A DNA stretch of 64,000 bases, from positions 87,391,795-87,455,794 of the forward strand of contig NC_134843.1 in assembly GCF_965363235.1 (NCBI RefSeq), read 5' to 3'. Origin of the DNA: Mytilus galloprovincialis. Its lineage: Eukaryota; Mollusca; Bivalvia; Mytilida; Mytilidae. The position numbers and the translations under genes were made by a program. Shown in pieces: positions 1-64,000 of the stretch (its first letter is position 1; every line of letters starts with the position of its first letter). The notes below the pieces were generated by a model. That model was not told the DNA's origin. It was given only the letters and a program-made list of their open reading frames with translations, and ran no database searches.

Positions 1-97
1 TGTCTTAAGAATATTTTCTTTAATTTCAAAGACATTTCCAGAAGCATTTTTTTATAATAATTGAAACTAAATTGTTATTCTTTATGTTCTATTTCAG

Positions 98-1725
98 ATG
101 CAGCTGATGTAAGTACATGTACCTGTAGCTCTTTTTGAATGATATAACAGTAACATATCGATGCGACTGTCATAAACGTGAGAGGTTGAACGCTATAAAA
201 CCAGCTTCAATCCACCATTTTTTACATTTGAAAATGCTTGTACCAAATCGGGAATATGACCGTTGTTGTCCATTCGTTTGATGTGTTTTATCATTTGATT
301 TTGCCATTTGATTAGGGACTTTCCGTTTTGGGTTTTTCTCAGAGTTCAGTATTTTTGTGATACTACTTTTTGTACAATATAATGAACGTACTGGAACTGT
401 ATATTCACACAGTAAATAATAATTGGTAAAATGAACAATATGGAACAAACATATGAGAAAAAAGGGACGAAAGACACAAGAGGGACATTCAAAATAATTG
501 ATCGAAAATAAACTAACAACGCCATGTCTGAAAAGAAAAAGACAAACAAACAAATAATAGCGCACAAGACACAACATAGATAACTAAGGACAAAAACCAC
601 ACTGCTATTGTTTACTGTGGATTGTTTTTTTTTCCGTGGGTATCAATTTTCGTGGATTGCTGAAAACTTGCATTTTAGTGGATATTTGATTTCGTGGTTT
701 TGCCAATCTCTGTATATAAAGCCTATTGAAAATATGATATTCGTTGAACATCGATCTCTCCCCACGAAACCCACGAAAATTAGAATCCAACGAATGATAA
801 TGAATCCACAGTATATGAATATATAGTAACTATAAGTAATTATTAAATTTATCTAGTTATGGTGTAGACTTGCAATTAATAAATAATCAAAACAATTAAG
901 TTTTTTTTTTACTAGCTGAAAACCTCAATGTGGTTGAAGCAAATTATTTTCGGAACGAAATGTTTTTGCCGCAAGTAGACCTTACGTTGTTCACATCCGT
1001 TGTAATTATGTCTTGATGTCTCAATTTTTGTGTCTCTTGTGCTTAAATCCTGCTATATAATTACAAATCTATCGGTATATAAGTCTTTCTAAATATTCTT
1101 TTTGTAATATCTTGTTACCTTCCATTGATATTTATTTATTACCGTCTTTAGTGTGTGAAAGGATTTGTGAAGCAATTTTAGATTTTCTATTACATGATTT
1201 TAACAACGCACTTAATTGCAATATTAAAGAAAAATTTCGTTTTTTTCTCGTATTTTAAGAAATGATCTTGTCATGTTTCTTTATATTAAGAGGTTAAATT
1301 GTCTGTATAAATTTAAAAACAATTTTGTCAAATTTTGAATCCCGAACTTTCTATTGCTAATGAGCGATCGAAAAAAAAGAAATACCGATAAAATATATAT
1401 ATTTTAAGGTCTTTGAAATTGATATACAACGATAGTATGATGAGTTTTTTGCAGTATTGACAGGACATGGTTTCAAGGAATCTTTCATTTTCTCCTGACC
1501 CCTCCCCCTGACACTTTTTTTAGTGCACCAGTCTAGTCTTCCTTATTGAATCTTCATCAGAATTGATTCTCACTGTAATCGCTATTACTATTTCAGTATT
1601 ATGGGCCAAAATATGGTCCTCCAAGGCGTTACAGAGGTGGCAAATATAACGGATATAATGGAAGACCAAGAGGTTATGGTTGGAATAAAGGCTGGAATAA
1701 AGGACGATATGGACGAAAATATTGA
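98..1725 (+). CDS. Copy 1: cationic Gly/Tyr/Arg-rich secreted peptide, 5' partial
   Basis: Exon 1 (signal peptide) lies before the window. Exon 2 is the 11-nt microexon 98-108, between a TTTCAG acceptor and a GTAAGT donor, and gives DAAD when joined to the last base of exon 1. Exon 3 is 1597-1725 after an ATTTCAG acceptor and encodes 42 residues starting YYGPKYGPPRRY and ending GRYGRKY, then TGA. It has about 12 Lys/Arg and no Asp or Glu, so the mature peptide is strongly basic. The intron between them is 1488 bp and carries a dispersed repeat and a MITE. By analogy with the full copies this is a small secreted precursor, possibly antimicrobial. The splice sites and reading frame are clear; the function is inferred. 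It is the most Lys-rich copy and is not part of the large inverted duplication. Confidence 0.8.
150..600 (+). repeat. Dispersed bivalve-type repeat in intron 2 of copy 1
   Basis: The stretch reads through blocks such as CGACTGTCATAAACGTGAG, CAATCCACCATTTTTTACAT and GAGTTCAGTATTTTTGTGAT, which recur in either orientation at about 4255-4510, 7700-7880, 27540-27660, 32225-32350, 32520-32700, 34310-34500, 36120-36290, 40430-40560 and 60220-60310. The right part (about 430-600) resembles the 3' sequence beyond the reverse-transcriptase fragment at 21.5 kb. No coding capacity is convincing. Confidence 0.65.
613..813. mobile_element. Short MITE with TA duplication
   Basis: The element has inverted ends CTGTGGATT / AATCCACAG and is flanked by TA on both sides (613-614 and 812-813). 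Internal motifs TTTCGTGGATT and CCCACGAAAA are also inverted, so the whole 197-bp body is imperfectly palindromic. A sister copy is at 26384-26623. The TA duplication fits a Tc1/mariner-type MITE. It lies within intron 2 of copy 1. Confidence 0.7.
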
Positions 1726-1769
1726 TAGAGGAATAGATAAGCTGTCATTAATGATAGAAAAAGATAGAT

Positions 1770-1775
1770 AATAAA
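1770..1775 (+). terminator. Poly(A) signal of copy 1
   Basis: An AATAAA hexamer lies 45 nt after the stop codon. Every copy of the family has an AATAAA 45-70 nt beyond its last-exon end, so this is very likely the cleavage signal. Confidence 0.7.
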
Positions 1776-2267
1776 GTTTGATTATTTTTTCATCAAAATT
1801 CTATTTTATGTACTCATCAATTCATTTGTTGAGATTGATTAATTTCTATGAGTACCCGGACACGTCCAATCTGTGATTTGTTATATGTATTTCTATTTGT
1901 ATCCACCTGATTAGTTAAGGAAGCTAGCTTGTCATGTTTTGGATTTTTTGTCAGATTTTGGGAATCCTCTGGTATTATCTATATGAATGCCTTGAACAAA
2001 TTTGCCCGGTAACCCCATTTTTCTTTTTATAAATTTTTTACATGTATAATGATAAGCCATCTGTTAAAGTCTTATATAATTTTGATTATTTTTAATAGTT
2101 TTTGAAAACTTAAACTTTTAAATGATAAAGCTATGAAAAGTCAAGAGAGAATATTTTCCCGCCAAAATTTCAATGGCTAATATCTTAAAAACAAGCACGG
2201 TGACCTATATATATATTTTTGGTCTTAGGATTCCTTTATCAATCCCCTTTAAATATAAACTAGAGTT
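1776..2267. other. Intergenic, nothing recognised
   Basis: AT-rich sequence downstream of copy 1. I see no gene, RNA or repeat that I can match elsewhere in the window. Confidence 0.4.
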
Positions 2268-2720
2268 TTGGAAAAGTTAATTATTTTGAAACTGGGAAGC
2301 CAACTCCTTGAAGCCTTTAAACTATTTTCTTTAGTTCGCTCTTATGTTTTACAGTTACACCACTGTCATATACTCTACACTAAACTACCAAAAGAAAATT
2401 TACTCCCTCCCCGTTTAACGTCAGGATCGACAATTTTTGTTCCTCCGTTAAAAGGGTACCATACGCTACAATTGTTTTTGAGATATATGTCTGCATTTTA
2501 TCTTAAAAATCAGGACGAAAATAAAACATGCTATCATGAAGAAAAAGTGATCAGTATGCTAGAGTTTCTCATTGACAACATATCTTCAGAATTAAAGGTA
2601 GAATTTCCAAGAAGAGAATCGACATACCGAATGGAACCGACGATGCATTTCTGCTTGCCAACCTATTCTTATTTTCATATGAGTCGGATGCCCTTTAGAC
2701 ACTTGTAAAAACCAAAAAAA
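2268..2720 (+). pseudogene. Reverse-transcriptase fragment
   Basis: The frame at 2268-2708 contains KTCYHEEKVISMLEFLIDNI, which matches KTCYTEEQVVSMLECLIENI in the better preserved copy at 6798-7391 on the other strand. It continues through a degraded counterpart of the VEFGGR..FQQT..IPMGTN..P block. The catalytic YxDD motif is not present because the frame ends before it. This is a truncated, frame-damaged retroelement remnant; the N-terminal half of the frame is not clearly alignable. Confidence 0.65.
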
Positions 2721-3419
2721 GATTAAGTTTAATATGTTTCAGCATTTTCTTTTGTCATTTGTTTAGGATCTATCTTTATTTTTCTTCGGGCTATAATATT
2801 ACATTCGGTAATATGAATTTTGACCTTTAACGTAACTGTATTTGTGCATCCCTCTATCGACTTTGGCTGTTCCTTATGCAGTTGGGTCCTGAGGTGCGAT
2901 TCAGACAAAATGGTTATTACAGTTTTGTTTCAATTTGGTCAGCCTTCTTTTTATATATTACTTAATTAGTTATTAATCGAGAAGTGTATACCATATACGT
3001 TAACCATGTATGTAACAATAAGTACCATCATCGACAGAAACATTTTATCGGCATCTTTGTCTGTTAACAATCAACTACAACACCTTTTGTGTTGGTTTCT
3101 TTGTAAGATATTTATTGGTATGTTTTGGCTGCTGGGTCCAGTTTATTGTCATAATAACCTACTATGTCTGGTCTGCCTGCTCTAACCACTAGTTTTCACG
3201 AGAGAGAGCACAGGCAGATTTATGACCATTAAAAGAAATATCTTAACGTCATAACATATACAAAGGGCGATGTAAACTGTTTTTAGAAATACACAACAAG
3301 TTACAAGAATCAGATTACATATGGATAACACCATGAGCTTGATAGGGTCATATGTAAAAATTCAAAAAGAAATCTTTTGGTGTGCAAACATATTTATAAA
3401 TCGGTAAACTATGTTTAAA
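2721..3419. other. Intergenic, nothing recognised
   Basis: No convincing coding sequence, RNA or repeat boundary seen. Confidence 0.35.
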
Positions 3420-3770
3420 ATTGAGAATGGAAATAGGGAATGCGTCAAAGAGAAATCAACCCGACCATAGTGCAGAAAACGTTTGGTAGTCACCCATCGG
3501 TCTTCAACATGGCGAGAAATGCCTGGATATGAAGCTGGTCTTCAGCTGTCGTTTTAATAATAATGTATACTTGTTCAGTGAAACTGAACGTCACACTAAA
3601 CTCCAAAACAAACAAAGAATTAAATTTATAAAAAAAACATACAAGCCTAACAAAGGCCAGGGGCTCTTGACTTTAATCAAGCCCCCAAAAAAGTGTCGGG
3701 CTAATAGATAGAAAAAGGTGTGGTATGAGTGCAAATGAGACTCTCACTCCGGTTCACCACGGGAAAAACA
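3420..3770 (+). repeat. Dispersed repeat (GAGAATGGAAATAGGGAATG family)
   Basis: This 350-bp block opens with ATTGAGAATGGAAATAGGGA and contains TCTTCAGCTG, then an AACAAAGGCCAGGGGCTC block. Related copies are at 16440-16760, 56460-56810 and, lacking the 5' part, 11890-12360. Order and spacing of the blocks are conserved, so it is a true repeat family rather than chance similarity. Coding potential is negligible. Class not determined; SINE-like or a non-autonomous element. Confidence 0.7.
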
Positions 3771-4254
3771 AAATTATCAGCACATATTGCAGTAAATGTG
3801 ACACCATCAATATACTTACATAGTATTGTTGTATGAAACTTTAGAATAAAGAACTTATGGAAATTGAAATAACAAAAATTAAAGATACTGACACAAATTT
3901 GTATGCTTATGTGATCATTTGTTTATGAACTTCTTCTATAATACTCAGAACATACCCTTGGTTTAAAACAACGATATTTGCATGATTTTTTACAACAAAT
4001 AGTGTTTCAGCTGGACTACTTATGTGCCCTGTAAGCTGTTACATTACATTGACTAATTCGCTCATTAAAGACTATCAAATGTATCAACATTGATCTTGTT
4101 TCGAAAGGTTGAAAAATTTTATGATACGTAGTTTTGTTTTGCCTCTTTAACGTTGTAGGGCTCATGTTAAGGGTACACGTAAACTGTGATACACGAAACA
4201 ACTTTTCTATGGAAGTGTTTCTTTCAATGATGTTGTTTCAAGATCATATGTGAA

Positions 4255-4510
4255 AAAAAAATCACAAAAATACTAAACTAGAGTCCATAATCACATGGCA
4301 AAAACAAGTAACAAAACACATCAAAAACGAATGGATAAGAACTGTCATATTCCTGACTTGGTACAAATATTTTCAAATGTAGAAAATGGTGGATTAAACC
4401 TGGTTTTATAGCGCAAAACTTCTCATTTTGATGACATTCTCATCAAATTCCATTATATTTACAATGATGCGTGAACTAAACAGACATAATAAATACAATA
4501 GTCAAAAAAT
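4255..4510 (-). repeat. Dispersed repeat, reverse copy
   Basis: Reverse-complement copy of the family at 150-600 and 32520-32700: it includes ATCACAAAAATACT, GTCATATTCCTGACTTGGTA and AATGGTGGATTAAACCTGG in order. Confidence 0.65.
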
Positions 4511-4518
4511 TGGTACAT

Positions 4519-4575
4519 TAGTCATCATCGTGTAACACTTTTAAAATAGCCATCATCGTGTAACACTTTTAAAAG
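4519..4575. repeat. Tandem duplication, ~28-30 bp x 2
   Basis: CATCATCGTGTAACACTTTT occurs twice in direct tandem order, followed each time by AAAA. Confidence 0.8.
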
Positions 4576-4917
4576 GAATAATTTAACAGAACACAAAAAC
4601 ATCTACCTACAAACAATTTCATTGATTCGCGTGTCTGACGTCAGAAAATTTTATACGTCACAGATATTTGTCGTTCAATGTTTATACAAACAATTTTAAA
4701 TTTTCACATGAGCAATGTTAGCATAGAGGGTTAAAAAATCAAAAGTATGTAAGAATTAATTTCAAAAATAAAACGAGATTTAAAATAGTCCAAAAGTTAT
4801 ATAGAATTTATAAGAATCCACAATTAGTTCTTTCCACTACGTGATTGAATAATTTTGACGTGTGTGGTTCAACGTATTTTCTAATTCATAATAGAAATAT
4901 ATCATATAAATGACATA

Positions 4918-5070
4918 CAGTCGAACCTGGTTGTGTCGAACTCGGTTGTGTCGAAAACTCGGATGAGTCGAAGTAATTTCCCGGTCCCGGCATAATTCCC
5001 GTTTGATCAATGCATTTTAACCCCTGATGGGTCGAACTCGGATGATTCGAATTCGATTCAATGTATAATA
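4918..5070. mobile_element. Pogo/Tigger-like terminus remnant
   Basis: The stretch starts TACAGTCGAACCTGGTTGTG and repeats TCGAACTCGG and TCGGATGA several times. CAGTCGAACCT after TA is typical of pogo/Tigger DNA transposon ends (family knowledge). I do not find the opposite end, so it is a solo-end fragment or a decayed MITE. Confidence 0.4.
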
Positions 5071-5313
5071 AAACACTCCTACTGACGGGATCTTTTAAAG
5101 TACAGAGTCACGTTATAAGAACCAAAGAAACACAAAAAGTCGTACATTCAAAACACACCAGCAAAAAATGAAAGATAATACAAACACATTGAAGGGAAGT
5201 TTAAGTACCGAGGCACGTTAGATGGATATCACATAAAACAATCCAACAGTAAAAGTGATATTAATAATAGAACAAAGACAAATGAAAGAACGATTAACAC
5301 GTTGTTTATGGTT

Positions 5314-6608
5314 ATGAAAAGCACCAGGACTACAATCCAGTACGCCAGACGCGCGTTTCGTCTACATAAGACTCATCAGTGACGCTAATATCAAAATAGT
5401 TATAAAGCCAAACAATACAAAATTGAAGAGCATAGAGGATCCTAAATTCCAAAAAGTTGTGCCAAATACGGCTACGTTAATCTATTCCTGGGACAAGAAA
5501 ATCCTTAGTTTTTCGAAAAATTCAAAGTTTTGTATCAGGAAATTTATTAAAATGATCACATAATTGATATTCATGTCAACACCGAAGTGGTGACTACTGG
5601 GCTGGTGATACCTTCGGGGACGAAACGTCCACCAGCAGTGGAAGCGACCCAGTGGTGTAAATAGTTATCAAAAGCATCAGGACTACAATCCAGTACGCCA
5701 GACGCGCGTTTCGTCTACATAAGACTCATCAGTGATGCTCATATCAAAATAGTTATAAAGCCAAACAATACAAAGTTGAAGAGCATAGAGGATCCTAAAT
5801 TCCAAAAGGTTGTGCCAAATACGACTACGTTAATCTATTCCTGGGACAAGAAAATCCTTAGTTTTCTAAATATTCAAAGTTTTGTATCAGGAAATTTATA
5901 AAAATAATCACCTTATTGATATTTATGTCACCACCGAAGTGCTGACTACTGGGATGGTGATACCCTCGGGGACGAAACGTCCATCAGCAGTGGCATCGAC
6001 CCAGTGGTGTAAATAGTTATCAAAAGTACCAGGACTACAATCCAGTACGCCAGACGCGCGTTTCGTCTACATAAGACTCATCAGTGACGCTCATATCAAA
6101 ATATTTATAAAGCCAAACAATACAAAGTTGAAGAGCATAGAGGATTCAAAATTCCCAAAAGTTGTGCCAAATACGGCTAAGGTAATCTATTCCTGGGACA
6201 AGAAAATCCTTAGTTTTTCGAAAAATTCAAAGTTTTGTATCAGGAAATTTATAAAAATAATCACATAATTGATATTCATGTCAACACCGAAGTGCTGACT
6301 ACTGGGCTGATGATACCTTCGGGGACGAAACGTCCACCAGCAGTGGAATCGACCCAGTGGTGTAAATACAGGTAGTTATCAAAAGCACCAGGACTACAAT
6401 CCAGTACGCCAGACGCGCGTTTCGTTTACATAAGACTCATCAGTGACGCTCATATCAAAATAGTTATAAGCCAAACAATACAAAGTTGAAGAGCAAAGAG
6501 GATCCAAAATTTCAAAAAAGTTGTGCCAAATACGGCTAAGGTAATCTATTCCTGGGACAAGAAAATCCTTAGTTTTTCGAAAAATTCAAAGTTTTGTATT
6601 AGGAAATA
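5314..6608. repeat. Tandem array, ~353-bp unit, 3.6 copies
   Basis: Four unit starts (CACCAGGACTACAATCCAG or one-base variants) lie at about 5321, 5674, 6026 and 6385, so the period is 352-359 bp. Each unit holds CCAGACGCGCGTTTCGTCTA followed by ACTCATCAGTGACGCT, and later a GGGGACGAAACGTCCA block. The last unit is truncated near 6606, where a retroelement 3' region begins. The GCGCGTTTCGTC block is also the core of a repeat dispersed singly through the window, so the array seems to have grown from that element. Confidence 0.9.
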
Positions 6609-6609
6609 T

Positions 6610-7391
6610 AAGATGATAAACAACACCAGTACGCAGAATCTATACATCAAGATCATCATGTATTATTTGTGAAGTTGATACGGAATATCTATCAACTAGG
6701 TCTTGGTACCTTCCGATGACCTTTTTTAGAAAAAGGACGAGACGTTCTTTGATATACCCCTGGTTCATCAACTTTCTACTCAAACACTGATGACTATTTA
6801 CAAAGTCTGAATAGGATCTGCAAGCTCTTGAATATCGAATAAATTGGGAATATATCTCCCATATGCAGGTGAAGTTGGTATATTGCTCCTAAGGTGAGGG
6901 AAATTTATAATTTCAAAATTAAAATCGTCTCGTTTGTCATAGATTCTGGTACTTCGATGACTCTGTAAGTCAAATTCGAGATATAAGTCTAAAAATGAGG
7001 AAGAGGAAGCCGTGTCTGTTGTTTCTTTAATTTCTCGTTCTTTGGGATATATTAGTGGAACACAATCTGAAAAGTTTGGAATGTTTATGGAAAGAACATC
7101 ATCAATATATCTGAAAGTGAAATTAAATAATCTGGCTTCTTTGCTCCTTTTGTTTTTGAAAAGTGTCTGAAGGAAGTCCGATTCATATGAAAATAAGAAG
7201 AGGTCGACAAGAAGAGGCGCACAGTTTGTTCCCATAGGAATGCCGAAAGTTTGTTGGAAAAGTCTACCTCCAAACTCAACAAATATGTTTTCGATAAGAC
7301 ACTCCAGCATACTGACCACTTGTTCTTCTGTGTAGCATGTTTTACCGTTTTGTTTGTCACTATTAACGAAATATGCCTTATGATATCCCAA
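6610..7391 (-). pseudogene. Reverse transcriptase with intact YIDD motif (retroelement fragment)
   Basis: A frame of 197 codons (7391 to 6798) reads a reverse-transcriptase palm: GIPMGTNCAPL at residues 50-60 and FTFRYIDDVLS around residues 91-101, where YIDD is the catalytic YxDD box. Further on are FLDLYLEFDL and RIYDKRDDFNFEIINFPHL, conserved in the copy at 21.7 kb. About 190 bp beyond (6610-6797) match a second copy at 35030-35260, so this is the element's 3' part. The motif set is most like Penelope-like or related non-LTR reverse transcriptases; the assignment is from memory of the family. It is not autonomous: the finger region is largely missing or in other frames (see 7472-7700) and no endonuclease is visible. 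Confidence 0.75.
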
Positions 7392-7471
7392 AGTAATGAA
7401 TGTATAGCATATGCTACCATTTTTATGTTGAAAGCCATTGTTGATTATTTATTTTAGGCGATTTTTCAATT

Positions 7472-7700
7472 TCACATGAAGGACTTATGATTTGCTAAAA
7501 TCTCATCCTTGTCAAACGATATGTCTTTGTATGTGGGATTACCTGAGTGCTCATTTATACCTAATTCTTTTACAAGAAATTCGTAGTAATACGACTTACA
7601 TACAAAGACAATCTTATTTGAAGCTTTGTCCGCAGAAACAACAACATACTTATCATGAAGAGACGATAGACATTTCAAGTGAAATTCCAAATAAAAAAAA
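7472..7700 (-). pseudogene. 5' fragment of the same reverse transcriptase
   Basis: On the minus strand the frame reads LHDKYVVVSADKASNKIVFV and then LGINEHSGNPTYKDISFDKD, which aligns with the LGIDNSLGNSTYTLTTLTKE segment of the 22.8-23.05 kb copy. In a complete copy about 150 residues would separate it from the palm region at 7391; here nearly all are missing, so the element carries an internal deletion. Confidence 0.65.
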
Positions 7701-7885
7701 ACTCTGAGGAAAATATAAAGACGAAAAGTCTCGAAACCAATGGCAAAATCAAATGATAAAACACTTGAAAGGAACGGATAACACGTGTCATATTTCTGAC
7801 TTGGTACATAAATGTAACAGTAGTATGCGGCTCTTTGATAGTCATAAATCGATTGAGAGAAAGCAAATCCGAGTTTCAAACTAAA
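7700..7885 (-). repeat. Dispersed repeat fragment
   Basis: Contains AAACTCTGAGGAAAAT, CAAATGATAAAACACTTGAA and TCATATTTCTGACTTGGTAC, the reverse-complement blocks of the family seen at 32520-32700 and 150-355. Confidence 0.55.
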
Positions 7886-8259
7886 ACCGATGGAAACACA
7901 TCAACTATAAAAGTAAATGTTTTGATACGATTTAATATACCTTCATGTTCTAATTTCTTGAAAAGAATGTAATTGTTTTATTTGTATTCTGAGATCACCC
8001 CATATTTCATGTAGTGTTCGTGTAGCCCAGTTTTTAGTTTTCATTGTTGTGTTTTGTGTTTTGATGTTTTCTGTTTGTCTTCTCCTTTTTTTGTTTAGGC
8101 ATGTCGTTGGTTTTTTTTTTTTATTTGATAGTTAGAATGTCTCTTTGATATTTTTCGCCATTCTCTTGTTCTTTGCTGACTCCAAGTCATGAATAAATCA
8201 CAACGATACAGAGATTGATGGCTACATGAAATAGAATTAAGAGGAAACATACATTAACC

Positions 8260-8265
8260 TTTATT
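8260..8265 (-). terminator. Poly(A) signal of copy 2
   Basis: TTTATT on the plus strand is AATAAA on the gene strand, 65 nt past the stop codon, at the position matching the copy 5 signal. Confidence 0.7.
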
Positions 8266-8329
8266 ATTTGTCGTTCACATCAATATTGACATGTTACTTG
8301 TTAATCTAATACAAGTTATAAGCGTCGTT

Positions 8330-9761
8330 TCAATGATATTTTCCTCGTCCCTTCCAGCCTCTGTTCCAGCCTCTATTTCCGCCATAACCTTTGGCATATC
8401 TATTGTATCTGTTATAGTTGCCACCTCCGTAACGCCTTGCGGGACCATAGTTTGGACCATAATACTTAAATATCAATAACAATTAAAGTCAGCATCAATA
8501 TTTATTCAGATGTATATTCAATAACGAAAACTAGTCCATACTAAAAAAAAGTGCCAGAAATCAATTGTAGGGGTGGATAGAAAATGAAAAATATATATAT
8601 ATTTTTTTTATTTCTCGTCAACTTTGAAAAGCTTCAAAATTGTTTTAAATACCGCTGGAGATGATGAAAAACGACAGACATATAAACATATAACAGAGTT
8701 AGAAGTAAGTAAGCACCAAATACTAAAACGATTTGTTAAAAAAAAATAAAGGACAACGCTTCAGAACCGTAGCTCATAAACCCTTATGATATTTGTTGAA
8801 AATTTCCCCTCATAGAGCTATATTTGTATATTTTTTTTATATTTTATAACGTTTCGAATGCCGCCACAGGTTCTGATGATAAAAATATTTCCCAGATTAA
8901 AAATGGTTCAACTAAAAATGCTTTAAAACTTACAGCAGCTGCATCTGAAAAACAAATCATAGGCATTAATCAATAATGTTTAATTAAAAATTTGTTTAAA
9001 ATGTCTGAAACTTTATCAGCAATTAAAAAATAAATATTAAACATATGACATATAACTGTGTTAGCAAGTCTTGTATATTATTTCTTCATTTACCATGAAA
9101 GATAAATAGTACAAAAACAAACATGTAATAAACATATACTTTGGTCCTCAATTCTTCACAACTTCAGACTTTATTTGGCCTTTTTAACTTTTTTGATTCG
9201 AGCGTGACAAAACGCGCTTCAGGTGTTTATACAAAATTTAATCCGGGTATCTATAATAAGTTTATATATTCAATGAGAAGATGGCGATATAATAAATCAG
9301 ATAGCGTTTCAGATTCACCCTATTTGTTACTACGTTAGCAGATTTATATTTCCTGAGTCAAATAATGCCTTTGTATGTTAAATATACAGATGCTAAGATT
9401 AATCAAGATTATTTAACTTTCTTAACAGTCACATTTTTCTATTGTGTTATTAAAGTTGCTGTGTTATAGTAGGAAACATGACTAATATTAAGTATTCCCG
9501 GATTTTTATGCTCTGCTGCCATTATTTTGAATGCGATACACTTATTTCATATATTCTGATTTCATATTATTTTGCAGTTACTAGAATTAAAAAAAAAAGA
9601 ATAAATGTAACATTCTGTTTAATATTTATAAAAAAAAATCTTGAAAAAAGAAATATTTTCAACAATTCTATTTTCAAGACAAGCTTTTACTTACCACTTT
9701 GCACAGCAAAGGATCCAATGAGGACTAAAACCAGCAACACTGAGACACTGATATTATTCAT
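8330..9761 (-). CDS. Copy 2: cationic Gly/Tyr/Arg-rich secreted peptide
   Basis: Three coding exons on the minus strand: 9761-9695 (67 nt), 8944-8934 (11 nt) and 8464-8330 (135 nt with stop), total 70 residues. Exon 1 encodes MNNIS plus the hydrophobic run SVSVLLVLVLIGSFAVQS, a clear signal peptide, probably cut after VQS. The microexon gives DAAA. Exon 3 encodes 44 residues beginning YYGPNYGPARRYGGG and ending GRGKYH, with 7 Arg, 3 Lys and no acidic residue. All junctions are GT-AG; the exon 3 acceptor is TTTAAG rather than the usual TTTCAG. Introns are 750 and 469 bp. The start is fixed by the single ATG after the TATA box. The protein is predicted to be secreted; membrane-active antimicrobial action is plausible from charge and family architecture (myticalin-like), not shown. 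Its duplicate is copy 5, with an identical signal peptide. Confidence 0.85.
9130..9265 (-). repeat. Dispersed ACGCGCGTTTCGTC-type element in intron 1 of copy 2
   Basis: Shares TTTGGTCCTCAAT, CAGACTTTATTTGGCC and GATTCGAGCGTGAC with 19370-19500, 19720-19865 and 39945-40090. The matching element is also in intron 1 of copy 5 (55590-55735), so it was there before the duplication. Confidence 0.75.
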
Positions 9762-9840
9762 AGTTCTCTAGTCAAACTGTTTGCAGGAAGAAGCTGGTTA
9801 CTGAGAAATATACTATGTTTTATTTGACAATTGTCTGCAC

Positions 9841-9927
9841 TTTATATATACTTTGATCCATCAAGTCACTGCAGAATTGTTCATCAAGCGAATAAATAAT
9901 TACACACATGTTTCTGCTACAATAAGA
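9841..9927 (-). promoter_or_regulatory. Core promoter of copy 2 (TATA plus conserved upstream box)
   Basis: On the gene strand TATATATAAA is at 9850-9841, 80 bp before the ATG. A box reading TCTTATTGTAGCAGAAACAT then GTGTGTAATTATT lies at 9927-9894, 44 bp above the TATA box. The same two elements at the same spacing precede copies 3, 4 and 5. Confidence 0.7.
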
Positions 9928-11111
9928 TTAGAATTAAAATTAAAAAAAATGGAGTGTACTTCATAATCCGTTTACCTTGTCACATTATTAACAAGATTGA
10001 CAATTTGAAGAGGGGAATTCCTAAAATGAATATTATTTCATTATAATGATTCATTAACAAAGAAATATATCTGTTGTAATGAGTGACAAAACAATCATCT
10101 TCCTTAAAAAATGCAATGCAATTACAGAACATTATTTTGTCTACTTCTTCACAATAAAAAATAAACTTATTTAAAAATCACACGATTATAAAAAGGGAAA
10201 AAGGGGAGGGGTCCTGTGAGAGAGTTTGTTTGTGCTGTTGATTAAGTCATGCATCGAGAGATAATTGAAAGTGTAAAAGAATATAAAAAAAATAATGTAG
10301 ACGTTTGCTAAAATAAAAGATGAATTGTATTACTTTTGTACTATATGGGTTCAAAACTAAGCACTGAAAATAATTGCAATTAACGCTACTGTAGCATTTG
10401 TGATACAACAATACTAATTTTTAAAACATTTAAGACGGGAAAATAGACAAAAAATTCATGGCAATTGTTTTTTATTACAAACATCTTCACCACGAATTTA
10501 TTTCTTATATAAGAAAAAGGAGCAATTTTTCAAAATGTGAATTTTATCAGTTGAGCGTTGTTTTAATTCATCTTGATCAAATGAGCCAAACGTTACAGAA
10601 CTATTGCAGTTAGACAAACAATTGTAATCAATGGTATTTTTGCTCCTTTTTTACCATTTGACATCAAATTCTCGGTTTAATAGCCGATTTTAGATAATCG
10701 GAGCTTTTTACTTCTGAATAGGGCAATATCGTCAGTGTTTTATTAAGATAAAAACATATCTTATTAGATAAGCTATATTAAATTATTTACTTTTGAAAGC
10801 TAGATAACCTCGGACTTGTATGAAAGAATTCCGAAATATTGACAACAATTTGGGACAAAACAAACAGGCACAATGGGGGTACATCAGTCAACACATCAGT
10901 CAACATTGAGCTATAATTCTTATATGAAAACAAACAAAGATGTCAAAAAAGAAAACAAAATGCCATATAGACAAAGCTTATAGGCAAAAATGAAACAAAA
11001 CATTCGAGGGATACATAAGTGCCGAGCCGCGCCAAAATGATATCACATTCGACCCGTTGTGCCTGTTGTTGTCGTTGTTCATCTTTAAATCTTTTTCTCT
11101 TAACGAAATTG
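9928..11111. other. Intergenic region upstream of copy 2
   Basis: No gene seen. Much of it (from about 10440) is clearly homologous to 53832-54500 on the other strand, including the block around CGATTTTAGATAATCGGAGC and the GAGCCGCGCCAAAATGATAT block. Conservation here reflects the arm duplication, not necessarily function. Confidence 0.55.
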
Positions 11112-11297
11112 CAAAAGTACGGAGCCCCGATAGGGACATGCAAAGAAAAAAAAATATATTGTGCGCACAACTTAATTATATTGTGTGCACGAAATAATAA
11201 ATTGTGCGCACGAAATAATATATTGTGCTCACAATTTAGATATATTGTGCGCACAATATGATATGGTGTGCGCCCAAAATTAGGAAAACAGTTTTCA

Positions 11298-11840
11298 CTT
11301 GACCATGAACTCATTTTATTATTCATTCAACAAGGTGAAATGTTCGCGGTTTAGACGAAATCTCAGATACCAAAGGCAATCGTTCTTTTATATTAGGTTG
11401 TATGAAACGATTTTAATGTCTACATGTCAACTTGACAGGTGTCATCTGACCTTGACCTCATTTTCAGGGTTAAGTTGTCCGGCAAAGTATTTTTTTGTGT
11501 TTGGTGTATTTCTCGGATACTATAAACATTTAGCTAGACATATTTGGTGTACGGAATGTTTGTATGGTGTAATTGTCTATCTTGCAGTAATATTAATCTG
11601 ACCTTGATTTTATATTCATGGTTCGTGTTATTTGATTCTTGTTTGGTCTGTTTTTCAGATACTATAAGGAATAAGTGAACTTTATTTGTTTTATGGACTG
11701 GTTGTAATATATATATATTTGTCTGACCTTGACTTTATTTTCATGGTTTATTGGTCAATTTTAAACATCTCAGAATTGGTCTATTTTTTAGATATGATAA
11801 TAAATGTATAGTTTAACAGTATTTAGTGTAAAAAATAATT
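11298..11840 (+). repeat. Tandem ~125-155-bp units inside the 3-kb element
   Basis: Unit starts CTTGACCATGAACTCATTTT, CTGACCTTGACCTCATTTTC, CTGACCTTGATTTTATATTC and CTGACCTTGACTTTATTTTC lie near 11298, 11446, 11600 and 11724; each unit carries a TAGATACTATAA-like block. Confidence 0.7.
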
Positions 11841-11889
11841 ATAAGGCGCGCATGTTTTATAAGGTTTGTTTCTTAGATACATTTGGTTC

Positions 11890-12360
11890 TTCAATACAGC
11901 AAGAAAATCTCGCACCCAAAGGCGCGCTTCAGCTGGCCTATAAACAAAAATATGTACTAGTTCAGCGATAATGGACGTCATACTAAACTTCGTAAGTGTT
12001 TCTCGTTTCTCGTTTTTTTATATAGATTAGGTTTTCCGGTTTGAATGGTTTTCCACTAGTAATTTCGGGGACCCTTTATAGCTTGCTGTTTGTTGTGAGC
12101 CTAAGCTACGTGTTAAAGACCGTGCTTTGACCTATAATGGTTTACTTTTATAAATTGTGACTTGGATGGAGAGTTGTCTCATTGGCACTCATACCACATC
12201 TTCCTTTATCTATCCAAAATATATAAAAGAAACTAAAATCAAAATTCACAAAAGACCAACACAAAGGCCAGAGGCTCCTGACCTTGGACGGACACAAAAA
12301 TGCGGCGGAGTTAAACATGTTCTGTGAGATCTCAACCCTCTTTTTGTACCTCTAGCCAAT
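11890..12360 (+). repeat. Dispersed repeats (two families, adjacent)
   Basis: TCTTCAATACAGCAAGAAAA to TAATGGACGTCATACTAAAC belongs to the family at 3420-3770. Then comes a SINE-like tail with TATAGCTTGCTGTTTGTTGT and GGAGAGTTGTCTCATTGGCA, also seen at 13040-13210, 18600-18740 and 60840-61070, and then a GGCCAGAGGCTCCTGACCTT block. Confidence 0.7.
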
Positions 12361-13039
12361 GCAGATAAAAAAAAATCAGTTTAACAGAAATCCGTGTCTG
12401 ATGTCAAAATAGGTAACAAATGAAACTTAACAAAATGACAATGATACATAAATTAACAAAGGACTACTAGCAGTTACTGACATGCCAGCTCCACACCTCA
12501 ATTAAACTGATTGAAAGATTATGACTTTCTTCATTATTTGAATATCAAGCATAATCCCTCTCGTTAGGGGTTGAGTATCATACCATCATAAAATATATGA
12601 GAAGAAAATAACCCGTATTTGTATGAGCTATGTTGTATATGTATTATGTTTTCTCTTTCTACTCGCATCGATCGCGATCAATCGGCCACAAGTTTTTGAA
12701 TAAATGATGCCCCAAAACGGACCATTTTTGGAAAAATTGAATCATAATTGTTTCGTTTGTTTTCAAAATATACCACTGAGGAATACTTTTTCATTGACTA
12801 TTCCTAAATTGCTAAGTAACATTTCAGTTTCTTAATGAATACGAACAATATTCTGTAAAATTGTATAATGCAATCGATCAAAAATAGATACTATCAGTGA
12901 CCTTTTGCCCTCTCTTCTTTTAATCAGAATGAATCTTGGCCTGAAACATTTGTACACAACTCTTGAAAAAATTCTAAATCATAATTAGCATACTGTTCTA
13001 CGTCGGAAACTTGTTATTCAGTGGTAGTCGTTTATTGGT

Positions 13040-13210
13040 GTGGTTCATATATGTTTATCGTTTTGTTACAGTCATTTTGGGCCTTTTATAGTTTGCTGTT
13101 AGGTGTGAACCAACGCTCCGTAATGAAGACCGTACTAATAACTAGTAACTTTTAATAAATTATGATTTGAATGGAGAGCTGTCTCATTGGCACTCATATT
13201 GCATCTTTTG
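13040..13210 (+). repeat. SINE-like tail repeat
   Basis: Contains TTTATAGTTTGCTGTTAGGT and GGAGAGCTGTCTCATTGGCA followed by CACTCATATTGCATC, parallel to the copies at 12000-12200, 18600-18740 and 60840-61070. Confidence 0.7.
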
Positions 13211-14117
13211 ATTTATATATGTACTCAGTTTTATCTCTATTTGATTACAACTTTATGGTGAATTTGTTAGACTGAACACACCGTCACATTTCAATAACGA
13301 ACAGTACATTTGGGTCAAAACAGTACTTAATCATGAACAAACAGAGTCATCTTTAATGATAAAAAAAAACTTGTGTACGTGTATTCAGTTTTCAGTGGAT
13401 TTGACTTACTCTACACAATGATATGTTTAGAGAAACCACATTATTCATTTAAGTTGATGACACTAAAACTTCATCATAAACTATAACTAAATCATTTACC
13501 ATAAACACAGACGGACGGATGAACAGACGTAAAGACTTTTAAATATAATGGCCATCTCTATCGTCGACGGAGCATAACAAAATCAAAGTCGTGAATTGAG
13601 GAACTTGTGTCAATCAAAACAAAATATTGAGATTTTCAGAAATAAAGTATAATGCATAAGTGCAAATAGTAGTTGTATATTTGTTACAAGAAAGTCTACG
13701 TAGGTTCGATAGTGTTCTCGCTCTATTGTAAAGTCTGTTTCAAACCGTTCCAATAAACTCTGATATAAAGTGGAGGCTTCCGACGCATCTGTTGGTAAAC
13801 CAAGTTTCAGACGAAATAAACGTAATTTATTCAGTATTCATGCATGTCAGGAGTCGATACAAATGCACTGATGATTTTTTGCTAGAGTATTTCCATGTAA
13901 TCTAGCCCTATTTAAAAGAAAACCTTATGCATTTCTCTATTCTGGCAATTTAAAAAGGAGACATTGAAGCCCTGTACCATGTGTAAGGTCAAAGAATTTA
14001 ACGCACACTATATTATGTTGTGCGCACAATATATTTAATTGTGCGCACACTATATTATTTTGTGCGTACAATATATTTTTTTTCTTTGCATGTCCCTAGC
14101 GGGGCTATGTACAAAAG

Positions 14118-15375
14118 TTTACCCAAAGAACGTTTCTTTGGAAAATAAAGTGAAAATAAATATAAAAAAAATGAAAAATATTTGTTTTGAGAAAAATTGA
14201 AGGTCTTTCCATTTCACATGTTGATACTAAAGATAATATAATTTTAATGTCGGGGTCTGTTAAAGCTGACTATGAGGTATGAGTTTTGCCGTTGTCAAAG
14301 GCCTTTTTGTAGCCTTTAATTAATTCAGTTCAATACATTTGAACTTTGATTGGTAGCTGTTTCATTGTCAACCATACTACATTTCCATATTTTTATATTT
14401 TACACAGATTTCCACAGATTTTTTTTTAAAAACAAAACAAATTGCCTTCGTTAAAACAAAATTTTCAGAAAGTAACGATTTAAACAAAAAAACAGTTATT
14501 CATCGAATTGATCATTTAATTTTAAAAAAGACACAAATCAAGGTAACTTAACAAAACATTGAATCAAAAGTAAAATCACAAAAATACTGAACTCAGAGGA
14601 AAATCAATTCGGAAAGTCCATAATCTCATCTTATAAGAAAATTTAGATACTTTATTCTTACACTAAAAGTACATGCTAATTATATTATATCTTAATTGTC
14701 AGTTTAAATTAACGTTAAGCCTAATTAAATAATATAACTCAACATCCAAAAGACCTTACGAACATGTAATTTATTTCTATCTCTTGCCATTTTAATATTA
14801 CATTGCTTTAAAAGTCCATATATTAATGCTTATATATCAATTCACGACTTGTTGTAAATACACTGGTTTTTATGGTGGAGGATGCTGTTCATTCATATTT
14901 TACAGAGGATTTATTGTGTGTTTTAATGTACATATACTGTTAGCATTTATCGGTCTCGTCCGAGTGCTCCTAAACAGGAGGGAATTACGAAAGAAGAAGA
15001 AGACATGGCAAAATCAAATAACAAGACGCATCAAAATCATAAATAAAATCCAATGTGTGTGTCTCATGCTACACATGCATCAGCAACCATGTGGAACCAA
15101 ACTCGAAAAGACATCAAACATCTAAATATTTTCCAAAAAAAAGCAGTTGTGAAGATTTCTGTATAGAAAGGTGGATTTAGCTAAACTCTTTTCCATTAGA
15201 TGTTTTGAAATATTTTTAGCTACGTATTTTGAAACAGCATAGAGGGACATTTCTGTTGTTGTTTTAGAGCCCATAAGAAACGAAATGTAAATGTTTTCAT
15301 GTTTATCCACAAAAACATCAAAAGTTCTTGTACAGAAACATTCTTTCGTGTTATAACCGTATCCATTGTTGAATT
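14118..15375. other. Intergenic, arm-homologous sequence
   Basis: No gene seen. The part 14118-14460 matches 53530-53825 and 15120-15310 matches 53065-53310, both on the other strand. The open frames here are mirrored but frame-disrupted between arms, which argues against coding. Confidence 0.5.
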
Positions 15376-15379
15376 TTTT

Positions 15380-16012
15380 AATACGCTTTCTTTTAATTTG
15401 AATAACTGACGAGGTCAGGTTTCCTCTATTTTGAACAACTGAATAGTTTAACTTTCTTTTGTTTCGAATAACTGAATAGTTAAGGTTTCTTCTATTTTGT
15501 ACACCTAAATAGTTAACTTCTTTTATTTCGAATAACTGAATAGGTCAGATTTCTTTTGTTTCGAATAACTGAATAGGGCGGGTGTTTTCTTTTTTGAACA
15601 ACTGAATAACTGAATAGGTATTTTTTTCTATTTTGAATAACTGAATAGATCAGGTTTCTTCTATTTTGAACAACTGAATAGTTTAACTTTCTTTTATTTT
15701 GAATAAATGAATAGGGCAGGTTTCCTCTATTTTGAACAACGGAATAGTTTAACTTTCTTATGTTTCGAATAACTGATTGGTCAGATTTCTTCTATTTTAA
15801 ACAACTGAGTAGTTTAACTTTTTTTTATTTTGAATAACTAAATAGGTCAGGTTTGTTATAATTGGAATAACTGAAAAGTTTAACATTCTTTTGTTTTGAA
15901 TAATTGAATAGGGCAGATTTCTTCTTTTTTGAACAACTGAATAGATTAATTTCTTCTATTTTGAATAACTGTGAAGGTTATCTTTTTTCAATTTTGAATA
16001 ACTTATTACTCT
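15380..16012 (-). repeat. Minisatellite array, 33-bp alternating units (left arm)
   Basis: On the minus strand it is a tandem array of TTCAGTTATTCAAAATAAAA and TTCAGTTGTTCAAAATAGAA type units, each about 33 bp, alternating. It is the counterpart of the array split over 47.39-49.01 and 51.78-53.03 kb in the right arm, but only about 0.63 kb long here against about 2.9 kb there. Confidence 0.85.
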
Positions 16013-16439
16013 CCCAATGAAACACATCGATGAAATAATTTGGTTCATTTTATTTGACCTTTTTCATTTTCCGTTAATGCAAATGATTTGACATGGTATT
16101 TGGATTTAAGAATTCACGCACATTTTTCTTTTAGTTTTAATCTTGTTGTAACATAAACATGTGTTTGATAATTTGTTTCCTCTTGATTAACAGATCAGCA
16201 GTATTATGATTTTTGACTTTTTCTCTAATTTGTATGAATATAAATAAATGAATTTGATGTTTAAATTTTGTTTTATTTGAAATAATATCAAAATAATCAA
16301 TGACAAACATAACACTATACACAGATTCTGTATTAATAACACAGAATCGCTTATTTTTTTAAAAGATTTAGAAAAAAAATATCTTGGTGTTTATTTTTTT
16401 TAACAGAACACAATTTTTTCGCTTTCACAGGGTACAACA

Positions 16440-16760
16440 GGAGATAAAATTGAGAATGGAAATAGGAAATACGTCAAAGAGACAACAACCCGACCAAAGA
16501 GTAGACAACAGCTGAGAGTCACCAATATGTCATTAACGGGAGGTGGTCCTCAGCTGGCCCCTAAATAAAATTTAGTTCACTGAAAATTGACATCACACTA
16601 AACTCCAAAACAAACAAATGAACTCAAAATTAAAAAAAAAACATACAAAACTAACAAAGGCCTGAGGCTCCTGACCTAGGACGAGCCAAAATTTGCGACG
16701 GGGTTAAACATGTTTAATGAGATCTCAACTTTCTCCATAACCTCTAGGTAATTATTTTTC
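16440..16760 (+). repeat. Dispersed repeat (GAGAATGGAAATAGG family)
   Basis: Opens ATTGAGAATGGAAATAGGAA, includes GGTGGTCCTCAGCTGGCCCC and GCCTGAGGCTCCTGACCTAG. Same order as at 3420-3770 and 56460-56810. Confidence 0.75.
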
Positions 16761-17334
16761 TTTTATCTTTTATTCAAACTTTCGTTTCAAGTCATATCAA
16801 GAATTTTCTAGCCTCGTATTATGACCCGACACTACAACGCTTAGCTAAACTGAGAACGTGCAAATTTTAGAAAAATTGTTACTGTTTATCAAAACAAAAA
16901 TTGTTTTACAAATTTTGTACGGAAAAGGACTCATTTTCTGATTTCACGTCCTATATGCTTTAGAAATGTTTAAATTTGTATTATGCAAACTTTATCAACG
17001 AAGAGGGAAAAGATTTGACTTGCTTGCTATGGAACTCTTGAGGAACAACATAGAAATATGTCAATCATCTTTCAACGTTCTTTTCGGAAAACGTCTTGAA
17101 TAGTTTGTTCGTCTGTGATAACACATTTTCAAAGGTCTCCAGCACACAATTGTCATGACAAAATCAACAGCTCATAACTTTCTCTGGAACAACTTTCCTC
17201 ACCGTGTATGTGTTTTTTTTAATTAGCTTTGTTCTATTGATAACTCCAGAAAAGTTAAAGAAGCCAAGTTATGTTCTTTAATTGCATTGCGTTTGTTTAA
17301 AATCATTTATTACAACGTTATTTTTCCTTTAAGG

Positions 17335-17520
17335 TGGTACCTAACACTTCAGGGAGATAACAGCTAAACGTGATAATTACGCTGTGTTGTTAAGGGAATA
17401 TTAAGCTTTTAAATTATCAAAATTAGTGTTTATCAAACTGCAATATAACTAGTGTATCTTTTTTGGTGAAATGATTGGTTCAATTTTTTTGAAATTTTTA
17501 TATTTTTGTCAAAGGGTCAA
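17335..17520 (+). mobile_element. Partial AAGGTGGTACC-type MITE
   Basis: Begins AAGGTGGTACCTAACACTTC, the same terminal sequence as the complete element at 37871-38149, and shares internal TTTGACAAA and AATTTTTATA blocks. It lies within a duplicated piece of promoter-distal sequence: 17190-17340 is repeated at 17530-17680. Confidence 0.6.
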
Positions 17521-17794
17521 AGTAAATACTTTCCCCATCGTGTGTGTCGGTTTTTTTTTCAATTGGTTTTGTTCTATTGTGTATACCTGTAAAGGTGAAG
17601 TAGCCAAATAATGTTCATAAATTGCATTGCGTTTGTTTAAAACATTTCTTAGAACTATATTTTTCCTTCAATGAATCAAATAATGAAATAATCTACATTT
17701 CTTGGAATACTTTCTTTTAAATTTCCATTCTTGCACATAATGTGACAATGTATACAGATTATGCTATGCACTGACATTTGTATTTTAACTTTAA

Positions 17795-17879
17795 TCTTAT
17801 TGTTTCAGGAACATGTGTGTGATTATTTCTTCCTCTTGATTAACAGATCTGCAGTGAGTTGATAGAACAAAGTATATAT
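17795..17879 (+). promoter_or_regulatory. Core promoter of copy 3 (TATA plus conserved upstream box)
   Basis: The upstream box TCTTATTGTTTCAGGAACAT then GTGTGTGATTATTT is at 17795-17828. A TATA box (TATATAT, then C) is at 17873-17879, 45 bp below it. A TCAGT initiator-like motif lies at 17904-17908 and the ATG at 17947. The promoter looks intact although the gene's last exon is broken. Confidence 0.65.
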
Positions 17880-18599
17880 CACGCGCAGACAACTGTCGTT
17901 TTCTCAGTAATCAGATCCTTTCTGCAAACTGTTTGAATTGAAAACAATGAATGATACCAGTGCCGTAGTTTTGGTGGCTTTAGTCCTTATTGGATCATTT
18001 GCTGTGCAAAGTGGTAAGTAAAAATTTGACTGACGTAAAATAATTGTTAATGTATTTCATATTCATTTTATTCTTTGAAGATTTTGTATTGCCTACAAAA
18101 CTAACTAATGAAGTTGATTTTATGTTTCGATTTTTGAAATTTTAGTCACCGCAAGAAAAAAAAATGTTTTAAACTTCTTTAGTAATTTGATCTTTCGTGG
18201 AGAATTGTCTCATTGGCAATCACACCACATCTTCTTTTTTTTATATGATGAAACAGTTGTACCATATTCAGAATAACGACCGATATGAATTTAAAATCTT
18301 AAAACAAATAATATTATCTTTTTTACTCTTACTCTTCGAAAATTGAGCAATATTAATACACAACATGTAATAGAAAATCAACAAAATAGTGCACCTGCGC
18401 ACATCAAATATGTGACCTTTCGTTACTATCTTTTTGTTAAGTTAATAGTCTTGTTTCATCAAAGCATTTGTACAGATAAAAGGGAAATTCATTGTTAGAA
18501 GCGAGACAATATCAATCTGAAAACGTAGTAACAACTAAAGTGTTTGCAAAAGGATATCTAAATATCATCGCTCTCTTTCCTCAATAAAAGGTTTTTTTG

Positions 18600-18745
18600 C
18601 ATGTCTATAGCTTGGTGTTTGGTGTAAACAAAGGCTCCGTGTTGTAAACTGAACTGTGATCTGTAATAGTATACTTTTTGATAAATGTAACTTGGATGGA
18701 GAGTCGTCTCATTTGCACTCATACCACATCTTCTTATATCTATTT
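18600..18745 (+). repeat. SINE-like tail repeat in intron 1 of copy 3
   Basis: Contains AGCTTGGTGTTTGGTGTAAA, GGAGAGTCGTCTCATTTGCA and CTCATACCACATCTTCTTA, matching the family at 12000-12200. Confidence 0.65.
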
Positions 18746-19309
18746 ATACTTGTACTATTTATCTTTCTTGATTAATGACGAATTTTATTCTGGATTTGCC
18801 TACAATACACTTTGTTGCCATTTATTTTGACGATATCAATTTAGTTTTGCAAATAAAGTATTAGAAATTATCAAACAAATAATTTACAGACTAATTGAAC
18901 ATTAATTTTACTGTCCCTGGTGTTTTTCAGATGTCAGTGATGTAAGTATAAAAAAAAGCATAGTTAATAAAGTGAAATAACAATAACAAAGAATGTAATT
19001 TATTAAATTTATATATTTTACACAGTAAACAAGATTGATAAAAATGAACATTGTAGATATAAAACACAGAGAAGAAATTTATTGACACGCATACCACATC
19101 TTCTTGTTTATATATATTTTATGCAACTACAAGTAATTGTAACAATGAATTCCATCAGTTTTATGTTTCGTGTTTTGACTCATAAACCGATGGTCCTAAT
19201 GTTTAGAAATATCGGATAATATGAATGTGTTTCGAGAGAAGTTATTTTCTTTACCAAAGCATTTACAAATTAACTGTAAACAAAATTTAGATTTTTTTGA
19301 AATACTAAG

Positions 19310-19865
19310 GCTTTTCTACCTCAGTCATAGATTACCTTAGCTGTATTTGGCAAAACTTTTAGGAATTTTGTTCCTCAATGTTCTTCAATTTCGTACTTTG
19401 TTTGGCCTTTTTCACTTTTTCAGATTCGAGCGTCACTGATTAGTCTTTTGTAGACGAAACGCCCGTCTAGTGTATATACACAATTTAGTCCTGGTATCTA
19501 TGATGAGTTTATATACAACCACTGGGTCGATGCCACGGCTGGTGGAGATTTATTTCCCCGAGGGTATCACAAGCCCAATAGTCAGCACTTTTTATGCTGA
19601 CATGAATTATCATTAATATGGTTATATTTATAAATTAACTGTTAACAAAAGTTTGATTTTTTTTAAATACTAAGGCTTTTCTACCTCAGGCATAGATTAC
19701 CTTAGCTGGTAACTTTTAGGAATGTTGGTCCTCAATGCTGTTCAACTTCGTACTTTGTTTGGCTTCTTTAACGTTTTTAGATTCGAGCATCACTGATAAC
19801 TCTTTTGTAGACGAAACGCGCGTCTGGCGTATATACAAAATTTAGTCGTGGTATCTATGATGAGT
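19310..19865 (-). repeat. Two adjacent copies of the dispersed GCGCGTTTCGTC element in intron 2 of copy 3
   Basis: Copy a (about 19310-19585) and copy b (about 19650-19865) both carry AAGGCTTTTCTACCTCAG, TTCGTACTTTGTTTGGC and TTTTGTAGACGAAACGC. Copy a also retains the block resembling the second half of the 353-bp unit at 5.3-6.6 kb (GGTCGATGCCACGGCTGGTG). Confidence 0.75.
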
Positions 19866-20678
19866 TTATTTTCAGATCGTTCAATGACCTTATATGATCA
19901 CATCAAATGTCTTAAGATCCTATTAATTGTCCACTGCATTTTAAAAAAAAAATGGTTTGTGCTGGGTGTTCAAACACTAAACAACCTTGTTATACGTTTA
20001 TATATCTGTTCCAATTCACTATCTACAGATAGAAAAATTTATCTGAATAATTTTTTTGGGGGTTTAAAATTTATAATAAGTTTTTGACATTCCTATGAGA
20101 TTGATTTACTACTGTATATAGTGTGTGATGATAATTTCTCCTTTTTTTAAAGAAACTATTTCTTCATGTATCCGTGTATTTTGTTTTAACAAATTAATCT
20201 TTAGATGACGAATTTGATGTATAAAATTTTAAATACATTTGTTAAATTTTGAAAATGAGAGATAAAATAACTATGCCTAATAAATTTATATTTTTTTAAA
20301 TTGAAATGCAAGTATTTGGGTGTTATAAAGTTTTTACGAAAAATTGTGTGAAGCAATCTGTCAGTTCCTCAATTCGTACAAAATTTATCCCTGACACGTT
20401 TTTGGTTATGAACGCGTATTCGTTATCAAATCTAAATTAGAACTGAATTTCACTTTCATTTTTGTTATAAATATTTCAGTATTATGGTCCAAACAATGAT
20501 TCTCCAAGACATTAAGGAGGTGGTAACTATAACAGATAAATCACAGAGGTTATGTCGGGTATAAAGTCTGAAACAAAGGCTGGAATAGAGGTCGATGGGG
20601 ACGAAAGTATTATTGAAACAAAGCATATAACTACTTGTACCGACACCAGTAAACTCAATATTGATTTGAACGATACAT

Positions 20679-20684
20679 AATAAA
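20679..20684 (+). terminator. Poly(A) signal of copy 3
   Basis: AATAAA 63 nt beyond the ancestral stop position, aligned with the signal of copy 4. Confidence 0.6.
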
Positions 20685-21084
20685 GTTAAATTGGTGTTTC
20701 ATCTTAAAGTTTTATGTGTTCTTGTTAATCTTTATATTTGTGATTGTTTGGTTGATTTGCAGGCATCATTGAACGAATAATATGTTGACACCCTTTCACG
20801 ATTTTAAAAACTAAAACCATTATCTTAATACCAAAATGCAAAAATGATACTAATTGTGTGTTACATTTCAAGACAAAAATGTTTACCCATCTTAATTATT
20901 TTGATACCTTAGAAAATACGCAATCTTTAATAAGAATGATATTTGGCGGACCATAACCTCATTGAATATTTCAATGATCATCTAAACTTGTATTTGATAC
21001 TTAAACCAGAAAAGGATCAGCACAACTTTACATTGCCGGCTCATCTACATTTTTTTACATAGGTATTGTACGTACAATTAAATA

Positions 21085-21225
21085 AAGGCAACAGTAGTAT
21101 ACCGATGTTCAAAACTCATAAATCGATAGAAAAAAAAAAAAATCCGGGTCATTAACCAAAACCGAGGGGAACGCATTAAATACAAGAGAATGACGACACA
21201 ATATTAAAACGATTTGCCCGCAGTC
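21085..21225 (-). repeat. Dispersed repeat (GCAACAGTAGTATACCG family)
   Basis: GCAACAGTAGTATACCGATG then TTCAAAACTCATAAATCGAT and an AACCAAAACCGAGGGGAACG block. Same blocks at 27373-27480, 37255-37420, reversed at 40570-40690 and 32050-32160. Confidence 0.65.
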
Positions 21226-21479
21226 AGGATGAATTTCAGAAACACTTAACCAATGTTTACGTTCGTTGTGGCATTAACCAAATGTCAATTCTTAAGAAAT
21301 CTTAAGCACGTCTCGAAAATATAAAATCCCGGTTTGTCTCTGAAATAAGTTCTGTATAAGCCTTCAATTTCCGCCCATTCGCTAAAAAGGAACAACAAAT
21401 AAGCACTATACAGCTATCTGGAGATTGAGTAACAAATACAAATTACACATATTATTCAAAAGAAGATCGTAAAAGAGGG

Positions 21480-23215
21480 ACGGAAGATACCAGAGGAAAA
21501 GTAAAACTCATAAATCGAAAATAAACTCACAACGCCATGGCTAAAAATGAAAGAAAAACAAACAGACAAACAATAGTACACATGACACAACATAGAAAAC
21601 TAAAGAATAAACAACACGAACACCACCAAAAGCTAGGGATGATCTTAGGTGCTCCGGAAGGGTAGGCAGATCCTGCTCCACATGTGGCACCCGTCGTTTT
21701 GCTTATGTAATTACAAATCCGGTAAATAGTCTAATTCGGTAGGTCACATTCATGAAAGGGAATGGGATTGTAGTTACGACGTAAGGAACATATCAGATAT
21801 CGTTTGTGAAACGGTTATTCCATAACGGTCAACCAACTTGTGATGGCGTCCGTAAAATGTACGAAGGGATGATTTCAACTTCACCATTTGGAACTCTTGG
21901 TTTAATAGCTTCCTTGTGAGCAGCAACCCTCTTTCAAGAAAATCATGATAGGAAATGCAAGCACGGGAATATCGTATCAACTGGGAGATATATACCCCGT
22001 ATGCAGGTGCTGCTGGAATATTGCTACTTAGAAATGGAAAGTTCACAAATGGAAAGCTGAAATCATATCTTTTGTCGTAAAGTTTTGTTTTCAACCGACC
22101 CTCAGTGTCAATTTCTAGATGTAAGTCAAGATATGAGGCCGACTTAACTGTATCTATAGTATCCTTTATCTCTAGCTCGATTGGATAGATGCGCTTCACA
22201 TAGTCACCAAATTTTGAATTATTTAGTGAAAGAACATTATCTATATAGCGAAAAGTGGAGTTAAAGGATATTGCTAACTTTTTATCTTTCTTCCTAAGAA
22301 GTTCCTGCATGAAGTCAGCCTCATAATAATAAATAAACAAGTCGGCAAGTAGAGGGGCACAGTTTGTTCACATTAGAATGCCGACAGTCTGTTGAAAAAC
22401 ACGTCCTCCGAACGTAACAAATATGTTGTCAATCAAGAAATCAAGCATCTTGATAATATCAGTTTCAGAGAATTGTTTGTTGGAATCAGAGTGATCCTTT
22501 ACAAAGTAGGATTTATCCCTCCCTAAAACAAGCTACTTGTATCTACGTTGGCCATTCTTTTTTACGAAGCAAAGCAGCACCAACTCTTTCAATTTGTCTT
22601 TTAGTTTGAAATGTGGAATACTAGTATAAAGAGTAGAAAAGTCAAATGTTTTAATTCTGTTACAAGATGAAAGAGAGTTAGATTGTATGTACTTTAAAAG
22701 ATCTTTGGAATTTTTAAGTATCCACATCCGATTCACGCCCCCTCTAGAATAGGCAGTTTCACAATAACTTTGAAGCCCGTCTTTGATTGCTGATAAAATA
22801 GATGTTAATAATTTAGAAAGAGATATCGTGGATCAATTGGAAAACCCAGCAATATACCGTTGTTTGTAAGGACACTTATGTAGTTTAGGTATCCAATACA
22901 GTGATGGCAGATCCAGTTCGTCATCTGTGGTTGAAATTCCAAAGAAACATAAAACAGACCTATGATTATCCAGGATTTCCTCTTTGGTAAGTGTCGTGAG
23001 GGTATATGTTGAGTTTCCAAGAGAATTGTCAATACCTAATTGCTTTATCAAGCAGGTAATTAATGAGTTTTACACACAATAACGATGGTGTTTGGGCTTT
23101 ATCTGCGAGGACAGCAACATATTTGTCATGGAGGTAGGATTGTAACATAGCATTACCCTAGAGATGTCATAATTTTGTTAAAGCTATTAAAGTCAAATCG
23201 TCTATTCTTCTGGCA
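21480..23215 (-). pseudogene. Reverse-transcriptase pseudogene, most complete copy
   Basis: Reading on the minus strand, finger-region sequence (about 23150-22805: LGIDNSLGNSTYTLTTLTKE then LDLPSLYWIPKLHK), a middle part (22736-22533: IKTFDFSTLYTSIPHFKLKD) and the palm and thumb (22340-21774: FRYIDNVLSLNN, then SASYLDLHLEIDTEGRLK and GVYISQLIRYSRAC) lie in order but in several frames. The catalytic YIDD is mutated to YIDN, and the PMGTN motif just upstream has an in-frame stop in place of Gly. The 3' sequence 21480-21773 recurs at 40860-41060, 61080-61330 and 62640-63060. It is therefore a dead copy. Family most likely Penelope-like; no GIY-YIG domain seen. Confidence 0.75.
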
Positions 23216-23219
23216 GGGT

Positions 23220-23645
23220 TAATCGGTGCATATATTATATATTATATACATGATAATGTTGCTCGGCAGACCCTTCAAAAAGAATTGCTGATAATAGTCA
23301 GTTACAACTTCAAATTTTCTTTTTTCCATTGAATTCCAAAAAATATAGATATTTAATTATCCTAAATAATATGTATATATACTGAATCTATTCAGGGTCT
23401 GAATATTTTGTATAGGAATTACAATTGGACACTGAAATCACAGTTATATTTATAGAAACAGAAATCATGTTTCTATTGTGAACTTTAGTTTCATGAAAAT
23501 AAAACGGCAATGCAATATTTGAATGCATTTACTACGACAAACATACATGATACCGATACAAACGTTGGATGAGTTATGTTCATTTTTGTAAGGTTTCGTG
23601 TGTTATGCATTTTGTAAACATCATATGTTTGGTATTTACTTACGT
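23220..23645. other. Intergenic, nothing recognised
   Basis: AT-rich; no gene or repeat boundary that I can support. Confidence 0.35.
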
Positions 23646-25293
23646 AATCACTACAAACCATTAAAAGTCTGAAATGGCCTATATCTGTACTCGACTGTAC
23701 TGATTTTTACTCGACCAGTCTGAATTCGTCTGAGAGTTACTTGATAATACTCGACTGTAGTCTGAACCATAATTAACAGTCTGAATGTGTACTTGACCTG
23801 TACTTAACCGTTTTATATGAGTCTGAACTGTACTCGACCTAGTCTGAACCGTACTCGACATAGTCTGAACAGTACTCGACCTAGTCTGAACCATACTCGA
23901 CCTAGTCTGAACCATACTCGACAAAGTCTTAACCAAACTAGACCTATTCTTTGTATCTATCAACTGAATTTTATTATTTAGGATTTTTTTTAATAAAAAT
24001 GAAATTTGAACAACAACTTGAAATTAAAAATGTTTTCAATACAGTATTGAAATTAAAATTTTACAATAATCATTAATCAATCATAATATAACTTCAACTC
24101 AATATTAATCAACACTTACATAATAATATATATATCAACTTTTAAAATATAAATAAAACAAGCTGATCAAATAATCTAAAAAAAATGAATTGTGACTAAT
24201 ATTTTCAATATTATTCAAAATTTTATGAATATTTGGGGAGTATTTTATGGTAACTGGACTATTTTCACCATTAACTTAAGCCTATCATAGATTTATGGTG
24301 TCAGTTGAGTTCAGGTAATCATGCAGTGAATGTTTTTTTTTATTAAAATATATATAAAATAGTATATAAAACAACTTAATAAATTTTTTAAAAAATGAGA
24401 GCTTAATTGTTTTGTTTTATTAAACCATGAAATTAATATAATCATTATAATAGAATTTCCGTAGCAATCCTTGATAACCTTTTTAAAAAAGGAAATGTAT
24501 TCCAAAGTAACAGTAAAAAAAAAAATTAAATTAATCTAAGTATTTTTTTGTCAAATTAACATGGCATATATAAAGCACTTTAATATGTTCTAATTAACTC
24601 AGTACATGTGTGTTTTACAGGTAAAAAGAAAGCCCTATTTTCTTAAATTCGTGTATTACTTATCTATTACATACATGTATATTCGGAAGGCCTTGTTATT
24701 TAATTTAAACAGGATGTTGCAATTTTGAATCAATGTTAATTAGAATTTAATACCTCTGACCAGGTGTGATCTTATTTATGAGTTTGCCCTAAGCAGAGGT
24801 TATACTTTATATTTCACCACTAATCAGAAAAAGAATTTTATTTAATAAAATATTTAATTTCATCCCTTTTTGATATTAGTTATATATAATATATTTTTTT
24901 TTTATCATAAATATAATCAGCGATATATTTCTTTTATAAGGTTAAAATCTTTAATAAATTTTGTTGGCTGTTGTTATATATGTCAGTTAAAAAGAAATTT
25001 ATTTTAGCAGTTAAAAAAGTAGAGGGTTTTTGGTCTGGTTCAGACTGGTCGAGTATTGTTCAGACCTTTGGTTAAGTATGGTTTAGACTGGAAAAATAGG
25101 TCGAGTACATGTCGAGAATGGTTAAGACTGTTTCAGACTGGTCGAGTAATAGTTCAGACTATTTTCAACAGCAAATATAAGGGTCAAGTACGATTCAGTA
25201 CAGTCAAGTATTGTTCAGACTGGGGTCGAGTAATGTCAAGTACAGTCGAGTACAGATATAGGCCATTTCAGACTGTAATGGTTTGTAGTGAAT
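23646..25293. mobile_element. CACTA-like non-autonomous element with tandem subterminal repeats
   Basis: The left end reads CACTACAAACCATTA at 23649 and the right end is its inverse, AATGGTTTGTAGTG, ending at 25290. Both are followed inwards by GTCTGAAATGGCCTATATCT. The flanks carry the same three bases, AAT (23646-23648 and 25291-25293). Inside each end are tandem degenerate copies of a 20-21-bp motif, AGTCTGAACCATACTCGACC, in inverted orientation (23695-23950 and 25022-25255). CACTA ends, a 3-bp duplication and repeated subterminal motifs are the hallmarks of CACTA/EnSpm transposons (family knowledge). The centre is AT-rich with no transposase. Confidence 0.85.
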
Positions 25294-25415
25294 GTCATAC
25301 GAAAGTAATGTTCATGTTTGATTCAATCCAACTTTAAATTTTTCCTAACTCGATTTCTTACTGGATGAGGATCTTGTGCATAAGCTTTGATACATGCATT
25401 CTTTTGTTGTGTCCT

Positions 25416-26349
25416 TTAAAGGGGCACTAGCTACGAGATGTATAAAAAATGTAACATGTTATTTTTTTTGCTCAATCATTAATGAAATGCAAATAGTATA
25501 ATAATTATTCGCTTTAAGTTGATAACTTATCTGTCTTTGGTATGATTTCCCACCTGTGAGTTGACAACTTACCTGTCTTTGGTATGATATTCAGCCTGTG
25601 AAGTAAGCAGAATATCCTGGAACTTATACTGTGACTGCAGTAACAGATACGTATCCAAACAAGAAATCATCCCACTAAGACATCTGTAAAACACTGATTA
25701 ATTCATTGCAAATATTGAATCAATATACAGGTTGAGAACAAAATTTATCAATCAATTACTGTAACCCAGTTTCATTTTGAAGATACTTTATTTTGTGTTA
25801 AGCACTTTTTATGCACTTATCCACTTTGCAGCATTTTCAATTCATGATTTTCAAATTTACTTAATGCAGTTAAAATTAAATATTAGGAGAGATCCAAGTT
25901 TTACTTATTTATGACAATTCATATTTGCGTTTTCTTTTCTAGTTGGGAAATTTGCAAAAACTAGTCTCTGGCGAAAATATGTTAGTTTAAAGTAATGAGG
26001 TTCTGCAATGTAGGTCAGGTCGGATGAAGGAAGAAAAAAAATGGAACACATTGTATTTGCATAGTGCAGATAATTTGCTTTGGCTGATCCATTAAAACGT
26101 GATAACAAATCTTTATCTATGTTTACATCGCTTATACGGTCATCGGAAGACTTAAGAGGTCAACTTGATAATTAATTAGATGGCGTCTAGACTAAAATAA
26201 TACAAAACGAAGCTACGTATTTTCATGCCCGTGCCGCCCTTGTTACTGTTTAATAGTTTGGATAAATGTTTTACATTGTTATAATGAATCAAATATGAGA
26301 ATTTGATTAAAATCGGTGAACATGAACTTGACAGCTAGTGTCCCTTTAA
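25416..26349. mobile_element. TTAA-flanked inverted-repeat element
   Basis: Inverted ends AGGGGCACTAGCT (25420) and AGCTAGTGTCCCT (ending 26345) are flanked by TTAA on both sides (25416-25419, 26346-26349), the piggyBac-type target. Inside is a 2x tandem repeat of about 43 bp with ACCTGTCTTTGGTATGAT (25520-25605). No transposase frame. A related solo end, CAGCTACTGTCCCTTTAT, is at about 27097-27115. Confidence 0.7.
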
Positions 26350-26381
26350 TGATTTAACGTATAGATGACATTTAAAAATTA

Positions 26382-26526
26382 TACTGTGGATTCATTTATT
26401 TTCGTTAGTATCGATTTACGTGGATTCAGTAAACATTGCATTTCAGTGGATATTGAATTTTGTGGTTTTGCCATACAAGCCTAAAGAACATTTGTACTTC
26501 ATTAAACATTTGAATTCGTGGTTCAC

Positions 26527-26579
<53 letters not shown>

Positions 26580-26625
26580 AAATTCACGAAAATGTATATC
26601 CTACGAATAAAGTGAATCCACATTA
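26382..26625. mobile_element. MITE with TA duplication and internal (AC)n
   Basis: Ends CTGTGGATTC and GAATCCACAT are inverted, with TA on both flanks. It is a relative of 613-813: it shares GATTTACGTGGATT- and CACGAAAAT-like blocks. An AC microsatellite grew inside it. Confidence 0.7.
26529..26577. repeat. (AC)n microsatellite
   Basis: About 24 perfect AC dinucleotides. Open frames across it (Thr-His on one strand, Cys-Val on the other) are artefacts of the repeat. Confidence 0.98.
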
Positions 26626-26629
26626 ATGC

Positions 26630-27370
26630 ATTGAATGATTGTTGATTCGCATATTAATGAAGTTAGCTTTTGATAATTGCCAAAAATATCAAACAACACA
26701 TTTTTTTCAGGTTTTATGCTAAATGTAATAATCTTGAAGCCTACATGCTAATAAGTAGGACAAAACGCAAAACGCTTTAACGTGACATTGGTTTTACTTT
26801 TTCTGACTTTTTGTTGGCCATCGAAAATCTTGCTTTGTTCTGAACTAGATACTTGAAACAAAATACCCACTTAATTTGATATCATCAAATATCTTACCCT
26901 CTTTTTATCGACAACCTATTTGTTAGCTGCTAGTTGAGGTACTAACTGTCCCCCACTGGTCGACTCATTTTTGTTATCATACGCAACAAGCTTCATGCGG
27001 GACCTCCTTACAGACAAACAGGAGAAAAAAACATCTTGCAAAGTTATTATAAATCAATTATAAGAACTCGAGTAAAATCAGTGAAGAACAAATTGACAGC
27101 TACTGTCCCTTTATCGGTGTTTGATTGAATAATTTCAAAGAGAGAATGTGTCACATTTTGAAGGAAAAAAACAAGGTCAAAACACAAATTTTGGAGAAAC
27201 ATAAAGTTTTGCTATGTCAGCTTGAGGACTGCATTGAATAAGGTATAACAAAGCAGACATAAAAGACTTCGAAATTTGAAATCATTCAAAAGTTATCAAA
27301 AGCAAACATACCAAACTGCAAGGAAAAATTTTACTGGTATTTATTCTTTAACATATTTCTTTGGTAAATT
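26630..27370. other. Intergenic
   Basis: No gene seen; contains only the solo element end near 27100 mentioned under 25416-26349. Confidence 0.35.
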
Positions 27371-27372
27371 AA

Positions 27373-27670
27373 GGCAACAGTGGTATACCGCTGTTCAAAA
27401 TTCATAAATCGATAGGATAAACAAATCCGACTTACAAACTAAAACTGAGGGAAACGCATCAAATATAAGAGAACTACGACACAACAAAAACACAACATTA
27501 AAATGTAACACACACACAGAAACGAACTATAATATAAAAATGGCCATTTCCCTGACTTGGTACAGGGCATTTAAGATAAACATGATGGGTTGAACCTGGT
27601 TTTGTTGCATGCCAATCATCCCGCATTAATGGCAATGTTAATTATAACATTAAAGTGACGACATTACATG
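27373..27670 (-). repeat. Dispersed repeats
   Basis: GGCAACAGTGGTATACCGCT to GGGAAACGCATCAAATATAA belongs to the GCAACAGTAGTATACCG family; it then runs into CCTGACTTGGTACAGGGCAT and GGTTGAACCTGGTTTTGTTG blocks. The same composite is reversed at 40430-40690. Confidence 0.7.
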
Positions 27671-28068
27671 ACAGGACTACAATACAAATAAATAGGAGAA
27701 TAAATAGGACAGAGAAACAAACGATTAATAGCCAACAACAGTTACCTGGTTAAAAATTTAATACACCAGACGCGCGCCACGTCCAAAAAATACTAACCAG
27801 CGACGCCCAGATGAAATATCACAAATATTTTAATTTTAAACCAGGGGACAAAAGAATGGTAAACAATATTTCACAAATGCATCAATTCAACATAAAATGT
27901 AATTTTTTTTCTTTTATTTTTTTAAAACCTGAGAAAATAAGTATGTATTAACCTTATCTAACATGTACATTGATACTAATTCAAAAAGGCATCCCTGTTG
28001 AAATTTAAAAAACAGCTATAAGCTTATCTGACTTTTCCAATGTTTAATTCGTCACTAGTTTAACATAC

Positions 28069-28326
28069 CTCTTCTCATATCTGTATTACATATAAGATGA
28101 ATGGGTTCGACACAAGGCTTTTTGTTCTCAATTTGTTTATTGTCTGACGTTCCATTTTGTCTAACGTTGATTGTGTTGGCTAACCTGGCTTCTGTTATTC
28201 CCTGTTCCTTATTGTCCGATTTGTTGTTTGATAAAAAACAATTTTGATCCGAGACTGTTGTATATTCCAAAGTTGCTAAAACACCAGTTGTATAGATATT
28301 GCTACCTAGATATGATCTCTTTAAAA
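28069..28326 (-). CDS. Candidate internal exon of an unidentified gene
   Basis: On the minus strand an open stretch begins after CTATTGTTTTGCAG, a good acceptor with a pyrimidine-rich tract, and ends at AGAAGAG followed by GTATGT, a good donor. Length is 258 nt, a multiple of three; it starts after the first base of a codon and ends on the first base of a codon, so it is a symmetric phase 1-1 exon. The 85 complete codons read a normal-looking, non-repetitive hydrophilic sequence, for example KRSYLGSNIYTTGVLATLEY, TEARLANTINVRQNGTSDNK and CVEPIHLICNTDMRR, with three Cys. I do not recognise the domain. No neighbouring exon was found, so it may be a real exon with distant partners, a decayed one, or chance. 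Confidence 0.35.
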
Positions 28327-28499
28327 CTGCAAAACAATAGAATTTCAAATTAAATTGATAGATCTCTGCGTCATCTTGACTTGTCAAAGTTAAACTAAGG
28401 TACATGTAGTAAGGAAAATATAATCTGCAATTGAAATACAAAATGTAATACATAAACTTTGAAACATATAAGTTTCGGTATGGCCCAATTTATTTAAAA

Positions 28500-30050
28500 A
28501 ATCATGGAAGTTTGAGAGCAAAAGTGACCCTAGCCTTTAAATTATTCACTTTAAATTTTTCATCTGGAAACCATTTTTCCATTAAAAAATCCGTTTGAAT
28601 AACAATGAACTTGATACCTTACTAACACCATTATCAATACTCTTTGCATTCCTTGCATTTTTCAGTTTAAGTTCCATTTAAATTTAGCAAGTGATGCACA
28701 AGTTGTAACCCGGAAATTAATTGTTTCGGTTTCATGACATGTACAGAAGGAATGACAGACTGACAAATGTAATGAGTTTTCTCTATTCTTAGTCGACTAA
28801 TACTTTTCCGACCCGTTGATTGTTTTTTTGCAGATCATTCAAAAATAAGGATTATGATTGTCTTCATGTCCTAAAAAATCATAAGGAAAACAGATTTCAC
28901 CACCAAATTTCGTGCGAAATTTATCCCCTCTCTACAATAACCTGTATAAGGTTTAGGGAGCCTCTCGTTTTAGATTTGAAAATTTAAAATTGAAATGTCT
29001 CAGCGGATAAATATTGCACCTTACTCGATGCATTGATAGAATCTATATGTATCTACAGAATGTGTTTTGAGAAGCTAAAAATATAATATGCTTGAGACCA
29101 ATGTGATTGATGACATGATTGGTTGTTGTTCTAAGCAACAACTATATTGTTTACGTACGTTTCGGCAAACGTTTGTTAAGTGGTATTCCAGGGGATATGT
29201 ATTACGTCACTTGAATGAAATGTTTGTAAATGTTTTGTTATAGTTCATAGTTTTTTGCCAATCCCTCCAAAGATCTGTCTGAATCTATTTGATAGGTACA
29301 AAACACCGCATGCTTACTTCATGATACGGTTAAATTACCAGATATGTTTTAACGTCACAGCGGACATTTGTCTTCAGGAAATAGACTTTGAATAAATATA
29401 ATAGGATGCACAATATTTGTCCCTTTCTTGATTTTAATATTTCAGATTCACATATATAAATGCGGTAAAAATACTAACAAACGAGAGACATTTACTTGTT
29501 CATTATTAGTAATTTTCCATTTTAAAACGATAGCATTCTTTTTGCCCATTCTCATGATGTTTTTATTTCACTACACGTTCGTAATGCTCGTATCTATAGT
29601 GAAGTAACAGATTTCAATAAACATGATCTATATGTAACTGGTAATATATCAGGTCATTTCTACAACAAATTTAAGTTAACCTTTACTTGCCATAATCAAT
29701 GCTATTGTTTTTACAAGTGGAACAGGATCTACTTACCTTTCCAGGGCACCTTCAATTATTCATGTGGTTTTGTGTTTGTCAGTTTCTTATGAAATGTTTT
29801 GTGACTTTAGTATATATACATAAAAAAGTTGCATGATTGCCAATGAGACAACTCTTCACAAGAAACAAAATGATACAAAATTAACAACTATAGGTCACCG
29901 AATACAGCTAATGTTGGGTTCTTTTAAAGTAATCTTTGGACTTCAAGTCTTTGTTTTTGTAAAAGATACTGTACGTTTCTTATGTTAGAAAATAATCATT
30001 ATATAATAAAATTTAAATTGAGGAGAGAATCTCAGATTTTATCTTTAAAT
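28500..30050. other. Intergenic or intronic, little recognised
   Basis: Only a SINE-like fragment at about 29810-29910 (reverse copy of the GAGTTGTCTCATTGGCA family: GATTGCCAATGAGACAACTC) is recognisable. If 28069-28326 is an exon, this could be its upstream intron. Confidence 0.35.
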
Positions 30051-30274
30051 TGATATGCAAAGAACAATAAAAATAAAATTTGAACTCTGTTGGAAAATTG
30101 TGTCATTGGCATTCTTACCACATCTTCTTATTTTCATATTTTGTACAGCATGGAAGAAAATGATTAAGAAAAATAAAACATTTGATAAAAAAGTGGTGTT
30201 AGTCAGGAATAATTCATATTGCAAATTTTGTAATTTCGGACATTTTCAAAAATCAGTTTGCTTTAGTTTGTTAT

Positions 30275-30740
30275 AGACAACAAGCTTATGGAATTTGGAG
30301 GTAGAATTTCCCAGCAGGTTATCGGCATGCATAGTGGAAACAACTGTGCTCCTCTTCTGGTCGACATTTTCTTATTTTCAGATGAGTAAGATATCCAGCA
30401 TACATTTAAAAACAAAAAGATCAAAGGAGCCAGCTCATTTAGTTGCACATACATGTATATTATTGATGTTCTTTCCATTTATAATCGACACTTTTGGTCA
30501 CATTTACATATTTCCTGAAGCAAAGATTAAAAAAACACAAATACAGCATCCCCCACTATATTGCTAGACATTTACCGGTCATGTCAGACCGAGAATCAAG
30601 AAAAAACGAAAAACGAAAAACGAAAAAACAAAGTTGTTAAATTTTTTGTATCATTAAATTTACTCACCTAAGCAGCAACATACCAATAATACAAAAAGTG
30701 AATGAGCCAGTCATGAGTAAGAAGCTTGACATAATTCATA
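30275..30740 (+). pseudogene. Reverse-transcriptase fragment
   Basis: TGGAATTTGGAGGTAGAATT to TGCTCCTCTTCTGGTCGACA is the coding region for FGGR..QQ..G..M...NCAPLLVD, disrupted by indels. It continues with degraded equivalents of the LFLFS..E and KNKRSKE segments. About 30650-30700 resembles the coding region around SNIPT. It has no intact catalytic motif. It resembles the fragment at 59350-59960 in both sequence and decay. Confidence 0.6.
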
Positions 30741-30745
30741 GATTA

Positions 30746-30873
30746 TAGCATGCCCTTTTCCATACTGGCCCTGGTATCATTCGGAGACTCCCATATCAGC
30801 CCGAGGTTTTACCCGAGAGCCGACATGGGTCGAGGGATGATACCAAGGCCAATATGGAAAAGACATGTTTTAA
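30746..30873. mobile_element. Hairpin-forming MITE-like palindrome
   Basis: CCTTTTCCATACTGGCC and TGGTATCAT on the left are mirrored by ATGATACCA and GGCCAATATGGAAAAG on the right, giving arms of about 35 bp around a core of about 55 bp that itself carries CCGAGGTTTTACCCGAG. The transcript or single strand would fold into a strong hairpin. No coding capacity. Confidence 0.7.
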
Positions 30874-31604
30874 TTTATTTATCCCATACTTCAGTTCTTC
30901 ATAAAAAAGAAAAAAAGACAATTATAACTATGTGATTAACTATAAAAAGGTAAAATCTAAAACGATTTATCACATTTTCCCTATTGAAAATTGTATACAC
31001 ATTTATTGTACCATTTCCCCTTAATTTGAATATGGTAATACATAAAAGCAATAGTTTGACATAACTGAGGCTAAATCAATAATAGTTAGTTTCACATTGT
31101 TACAAGTAGCTATTGTAACATAATTTTCATGATTTTCAATATAAACACCGTCACTGTTGGCCACTGTCGTAAAGAACGCAATGGCATCAAGTCATTTGGA
31201 ATCTGGGAACAGCAACCATTACCTATTTTTAGCCCAGGGCATTAATATTAGTGGGAAAATTTTAAGGTTACAGTCCTTGGATGGTGTTAACTTCCCCAAA
31301 AAACATATATGGTTTAATTGTGTATGGTGTAAGTTTACAACATTCAAGGACCGTATTACATATGCAAAACCCAACGTGTTCGTAACAAATATGTGATAAA
31401 GATTGATAGTCGGTGTCTTCTTCACAAATAATACATCATGGTCATTGGTTATAGATTATAGGTTCTGATGTCTTATTTTTCTTACTTAGTTTTTCATTTT
31501 TTCTTCGTTCATTTATGCTATAATGCTACATTTGGTCGTAGGTCTATTGACGTTACCATGTTGTTTTATGTGCACACGGAGGACGAGGTTCATACAGGTT
31601 TTTT

Positions 31605-31850
31605 TTTTTTTTTAAATTTGAATCCTTTCTTATTATATTTTACTCAAATGATACCTTATCCACAAATTAATACGAATAACGATTATCAACTAAACATTCT
31701 TATCGTCGTCTTTGCTTTGCTTTGTTTTGCTTTATTTGTATGTTTTTTATTATACTTTACTAAAATGATACCTAATCAACAAATGCATACGATTAACTAT
31801 TTTCAACTAAACATTCTTATTGTTGTCTTTGCTTTGTTTTAATTTATTTG
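31605..31850 (+). repeat. Tandem duplication, ~122 bp x 2
   Basis: CAACTAAACATTCTTATCGT then CGTCTTTGCTTTG appears at about 31687 and again, one base changed, at about 31806, with matching upstream TTATATTTTACTCAAATGAT blocks. Confidence 0.8.
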
Positions 31851-32039
31851 TATATATATCTCCTCAACTTTTTACTTATTAACCTATTATGTCTGGTAGC
31901 TATAAAACCAAGTTAAACCAACTATTATCAATGAGAGAGAGGGAGAGGAGGATATTTTTGTATGATACATAATACTTTAAAAGACTGACGAAACATACCA
32001 GAGAGACAGTCAAACTCATAAATCAAAAAAGTCATACAA

Positions 32040-32350
32040 TACAAATAGAACATTTTATTTGATTGTTTCCCTCAGTTTAAGTTTGTAGCCCGAATTTGTT
32101 TTATCTCTATCAATTTATGAATTTTGAACAGCGGTATTACGATAAGCTGCAAAGATATTCCTTTAAGAATACGATCACAGATTGATATTAGCACGGTTTT
32201 GTTTAGATTATATAAGAAAAAAGTAAAATCACAAAAATACTGAACTCCGAGGTTCGAAAAAGAAAAGTCCCTAATCAAACGATAAAAGCTAATGCTCAAA
32301 CACATCAATTGAATGGATAACAACTGTCATATTCCTGACTTTGTACAGGC
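32040..32350. repeat. Dispersed repeats
   Basis: Reverse GCAACAGTAG family piece (TTTCCCTCAGTTTAAGTTTG, TTTATGAATTTTGAACAGCG), then a reverse piece of the family at 150-600 (AAATCACAAAAATACTGAAC, GTCATATTCCTGACTTTGTA). Confidence 0.6.
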
Positions 32351-32449
32351 ATTTTTTATGTAGAAATTACATAAAAATCTTTTGGTGGACAGAAACATTA
32401 AATGCGTGTGTTTTTGAAATTTGATAGATGCTTTTTGTGCTTTTTTGTT

Positions 32450-32705
32450 TAATAGTTGTTTGTTTTGAGATTGTGATACAGTGTTGACTTCTGTACCCCT
32501 ATTTTGACTATTTTACATATTATGTCTGTTTTGTTCACGCATCGTTGTAAATATAATGGAATTTGATGCGACTGTCATACAAGTGACCGGTTTAGCGCTA
32601 CAAAACCAGGTTCAATCCACCATTTTCTACATTTGAAAATGCCTGTACCAAGTCAGGAATATGACAGTTGTTGTACATCACCATTTGTTTGAAGTGTTTT
32701 CAAAA
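32450..32705 (+). repeat. Dispersed repeat
   Basis: TGTTGACTTCTGTACCCCTA, GATGCGACTGTCATACAAGT and AGGTTCAATCCACCATTTTC in order, as at 60150-60310 and 170-260. Confidence 0.65.
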
Positions 32706-32889
32706 AAAAAATCAACAGATAGTCTAATAAATCAATTTATGATTAATACATTAGTGTCCATGACTTGTTTAGCATCCTGTTGGTCATATTTTGTGATAGA
32801 TCCGCTTTAACGTCTCAAATATGTTTATGTGTTTTTAATTGGTTTCAAGCTCCATCGATGAAAAATATATTTAAAAAAACATATGCATT

Positions 32890-33062
32890 TAATAGTTTGT
32901 AAATAAACTCATCATAGATACCAGGACTAAGTTTTGTATATACGCCAGACGCGCGTTTCGTCTGCAAAAGACTCATCAGTGACGCTCGAATCCAAAAAAG
33001 TTTAAAAGGGCCAAATAAAGTTCGAAGTTGAAGAGCATTGAGGACCAAAATTCCTAAAAATT
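32890..33062 (+). repeat. Dispersed GCGCGTTTCGTC element, well preserved
   Basis: Runs CATAGATACCAGGACTAAGT, CCAGACGCGCGTTTCGTCTG, ACTCATCAGTGACGCTCGAA and TTGAGGACCAAAATTCCTAA. A reference copy for the family; others at 9130-9265, 19310-19865, 39945-40090 and 55590-55735. Confidence 0.8.
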
Positions 33063-34305
33063 AGTTTTTGTACAGTTTGTTTAATCAACATATTAGTTTT
33101 TAATTTCCATTAAGTATTTGCCGCCCCTTTACTTAATGTAGAAATAGCTATTTCGGATTTCACGATGTCTTTCATAATATCTTTTGTGAAAAGATTATTT
33201 ATTTTTGCATGTAATAAAAAGAAAAAGGAAAAATGTTTCTAAATAAGGTCTGACTAGAAAAAAATAGCATTGGTTTACATTACTTTTGCCTAATCAGATT
33301 GATACAACGTATAATGAATACTATTCCATTATATTTATTGGTATATATTTGTAGTTCAACTTTTCTATTCATCTTTCATTTGAATTTGGGATAAAACACG
33401 TTCTTTAGTCCAAGAAAGAACAAAATAGCCACACGAAAGAGAAATTATGTCGTGTTGTCTATCACGAATCCAAAAATGTACGTCTGTGCTCTCAAAAACT
33501 TCACAATTATCTGAAATAAACCAATCAAAAATCATTGTATCTATCCTATTGTCAGTTAGCCTGTCTCTATTACCAACGATTTTCTTTTAAACATGCGGGG
33601 ATACATATTACGTGTTAATATCATCAGATACTAAAAACGCCTTACCATAAAATACAAAATACAAAATCATAACAAAATAAACATAATTATGAGACAATTT
33701 TGCTTCTATTCCTATGAAATTGATTAAAGGCGTACAGATCACCTAAGGAAAATAACTTTTACTCAAAGTCTTGTTTTAAAATCAAATGAAATATGCAAAA
33801 AACTTAAAAGATCCCGTTCAGAATGATCACATTGAACTGCTTTGTGCAGCTGTACACATATTGTTATATTAATTATCTTTTTATCCATTTATAGTTAAGC
33901 AATCTTTTCCATGAAAAAACGAAATAGGGAAATTTCAAAGTAGAATATATTTACAAAATAAATCCAGTAGGTCGGATATTTTCAAATGGGTAAATGGACG
34001 GAAACAGGACCCAAACATTTTTCATATTTTGACCTAGGCCTGACCTTTATAATAAAGTATAAAGTTACTAAATAAGAGAACGACAAACGATAAAATTATA
34101 ACCAAATGAAGGAATAAATCCAGGACACTGCTGCTTCTATTTGTATCAAATTGATTCATATCAAAACATCATAAGTTTTAACTTAGAATAAAGTTTACCT
34201 CAATAAAAAAACAACATTATTTCATTCAACCCTCAGTTTTCAATCTTCATCATGGCATGTGTAGAAAATAAACCGGTGTCTAATCTCAATTTTACATAAT
34301 GACTA
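33063..34305. other. Intergenic, nothing recognised
   Basis: No gene, RNA or repeat boundary seen in this AT-rich stretch. Confidence 0.35.
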
Positions 34306-34309
34306 AAAA

Positions 34310-35260
34310 GAGTATAAAATAAAATAATAAAAATGCTAAACTCCAAGAAAAATTCAAAATTGAAAGTCCCTAATCAAATGGCAAAATCAAATGCTCAAAC
34401 ACATCAAACCAATGGACAACAACTGCAATACCCTTGGGTTGTTATATGCATTTTCTTTTGTAAAAAAAGTTAGTTTTATAGCTAGCTAAACCTCACACTG
34501 GTATGACAGTCGATTGTGATGCCATTATTTTGACAACGATGGGAAACCAAATCAAACAAACATTACAGGTAAATATGTCAAAAATGGAGGTACAGCAGTC
34601 AACATTTATATTATTATATTTGTTATTATCTTAATCACTATTAAAACAAACAAATATGTAAACAAACGTAACCTTGGCACAATAACACAATGACGGAATC
34701 TGATGTATAGGGCCGATTCACATGCATCAAAGAAACACAAAAAGGCATCCAAACAAGGTATATTAGCAAAAATGAAAGACAAAAATATAAAATATATCAT
34801 AGAATAAAAACGCAATGACAGAATTTATAAAAACAGAGCCACGTCATATGTAAAATTGTATACATGTATACACAAAGCATATAAGAAAAAATAAAATAAA
34901 AGAATGACAAAGTATCTCAGAACAATAACCTAATAACGGACTGTATAGGTACAGATACATGTAAAATAGATACCACCAAAAACAGACTAAATAGTAAAAG
35001 TAATATTCAGAAGAACAATTAAAAGAATACTTTTAAGATGATACACAACATCAGTATTCAACATCTATACTTCAGGACCATCGTTTATTATTTGTGAACT
35101 TGATACGAAATATTTATCAACACAGTCATGGTACCTTCCAAGGATTTTTTTTTATCAAATGGACGAGACGTACTTTGACTTATCATCAATTTTCTACTCA
35201 AAAAGAGAAGAAGGTTTTACAAAATCTGAGAAGTTACTTGCATATCAATGTTTAAAGATT
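34310..35260 (-). repeat. Dispersed repeat followed by retroelement 3' sequence
   Basis: 34310-34500 is the family at 150-355 in reverse. 34690-35030 shares AACACAAAAAGGCATC- and GTAAAAGTAATATTCAGAAG-like blocks with 5130-5290. 35030-35220 matches 6610-6790, the 3' end of the reverse-transcriptase element (GATACACAACATCAGTATTC; GTACCTTCCAAGGA). Confidence 0.6.
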
Positions 35261-36119
35261 TTAGCTATGTATTTCTAGCTTCTCATACTCTAACCTTGAG
35301 GTCATTATTTCAGGTCACATGAAGTTCATCATGATGCAAGACATTTGCCATCTTGATGATACATCCACCTGCCAAATATCCGAGGCCTAGTAAAAAAAAA
35401 TTACCTTAAAAAGTACGTTTACCTGTTTGGGGATGACTCTGAGACCCCCTATTTTTTAGTTCGGTCAAAAATGTTAAATCCTGAATAAAAATCTTACAAG
35501 TAAAGGATATCGTTGAACTAAAATTTGACTCAGCTATCACCATAAACCATGCTATTGTCAATGAAGGATTCATTTTGAAAAAATATTTATATACATACTA
35601 CTGTACCAAAATTTCTTAAAATTCCCAATTTGGCCGATGTTAGCATGTAAAAGATGCCATATTCGAATTGCCAAATCTTTTGAACATTTGGTACATTTTT
35701 AGAAATTTTTATAGTATTTAGCTACGCCTAGTTATTCATTGACTGAAAACATAAACAAATTAAACGACATGCTTAGTGTTAGGTACCCCTGACAACAGGT
35801 TGACTCTACAATATCCCTTTAAAATATGGTAGTTTTCAATTAAATAGACATCGTCACGTATAATCGTATGCTGCGAATAATTAAGGGACATGTGAAAATT
35901 TGTATTAAATCAGAAAGACGCTGGCATGTATGTTTCTTAAGCATTATCAACTTATAGGACATTATTTATATTTATCTAAATAAGATTTGAATAAACTTTA
36001 TTAACTATTTGAATGTGCATTTGTATAATGAAACAATTCTGGATCGTTATTAACACTGGGAATTAAGATAAATAGCTTCCGCAAATTACTGATATTTCAA
36101 AGAAAAATAATATTCTTTT

Positions 36120-36295
36120 ATACGTTTTATAGATGATACGCAACTAAATCTGATGTTAAGGAATATGACAGTTCTTGTCCATTCGTTTTTTATGTGTTTT
36201 GTCAATTGATTTTGCCATGTGATTATGGACTTTCCGATTAGATTTTCCTCTGAGTTCAGTATTTTTGTGATTTTACTTTTCACCATGTATAGCGA
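36120..36295 (+). repeat. Dispersed repeat fragment
   Basis: GGAATATGACAGTTCTTGTC, TTGATTTTGCCATGTGATTA and TGAGTTCAGTATTTTTGTGA, as at 260-355. Confidence 0.65.
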
Positions 36296-36939
36296 AATTT
36301 ACAGTTTATTCTTGTGAAATGTACGTCCTTTTATTGGAAATTACCATTATCGTAAATTATAAAATTGTGCAACGCACCATATTTTAAAGTAACTTCATCC
36401 GATTCTCCGTTGCAACTTCACCTCACCTTGATATTTCTGGTCCATTTACAGCTCAGAAAAAATATTCAGGAAATAAACCACGAATTCTATAGATTTTAAA
36501 CTTCTTAAACATTTCTCAGTTATATGAATAATTTTAAATCATTGATGATCTCATGCCATGTTTTGTCTAAAAAAATAAACGGTTTGAGATCTATACCAGA
36601 ATCCTGCATCTGTAGAACCAAACCAATAGCGTTTAGTCCAACCCATGTTGAAGTATATACTTAAATTTACATTTTTGTATATTCATTTTGCTATGTCGTC
36701 CCATATGTTGATATAGCAATAACCTTGAGAAACGCACTGTGCTGGGTAAATTGACAGGTAAACAAACTTTTGGGTTTCAACTGGAAAATTACTTTTTTCT
36801 AGTGTTGGTTGGTTATAAACCTGAAATATGGCTTCCATGACGGTCAAATGAATCAAAACGGTGTCAGTTAATTTTTTAATGAACTTGACACCCGTTAGTA
36901 CCAAAGTTTTCTAGTAAGCAGCAACTTGTAAAGAATCAG

Positions 36940-37065
36940 TATAGGAAACACACGCTCTTCAAGATCATATACACAGTAAGATAATAGGAAAGATTAAATC
37001 ATCTCTTTTGTCGTATAGTTTATTTCTCAATCGTTTACCAAATTTACAAGCTGCATATGCTGCAG
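36940..37065 (-). pseudogene. Small reverse-transcriptase fragment
   Basis: AAATCATCTCTTTTGTCGTA is the complement of the coding region for the YDKR.DF segment; a short, decayed piece of the same retroelement. Confidence 0.4.
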
Positions 37066-37254
37066 GAAATGTAACCAATGCTAAAAAAAGTATCATGCCT
37101 GCTAGAAACAAGATGTATTGTTCCGATTTTTTTTAAACACATATAATAACAAACAGAAGTACACATTTTATTAAAATAAAATGAAGCTGATAATAATTTA
37201 GAATATGTAAGTAATCACGTGACACTGCATGATTTTACAGTATGAATATAATAA

Positions 37255-37425
37255 AGGCAACAGTAGTATACCGCTGTTCAAAACTCATAAATCTATGGAC
37301 AAAAAACAAAATCGGGGTAACAAACTAAAACTGAGGAAAACGCATTAAATATAAGAGGAGAACAACGACACAACATTAAAATGTAACACACACAGCAACG
37401 GACTAAGCATTAGACAAAATCCGAT
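37255..37425 (-). repeat. Dispersed repeat (GCAACAGTAGTATACCG family)
   Basis: GGCAACAGTAGTATACCGCT, TTCAAAACTCATAAATCTAT and AACACACACAGCAACGGACT in order. Confidence 0.7.
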
Positions 37426-37870
37426 GAGAATAACCAATATAACATAATATTTACATCTTAAATATATATATTAATTTGCATTTGAGAACTAATATATTAC
37501 AATGTCATTGTTAGATTATAGTTATACATGGAAGTTGTTAACAAAACAGGCTAACATGGTTAAATTTCAGTACAAATATTGTATGGTTGAATCTGTTAGA
37601 AACGTAAGGCTCTATTCTAGAAATACATAAGACATTGCAAAGAATCTATCCTTATTTAATAAAGCTTACCTTTAACATTGTCATTTTACGTAGCTGGAAG
37701 TACCCATAATTTTAAAGCACTTATTGTAAACTGTAATGGATGTCTGAAGTTTAAATAGCAGCAAGAAAAACTTGGTTGAATTGTTTTGTATCTGTAACGT
37801 TGGATTATAATCTGACTTAAGTCTTGTCACGAATCACTCGCACCTTATTAAAACCCTTCACCACAACGCT

Positions 37871-38149
37871 TAAGGTGGTACCCAACACTTTCACTAAAAT
37901 TAATTTGGCTCGTTTAATTTTTATAAAATTTTGTCAAAGTATTTACCTTGACACTTTAACAAAAATATAAAAAAAATAAAAAATTTAAACCAACCGTTTT
38001 GCCAGAAAAATTACACTGGTTATATAGCAATTTGACAAACACCAATTTTGATCATTGAGAAGCTTAACACTCCTTTTACAACACAACGTAATTAAAACGT
38101 TTAGCTAATTTAACAGAGTTATCTCCCTGTAGTGTTAGGTACCACCTTA
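37871..38149. mobile_element. AAGGTGGTACC MITE with TA duplication
   Basis: Ends AGGTGGTACCCAACACTTTC and its inverse AGTGTTAGGTACCACCT are flanked by TA on both sides. The body is internally palindromic (TTTGTCAAAGTATTTACC / TTGACAAACACC). A partial copy is at 17335-17520. TA duplication suggests a Tc1/mariner-type MITE. Confidence 0.8.
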
Positions 38150-38480
38150 TCTAAACTTAACTAAATTTTTTACTTTTTATTGTTGACTCTGTGCTATTTG
38201 TAGAACTATGTTAGAAAAAGAAGGAACCTATAAATCGCTTTTTGAATACATTCCCTTACCAACAGCCCAACTGCTTTGTGTGTTAAATGATGCAATTTCA
38301 AACATGTATAGCTATTTTGTCTTAAGTTCTTATAAGACCAATCATTCAATAGCAAAACTATACCTTATCCTGTCATGAACATACTGTTAACAGAAAAATA
38401 AGACGCACTGGTTCTTTAGAGTATTGTAGTACAAAAACATATACATATACCGGCCAAATATATCCTCCGAATATTATGTC

Positions 38481-39256
38481 ATATTTTTGTGGGACTCTGA
38501 ACCGCGATGGTACTCCGAACCGCAATGGTCAAGCTGAGGTGCGATGGTTTGACGCTGAAGTGCCTGTTTGGTCACACCGAACTACGATGGTGTCATTGTG
38601 ACGCTATCTTGATGGTGTTAACGCTAAAGTGCGATGGTCTACTTAAAATACATGGCCAATGCTTTTTATTTCAATGTAGAATTCAATGTGTATGTAAAAA
38701 GCAGTTTTCCAGATTTTTTAAGTTGATGAGGAGCGTATCATGAAAATTTAAATACTACGAGAAATGGGAGGACTAGTGGATAGGGTATAACTTAAACTTT
38801 TGTTGAGATTTTTTTTCTTGAATTCTACAAAAGGTTCTTTTTATCGTATGATGAACCGTGATATTCTCTCAATACATATGTGTCCGCAGACACTTCTTGT
38901 ATAATAATGTATTACGGTAAACGTGAGTATTATAAGAGGAACAAAGTAAAGATAAAATGATGATGCAAACTTATGTTCACATGTAAGAAATTAAAGATGA
39001 CGATCTCTCATTTAGCATGCAACTGTAATAAAGGACAACAACAGACAACACGTAATGTAACTTTAAATATTTGCTATGAAACAATCTACTTTTCATAATA
39101 ATTGCACGTCTGTGGATTTTAAACTAGCAATCATACGTCAAATAGACCATCGCACATCAGCGTACGGACCATCGCACTTCGGCGTAGACCATCGCTTTTC
39201 AGCGTGACCATCGCACTTCAGCGTCCCCATTGCACCTCTGAGTCCTACATATTTAT
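38481..39256. mobile_element. Inverted-repeat element with tandem GACGCTGAAGTGCGATGGTC motifs
   Basis: The left end GTGGGACTCTGAACCGCGAT (38489) and the right end, read inwards, GTAGGACTCAGAGGTGCAAT (39248) are inverted. Each is followed by degenerate tandem copies of GACGCTGAAGTGCGATGGTC (left to about 38640, right from about 39140). The flanks are ATATTTTT and ATATTTAT, a possible 8-bp duplication with one mismatch. The 480-bp centre has no gene. Architecture parallels 23646-25293 and 11112-14117. Confidence 0.75.
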
Positions 39257-39259
39257 TTC

Positions 39260-39940
39260 ATCATTTAAGAGGGTCTTTAAACAAGGGATCTACACTAATT
39301 ACAAGTTCTCAAATGAAACGCAAATTATGTGAACGTTTTTTCTTCTTGACCAAGGAACAGCTTCGTATAAGAAACATTTTATTTAAATCAGTATGTACTT
39401 AGTAATTGACCTCAATTAATGGCCCTTCACATGCACCAGAACAAACTATTTACATGGGCTTTTTCCGTAATATCATTTAATGCTCTTTTTTTGGCAAATA
39501 AAACCGACCACTGTTTCACTTATTTACGTTTAAATATAATGTTTATATATAAATTGGTAGATTTAATTTTGGATCAATGAAATTTACACGATATATTTGG
39601 TTTGCAGTTTAAACAGAAGAAACACCCACAAAGCTAGATAATACAGTAAATTAATTGATTTCTACTACTATTAAATATTAATTAGTATTTTAATGTTCAC
39701 TGTTATTAATATAAGTTAGATAAGTCATACAAATCTAATCGTGAATTTCATCCTAATTGTTTCTTAATTTTCGGAACACGTTTTAGAAATTTATATGTGA
39801 TGTCACTGTGGGCCCTGCATTGACTATGGCTAACAGAGCTGTGATTTTGAAATGTATTCGTTTTTATTCTATAGCTAGTCACCACTTAAGTTTAATCAGG
39901 TATATCTATTAGATTACCTTAGCTTTATTTGGCAAACTTT
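39260..39940. other. Intergenic, nothing recognised
   Basis: No gene or repeat that I can support. Confidence 0.35.
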
Positions 39941-39944
39941 TAGT

Positions 39945-40300
39945 AATTTTGGTCCTCAATGCTTTTCAACTTCGTACTTTATTTGGCCTTTTTAACTTTT
40001 TTGGATTCGAACGTCACTGATGAGTCTTTTGTAGACGAAACGCGCGTCTGGCGTTTATACTAAATTTAGTCCTGGTATCTATGATGAGTTTATATAGTCA
40101 TTTTATAACATTTACTGTTTGCAAAACTATGTATTATTCTTGATAATAATGAGTTTTTTGTCCAAGGCAGATAACCCTGAGCTCACAACTTTTTGGAATT
40201 TTTGGTCCTCGGCGATCTTCACCTTTGTAGTTGTTATGGCTTTCAAACTTTTTACATCTGAGCATAGTTTTGTGTGGACGTAGCATGGGTCTGGCGTATA
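39945..40300 (-). repeat. Dispersed GCGCGTTTCGTC elements, two copies
   Basis: A good copy at 39945-40090 (TTTTGTAGACGAAACGCGCG, TTTATTTGGCCTTTTTAACT) and a diverged one at about 40190-40310 (GGTCCTCGGCGATCTTCACC; GTGGACGTAGCATGGGTCTG). Confidence 0.7.
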
Positions 40301-40429
40301 AAAATATATTTTAATCCGTTACCTTTTGATGACTATTATTCGTTTGTTTCTCTGTCGTATATTTTCTCCCATTTATCTGTTTATTTATTGTAACCCTGTC
40401 GTGTAATGTTGTCATTTTAATGTTATAAT

Positions 40430-40690
40430 TAACACTGCCATTAAAGCGAGAGGTTTGACATGCCACAAAACCAGGTTCAACACACCATTTTTTCATAAAA
40501 TTCCCTGTACCAAGTCAGGAAAACGGCCATTGTTACATTATAGTTCGTTTCTGTGTGTGTTACATTTCTCTTATATTTGATACGTTTCCCTCAGTTTTAG
40601 TTTGTAACCCGGATTTTTTTTTTTCTCTATCGATTTACGAATTTTGCACCACGGTATACTACTGTTGCCTTATTAATATAATATTTTTTT
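40430..40690 (+). repeat. Dispersed repeat composite
   Basis: CCACAAAACCAGGTTCAACA, CCTGTACCAAGTCAGGAAAA and TACGTTTCCCTCAGTTTTAG; reverse of 27373-27670. Confidence 0.7.
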
Positions 40691-40859
40691 TAATAAAATT
40701 TTTGAAAGGAAACTGCATATCGATAATATCAAAGTGACTCATATGAGACTTTGTCTTTTATTAACAGTCAATTATGTTTTAATATGGTAACGATAAACCT
40801 AACTCAAAATATCGGTAAGATATTCCAAAACTACTTTTATAAAATCAACAAACACAAAA

Positions 40860-41070
40860 CACAGAGATAATATAGAGGTAAAAGATAATAGAGGGACATT
40901 CAAACTCATAAGCTAAAAATAAACTGTAAAGGAAATGGCTTAAGCAAAGTACCGACAGAAAACAATATACAACTTAAAAAATTAAGACTGAACAACACAA
41001 ACCCAACCAAAAACTAGACAGGGAGGGTCTAATGTGATTCGGAAGGGTAAGCAGATTTTGCTCCACATAA
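40860..41070 (-). repeat. 3' sequence of the reverse-transcriptase element, solo
   Basis: GAGGGACATTCAAACTCATA to GGAAGGGTAAGCAGATTTTG matches 21480-21690 and 62690-62890. No reverse-transcriptase sequence is attached here. Confidence 0.65.
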
Positions 41071-41614
41071 ATGAAAGTTACTGAAAGCTAGTTGAAGCCA
41101 TATCACAACTAATATGAATAACAACTTATTCTCTAAAAACCTTGAAACATCAAATATTATTGAGAATTTTATCCCTCCTTATTTCTGCAAGTGGAATGCA
41201 AAACGGCAAAGATGTCAAAATAGCCTCAATTTGATATTTTGTCATAAATATACCTAAACATGTAGGAAAAAATGTGTTTTGAGATAAACATGTTGTTGCT
41301 CATTTATATTCTTGATTTTAAATATCTTGACACCGAGTGTCACTGAAGAGACATTTTAAAATTGTCGAAATGCGCATCTGTTGAATTTAAATAAGTACCG
41401 TTTATGCTATTGACCAAAACATATGAGTAAAATGTCAATTGTAGGTGTATATCAATATATTTATGATGTCATAACCTGTCATAAGTTATCATTGAAATTA
41501 ACATAAGTTTGGAAGGCTTGATTAAGTTAATATTTCTTTGCATTTCAAGTGGCAAAAAATGGATCTTATCATAACTCTTTTTTTTTTCTTTTTGTTTTTT
41601 AGAATTGGAAATAC

Positions 41615-41710
41615 GATCTATATGAAAATAAGAAATTTTCGTCCACCAGATCTAGAGGTGCAAAGTTTCATGCCATACAAATGCCTTTAACATACTGAAT
41701 AATTATTTTT
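41615..41710 (-). pseudogene. Short reverse-transcriptase fragment
   Basis: CTATATGAAAATAAGAAATT to ATGCCATACAAATGCC corresponds to the complement of the IPMG.NCAPL..DLFLFSYE coding region. Confidence 0.45.
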
Positions 41711-41769
41711 TAAAGTTTCACAAATGACAAAGAGTATATTACTACTGGTAAAAAAAATTGCAGATTGTG

Positions 41770-42030
41770 TATTCAAGTGAAGGAAAAAGTAATATACACG
41801 TGTTCAAAAGTCATAAATCGATTGAGAAAAAAAAGGGTAATAAACACATCAAATATATATATGTATATATATAGGAAACACATTAAATATGAGAGAAAGG
41901 AACATAAGGAACACTAAAATCAAACTCCAACACACATAGAAACGAACTATTGGATAACAGCTTCCAAATTTCTGACTAAGTACAGGACATTCTAAGTAAA
42001 ATGGTGGGTTTAACCTGGTGTAATGGCTAG
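41770..42030 (-). repeat. Dispersed repeat
   Basis: TTCAAAAGTCATAAATCGAT, AACACACATAGAAACGAACT and TCTGACTAAGTACAGGACAT, in the order seen at 27400-27590. Confidence 0.6.
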
Positions 42031-42896
42031 CCATACGTCCCGATTTATGATAGTGTTAACAGATATCGCTAAAACACTTGGTGACAGAAATAAACACAAA
42101 CACAAGCATGACCATTCATAATAGAGAAACGTACTAACAAATACTATAATAGTCGACACAAACAACAGAACAGCAACTAACATATTCCATCAACGACAAA
42201 CTCCACAGGATATCTAAAATATTGATGCGCTTTAATAACAACATGCAAGTTCGAACTTCATACTTTATAAAAAAAAGGGTTTTTATTTTTTCATGTGGTA
42301 TGGTGGTTCAAATGGGGGGAAATTGAAGGTTTATGCAAAATTCATTTCAGAGACAAACCGGGATTTTATATTGTCGAAACGGGCTTATTATTTTTTAAAA
42401 CTCCAAATTTGGTAAATTCCACAACGAAAGACAACAGTGGTAAAGTGTTTCTGAAATTATTCCTGACTGCGAGCAAATCTTTTTAATTGTATGGACAATA
42501 CCTTTTTTATCAAAAAAATGTAGATGACCCGGCATTGTCAAATTGTATATGCGGATCTTTTTCTTGTTTAGGTATCCAATACAAGTTTAGATGATCATTG
42601 AAATATTCAATGAGGTCATGCATGATTTGCGGTCCGCCAAATATCATTCTTTTTAAAGATTGCGTATTTTCTTAGGTATAATTAAGATGGGAAAACATGT
42701 TTGTCTTGAAATGTAAAACAATTTCTATCATTTTCGCATTTTGGTATTAAGATAACGGTTTTAGTCTTTAGATTCGTGAAAGGGTGTCAACGTATTATTT
42801 GTATTTTGTTCAATGGTGCCGGCAAATCAACCAATCAATCATAAATACAAAGATTGACAAGAACACATAATATTTTAGAGCAAACAATAATTAAAC

Positions 42897-42902
42897 TTTA
42901 TT
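42897..42902 (-). terminator. Poly(A) signal of copy 4
   Basis: AATAAA on the gene strand, 65 nt after the stop codon. Confidence 0.7.
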
Positions 42903-42966
42903 TAATATCGTTCATATCAATATTGACAGTTTACTGATGGCTGTACAAGTAGTTATAGGCTTTGTT

Positions 42967-45831
42967 TCAATAATACTTTCGTCCCCATCGACCTCTTTTC
43001 CAACCATTGTTCCAGCCTTTATACCCGCCATAACGTCTGCCATATCTATTGTAGTTGCCACCACCATAACGTCTTGGAGGACCATAGTTTGGACCATAAT
43101 ACTGAAATATTTATAACGATAATAAAAGTGAAAATTAATTCTGATTTAGATTCGATAACGAATACGAGTCCATATCCAAAAACGTGTCAGGGATAAATTA
43201 TGTACGAAAAGAGAAAATGACAGATTTGTCGACACAATTTCTCGTAAATATTTTATAACACTCAAATACTGGCATTTCAATTAAATTTTTAAAAAAAATA
43301 TTTATTAGGCATAGTTTTTTTTTCGATCTCTCATTTTCAAAATTTAACAAATGTATTCAAAATTGTATACACAAAATTCGTCATCTAAAGACTAATTTGT
43401 TAAAACAAAATACAAGAATACATGAAGAAAATATTTCTTTAAAAAATGGGGTAAAATGTCATCACACGCTATATACAGTAGTAGATCAACCTCATAGGAA
43501 TGTCAAAAACTTATTATAAATGTTACACCAAAACCCAAAAGGAATATTTAGATACATATTTCTATTGGTAGATAATGAATATGGACATACATATAAACGT
43601 ATAGCAAGGTATATGAGCACCCAACACCTAACCATGTGTTTTTTAAATGCAATGGATATTAAGTAGGACCTAAGGACAATTAATGTGATCATTATTAGGT
43701 CATCCGAAATACGTTCATATTATCAGATGTTTCAAAACATTAGAAACATCGGTTAATGAGTCAATGCACGAAAGATAAAACAGATGCAATCAATTGTTGC
43801 AATTATTTCTAAATGCATAAAATGTATATAAGGCCACACCAATTTAATTTCTTGTTCTACGGATTTTTGGGGCGAGCGAGCGATTTGAAAATTTTAATAA
43901 AAAAATATTTAATTTAAAAATTTTTGAGGCGAAGCTTGAAAAGTAAAGGCGAGCGATTATAATTTTTTTTTTGTAAACATAAAATAGTAGGTTTTGACAA
44001 TATTAAAAATTGATTTATCGCTTGTACTTTGACATTTCTTTAATTTATGAAGTATTTTTCCCTGTTCACCAATAAATAATTGAATAATTAGATTTGGTAT
44101 ATGTATGTGTGCCAATTAATGAGACAATTCTCCATCCAAGTCATAATCAGGTTGGGAACAACCCCCTCAATTTTAAAAATATCCTTTTTATGAGGGGTCA
44201 ATATAAGTTACAATATATTTCTTTGTAAATAAAACTATTTCGTACAAAAGAGCTCATAGTTTCCCAAAGAACTATATATCTATCTGGTATTAAATGGTCA
44301 AAACATGCCCAAGAATTTTGTAATATTCCTGGACTTAGGCCATGTTAACACATTTAACACAAATAATTAAGTGGACCCCTCTTTAAGAATAGTAATGTTG
44401 TATAATATAAAATATGATGTATTTCTCCTCTTTTTAAGTAAATTTTTTAAAGCTTTTCAAAGGATTTGTATAGTAACACTATGCACGTCCTTGGTATTTC
44501 TTTTTTCTTTTTTACAACAGTAAAATAACCCCATATGTGCCCTGTCTGAGGGAGGATTGTTCCCAACCTGATAATAACAAATACATTACAGGGCATGATA
44601 GTACGTACGGCAGGGCTTTGACCCAGACCAAACAGCAAGCTATAAGGGACCCCAAAATTATAAGTGTACACAATTCGAACAGGAAAACCAACGATCTAAC
44701 TATATATATGCAAACGGGAATGTACCAAATAATATTTATGAACATCAACGAACGGTATCTAACTGCTGAACGACAGGCTCCTGAATCAATCAGGACAGGT
44801 GCATAAACATGCAGAGGGTATGGATAGTTTTGTATCGCCAGCATACAATATAATTGCAGTTTTAAAGGCATTTTTTCCCGAAGTTCTTTGAAGTTTATTA
44901 CTAACAACGAACATATTTTGATAGGAAATATAAGTATGGGGAAGGAAACCAATGTTTTGTTCTGTACAGGTATTTTCCTCTGTTATATATTTATATCGGA
45001 GCACTCCCATTTGGAATAAAAGGGTTTCATGCTGAATCAAATATTATCACAGATATTGACACAGTGAACTTGTGTTCTTCTATCTTTAAAATCGTTATAA
45101 ATACAGGTTAGATTGTGATTATAAAAACAAGTGCAAAAATCTTTTTACAATATTTACAAAAAAACAGTGCGGGAAATGGACACGATTACATTTCCGGATG
45201 CGGGAAGCGGGAATATAAAAGAAATTTTAAAAATCTGTTTTGAAAAAAGTAGGTAAGGGCGAGTCCGTCGAACAAGGAATTAAATTGGTGTGGCCTAAAT
45301 AAGAAGATATGGTATGCGTGTCAATGAGATAGCTACAATAAATTTCTTCACTGTGTTTTATTTCTATATTGTTCATTTTTATCAATCTTGTTTACTGTGT
45401 AAAATGTGTAACTTGTTATTTTCCTTTTTTAACTATGATATTTTTATACTTACATCAGCTGCATCTAAAAAAACACATTGGCAATAAAATGCATGTTCAA
45501 TTAGTCCTAAAATAATTTCTAAATAATGACTGATACTTTATTTGCAAAACTAAATCGATATCGTTAAAAAAAATTAATATTGCTCAGTTTTCGAGTTAAA
45601 AAGCTAATATTATTCGTTTTAAGATTTTAAATTCATATCGGTCGTTATTCTGAATATGATACAACTTTTTCATCAATATAAAAAAGAATATGTGGTATGA
45701 TTTTCAATGAGACAACTCTACACAAGAGAACAAATGACACAACCTTTTCATCAATATACAAAGGAAGATGTGGTGCATGTATGATTGTCAATAAGATAAC
45801 TCTAAACAAGTGAAAAAATGACTAAAGAAAT

Positions 45832-45893
<62 letters not shown>

Positions 45894-46160
45894 CATGTAC
45901 TGTAGTACGCCGCTAGATTAAAACTGACGTGGAAAGGTAACACATGCCCACCGAAAGCTCTTTTTTTGAGAGCCCAGGTGGTCGTGTGGTCTAGCGGGAC
46001 GGCTGCAGTGCAGGCGATTTGGTGTCACGATATCACAGTAGCATGGTTCGAATACATTAACAATTCTTTTATGTCAGTCAAATTAGTACTTACCACTTTG
46101 CACAGCAAATGATCCAATAAGGACTAAAGCCACCAACACTGCGACACTGATATTATTCAT
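42967..46160 (-). CDS. Copy 4: cationic Gly/Tyr/Arg-rich secreted peptide
   Basis: Minus-strand exons 46160-46094 (67 nt), 45464-45454 (11 nt) and 43101-42967 (135 nt with stop) make a 70-residue precursor. Exon 1 gives MNNIS then VAVLVALVLIGSFAVQS, a signal peptide. The microexon gives DAAD. Exon 3 gives 44 residues, from YYGPNYGPPRRYGGG to GRWGRKYY, with 8 Arg, 3 Lys, 3 Trp and no acidic residue. All junctions are GT-AG with TTTCAG or TTTTAG acceptors. Introns are 629 and 2352 bp. Intron 2 holds a Harbinger-like element with another element nested in it, and intron 1 a tRNA-derived SINE about 40 bp from the donor. Copy 4 is the intact counterpart of pseudogene copy 3. Secreted and basic; antimicrobial role inferred only. 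Confidence 0.87.
43829..45298. mobile_element. PIF/Harbinger-like non-autonomous element in intron 2 of copy 4
   Basis: Inverted ends GGCCACACCAATTTAATTTC (43832) and, read inwards from 45295, GGCCACACCAATTTAATTCC are flanked by TAA on both sides (43829-43831, 45296-45298). Homologous intron sequence in copy 3 (19095-19130) runs through without the element, with a single TTA at 19108-19110, so the duplication is verified by an empty site. A 3-bp TWA duplication and ends starting GG fit PIF/Harbinger (family knowledge). No transposase is encoded. Confidence 0.88.
44143..44575. mobile_element. Nested inverted-repeat element
   Basis: CAGGTTGGGAACAACCCCCT at 44148 and its inverse AGGATTGTTCCCAACCTG ending at 44570 form the ends; ATAAT flanks both sides (44143-44147, 44571-44575). 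The 423-bp body contains no gene. It lies inside the Harbinger-like element, so it inserted later. Confidence 0.75.
45834..45892. repeat. (AT)n microsatellite
   Basis: About 28 AT dinucleotides, within intron 1 of copy 4. Confidence 0.98.
45893..46056 (+). mobile_element. tRNA-derived SINE fragment in intron 1 of copy 4
   Basis: 45970-46056 reads as a tRNA-like RNA polymerase III promoter: TGGTCTAGCGGGACGG corresponds to the A box and GGTTCGAATAC to the B box, about 60 bp apart, preceded by GCCCAGGTGG. The upstream CGCCGCTAGATTAAAACTGA block belongs to the same unit. The homologous intron of copy 3 lacks it. It ends about 38 bp from the splice donor and runs antisense to the gene. It is a SINE rather than a tRNA gene, since the 3' acceptor arm does not pair. 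Confidence 0.7.
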
Positions 46161-46239
46161 TGTTTTATATTCAAACTATTTGAAGAAAGGAGCTGATTAC
46201 TGAGAATTGTCCTTTATTCTTATTGACAATTGTCTTAGC

Positions 46240-46327
46240 TTTATATATACTTTGTTTAATCAACTCACTGCAGATATGCTAATCAAGAGGAAAAAATTAT
46301 CACACACATGTTCCTGAAACAATAAGA
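46240..46327 (-). promoter_or_regulatory. Core promoter of copy 4 (TATA plus conserved upstream box)
   Basis: TATATATAAA on the gene strand at 46249-46240, and the box TCTTATTGTTTCAGGAACAT plus GTGTGTGATAATTT at 46327-46294, 45 bp above it. Identical spacing to copies 2, 3 and 5. Confidence 0.72.
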
Positions 46328-46559
46328 TTAAATTTAAAATACAAATGTCAGTGCATGGCATAAATTGTATACATTGTCACATTATATGCAAGAATGAAAA
46401 TTGAAAGGAAGTATTCCAAGAAATGTAAATTATTTCATCATCTGATTTATTTAAAAGAAAAATATAGTTGAAATAAATGTTTTTTAAACAAACGCAATGC
46501 AGTTAAAGAACATTACTTGGCTTCATGAACCTTTTGGGTGTTATCAATAGAACAAAGTT

Positions 46560-47100
46560 CATAAAAAACTAGATTTTTCAAAGCGACACGAATGACCCAT
46601 CGCAAAAAAATGAAAATTTTGCAATTTCAATAACACATGTGGACACAAACATGATAGTAGTCTCACATATCAAAAATCAGCTCAAAATCTGGAGGCGTAT
46701 AGAAAAGAAGTCTGTATAACTGTGATTTTCAACAATTTATCAAAGTCCATAGCCCGTAAATTCGGCAAAAATTAGTGGAGCGGAACAAAACTTAAACTTG
46801 ATCTGTTACTCATCTTGTTTAACTTACATGCCAAAAATCTTCCCAACTTCTGAAAGCGTTTAGAAAAGAGTGTGTATAACTGGGATTTTCAACAATTTCT
46901 CAAAGTCCATAGCCCGTAATTTAAGCAAAAAATAGTGGAGCGGAAAGAAACTTAAACTTGATCTTTGACTCATTATGGTTAACTGACATACCAAAAATCA
47001 TTTCAATATCTGAAGGCGTTTAGAAAAAAAAACTCTGTTTAATGGTTTATTGCGGAATGACGGAATGACGGAATTACGAAATTTCGGAATTTTTGTCATG
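46560..47100. repeat. Inserted repeat with ~160-bp tandem units
   Basis: A block containing CAACAATTTATCAAAGTCCA, TAGTGGAGCGGAACAAAACT and TTTAGAAAAGAGTGTGTATA recurs about 2.5 times. The corresponding left-arm sequence (around 17.1-17.2 kb) lacks it, so it is an arm-specific insertion ending in TGACGGAATGACGGAATTAC. Confidence 0.7.
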
Positions 47101-47389
47101 ACAAGTGTGTACTGGAGACCTTTGAAAATATGTTATAACAGACGAACAAACTATTTTAGACGTTTTCCGAAAAGATCGTTGAAAAACGATTGAAATATTT
47201 CTATGTTGTTCCTGATAAGTTCAATAACAAGAAATTCAAATATTTTCCCTCTTCGTTGATATACTTTGCATTATACAAATATAAACATTTATAAAGCATT
47301 TAAGACGTGAAATCAGAAAATGAGTCATTTTCCGTACAACATTTGCAAGACAATTTTTGTTTTGATAAACAGTAACAATATCAAAATAG

Positions 47390-49007
47390 TGTCTGACCTA
47401 TTCAGTTATTCGAAAAAAAGAAAGTTAAACAATTCAGTTGTTCAAAATAGAATAAATCTGACCTATTCAGTTATTTAAAACACACAAGAGTTAAAGTATT
47501 CAGTTGTTCAAAATAGAAAAAAAAACTGAACTTTTCAGTTATTCAAAACATAAGAAAGTTAAACTATTCCGCTGTTCAAAATAGAAGAAACCTGACCTAT
47601 TCAGTTATTCGAAACAAAAGGAAGTGAAACTATTTAGTGGTTCAAATAAAAGAAACCTGACCTATTCAGTTATTCAAAATAAGAAAAAAATGACTTATTC
47701 AGTTATTCAAAATAAAAGAAAGTTTAACTATTGAGTTGTTTAAAATAGAAGAAAACTTATCTTTTCAGTTATTCAAAAAAGAAAAAATGACTTATTCAGT
47801 TATCTAAAATGAAAGAAAGTTTAACTATTCAGTTGTTTAAAATAAAAGACATTACCCTTTTCAGTTATTCAAAATAAAAGAAAGTTAAAATGTTCAGTTG
47901 TTGAAAATAGAAGAAATCTGACCTATTTAGTTATTCAAAATAAAAGAAAGTTACACTACTCAGTTGTTCAAAAGAAAGAAACCTGATCTATTCAGTTATT
48001 CAAAATAGAAAAAAAAATAACTATTCAGTTGTTCAAAAAGAAAGAGACCTGATCTATTCAGTTATTCAAAATAAAAGAAAGTTAAACTATTCAGTTGTTT
48101 AAAATAGAAGAAATCTGCCCTATTCAGTTATTCAAAATCAAAGAAAGTAAAAATGTTCAGTTGTCAAAAATAGGAGAAACCTGATCTATTCAGTTATTCA
48201 AAATAGAAACAATGACTTATTCAGTTATTCAAAATGAAAGAAAACTAAACTATTCAGTTGTTTAAAATAAAAGTAAGTTAAACTATTCAGTTGTTAAAAG
48301 CAGAAGAAATCTGACCAATTCAGTTATTCAAAATAAAAGAAAGTACACATGTTCAGTTGTTAAAAATAGGAGAAAACCTGATCTATTTAGTTATTCAAAA
48401 TAAAAGAAAGTTTAAATATTCAGTGGTTCAAAAAGAAAGAAAGTTTAAATATTCAGTGGTTCAAAATAAAAGAAACCTGATCTATTCAGTTATTCAAAAT
48501 AAAAGAAAACTGATTTATTCAGTTATTCAAAATAGAAAAAATGACTTATTCAGTTATTCAAAATAAAAGAAAGCTAAACTATTCAGTTGTTTAAAATAAA
48601 AGAAAGTCCACTATTTAATTGTTTAAAAAAAAGAAACCTGGTCTATTCAGTTATTCAAAATAGAAAAAAAAATGACTTTTTCAGAAATAAAAGAAAGTTA
48701 AAATGTTCAGTTGTTAAAAATAGGAGAAACCTCATCTATTTAGTTATTAAAAAAAAAGAGAGAGTTAAACTATTCAGTTGTTCAAAATAGATGATATCTG
48801 ACGTATTCAGTTATTCAAAATAAAAGAAAATTAAAATGTTGAGCTATTCAAAATAGAAAAAACCTAACCTATTCAGTTATTCAAAACAAAAGAAAGTTAA
48901 AATGGTCAGTTGTTTAAAATAGAAGAAACCTGATCTATTAAGTTATTCGAAAAAAAGAAAGTTAAACTATTCAGTTTCTCAAAATAAAAGAAACCTGACC
49001 TATTCAG
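47390..49007 (+). repeat. Minisatellite array, 33-bp A/B units (right arm, part 1)
   Basis: Tandem alternation of unit A, TTCAGTTATTCAAAATAAAA plus GAAAGTTAAACTA, and unit B, TTCAGTTGTTCAAAATAGAA plus GAAACCTGACCTA; each is 33 bp, giving a 66-bp higher-order period, with many point variants. Because 66 is a multiple of three, runs of open frame appear; they are not genes. Confidence 0.9.
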
Positions 49008-51776
49008 TTAAAGACCAAACAGCCTATTCATTTCTATCAGTGATTTTTCCTTCAAATTTTGTGTGAAGGTGTTGCATGATTTGAGGAACAAAATATGATG
49101 AAGAAAATTGGGGGTCATTGACTTACTTTTGTCACTATAGCAACCTCAGTTTCGTGTTTTCCCGAATATTTACATAATATTTGCTTGTTATCTAAACACT
49201 CAAAAAAATGCTTTATATCAAACCTACAAGCATAATTCTTGTTTCACGTTAAACAGTAGATTTGTATCTTTCAAATACAGGTTCAGGAGTTTAAGGCTTA
49301 TATTGATTTGATTTTTAAAAATATGATTTATTTCATTCCCGCAAAAAATTAAACGTAAAACTAAAAAACGTTTCCAGGTTAAAAAATATCTACCAGTGAT
49401 TTCTGCATAAAAATTTAAAAAAGGAAAGTGCCATATGTACTCCTCAGAACAAAGCAAAAAAAGTGTATGTCACCGACCTTTCAAAAAAGTTATGAGTAAT
49501 TTTCATGCTTTTTTCTCGTTCGTTTTGAAGAAAAGAGTTGTCTTTCTTCAGAACATTGCATTTGACGTCATAGTACAAACTTTCCTTGCTGGCGCTCTAT
49601 TTGAAAAAAAAATCGAAATTGGACGTTTGAAACCCACATTTAAATATCCAAGAATAACAACTATATTCACCTACTTTATTATCCGGTAATACTAGAGATT
49701 AAGCATGTATCAGTTTCAGATCTTTATGATGTTGTTGCTGCACAATATAAACCTTCAGAAACATCATCCGTCGGAATGGAAAATTGTTTCAATAACCTTT
49801 CATGCCGCTTTTGTATAGAAAGTCTGTTTTTGTCCTCTGTCCCACATAAGCAAAATTATTGAAAATAAAAAATAAGAAATGAAAGATGGCACTGGGTAAC
49901 TTACAGAGTATTTGACTATACCAGCCTATAGGTGTGCTTGTTTCTTTTTCGCGTCAATTTAAGAAGTTTGCTGTAACGAACTCATTCGGTACTGTTGAAA
50001 GACGGACATGCAAAAGCATGGACGCAGTTCTTTATGCCATTATTTTCCCGACTAAGACGAATGTTTAGAAATTATTGCATCGAGTTAGTGAATTCATTAT
50101 TTTTGAATACTTAAGATATAAGGAAATTGAAATTAAAGGTATAATATATGAATGAAAGTTTTGATTCTAAAACGTTATACGTACAGCTATCTTTAAATGC
50201 AATCCTTTTATTACTACCTCATGTGTTTTCAATAAACGAGACAGTAAATATAAAATACAAAAAGTGTTTGATTCAAAAATTAATTCAGAAATAATTTTCC
50301 GTTGAAAACTATAAACTTTCAGTAAGATTTCTCCAACAGGATAAAATATAATAAATCTAAATTGCTCAATTTGAAAATTAAAACAAAGAAAAGGTTGTTG
50401 GCGGCATTGAAAATCGTAATTTATTTTCAATCTTTCCGGTCACAGTTGTAGCTAAATGAAAGGGAGCGATTTTATGCAAGATATTATTCTTGGAACAATT
50501 GTTTTTGTCATAAGTTAAATTTACAACAACTTAGTTTTAAACACTGAACATTTTAATTAACATTCGCTGAGTATTTGTTTTATTAATATGTTTTGCCTTA
50601 CAGCTAATTCCCGAATGCATGTAGGGTAAAACTTTGGTTGGCTTCCTTGCTTTGCTTGTATTAATGTTTACTCAAGCTGTAATTAAGATTGACATCTTCA
50701 TATAAAGGTATGTAAACCTGTTCATATGCTATTTAATTTAATTGGACGTTATCAAAATATAATTATACAAAATATACAAACAAAGCAAGCAGGCAAACCA
50801 AAGTGTTGATCTACATACATTAGGAAATTAGCTGTAAGTTTCAGTGAGATTAGACGATATGTTTATCAGTTCTCCTTAAGACAATTTGAAATGAAACAAA
50901 TGACAAACAAAAATGACCCTTTGTCATCATTTTATTTTTACTATAAGATTTTGTCAAATAAGCAGTATAAATAAATTGTGACTTCATTGCATGATCGGAC
51001 ATTATTTTACGAGAATCATCCAGACATCAATTACATACATGCACATGTTGCCAGTATGTCAAAACTTTGAGGAATAATTGATTATCGGCCTAACCTTGTG
51101 AATACTCAATTTTTGAAATTTTTGAAAAATTGACACTAAAATTAGAAGGATCATTGCATAAGGAACATTTTTACTAAGTTTTAAGTTGATATGACGTCAA
51201 CTTCGTTAAAATCTATCTTGACCAAAAACTGTAACCAAAAACTTTTACCTGAAGCGGGACAGACGGGTGAACGAATGCACAGACCAGAAAACATAATGCC
51301 CATAAATCGGGCATAAAAATAACTTTCACCTAACATGTACACAATCGGCGCAAACGAAAGACAAAATGTACGCAAATGAAAAAGAAAAATAATGAAATGC
51401 AGATCCACGATCATCATCATGGCAAATATAGGACAAAATCTACTCATGTGAAAGAATAAAAAAATGAAATGCAGAACGGCGCAAATGCAAAAACTCGGGA
51501 TCAAAATTTATATTTTATTATTGTTATTAGAACGAAGGTTAAATATAGTGTAGTATCTTATGTGTCCATTTGTGTTAAATTTCAACAGGATATTAAAGTA
51601 GCGCAACGCATAATAGTTCCTACGTAGCGTACACCATGTTGGAATCCGTGAAAAACGCGAAATAGGACGTTATAATTTGACTTTTTTCATTGCTAGAAAC
51701 AACGTCATAGAGCTTTCAAGTCACTACCAAGTTGCGTTAGCTCATGCGCATTAACAATAGGCTGTTTGGTTTTTAA
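49008..51776. mobile_element. TTAA-flanked 2.76-kb element inserted in the minisatellite
   Basis: Inverted ends AGACCAAACAGCCTATT (49012) and AATAGGCTGTTTGGTTT (ending 51772) are bordered by TTAA at 49008-49011 and 51773-51776. Removing it joins TATTCAG-TTAA-TTGAAACAAA, which matches the array unit CAGTTAATCGAAACAAAAG at 52107-52125. This is a precise insertion with piggyBac-type target choice. No transposase frame is seen; 49435-49689 is open but unrecognised. Near 51250-51480 there are short direct repeats with CAAATGAAAAAG-like units. Confidence 0.85.
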
Positions 51777-53030
51777 TTGAAACAAAAGACAATCAAAATC
51801 ATCAGTTGTTCAAAAAAGAAAAAAAAAACTGACCTATTCAATCATTTAAAACAAAAGAAAGTTAAACTATTCAGTTGTTCAAAATAGAAAAAAAACTGAC
51901 CTATTTAGCTATTCAAAATAAAAGAAAGTAAAATTATTCTGTTGTTCAAAAAAGACGAAACCTGGCCTATTCAGTTATTCTAAATAAAAGAAAGTTAAAC
52001 TATTCAGTTGTTTAAAATAGAAGAAGTCTGACCTATTCAGTTATTCAAAACACAAGAGAGTTAAATTATTCTGTTGTTCAAAATAGAAAAAAAACCTGAA
52101 CTATTCAGTTAATCGAAACAAAAGCAAGTTAAACTATTCCTTTGTTCAAAATATAATAAAACCTGAACTATTCGGTTATTAGAAACATAAGAAAGTTAAA
52201 CTATTCCTTTGTTCAAAATAGAAGAAAGCTGAACTATTCACTTATTCGAAACAGGAGACAGTTAAACTATTCCGTTGTTCACAATAGAAGAAACCTGAAC
52301 TATTCAGTTATTCAAATAAAAGAAAGTTGAACTATTCCATTGTTCAAAATAGAAGAAACCTGACCTATTTAGTCATTCAAAACAAAAGAAAGTTAAACTA
52401 TTCAGTTGTTCAAAATAGAAAAAAACCTGAACTATTCGGTTATTAGAAACATAAGAAAGTTAAACTATTCCTTTGTTCAAAATAGAAGAAACCTGAACTA
52501 TCCAGTTATTCAAAATAAAAGAAAGTTAAACTATTCCGTTGTTCAAAATAGAAGAAACCTGAACTATTCAGTTATTCGAAACAAAAGAAAGTTAAACTAT
52601 TCAGTTGTGCAAAATAGAAGAAACCTAAACTATCCAGTTATTCAAAATAAAAGAAAGTAAAAATATTCAGTTATTCAAAATAGAAGAAAACTGAACTATT
52701 CAGTTATTGGAAACAAAAGAAAGTTAAACTATTTCGTTGTTCAAAATAGAAGAAAACTGAACTATCCAGTTATTCAAAATAAAAGAAAGTAAAAATATTA
52801 AGTTATTCAAAATGGAAGAAACCTGACCTTTTCAGTGTTTCGAAATTGAATAAAGTTAAACTATTCAGTTGTTCAAAATAGAAGAAACCTGACCTATTCA
52901 GTTGTTCAAAATAGAAGAAACCTGACCTATTCAGTTATTCAAAACAAAAGAAAGTTATACTATTTAGTTGTTCAAAATAGAAGAAAACTGACCGCGTCAG
53001 TTATTCAAAATAAAAGAAAGCTTATTTAAA
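51777..53030 (+). repeat. Minisatellite array, 33-bp A/B units (right arm, part 2)
   Basis: Continuation of the array at 47390-49007 on the other side of the TTAA element, with the same alternating 33-bp units. It ends near 53030, beyond which sequence matches the left arm at 15.1-15.35 kb. Confidence 0.9.
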
Positions 53031-54924
53031 AATTCAACAAGGGGTAAGGCTATAACACGAGATAATGTTTAGTACAAGAACTTTTGACGTTTTTGTGGAT
53101 AAACATGAAAACATATGATTGAATTATTTATATTTCGTTTCTTATGGGCTATAAAACAACAACAAAAATGTCCCTCTATGCTGTTTCAAAATACGTATCT
53201 GAAAAAATTTCAAAACATCTAGATGGAAAAGAGTTTACCTTAATTCACCTTTCTATACAAAAATCTTCACAACTGCTTTCTTTTTTGAAAATATTTAGAT
53301 GTTTGATGTCTTTTCGAGTTTGGTTACACATGGTTGCTGATGCATGTGTAGCATGCGACACTCATATTGAAATTTATTTGATTCAAGGTTTTGTTAAGTT
53401 ATCTTAATTTGTGTCTTTTTTTAAATTAACTGATCAATTCGATGGATAATTTTTTAGGTTTTTTGTTTAAATCGCTACTTTCTGACATTTTTGTTTTAAC
53501 GAAGGCAATTTGGTATGTTCTTTTTTTTTAAATCAGGGGAAATCTGTGTAAAATATAAAACTATGGAAATGTAGTATTGTTGCCAATTAAAAAGCTACCA
53601 ATCAAAGTTTAAATGTATTGAACGGAATTAATTAATTAAAGGCTACAAAAAGGCTCAAAACTCATGCTTCATAGTCAGCTTTAATATACCCCGACATTAA
53701 AATTCTATTATCTTTAGTATCAACATGTGAAATGGAAAGACCTTCAACTTTTGTCAAAACAAATATTTTTCATTTTTTTCATTTTTATCTTAACTTTATT
53801 TTCCTAAGAAAATTCTTTGGGTAAACTTTTGCCATTTCGTTAAGAGAAAAAAATTAAAGCTGGGCGACAACAACAGGCACAACGGATGGAATTTGATATC
53901 CTTTTGGCGCGGCTCGGCACTTATGTACCCCTCGAATGTTTTGTTGTGCTTTGGTGCACTTTTTGTATTTCTGTCTTTAATTTTGCCTATGAGCTTTGTC
54001 TATATGGCATTTTGTTTTCTTTTTTGACATTTTTGTTTGTTTTCATATTAGTATTATAGCTCAATGTTGACTATGTGTTGACTTATATACCCCCATTATG
54101 CCTGTTTGTTTTGTTTCCAATTGTCAATATTTCGGAATTCTTTCATACAAGTCAGAGGTTATCTAGTAATCAAAAGTAAATAATTTAATAAAGCTTCTCT
54201 AATAAGATAAGCTTCTATCTTAATATAACACTGACGATATTGTCCTATTCAAAAGTAAAAAGCTCCGATTATCTGAAATCGGTTATTAAACCGAAAATTT
54301 GATGTCGAATGGTAAACAAGGAGCAAAAATACCATTGATTACAATTATTTGTCTAATTGCAATAGTACTGTAACGTTTGACTCAACAGATAAAATCAACA
54401 TTTTGAAAAATTGCTCCTTTTTTGTTCTTATATAAGAAATTAATTCATGGTGAAGATTTGTGTAATAAAAAACAATTTCCATGAATGTTTTGTCTATTTT
54501 CCCGTCTTAAATGTTTTAAAATTAGTATTGTTGTATCACGAATGCTACAGCAGCGTAAATTGCAATTGTTTTCAGTGCTTAATTTTGAACCCATATAGTA
54601 CAAAAGTAATACAATTCATCTTTTATTTGAGCAAACGTCTACATTATGATATTTTTTACACTTTCAATTATCTCTCGATGTATGACTTAATCAACAGAAC
54701 AAACAATTTTTCTCACAGGACACACACACCCTTTTCCTTTTTTCTAATCGTGTGATTTTTAAATAAGTTTATTTTTTATTTTGAAGAAGTAGACAAAATA
54801 ATGTTCTGTAATTGCATTGCATTTTTTTTTTAGGAATTCCCCTGTTCAAATTGTCATTCTTGCAAATAATGTGACAAGGTAAACGGATTATGTAGTACAC
54901 TCCAATTTTTTATTTTAATTCTAA
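53031..54924. other. Intergenic region upstream of copy 5
   Basis: No gene seen. It is the mirror of 9.93-11.1 and 14.1-15.35 kb, including the empty site of the 3-kb element at 53826-53831. Confidence 0.6.
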
Positions 54925-55011
54925 TCTTATTGTAGCAGAAACATGTGTGTAATTATTTATTCGCTTGATGAACAATTCTGCAGTGACTTGATGGATCAAA
55001 GTATATATAAA
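54925..55011 (+). promoter_or_regulatory. Core promoter of copy 5 (TATA plus conserved upstream box)
   Basis: Upstream box TCTTATTGTAGCAGAAACAT plus GTGTGTAATTATTT at 54925-54958; TATATATAAA at 55002-55011, 44 bp below. The ATG is 80 bp below the TATA box, as in copy 2. Confidence 0.72.
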
Positions 55012-55090
55012 GTGCAGACAATTGTCAAATAAAACATAGGATATTTCTCAGTAACCAGCTTCTTCCTGCAAACAGTTTGAACAGAAAACT

Positions 55091-58000
55091 ATGAATAATA
55101 TCAGTGTCTCAGTGTTGTTAGTTTTAGTCCTCATTGGATCCTTTGCTGTGCAAAGTGGTAAGTAAAAGTTTATCTTGAAAATAGAATTGTTGAAAATATT
55201 TCTTTTTTCAAAGCCTTTTTTATAAATATTAAACAGAATGTTACATTTATTCTCTGTTTTTTAATTCTAGTAACTGCAAAATAATATGAAATCAGAATAT
55301 ATGAAATAAGTGTATCGCATTCAAAATAACGGCAGCAGAGCATAAAAGTCCGGGAATACTTAATATTAGTCATGTTTCCTACTATAACAGAGCAACTTTA
55401 ATAACACAATAGAAAAATGTGACTCTTCAAAAAGTTAATAATCTTGATTAATCTTAGCATCTGTATATTTAAAATACAAAGGCATTATTTGACTCAGGAA
55501 ATATAAATCTGCTAACGTAGTAACAAATAGGGTGAATCTGAAACGCTATCTGATTTATTATATCGCTATCTTCTCATTGAATATATAAACTCATCATATA
55601 TACCCGGATTAAATTTTGTATAAACGCCTGACGCGCGTTTTGTCTACAAAAGGTTCATCAGTGACGCTCGAATAAAAAACAGTTAAAAATCCCAAATAAA
55701 GTCTGAAGTTGTAAAGCATTGAAGACCAAAATAAATGTTTATTACATGTTTGTTTTTGTACTATTTATCTTTCATGGTAAATGAAGAAATAATATACAAG
55801 ACTTGCTAACACATTTATACGTTTCATATTTATTTTTTAATTGCTGATAAAGTTTCAGACATTCTAAACAAACTTTTAATTAAACATTATTGATCAATGC
55901 TTATGTTTTTGTTTTCAGATGCAGCTGCTGTAAGTTTTAAAGCATATTTTGTTCAACCATTTTTCATCCTCAAATATTTTTATCACCTGAACATGTGGCG
56001 GCATTCGAAACGTTTCAAAATAAAAAAAAAATACATAGCTCTATGAGTCGAAATTTTCAAAACATATCATAAGGGTTTATGAGCTACGGTTCTGTAGCCC
56101 TTTTCACAGAAAATCTTAAGTGTAAAATTTATCGTAAGTCTAAAAAAATCCTCAACAATGCAACTAAATATTTTTATCTGAAGATTAATTTTACACTTTT
56201 TTGTAGAAAGGCCTACAGAAGCTTTGTCCTTTATTTTTTTTAACAAATCGTTCGGTATTTGGTGCTGAATTACTTGTAACTGTGATATATGTTTCTATGT
56301 CAGTCGCTTTTCATCATCTCTAGCGGTATATATCGTTATCTAAATATTCGTTTAGGAATCTAATGTAATAGTTGACATGTATGTTTTGAAGTTCCCTCAA
56401 GTTTTATTAACTACTGTCTAAAGTGTGTGATTAGATTTTGTGAGGCTTTTTGATGTTCGCTAAACAATGAAATTGAGAATGGAAATTGGGAATGTGTCAA
56501 AGAGACAACAACTCGAGCATAGAGCAGACAACGGCAGAAGGTTACCAACAGGTCTTCAATGCAGCGAGAAATTCCTGCAACCGGAGGCGTACTTCAGTTT
56601 GCCCCTAAACAAATATATATATACTAGTTCAGTGATAATGCACGCCATACTTAACTCTGAATTGTACACAAGAAACTCAAATTAAAAATAATACATAATT
56701 AAAAGGCCAGAGGATCCTGATTTGGGACAGGTGCAAAAATGCGGCGGGGTTAAACATGTTTATGAGATCTCAACCATCCCCTATACCTCTAGCCAATGCC
56801 GAAAAGTAAACTCATTTCGATATTTGCTTTACCATTGTCTTCTTTAACGCACTTCATGGCTAAAATACTGAAAAATATTACACCCCAGTTCTATTGTTAT
56901 ACTTCATAGTTTCTATATTTGACGCAAATGTAAATTAAATAAATCTATTGTTACAAATAACAATGGATTTTGACGGCAGGGTGTGACGAGCGGGTTTCTG
57001 GAAACCCCTGCTTCTACATCCCGCAAACAAAGTCCATTGTTATTCAAAACAATAGAAATTAATCATTTTTTAAATAGCATAAACATAAAAAAACTAATAT
57101 TGTTCTCTACAAAACACATTTTAGGAAATTCAAAAAGCGAAAAAAAATATTAAGCATCTATTTCGAATACAAAAGTTTCCTTTGAATACTGCTTTGCTTT
57201 AAGGTAAAAAAAGTATTCAAGTTATATGTCTCTATTCTTAAGCATATAGATCTGGAAAAAACTGGAATTCTAACTCCCGGACCCCCTCCCCCCTTTTTCT
57301 CCAGTTTAATCTGTGGCCGTTGGTGTTCTGCGGGTTTTATTTAAACGATCAATGCATTTGAATGGTTGGGTCCGTCTCTATTGAGTTGGGAACCCTCCGC
57401 TTGATCAGCCCCTGATTGACTCAAAAAAGGAAGTTTCTAAATTTTAAATCTGTTTCTTTGTATTACGTTGGGTGTGTCTGGTAGTCTGTTTCGAATGCAG
57501 ACACACTCATCTTTTAGTATGTTCTATTATGGATATTTGTTTTTTTTTTCTCGAGTAGAGGTGGGGGGATGGGCTTTTTTTAATATAAAATTGTAAGATA
57601 TAACAGTTATACTATAGTTTACCTTTATTAAACGGATACAAGTTAGTACTTTAATTGGGTGGTAATATTGCCTTCATCTTTAGTGTCTTCCAACAAATTC
57701 AACGCCTGCCACAAATTTCGTCCGTCTTATATACGACCACATTAACAACTACATACAAGGATCATGATTTATTTCCGCTTTGTTTGTAATAAAAATACAC
57801 GAAAATGTCAACCTTGACCTGGTGATCCATATTAGCACATGGATTTAACGGGAATATACAAAACAGCAACTTCGACATTGGTAAAATATACTCACTTGTC
57901 AAAATTTGAACGAAGATAGCCTAAGAAAGGTTACAATTGGAGTTTCATGCAATACAGAATATTTCTTATAAATCATGGTTTGATATTGTCAATGATTAAG

Positions 58001-58550
58001 CTTTTTTTTTTTTTTTTCAATAAATGGTTTAGAATCGAAAGTATGTTAGTTATACAATTGGGGGTACGGCGTGTATGGATAAAACAATACCTACGTACTA
58101 CGGCCGACGGTATTTCTTATCCGGACACACCTATCCCTCAGTGTATCATTTTTACATATTTACCTGTATTTTAAGAAATTATATTGTCATGTTTCCGTGT
58201 AGAAGGTGTAAAACACTTACAGTAGGCAAATTTTGTACGAAGTTTAAAACAATTTTGAAGCTCTACAAGGTTGACGAGAGATAAAAATAAAAAAAATTTT
58301 TTTTTCATTTTCTATCCACACCTACAATTAACTTCTGACACTTTTTTTTAGTATGGACTAGTTTTCGTTATTGAATATACATCTGAATTAATATTGATGC
58401 TCACTTTAATCGTTATTAATATTTCAGTATTATGGTCCAAACTATGGTCCTGCAAGGCGTTACGGAGGTGGCAACTATTACAGATACAATAGATATGGCG
58501 GAAATAGAGGCTGGAACGGAGGCTGGAGGGGACGACGAAAATATTATTGA
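55091..58550 (+). CDS. Copy 5: cationic Gly/Tyr/Arg-rich secreted peptide
   Basis: Exons 55091-55157 (67 nt), 55919-55929 (11 nt) and 58428-58550 (123 nt with stop) give a 66-residue precursor. The signal peptide is identical in protein to copy 2, with two silent changes in exon 1. The microexon gives DAAA. Exon 3 encodes 40 residues from YYGPNYGPARRYGGG to GWRGRRKYY, with 8 Arg, 1 Lys, 2 Trp, 10 Tyr and no acidic residue. Compared with copy 2 it lacks four codons in the middle. Splice sites are GTAAGT donors and TTTCAG acceptors. Introns are 761 and 2498 bp; intron 2 is five times longer than in copy 2 through repeat insertion. Predicted secreted; myticalin-like antimicrobial function is a hypothesis. 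A structural role cannot be excluded for a Gly/Tyr-rich peptide. Confidence 0.88.
55590..55735 (+). repeat. Dispersed GCGCGTTTCGTC-type element in intron 1 of copy 5
   Basis: CCTGACGCGCGTTTTGTCTA, TTCATCAGTGACGCTCGAAT and CAAATAAAGTCTGAAGTTGT; inverse of 9130-9265 in copy 2. Confidence 0.75.
56460..56810 (+). repeat. Dispersed repeat (GAGAATGGAAATTGG family) in intron 2 of copy 5
   Basis: ATTGAGAATGGAAATTGGGA, GGTCTTCAATGCAGCGAGAA, AGTTCAGTGATAATGCACGC and GGCCAGAGGATCCTGATTTG in order; the most complete copy in the window. Absent from intron 2 of copy 2. Confidence 0.75.
56945..57055. repeat. Short inverted repeat in intron 2 of copy 5
   Basis: AATAACAATGGATTTTG and CAAAGTCCATTGTTATT are inverted about 65 bp apart around a GC-richer core. 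MITE-like; no flanking duplication established. Confidence 0.5.
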
Positions 58551-58614
58551 AACGACGCTTATAACTTTTATTAGATTAACAAGTAACATGTCAATATTGG
58601 TGTGAACGACAAAT

Positions 58615-58620
58615 AATAAA
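58615..58620 (+). terminator. Poly(A) signal of copy 5
   Basis: AATAAA 65 nt after the stop codon. Confidence 0.7.
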
Positions 58621-59349
58621 GCTTGATGTATGTTTCCTCTTAATTCTATTTTATGTACCCATCAATCTGTATCGTTGTTATTTATTCATGATTTGGAGTC
58701 ATATAGAACAAGAGAAAGGCGAAACATATCAAGGGGACATTCAAACTATTGAGTTAAAAAAACCGACATGGATAAAAAACGAGATAACAAACAGAAAAAC
58801 ACCAGGACACACAACATAACATAGAAAACTAAAAACTGGGCTACACAAACACTACAAAAAATATGGGGTGATCTTAGAATATGATAAAACAATTACATCC
58901 TTTTCAAGAAATTAGAAACATGAAGGTATAATAAATCGTATGAAAACATTTGAGGAAGTAAAATTTCCGTCTTAATCCCACATACAAACATGCCCCCTTG
59001 ATATGGATGAGGTTGGGGCAAACTACGAACCATTCGTGATTGTTTCATTGAAAATTTCATGAGCAATATATCTTGTTTGTATAGGATACCTATTCCACTG
59101 ATGACGGTATGTTATCGCCTCACACACATTTTTCCACCAAGAACTCAAATAACGTCTATACAATTTTCCATCGCGGTCATTTTCTGAACTGAATTATATC
59201 AAACCTTCAACTTTTCATCCTTTACAAAACCATACCACAGGAAAAAACACAATAGGAAGACATAATCAACACTACCTACCATCATACAATTTGTACCATA
59301 TTCTACACATTTAATTACCGAGAGTACAATTCTGCATATTTTGTTTAAA

Positions 59350-59960
59350 ATTAGTCCTTCGAAAAAAAAAGGTACAAAGAAGAATAAGTCATCATTATGC
59401 CGGAATGTGGTATTGAAAACATATTTGTGGAATTTTAAGGTATAATTTCGTAGCAAATTATCGGCATGACTACGAGAACCAACTGAGCTCCTGAGGTGGC
59501 CAACATTTTCCCAGTTTGATTTATTTCAGACCATTTGCAAAATAAAAAGGTTAAAGAAGCTAGCTCATTAAGTTGCACAAACAGGTTTAATGTTAATGTT
59601 CTTTCATTGAAAAAAAAAACAACCATTCTTTTCTGATTGTCCTCAATTAACATTTCGTCTTAAACTAGAGATAAAAAGAATACAGATACATCATTCTCCA
59701 CCCCCATGTCTAGAAATGTACCGTTTAATTTGTAATTAGTAAAAGAGTTAATGACAAAAGAAATGGTATAATTATTCAAATTATAAATTTCCCTCACACC
59801 TCACATTAGAAGCAACATACCAACTGAACATGTGTATGATTTATACATTGTTCAACTTATACGATATTCGTTAGCTGGACGTTGCAATCCTTTTGACGTG
59901 ACTCAGTATTTGTGCTTCCAGTTAACGAGTTTTGACTTTAGATGTTCATAGTGCTGGTGG
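59350..59960 (+). pseudogene. Decayed reverse-transcriptase fragment
   Basis: TGTGGAATTTTAAGGTATAA to GAGCTCCTGAGGTGGCCAAC matches 30285-30370, the FGGR..QQ..G block. A later part (59775-59900) resembles the INFPHL.SNIP coding region. Frames are broken throughout. Confidence 0.5.
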
Positions 59961-60149
59961 ATCATCAGATGTTAATCTAGCCATTTGGTAACAGGACGTG
60001 AAATATTTCAATCCTTTATGTGTTGCTTTTAACATACTTAAATAAAAAACAAAAGTAAATAAGCAATGTACGTGGTTGTTAAATTTGATATAAGTTTTTT
60101 TTTTTGGTTTTTTTTTTGCTACTTTGTAAAATATTTATTTGTTTTTGTT

Positions 60150-60320
60150 CTGATTGAGATTGTGAGATGGTGATGACTGCTGTAGCCCCCTTTTGACAAT
60201 TTTCCTTATTATGTTTGTTTTGTTTACGCATCGTTATTAATAGATGAAATGGGATGCGAGTGTCACATACATGAGAGGTTAAGCGCTATAAAATAAGGTT
60301 CAAATGTCTGTACCATGTTA
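60150..60320 (+). repeat. Dispersed repeat
   Basis: GATGACTGCTGTAGCCCCCT and GATGCGAGTGTCACATACAT, as at 32470-32650. Confidence 0.6.
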
Positions 60321-60659
60321 AACTGATAATCGTAACTGAAACTACGACTGTCCCAATATGGCGAAAGAAGAAATTGGTAAAATCTTTTAAGTCACTTTTC
60401 TCAAATGTAGCCTGTTGCTGTCAAGAGTTACTCAGCTGCAAGATTTTGCCATTCCATTACCGTCATATTCTAATCGTAACGAAGCACTATAATTGTCTAA
60501 GCGCTTATAAAATTGCCGTAAAAAAAATTCGAGATGTTTATCGTAACTCGATGGCATTGTTCTCATTTGATAATCGTAATTTCATTATCGGATAATAGTA
60601 GCTGAAAAATAACAAATGTGTCTTAAACCCGCTGCAATTGTTTGCACCTGTCCTTAGTT

Positions 60660-61070
60660 AGAATTTTGAAATAAAAAAGAAGACAACTCTCCACAAGAGA
60701 CCAAAATTACACAGCAATTAACAACTATAGGTCACCGTATGGCCTTCAACAATGCGCAAAACCTATAACACATAGTCAGCTTAAAAGGCCCTGAAATGAC
60801 AGTGTAAACTATTCAGTAGTTGTCGTTTGTTGATGCGGTTCATAAGTGTTTCTCGTTTCTAGTTTTTTAAATAGATGAGACCGTCGGTTTCCCGTTTGAC
60901 TTGTTTTACACTAGTAATTTTTTGACACCCTTCATAGCTTGCTGTTCACTGAGAGCCAAGGCTCCGTGTTGATGACACGTACTTTGACCTATAATGGTTT
61001 ACTTTTATAAATTGTGACTTGGGTGGAGAGTTGTCACATTTGCACTCATACCACATCTTCTTAAATCCAC
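60660..61070 (+). repeat. SINE-like tail repeats
   Basis: AGACAACTCTCCACAAGAGA and CTATAGGTCACCGTATGGCC (reverse-type piece), then CATAGCTTGCTGTTCACTGA and CTCATACCACATCTTCTTAA, as at 12000-12200. Confidence 0.65.
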
Positions 61071-61079
61071 TTCCAGCTT

Positions 61080-61870
61080 TTCAATGGCACTTTTTTTTTG
61101 TGTAAAAACGGCAATGTCTAGTTTAACGCAACACCAAACCACCGCAGAAACTTGGTAATCTCATTTTGTGGAAGGGTAAGCAGATTCTGTTCCAAAAATG
61201 GCACCTTCCGTGTTGTTCATGTAAGTTCAAATTCGGTGATATTTCTACTTCGTCATGTCAAATTCGGGGAAAATGTGAAGGTATTGTAGTCATGACAATT
61301 GGAACATAACAGTCGTCATCTGTGAAACTTATATTTCATAACGGCAAATCGCCTCTTGATGGCCGTCTTATACATATACGAAGGAATAACTCAAATTTCA
61401 ACACTTTGAGCCCTTGGTTTAATATATATAGGTTCCTTGTGAACATAATCCATCTATTCTGGAAATCAAGATAGGAAATACAAGCCCTAAAATATATCAC
61501 CAAGTTGGGAATATATACTCCGTATGAAGTCGCTGCTGGAATGTTGCTACATAGAAATTTAAAGGTCATTTTTGAGAAACTGGAAACAACTTTTTAGTAG
61601 TAAAGTTTTGTTTTCAATCGACTCTTAATGTTAACTTATACTAGTGAGTCGAAATATGAGCAGACTGTAGCTGTTTTATCATTTATCTCAAATTAGGTGG
61701 AATAAATGTCTATTTTGGTCACCAAATTAAAATTATTTAGTGAGAAGACATCATCTGTATGGTGAAAAGTGAAGTCGTGTGATACAGCTAACTTTTTCGT
61801 CTTGTATGAAGGTATACAAATAAAGCGAATAAAGGAATAAGTCGGTAAGAAGAGTCATACCAAGTTTTAA
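61080..61870 (-). pseudogene. Reverse-transcriptase fragment, 3' half
   Basis: On the minus strand 61569-61336 reads FLCSNIPAATSYGVYIPNLV, matching SSNIPAAPAYGVYISQLI at 21.7-22.3 kb, and earlier sequence to about 61860 matches the palm. The frame is lost around the catalytic site. 3' sequence 61130-61330 matches 21650-21800. Confidence 0.65.
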
Positions 61871-61874
61871 TTGA

Positions 61875-62640
61875 ATTTATTAACCTCTATCAAATTCATA
61901 AAGTTTCTTTTATATATTTTTTTCTATATTAACTTTTAAAGCAGATGTCATTGCAGTAAGTGTTTGACCGTTGGCTCATGGTGTTCTCAATGAAAAGAGA
62001 AATAGAAAAAAAACAAAAGATTTTAGATAAAAGAATTGAATCTTATTTTTAGTTGAATTGATCTATTCCACAGAGAGGGATATAAACAAATACTATGTTT
62101 TTCTTGTCAGATCATACACTGGTTTATTGTTTGAATTTTACATATGTTTTATAAAAAGTATTCAAAATCTTCTGAATTAGTTATAACTGTAAACAAATAT
62201 CATGAACTCCGCGTAATAGAAATTTCCACTACAAGACGGAAAATACTAAAGGCATAATCAAACCGCATATTTTCTTTAGAAAACATAATATGAAAAAACA
62301 TTTAGAAACAAACTTTAAAGTAAAATGTAACTTATTACACATAATGTGTTTTTTTTAAGACATATTTTTCTTCGATTGAGATTGAATACAAAATTTTAAG
62401 GAGTGATCACAATTTACGATCAACATAATTCTTAATTCAGTTATGGATACCATGTTATAATTATAAACCGATTGATAGACAATTTGATAATCGATACAAA
62501 TCACAATTATATGTATACATATGTACATCTCAAACTGAGTACTTAGTTTAGCTTTTGGTTTAAAAAAGCTTTTTGGACACATACAATTTTATCATGTTAT
62601 TTTTATGTAAAAAGTAGTCTCGCTATAATAAGCAAACGTT
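61875..62640. other. Intergenic, nothing recognised
   Basis: AT-rich with no feature that I can support. Confidence 0.35.
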
Positions 62641-63060
62641 TTAACTGTTATAAGATGTTGTTTAAGTAATAACATATAAAAGAAGAGCGGAAGATTCCAG
62701 AGGAACAGTTAAAAACATAAACCGAAAATAAAGTGACAACGCTTTGGCTTAATATGAACAAAAACAAATACACAAACAATAGTTAACAAGAAACAACACA
62801 AAAAAAACAACCTAAAGACTGAGCAACTCAAACCCCACCAAAAATGGGGGTGATCTCGGGTGCTCCAGAAAGGTAAGCAGATCCTGCTACTCATGTGGCA
62901 CCTGTCGTGTTGCTCATGTTATTACTAACTTGGTAAATAGCTTAATTCGGTATGTCACATTCATGAAAAGGGAAGGGGATTGTAGTTACCACGTAAGAAA
63001 CATATCCGATATCATTTGTGAAACGGTTTTTCCATAACGGTCAACCAACTCGTTATATCA
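62640..63060 (-). repeat. 3' sequence of the reverse-transcriptase element
   Basis: GGAAGATTCCAGAGGAACAG, GGTAAGCAGATCCTGCTACT and GTAATTACCAC-like blocks to TCCATAACGGTCAACCAACT match 21480-21840. The coding part is missing beyond about 63060. Confidence 0.7.
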
Positions 63061-63356
63061 CATTCTTTGAAAGTTAAAGTTGTGTATTCAAGTAAATGTA
63101 TAATTTCATTGTCTCGTTAAAATTTGCTCCAAACGATACCATTAAAAGGCGAGATGTAGTTATGGTGTTGCAAATGTTTCATCTGCGGTTCTTGTAGTAA
63201 TAAAATACTAATTAAATCAACGGAATATGGATAAATGCTGCAGAAAAGAAACGTGACGATTTGTTAGTTTTCTAATTCTATTCTGATATGATACAGGAGC
63301 TGGATCAACCGTATTAAGTTTTATAGGTCATGTAATTAAGCTGCACAAGTAATCAG

Positions 63357-63608
63357 AATTTCAAACCAGTTACACATTCTGCGGCTGAAAATGAAGCACT
63401 AAATACAAAGCCTTATTCAACAAATTATTCACTGTCTACAAATAATGTTCATCCTCCAAATACATTAATGTGTATTATTTGCAAGAAACTTTCTCATAAA
63501 AATGACATAAAAATACATACCACTGCATGTGTTGAAAGGTTAGAAAATCTAAAAGATTCAGTTCTTAAAGCATGCAACGCTAAAATGACTTATCAACTAG
63601 AGCAATAG
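63357..63608 (+). CDS. Candidate last exon with C2HC zinc-finger pattern
   Basis: An open stretch of 83 codons begins after AAGTAATCAG, a weak but usable acceptor, and ends in TAG. In the same frame a stop lies at 63333-63335. It reads a hydrophilic N-terminal part (FKPVTHSAAENEALNTKPYS), then CIICKKLSHKNDIKIHTTAC, a CxxC-x11-H-x3-C pattern typical of small zinc fingers, and ends ERLENLKDSVLKACNAKMTY then QLEQ. It has no early Met, so it would be a 3' exon or a fragment of a transposon-encoded or host DNA-binding protein. I do not recognise the family, and no upstream exon was found. Confidence 0.4.
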   Translation, partial: NFKPVTHSAAENEALNTKPYSTNYSLSTNNVHPPNTLMCIICKKLSHKNDIKIHTTACVERLENLKDSVLKACNAKMTYQLEQ

Positions 63609-64000
63609 AAATTGCTCAATAATGCAGTTTTATAGTTCTTTCATTTGTCTTTGTTCTATTATTAATATTACTTTTACTATTGAATAGTTTTAAGTGATAT
63701 CCGTTTGACGTGGCTCGGTACTTATACATCTCGTCAATGTGTTTGTATTGTCTTTCATTTTTTGGTGGCGTGCTTTATATATGCGACATTTTATGTTCTT
63801 ATTACGTGACTCTGTACTTTAAAAGATCCCGTCAGTATGATATTGTTCTAGTTTATGTCAATATGATATTATTATGAATTACAATATACGTTGAACCATA
63901 AACGTCATAATCATTCAAACGTGTAGTGAAATTAACTACTTGTGGATTCTTATAAATTCTATATATAACTTTTGGACTATTTTCATTCTCGGTCTATTTC
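63609..64000. repeat. Repeat-derived sequence
   Basis: TGACTCTGTACTTTAAAAGA then TCCCGTCAGTA at about 63807-63837 is the reverse of 5077-5106, and CGTTTGACGTGGCTCGGTAC resembles 5200-5220 reversed. Otherwise nothing recognised. Confidence 0.5.

Follow-up and report, generated by a model that had tools for sequence, protein, structure and literature searches.

The 64,000-nucleotide window of the Mytilus galloprovincialis genome analyzed here (C6:87391795-87455794) holds part of a locus for foot protein 3 (fp-3), a primer protein of the mussel underwater glue, which binds byssal plaques to rock. We propose, with a probability of about 0.87, that this locus consists of three-exon fp-3 genes, that a divergent pair of window copies, c2-c3, is mirrored as c5-c4, and that the window belongs to a 440-kb cluster of inverted modules that grew in two steps. 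Inverse duplications would first have generated divergent modules, and at least one module would then have been copied in tandem; some members, such as c3, would have decayed, and parts of the arms were perhaps homogenized by gene conversion. The analysis is based on one assembled haplotype, in which 1.38 Gb were searched. The cluster DNA was read over 264 kb without N, window included, and over three smaller stretches (L029-L031), while 87.167-87.322 Mb and some lower parts stayed unread.

Gene copies and exon structure

All window genes share one plan, in which a microexon of 11 nt separates the signal-peptide exon from the exon for the mature protein. The signal exon ends, at its donor, with a single base of a split codon, to which the mature exon cannot be joined directly in its own frame. 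The 11-nt microexon, present with acceptor and donor motifs in 5 of 5 window copies, closes the gap between these two exons, which are otherwise out of frame. On the minus strand, c2 has its signal-peptide exon at 9695..9761, with a TATA-like box 89 nt upstream of the ATG, its microexon (ATGCAGCTGCT) at 8934..8944, and an open mature fp-3 exon with a Pfam match at 8330..8464. The plus-strand copy c5 carries the same microexon (ATGCAGCTGCT) at 55919..55929, between a signal-peptide exon at 55091..55157 and an open mature fp-3 exon at 58428..58550, which also matches Pfam. Similarly, c4 on the minus strand comprises a signal-peptide exon (46094..46160), a microexon (45454..45464; ATGCAGCTGAT, giving the residues DAAD when the split codon is included), and an open, Pfam-matching mature fp-3 exon (42967..43101). 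The fifth copy, c1, runs on the plus strand across the left edge of the window: its signal-peptide exon lies outside, at window coordinates -513 to -447, its microexon at 98..108, and its open mature fp-3 exon, again with a Pfam match, at 1597..1725; we found no TATA-like box for this copy.

The remaining copy, c3, lies on the plus strand and retains an open signal-peptide exon (17947..18013), with an altered TATATAAAG-like motif upstream, as well as a microexon (18931..18941; ATGTCAGTGAT). Its mature exon (20480..20620, end approximate) meets a stop after 11 codons and is shifted in frame downstream, and c4 yields a spliced protein of 70 residues; the earlier suggestion, made from the letters of the DNA, that c3 is dead and c4 intact was therefore correct. 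A conserved block upstream of the mature exons of c2, c3, c4, and c5 contains the TATA-like motif and the signal peptide, which reads MNNISV(S/A)VL(L/V)(V/A)LVLIGSFAVQS in c2, c4, and c5 and is altered near its start in c3.

A broken inverted duplication

The head-to-head pair had been placed in an inverted duplication of >13 kb, and this duplication is real, though broken. When the window was compared with itself, 7915-21379 matched 42311-58951 collinearly in reverse, and chained alignment with satellites masked resolved the matches into 13 collinear blocks of opposite orientation, which define arm A (7915..21379, plus strand) and arm B (42311..58951, minus strand), separated by a spacer of 21 kb. 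The five best arm-arm HSPs have E = 0 and 83-92% blastn identity, and the 13 blocks, once realigned, amount to 6519 ungapped columns with 9.9% differences. The gap-free alignable part is thus about 6.5 kb, compared with arm lengths of 13.5 kb (A) and 16.6 kb (B). Large indels interrupt the alignment and leave arm-specific stretches of up to ~3 kb, one in arm A (11.1-14.1k) and three in arm B (43.8-45.3k, 49.0-51.8k, and 56.3-58.2k); a reverse diagonal does join the arms collinearly in a self dot-plot, as had been anticipated, but it is not continuous. Palindromes of the Y-chromosome type have arms that are >99% identical; with ~90% ungapped identity, the arms described here are not near-identical palindromes of that type.

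The homology extends well past the genes, as the sequence-only reading had asserted. When the noncoding segment 10150-11110 of arm A (961 bp) was compared with the genome, 2 of the 42 matches listed were full length, namely, the self-match and the mirror partner in arm B (85%). The remaining 40, from a search in which the best 40 of 519 first-look candidates were scored, are short and all fall inside one ~260 bp stretch. Toward the outside, a collinear match at 82-84% between 4284-5297 and 63629-64449 was dropped as an extension of the arms because it is a dispersed repeat, with copies at ~82-94% on contigs C1-C14 (best 40 of 3555 candidates scored), and the arms therefore end near 7915 and 58951. 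A retroelement-like match just beyond both arms (6830-7448 with 59262-59869, 65%) was likewise excluded, as it belongs to a repeated family with 20 matches in the cluster DNA.

Retroelement-like pieces and 33-bp satellites occur near or within the arms. An AT-rich 33-bp array detected by self-comparison separates c2 from c3 (15387..16003, minus strand) and has its mirror partner in a 33/66-bp array at 51780..53020 (plus strand); a further AT-rich 33-bp array is found at 47393..49010 (plus strand).

The partners within the duplication were established from trees of 44 exon-1 or exon-2 blocks of at least 200 bp (23 and 21 rows), drawn from the 50 blocks of a blast inventory after six shorter ones were dropped. 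The exon-1 and the exon-2 tree both join c2 with c5 as sisters (support 100/99). The exon-2 tree also joins c3 with c4 (96/98), a pair that the exon-1 tree does not resolve as sisters. Since a direct copy would pair c2 with c4, the pairing of c2 with c5 and of c3 with c4 points to one inverse duplication of the c2-c3 unit. The arrangement is hence the one first described, c2 and c3 being divergent and c4 and c5 their mirror image, and the alignment of the arms beyond the exons agrees with the duplication in inverse of a whole divergent locus. The proposed "shared upstream region" fared less well: c2 and c3 do diverge, but the start codons are 8.2 kb apart (8.9 kb for c4-c5), too far for a compact bidirectional promoter. 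An older head-to-head duplication inside each arm is poorly documented; similarity between c2 and c3 is limited to ~500 bp at 74%.

Divergence is uneven along the arms. Measuring identity along them, as had been recommended, gave a noncoding divergence of 8.0% in the outer half (314/3915) and 13.6% in the inner half (298/2186), and the outer value stays below the inner one when the c2/c5 block at 8758-10026 is removed (246/2737, 9.0%). Over the 13 blocks, divergence increases inwards (Spearman 0.68, p 0.011), and the observed segment contrast was reached in 0 of 60 column permutations, a figure to be taken as a guide only given that columns are non-independent. Two processes may account for this pattern: conversion between the arms in their outer half, or duplication in two events. 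The latter explanation, which replaces the conversion step only, holds that c3-c4 stems from an older duplication and c2-c5 from a separate, younger one, and it draws on the same contrast between the halves and on the same permutations. We regard it as a credible possibility, if the less probable one, since collinearity extends over all 13 blocks and through both halves, which a single event explains more simply; we favor conversion only slightly.

The wider fp-3 cluster

Among 27 exon matches to the Pfam profile PF04202 in the genome (E <= 0.01), a count that leaves out the dead mature exon of c3, 26 fall within C6 87.114-87.553 Mb, a single 440-kb cluster around the window; the remaining match, on C4, is weak (E 0.0099). 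An fp-3S-like peptide gave eight matches, all on C6 at 87.465-87.572 Mb, just downstream of the window. In total, 24 loci were inventoried on C6, intact and dead together: 16 of the fp-3F type, one of which has a mature exon only, and 8 of the fp-3S type. Signal exon, 11-nt microexon, and mature exon are all open in five of the eight fp-3S-like loci, and the one fp-3S-like protein tested scores above the Pfam Mfp-3 cutoff. We call these downstream genes fp-3S-like for their resemblance to the slow variant of M. californianus (Mfp-3S), and the label is one of resemblance; they have the same three-exon plan as the fp-3 genes of the window.

The microexon is widespread in the cluster. A pattern that allowed 8-14 nt returned 21 matches in the 264-kb stretch and L029-L031, every one of them 11 nt long, with 20 at inventoried loci and one a lone relic. 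With one further microexon added to these, it is present at 21 of the 24 loci. Three loci lack a pattern-matching microexon: one that consists of just a mature exon, one in which both the signal exon and the mature exon are open, and a broken fp-3S-like locus. Junction residues are mostly DAAD or DAAA in fp-3F, c2 and c5 having DAAA, and DAGY in most fp-3S-like loci. The open-licence literature, as far as its passages on fp-3 were available, contains no description that we could find of an fp-3 microexon or of an inverted fp-3 cluster.

Mirror-image organization recurs outside the arms. Copy c1 is a member of another inverted pair, together with a gene that has the start of its mature exon at window -23854 (five blocks, 79-85%), and fp-3F/fp-3S units face each other around window positions 76k, 124k, and 143k. 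Each of these last three modules is a direct copy of the other two, at ~87-96% over long pieces. Their left members cluster in the exon-1 tree, with support of 100/98 for fp-3S-like and 100/99 for fp-3F, and the right members of the same modules yield one pair per kind, supported at 93/94 and 97/93; the exon-2 tree is weak (89/78) or unresolved for these modules. The grouping of left with left and right with right in exon 1 suggests that the mirror arrangement probably preceded the tandem copying of the downstream modules. Strand alternation was not used as evidence, as 11 strand changes among the 23 neighboring pairs of the 24 loci are about what chance would give. The left member of the divergent fp-3S-like pairs looks broken in three of three cases, which weakens the idea of a promoter shared by divergent fp-3S-like genes.

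The cluster also bears on whether the mirror image could be an assembly artefact, with two divergent haplotypes of one locus set side by side. Mussel genomes are highly heterozygous and contain many hemizygous regions, according to a passage of PMC7653742, and our evidence comes from a single assembly. Nevertheless, the arms are ~10% apart in ungapped noncoding sequence and differ by multi-kb indels, they are oppositely oriented within a 264-kb N-free stretch of a 103-Mb contig, and the same cluster includes other inverted modules of differing divergence, all of which makes an artefact highly improbable.

Foot protein 3 rather than an immune peptide

The spliced proteins of c1, c2, c4, and c5 match the Pfam family Mfp-3 (PF04202) with E values of 1e-29 to 3e-39, and their exon-2 peptides do so at 5e-10 to 2e-17. 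With the fp-3S-like protein included, 5 of 5 spliced proteins pass the PF04202 cutoff of 22, at 51.9-133.6 bits. The spliced c4 protein is identical at 69 of its 70 residues to the published Mytilus fp-3 Q9GUX8, whose sequence we took from an excerpt of PMC9287526. The two agree over the signal peptide, the DA|AD junction, where DAAD had been predicted from the microexon, and the mature peptide, the exception being N31 in c4 instead of K31. The microexon spans the signal-cleavage site of Q9GUX8, as given in the part of the published record available. Compared with Q9GUX8, c1, c2, and c5 are further variants and c3 is a pseudogene. The protein evidence marks the DNA as that of a Mytilus mussel, in line with the mussel origin assumed in the sequence-only reading.

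As expected of fp-3, the mature peptides are short, Gly/Tyr-rich, and basic: those of c1, c2, c4, and c5 have 42-46 aa, an unmodified mass of 5.0-5.6 kDa, and a pI of 10.3-10.4. A passage of PMC9472010 gives 5-7 kDa as the mass of Mfp-3, and one in PMC4275877 locates fp-3 at the plaque-substrate interface. The genes had been read as cationic-peptide genes, which holds for the charge (pI above 10) but was based on the last of three exons only; the peptides are cationic because fp-3 is rich in Arg and Lys. No known antimicrobial peptide profile was matched, Mfp-3 being the only family above cutoff in Pfam. The view that the genes serve mussel immunity by encoding cationic antimicrobial peptides, such as relatives of the myticalins, can appeal to mature peptides that are short, secreted, and strongly basic and to the myticalins themselves, which excerpts of PMC5577615 and PMC12294457 describe as linear, cationic antimicrobial peptides of mussels encoded by a multigenic family, but it is largely refuted by the Pfam profiles and the near identity to fp-3 and has almost no chance of being right. 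The same two lines of evidence overturn the immune-effector theme of the sequence-only reading, and they identify the window genes, at the level of sequence, as byssal adhesive fp-3 genes. From what is established about fp-3, the foot would be expected to transcribe the intact copies and to secrete their products as variants that bind byssal plaques to rock; modification of Tyr to DOPA and of Arg to hydroxyarginine would likewise be expected of an fp-3.

Comparison with known systems

The closest architecture appears to be that of the mouse major urinary protein (Mup) cluster, which encodes an unrelated protein in an unrelated animal. As described in a passage of PMC2533699, a gene pair was duplicated in inverse there as well, and there are divergent head-to-head gene/pseudogene pairs and later tandem copies. 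Each of these elements has a counterpart in the mussel: a head-to-head pair is duplicated in inverse, with c3 and c4 resolved in the exon-2 tree only; one member, c3, has become a pseudogene; and tandem amplification has affected the neighboring fp-3F/fp-3S module, not the window's own pair. In this last respect the clusters differ, since one gene/pseudogene pair was strongly amplified in Mup.

In Perna viridis, fp-3 genes are neighbors on one scaffold and are read as tandem duplications in a passage of PMC7971044; no inverted fp-3 module is described there, as far as 12 of 17 places in that source are concerned. Perna fp-3 is cysteine-rich according to an excerpt of PMC7018726. A multiple-copy gene was earlier suggested for M. 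galloprovincialis fp-3, again in a passage of PMC7971044; together with the Perna neighbors, this means that the multiplicity of fp-3 is not in itself new.

Implications for fp-3 diversity

Excerpts of the literature note fp-3 for its diverse variants (PMC9472010), with 11 in one Mytilus species and 15 in another (PMC7018726). The mirror-image and tandem duplications of this region could explain why mussels have so many versions of fp-3. A tentative extension, which we consider rather unlikely at present, is that the cluster acts as a variant generator, in which mirror modules convert and change in copy number so that the set of fp-3F and fp-3S genes differs from mussel to mussel. Presence/absence variation is known in M. 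galloprovincialis generally, as stated in part of PMC7653742, the main text of which lacks the words "byss" and "foot." If the cluster were a variant generator, most of the fp-3 variants seen in mussels would represent paralogous genes at a single locus, and not allelic or splicing differences.

The identification of these genes as fp-3 corrects a tempting misreading of them as immune peptides. It also gives fp-3 diversity a genomic address, consisting of 24 inventoried loci on C6 in a cluster read in part. The question whether paralogy, allelic variation, or conversion produced the variants, and the question whether mussels differ in fp-3 gene content, can now be addressed at one interval.

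Repeats in and around the arms

Both divergent pairs of the inverted duplication carry a 33-bp AT-rich satellite in the stretch that separates their two genes: one array in arm A (window 15387-16003) and two in arm B (window 47393-49010 and 51780-53020). Immediately outside arm A, 3.7 copies (93%) of a 353-bp unit occupy window 5311-6607, and pieces related to this unit occur near window 19.3k and 40k. Arm A is also flanked by retroelement-like fragments, one on either side (window 6798-7448 and 21948-22448), which share ~69% similarity; a weak RVT_1 match, under the Pfam cutoff, was obtained in the former only.

Related loci beyond the window

Farther along C6, the contig carrying the foot protein 3 cluster, the first intron of an fp-3F locus (C6:87486203-87511600, window 94409-119806) apparently contains ~25 kb of additional DNA, which separates the signal-peptide exon from the microexon; the locus also has a broken mature exon. 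From their order, we infer that the signal-peptide exon and the distal end belong to a single fp-3F gene. On a different chromosome, a single weak match to the foot protein 3 family, Mfp-3 (G000:C4:101285798-101285959, E 0.0099), falls in an open frame of 171 aa.

Two fp-3S-like genes stand head to head at C6:87534716-87535322 (window 142922-143528, derived positions). The left one is apparently broken, and so, it appears, is the left gene in each of the comparable pairs around window 76k and around 124k. The start codons at window 142922-143528 are ~600 bp apart, and the interval between them may once have been a bidirectional promoter.
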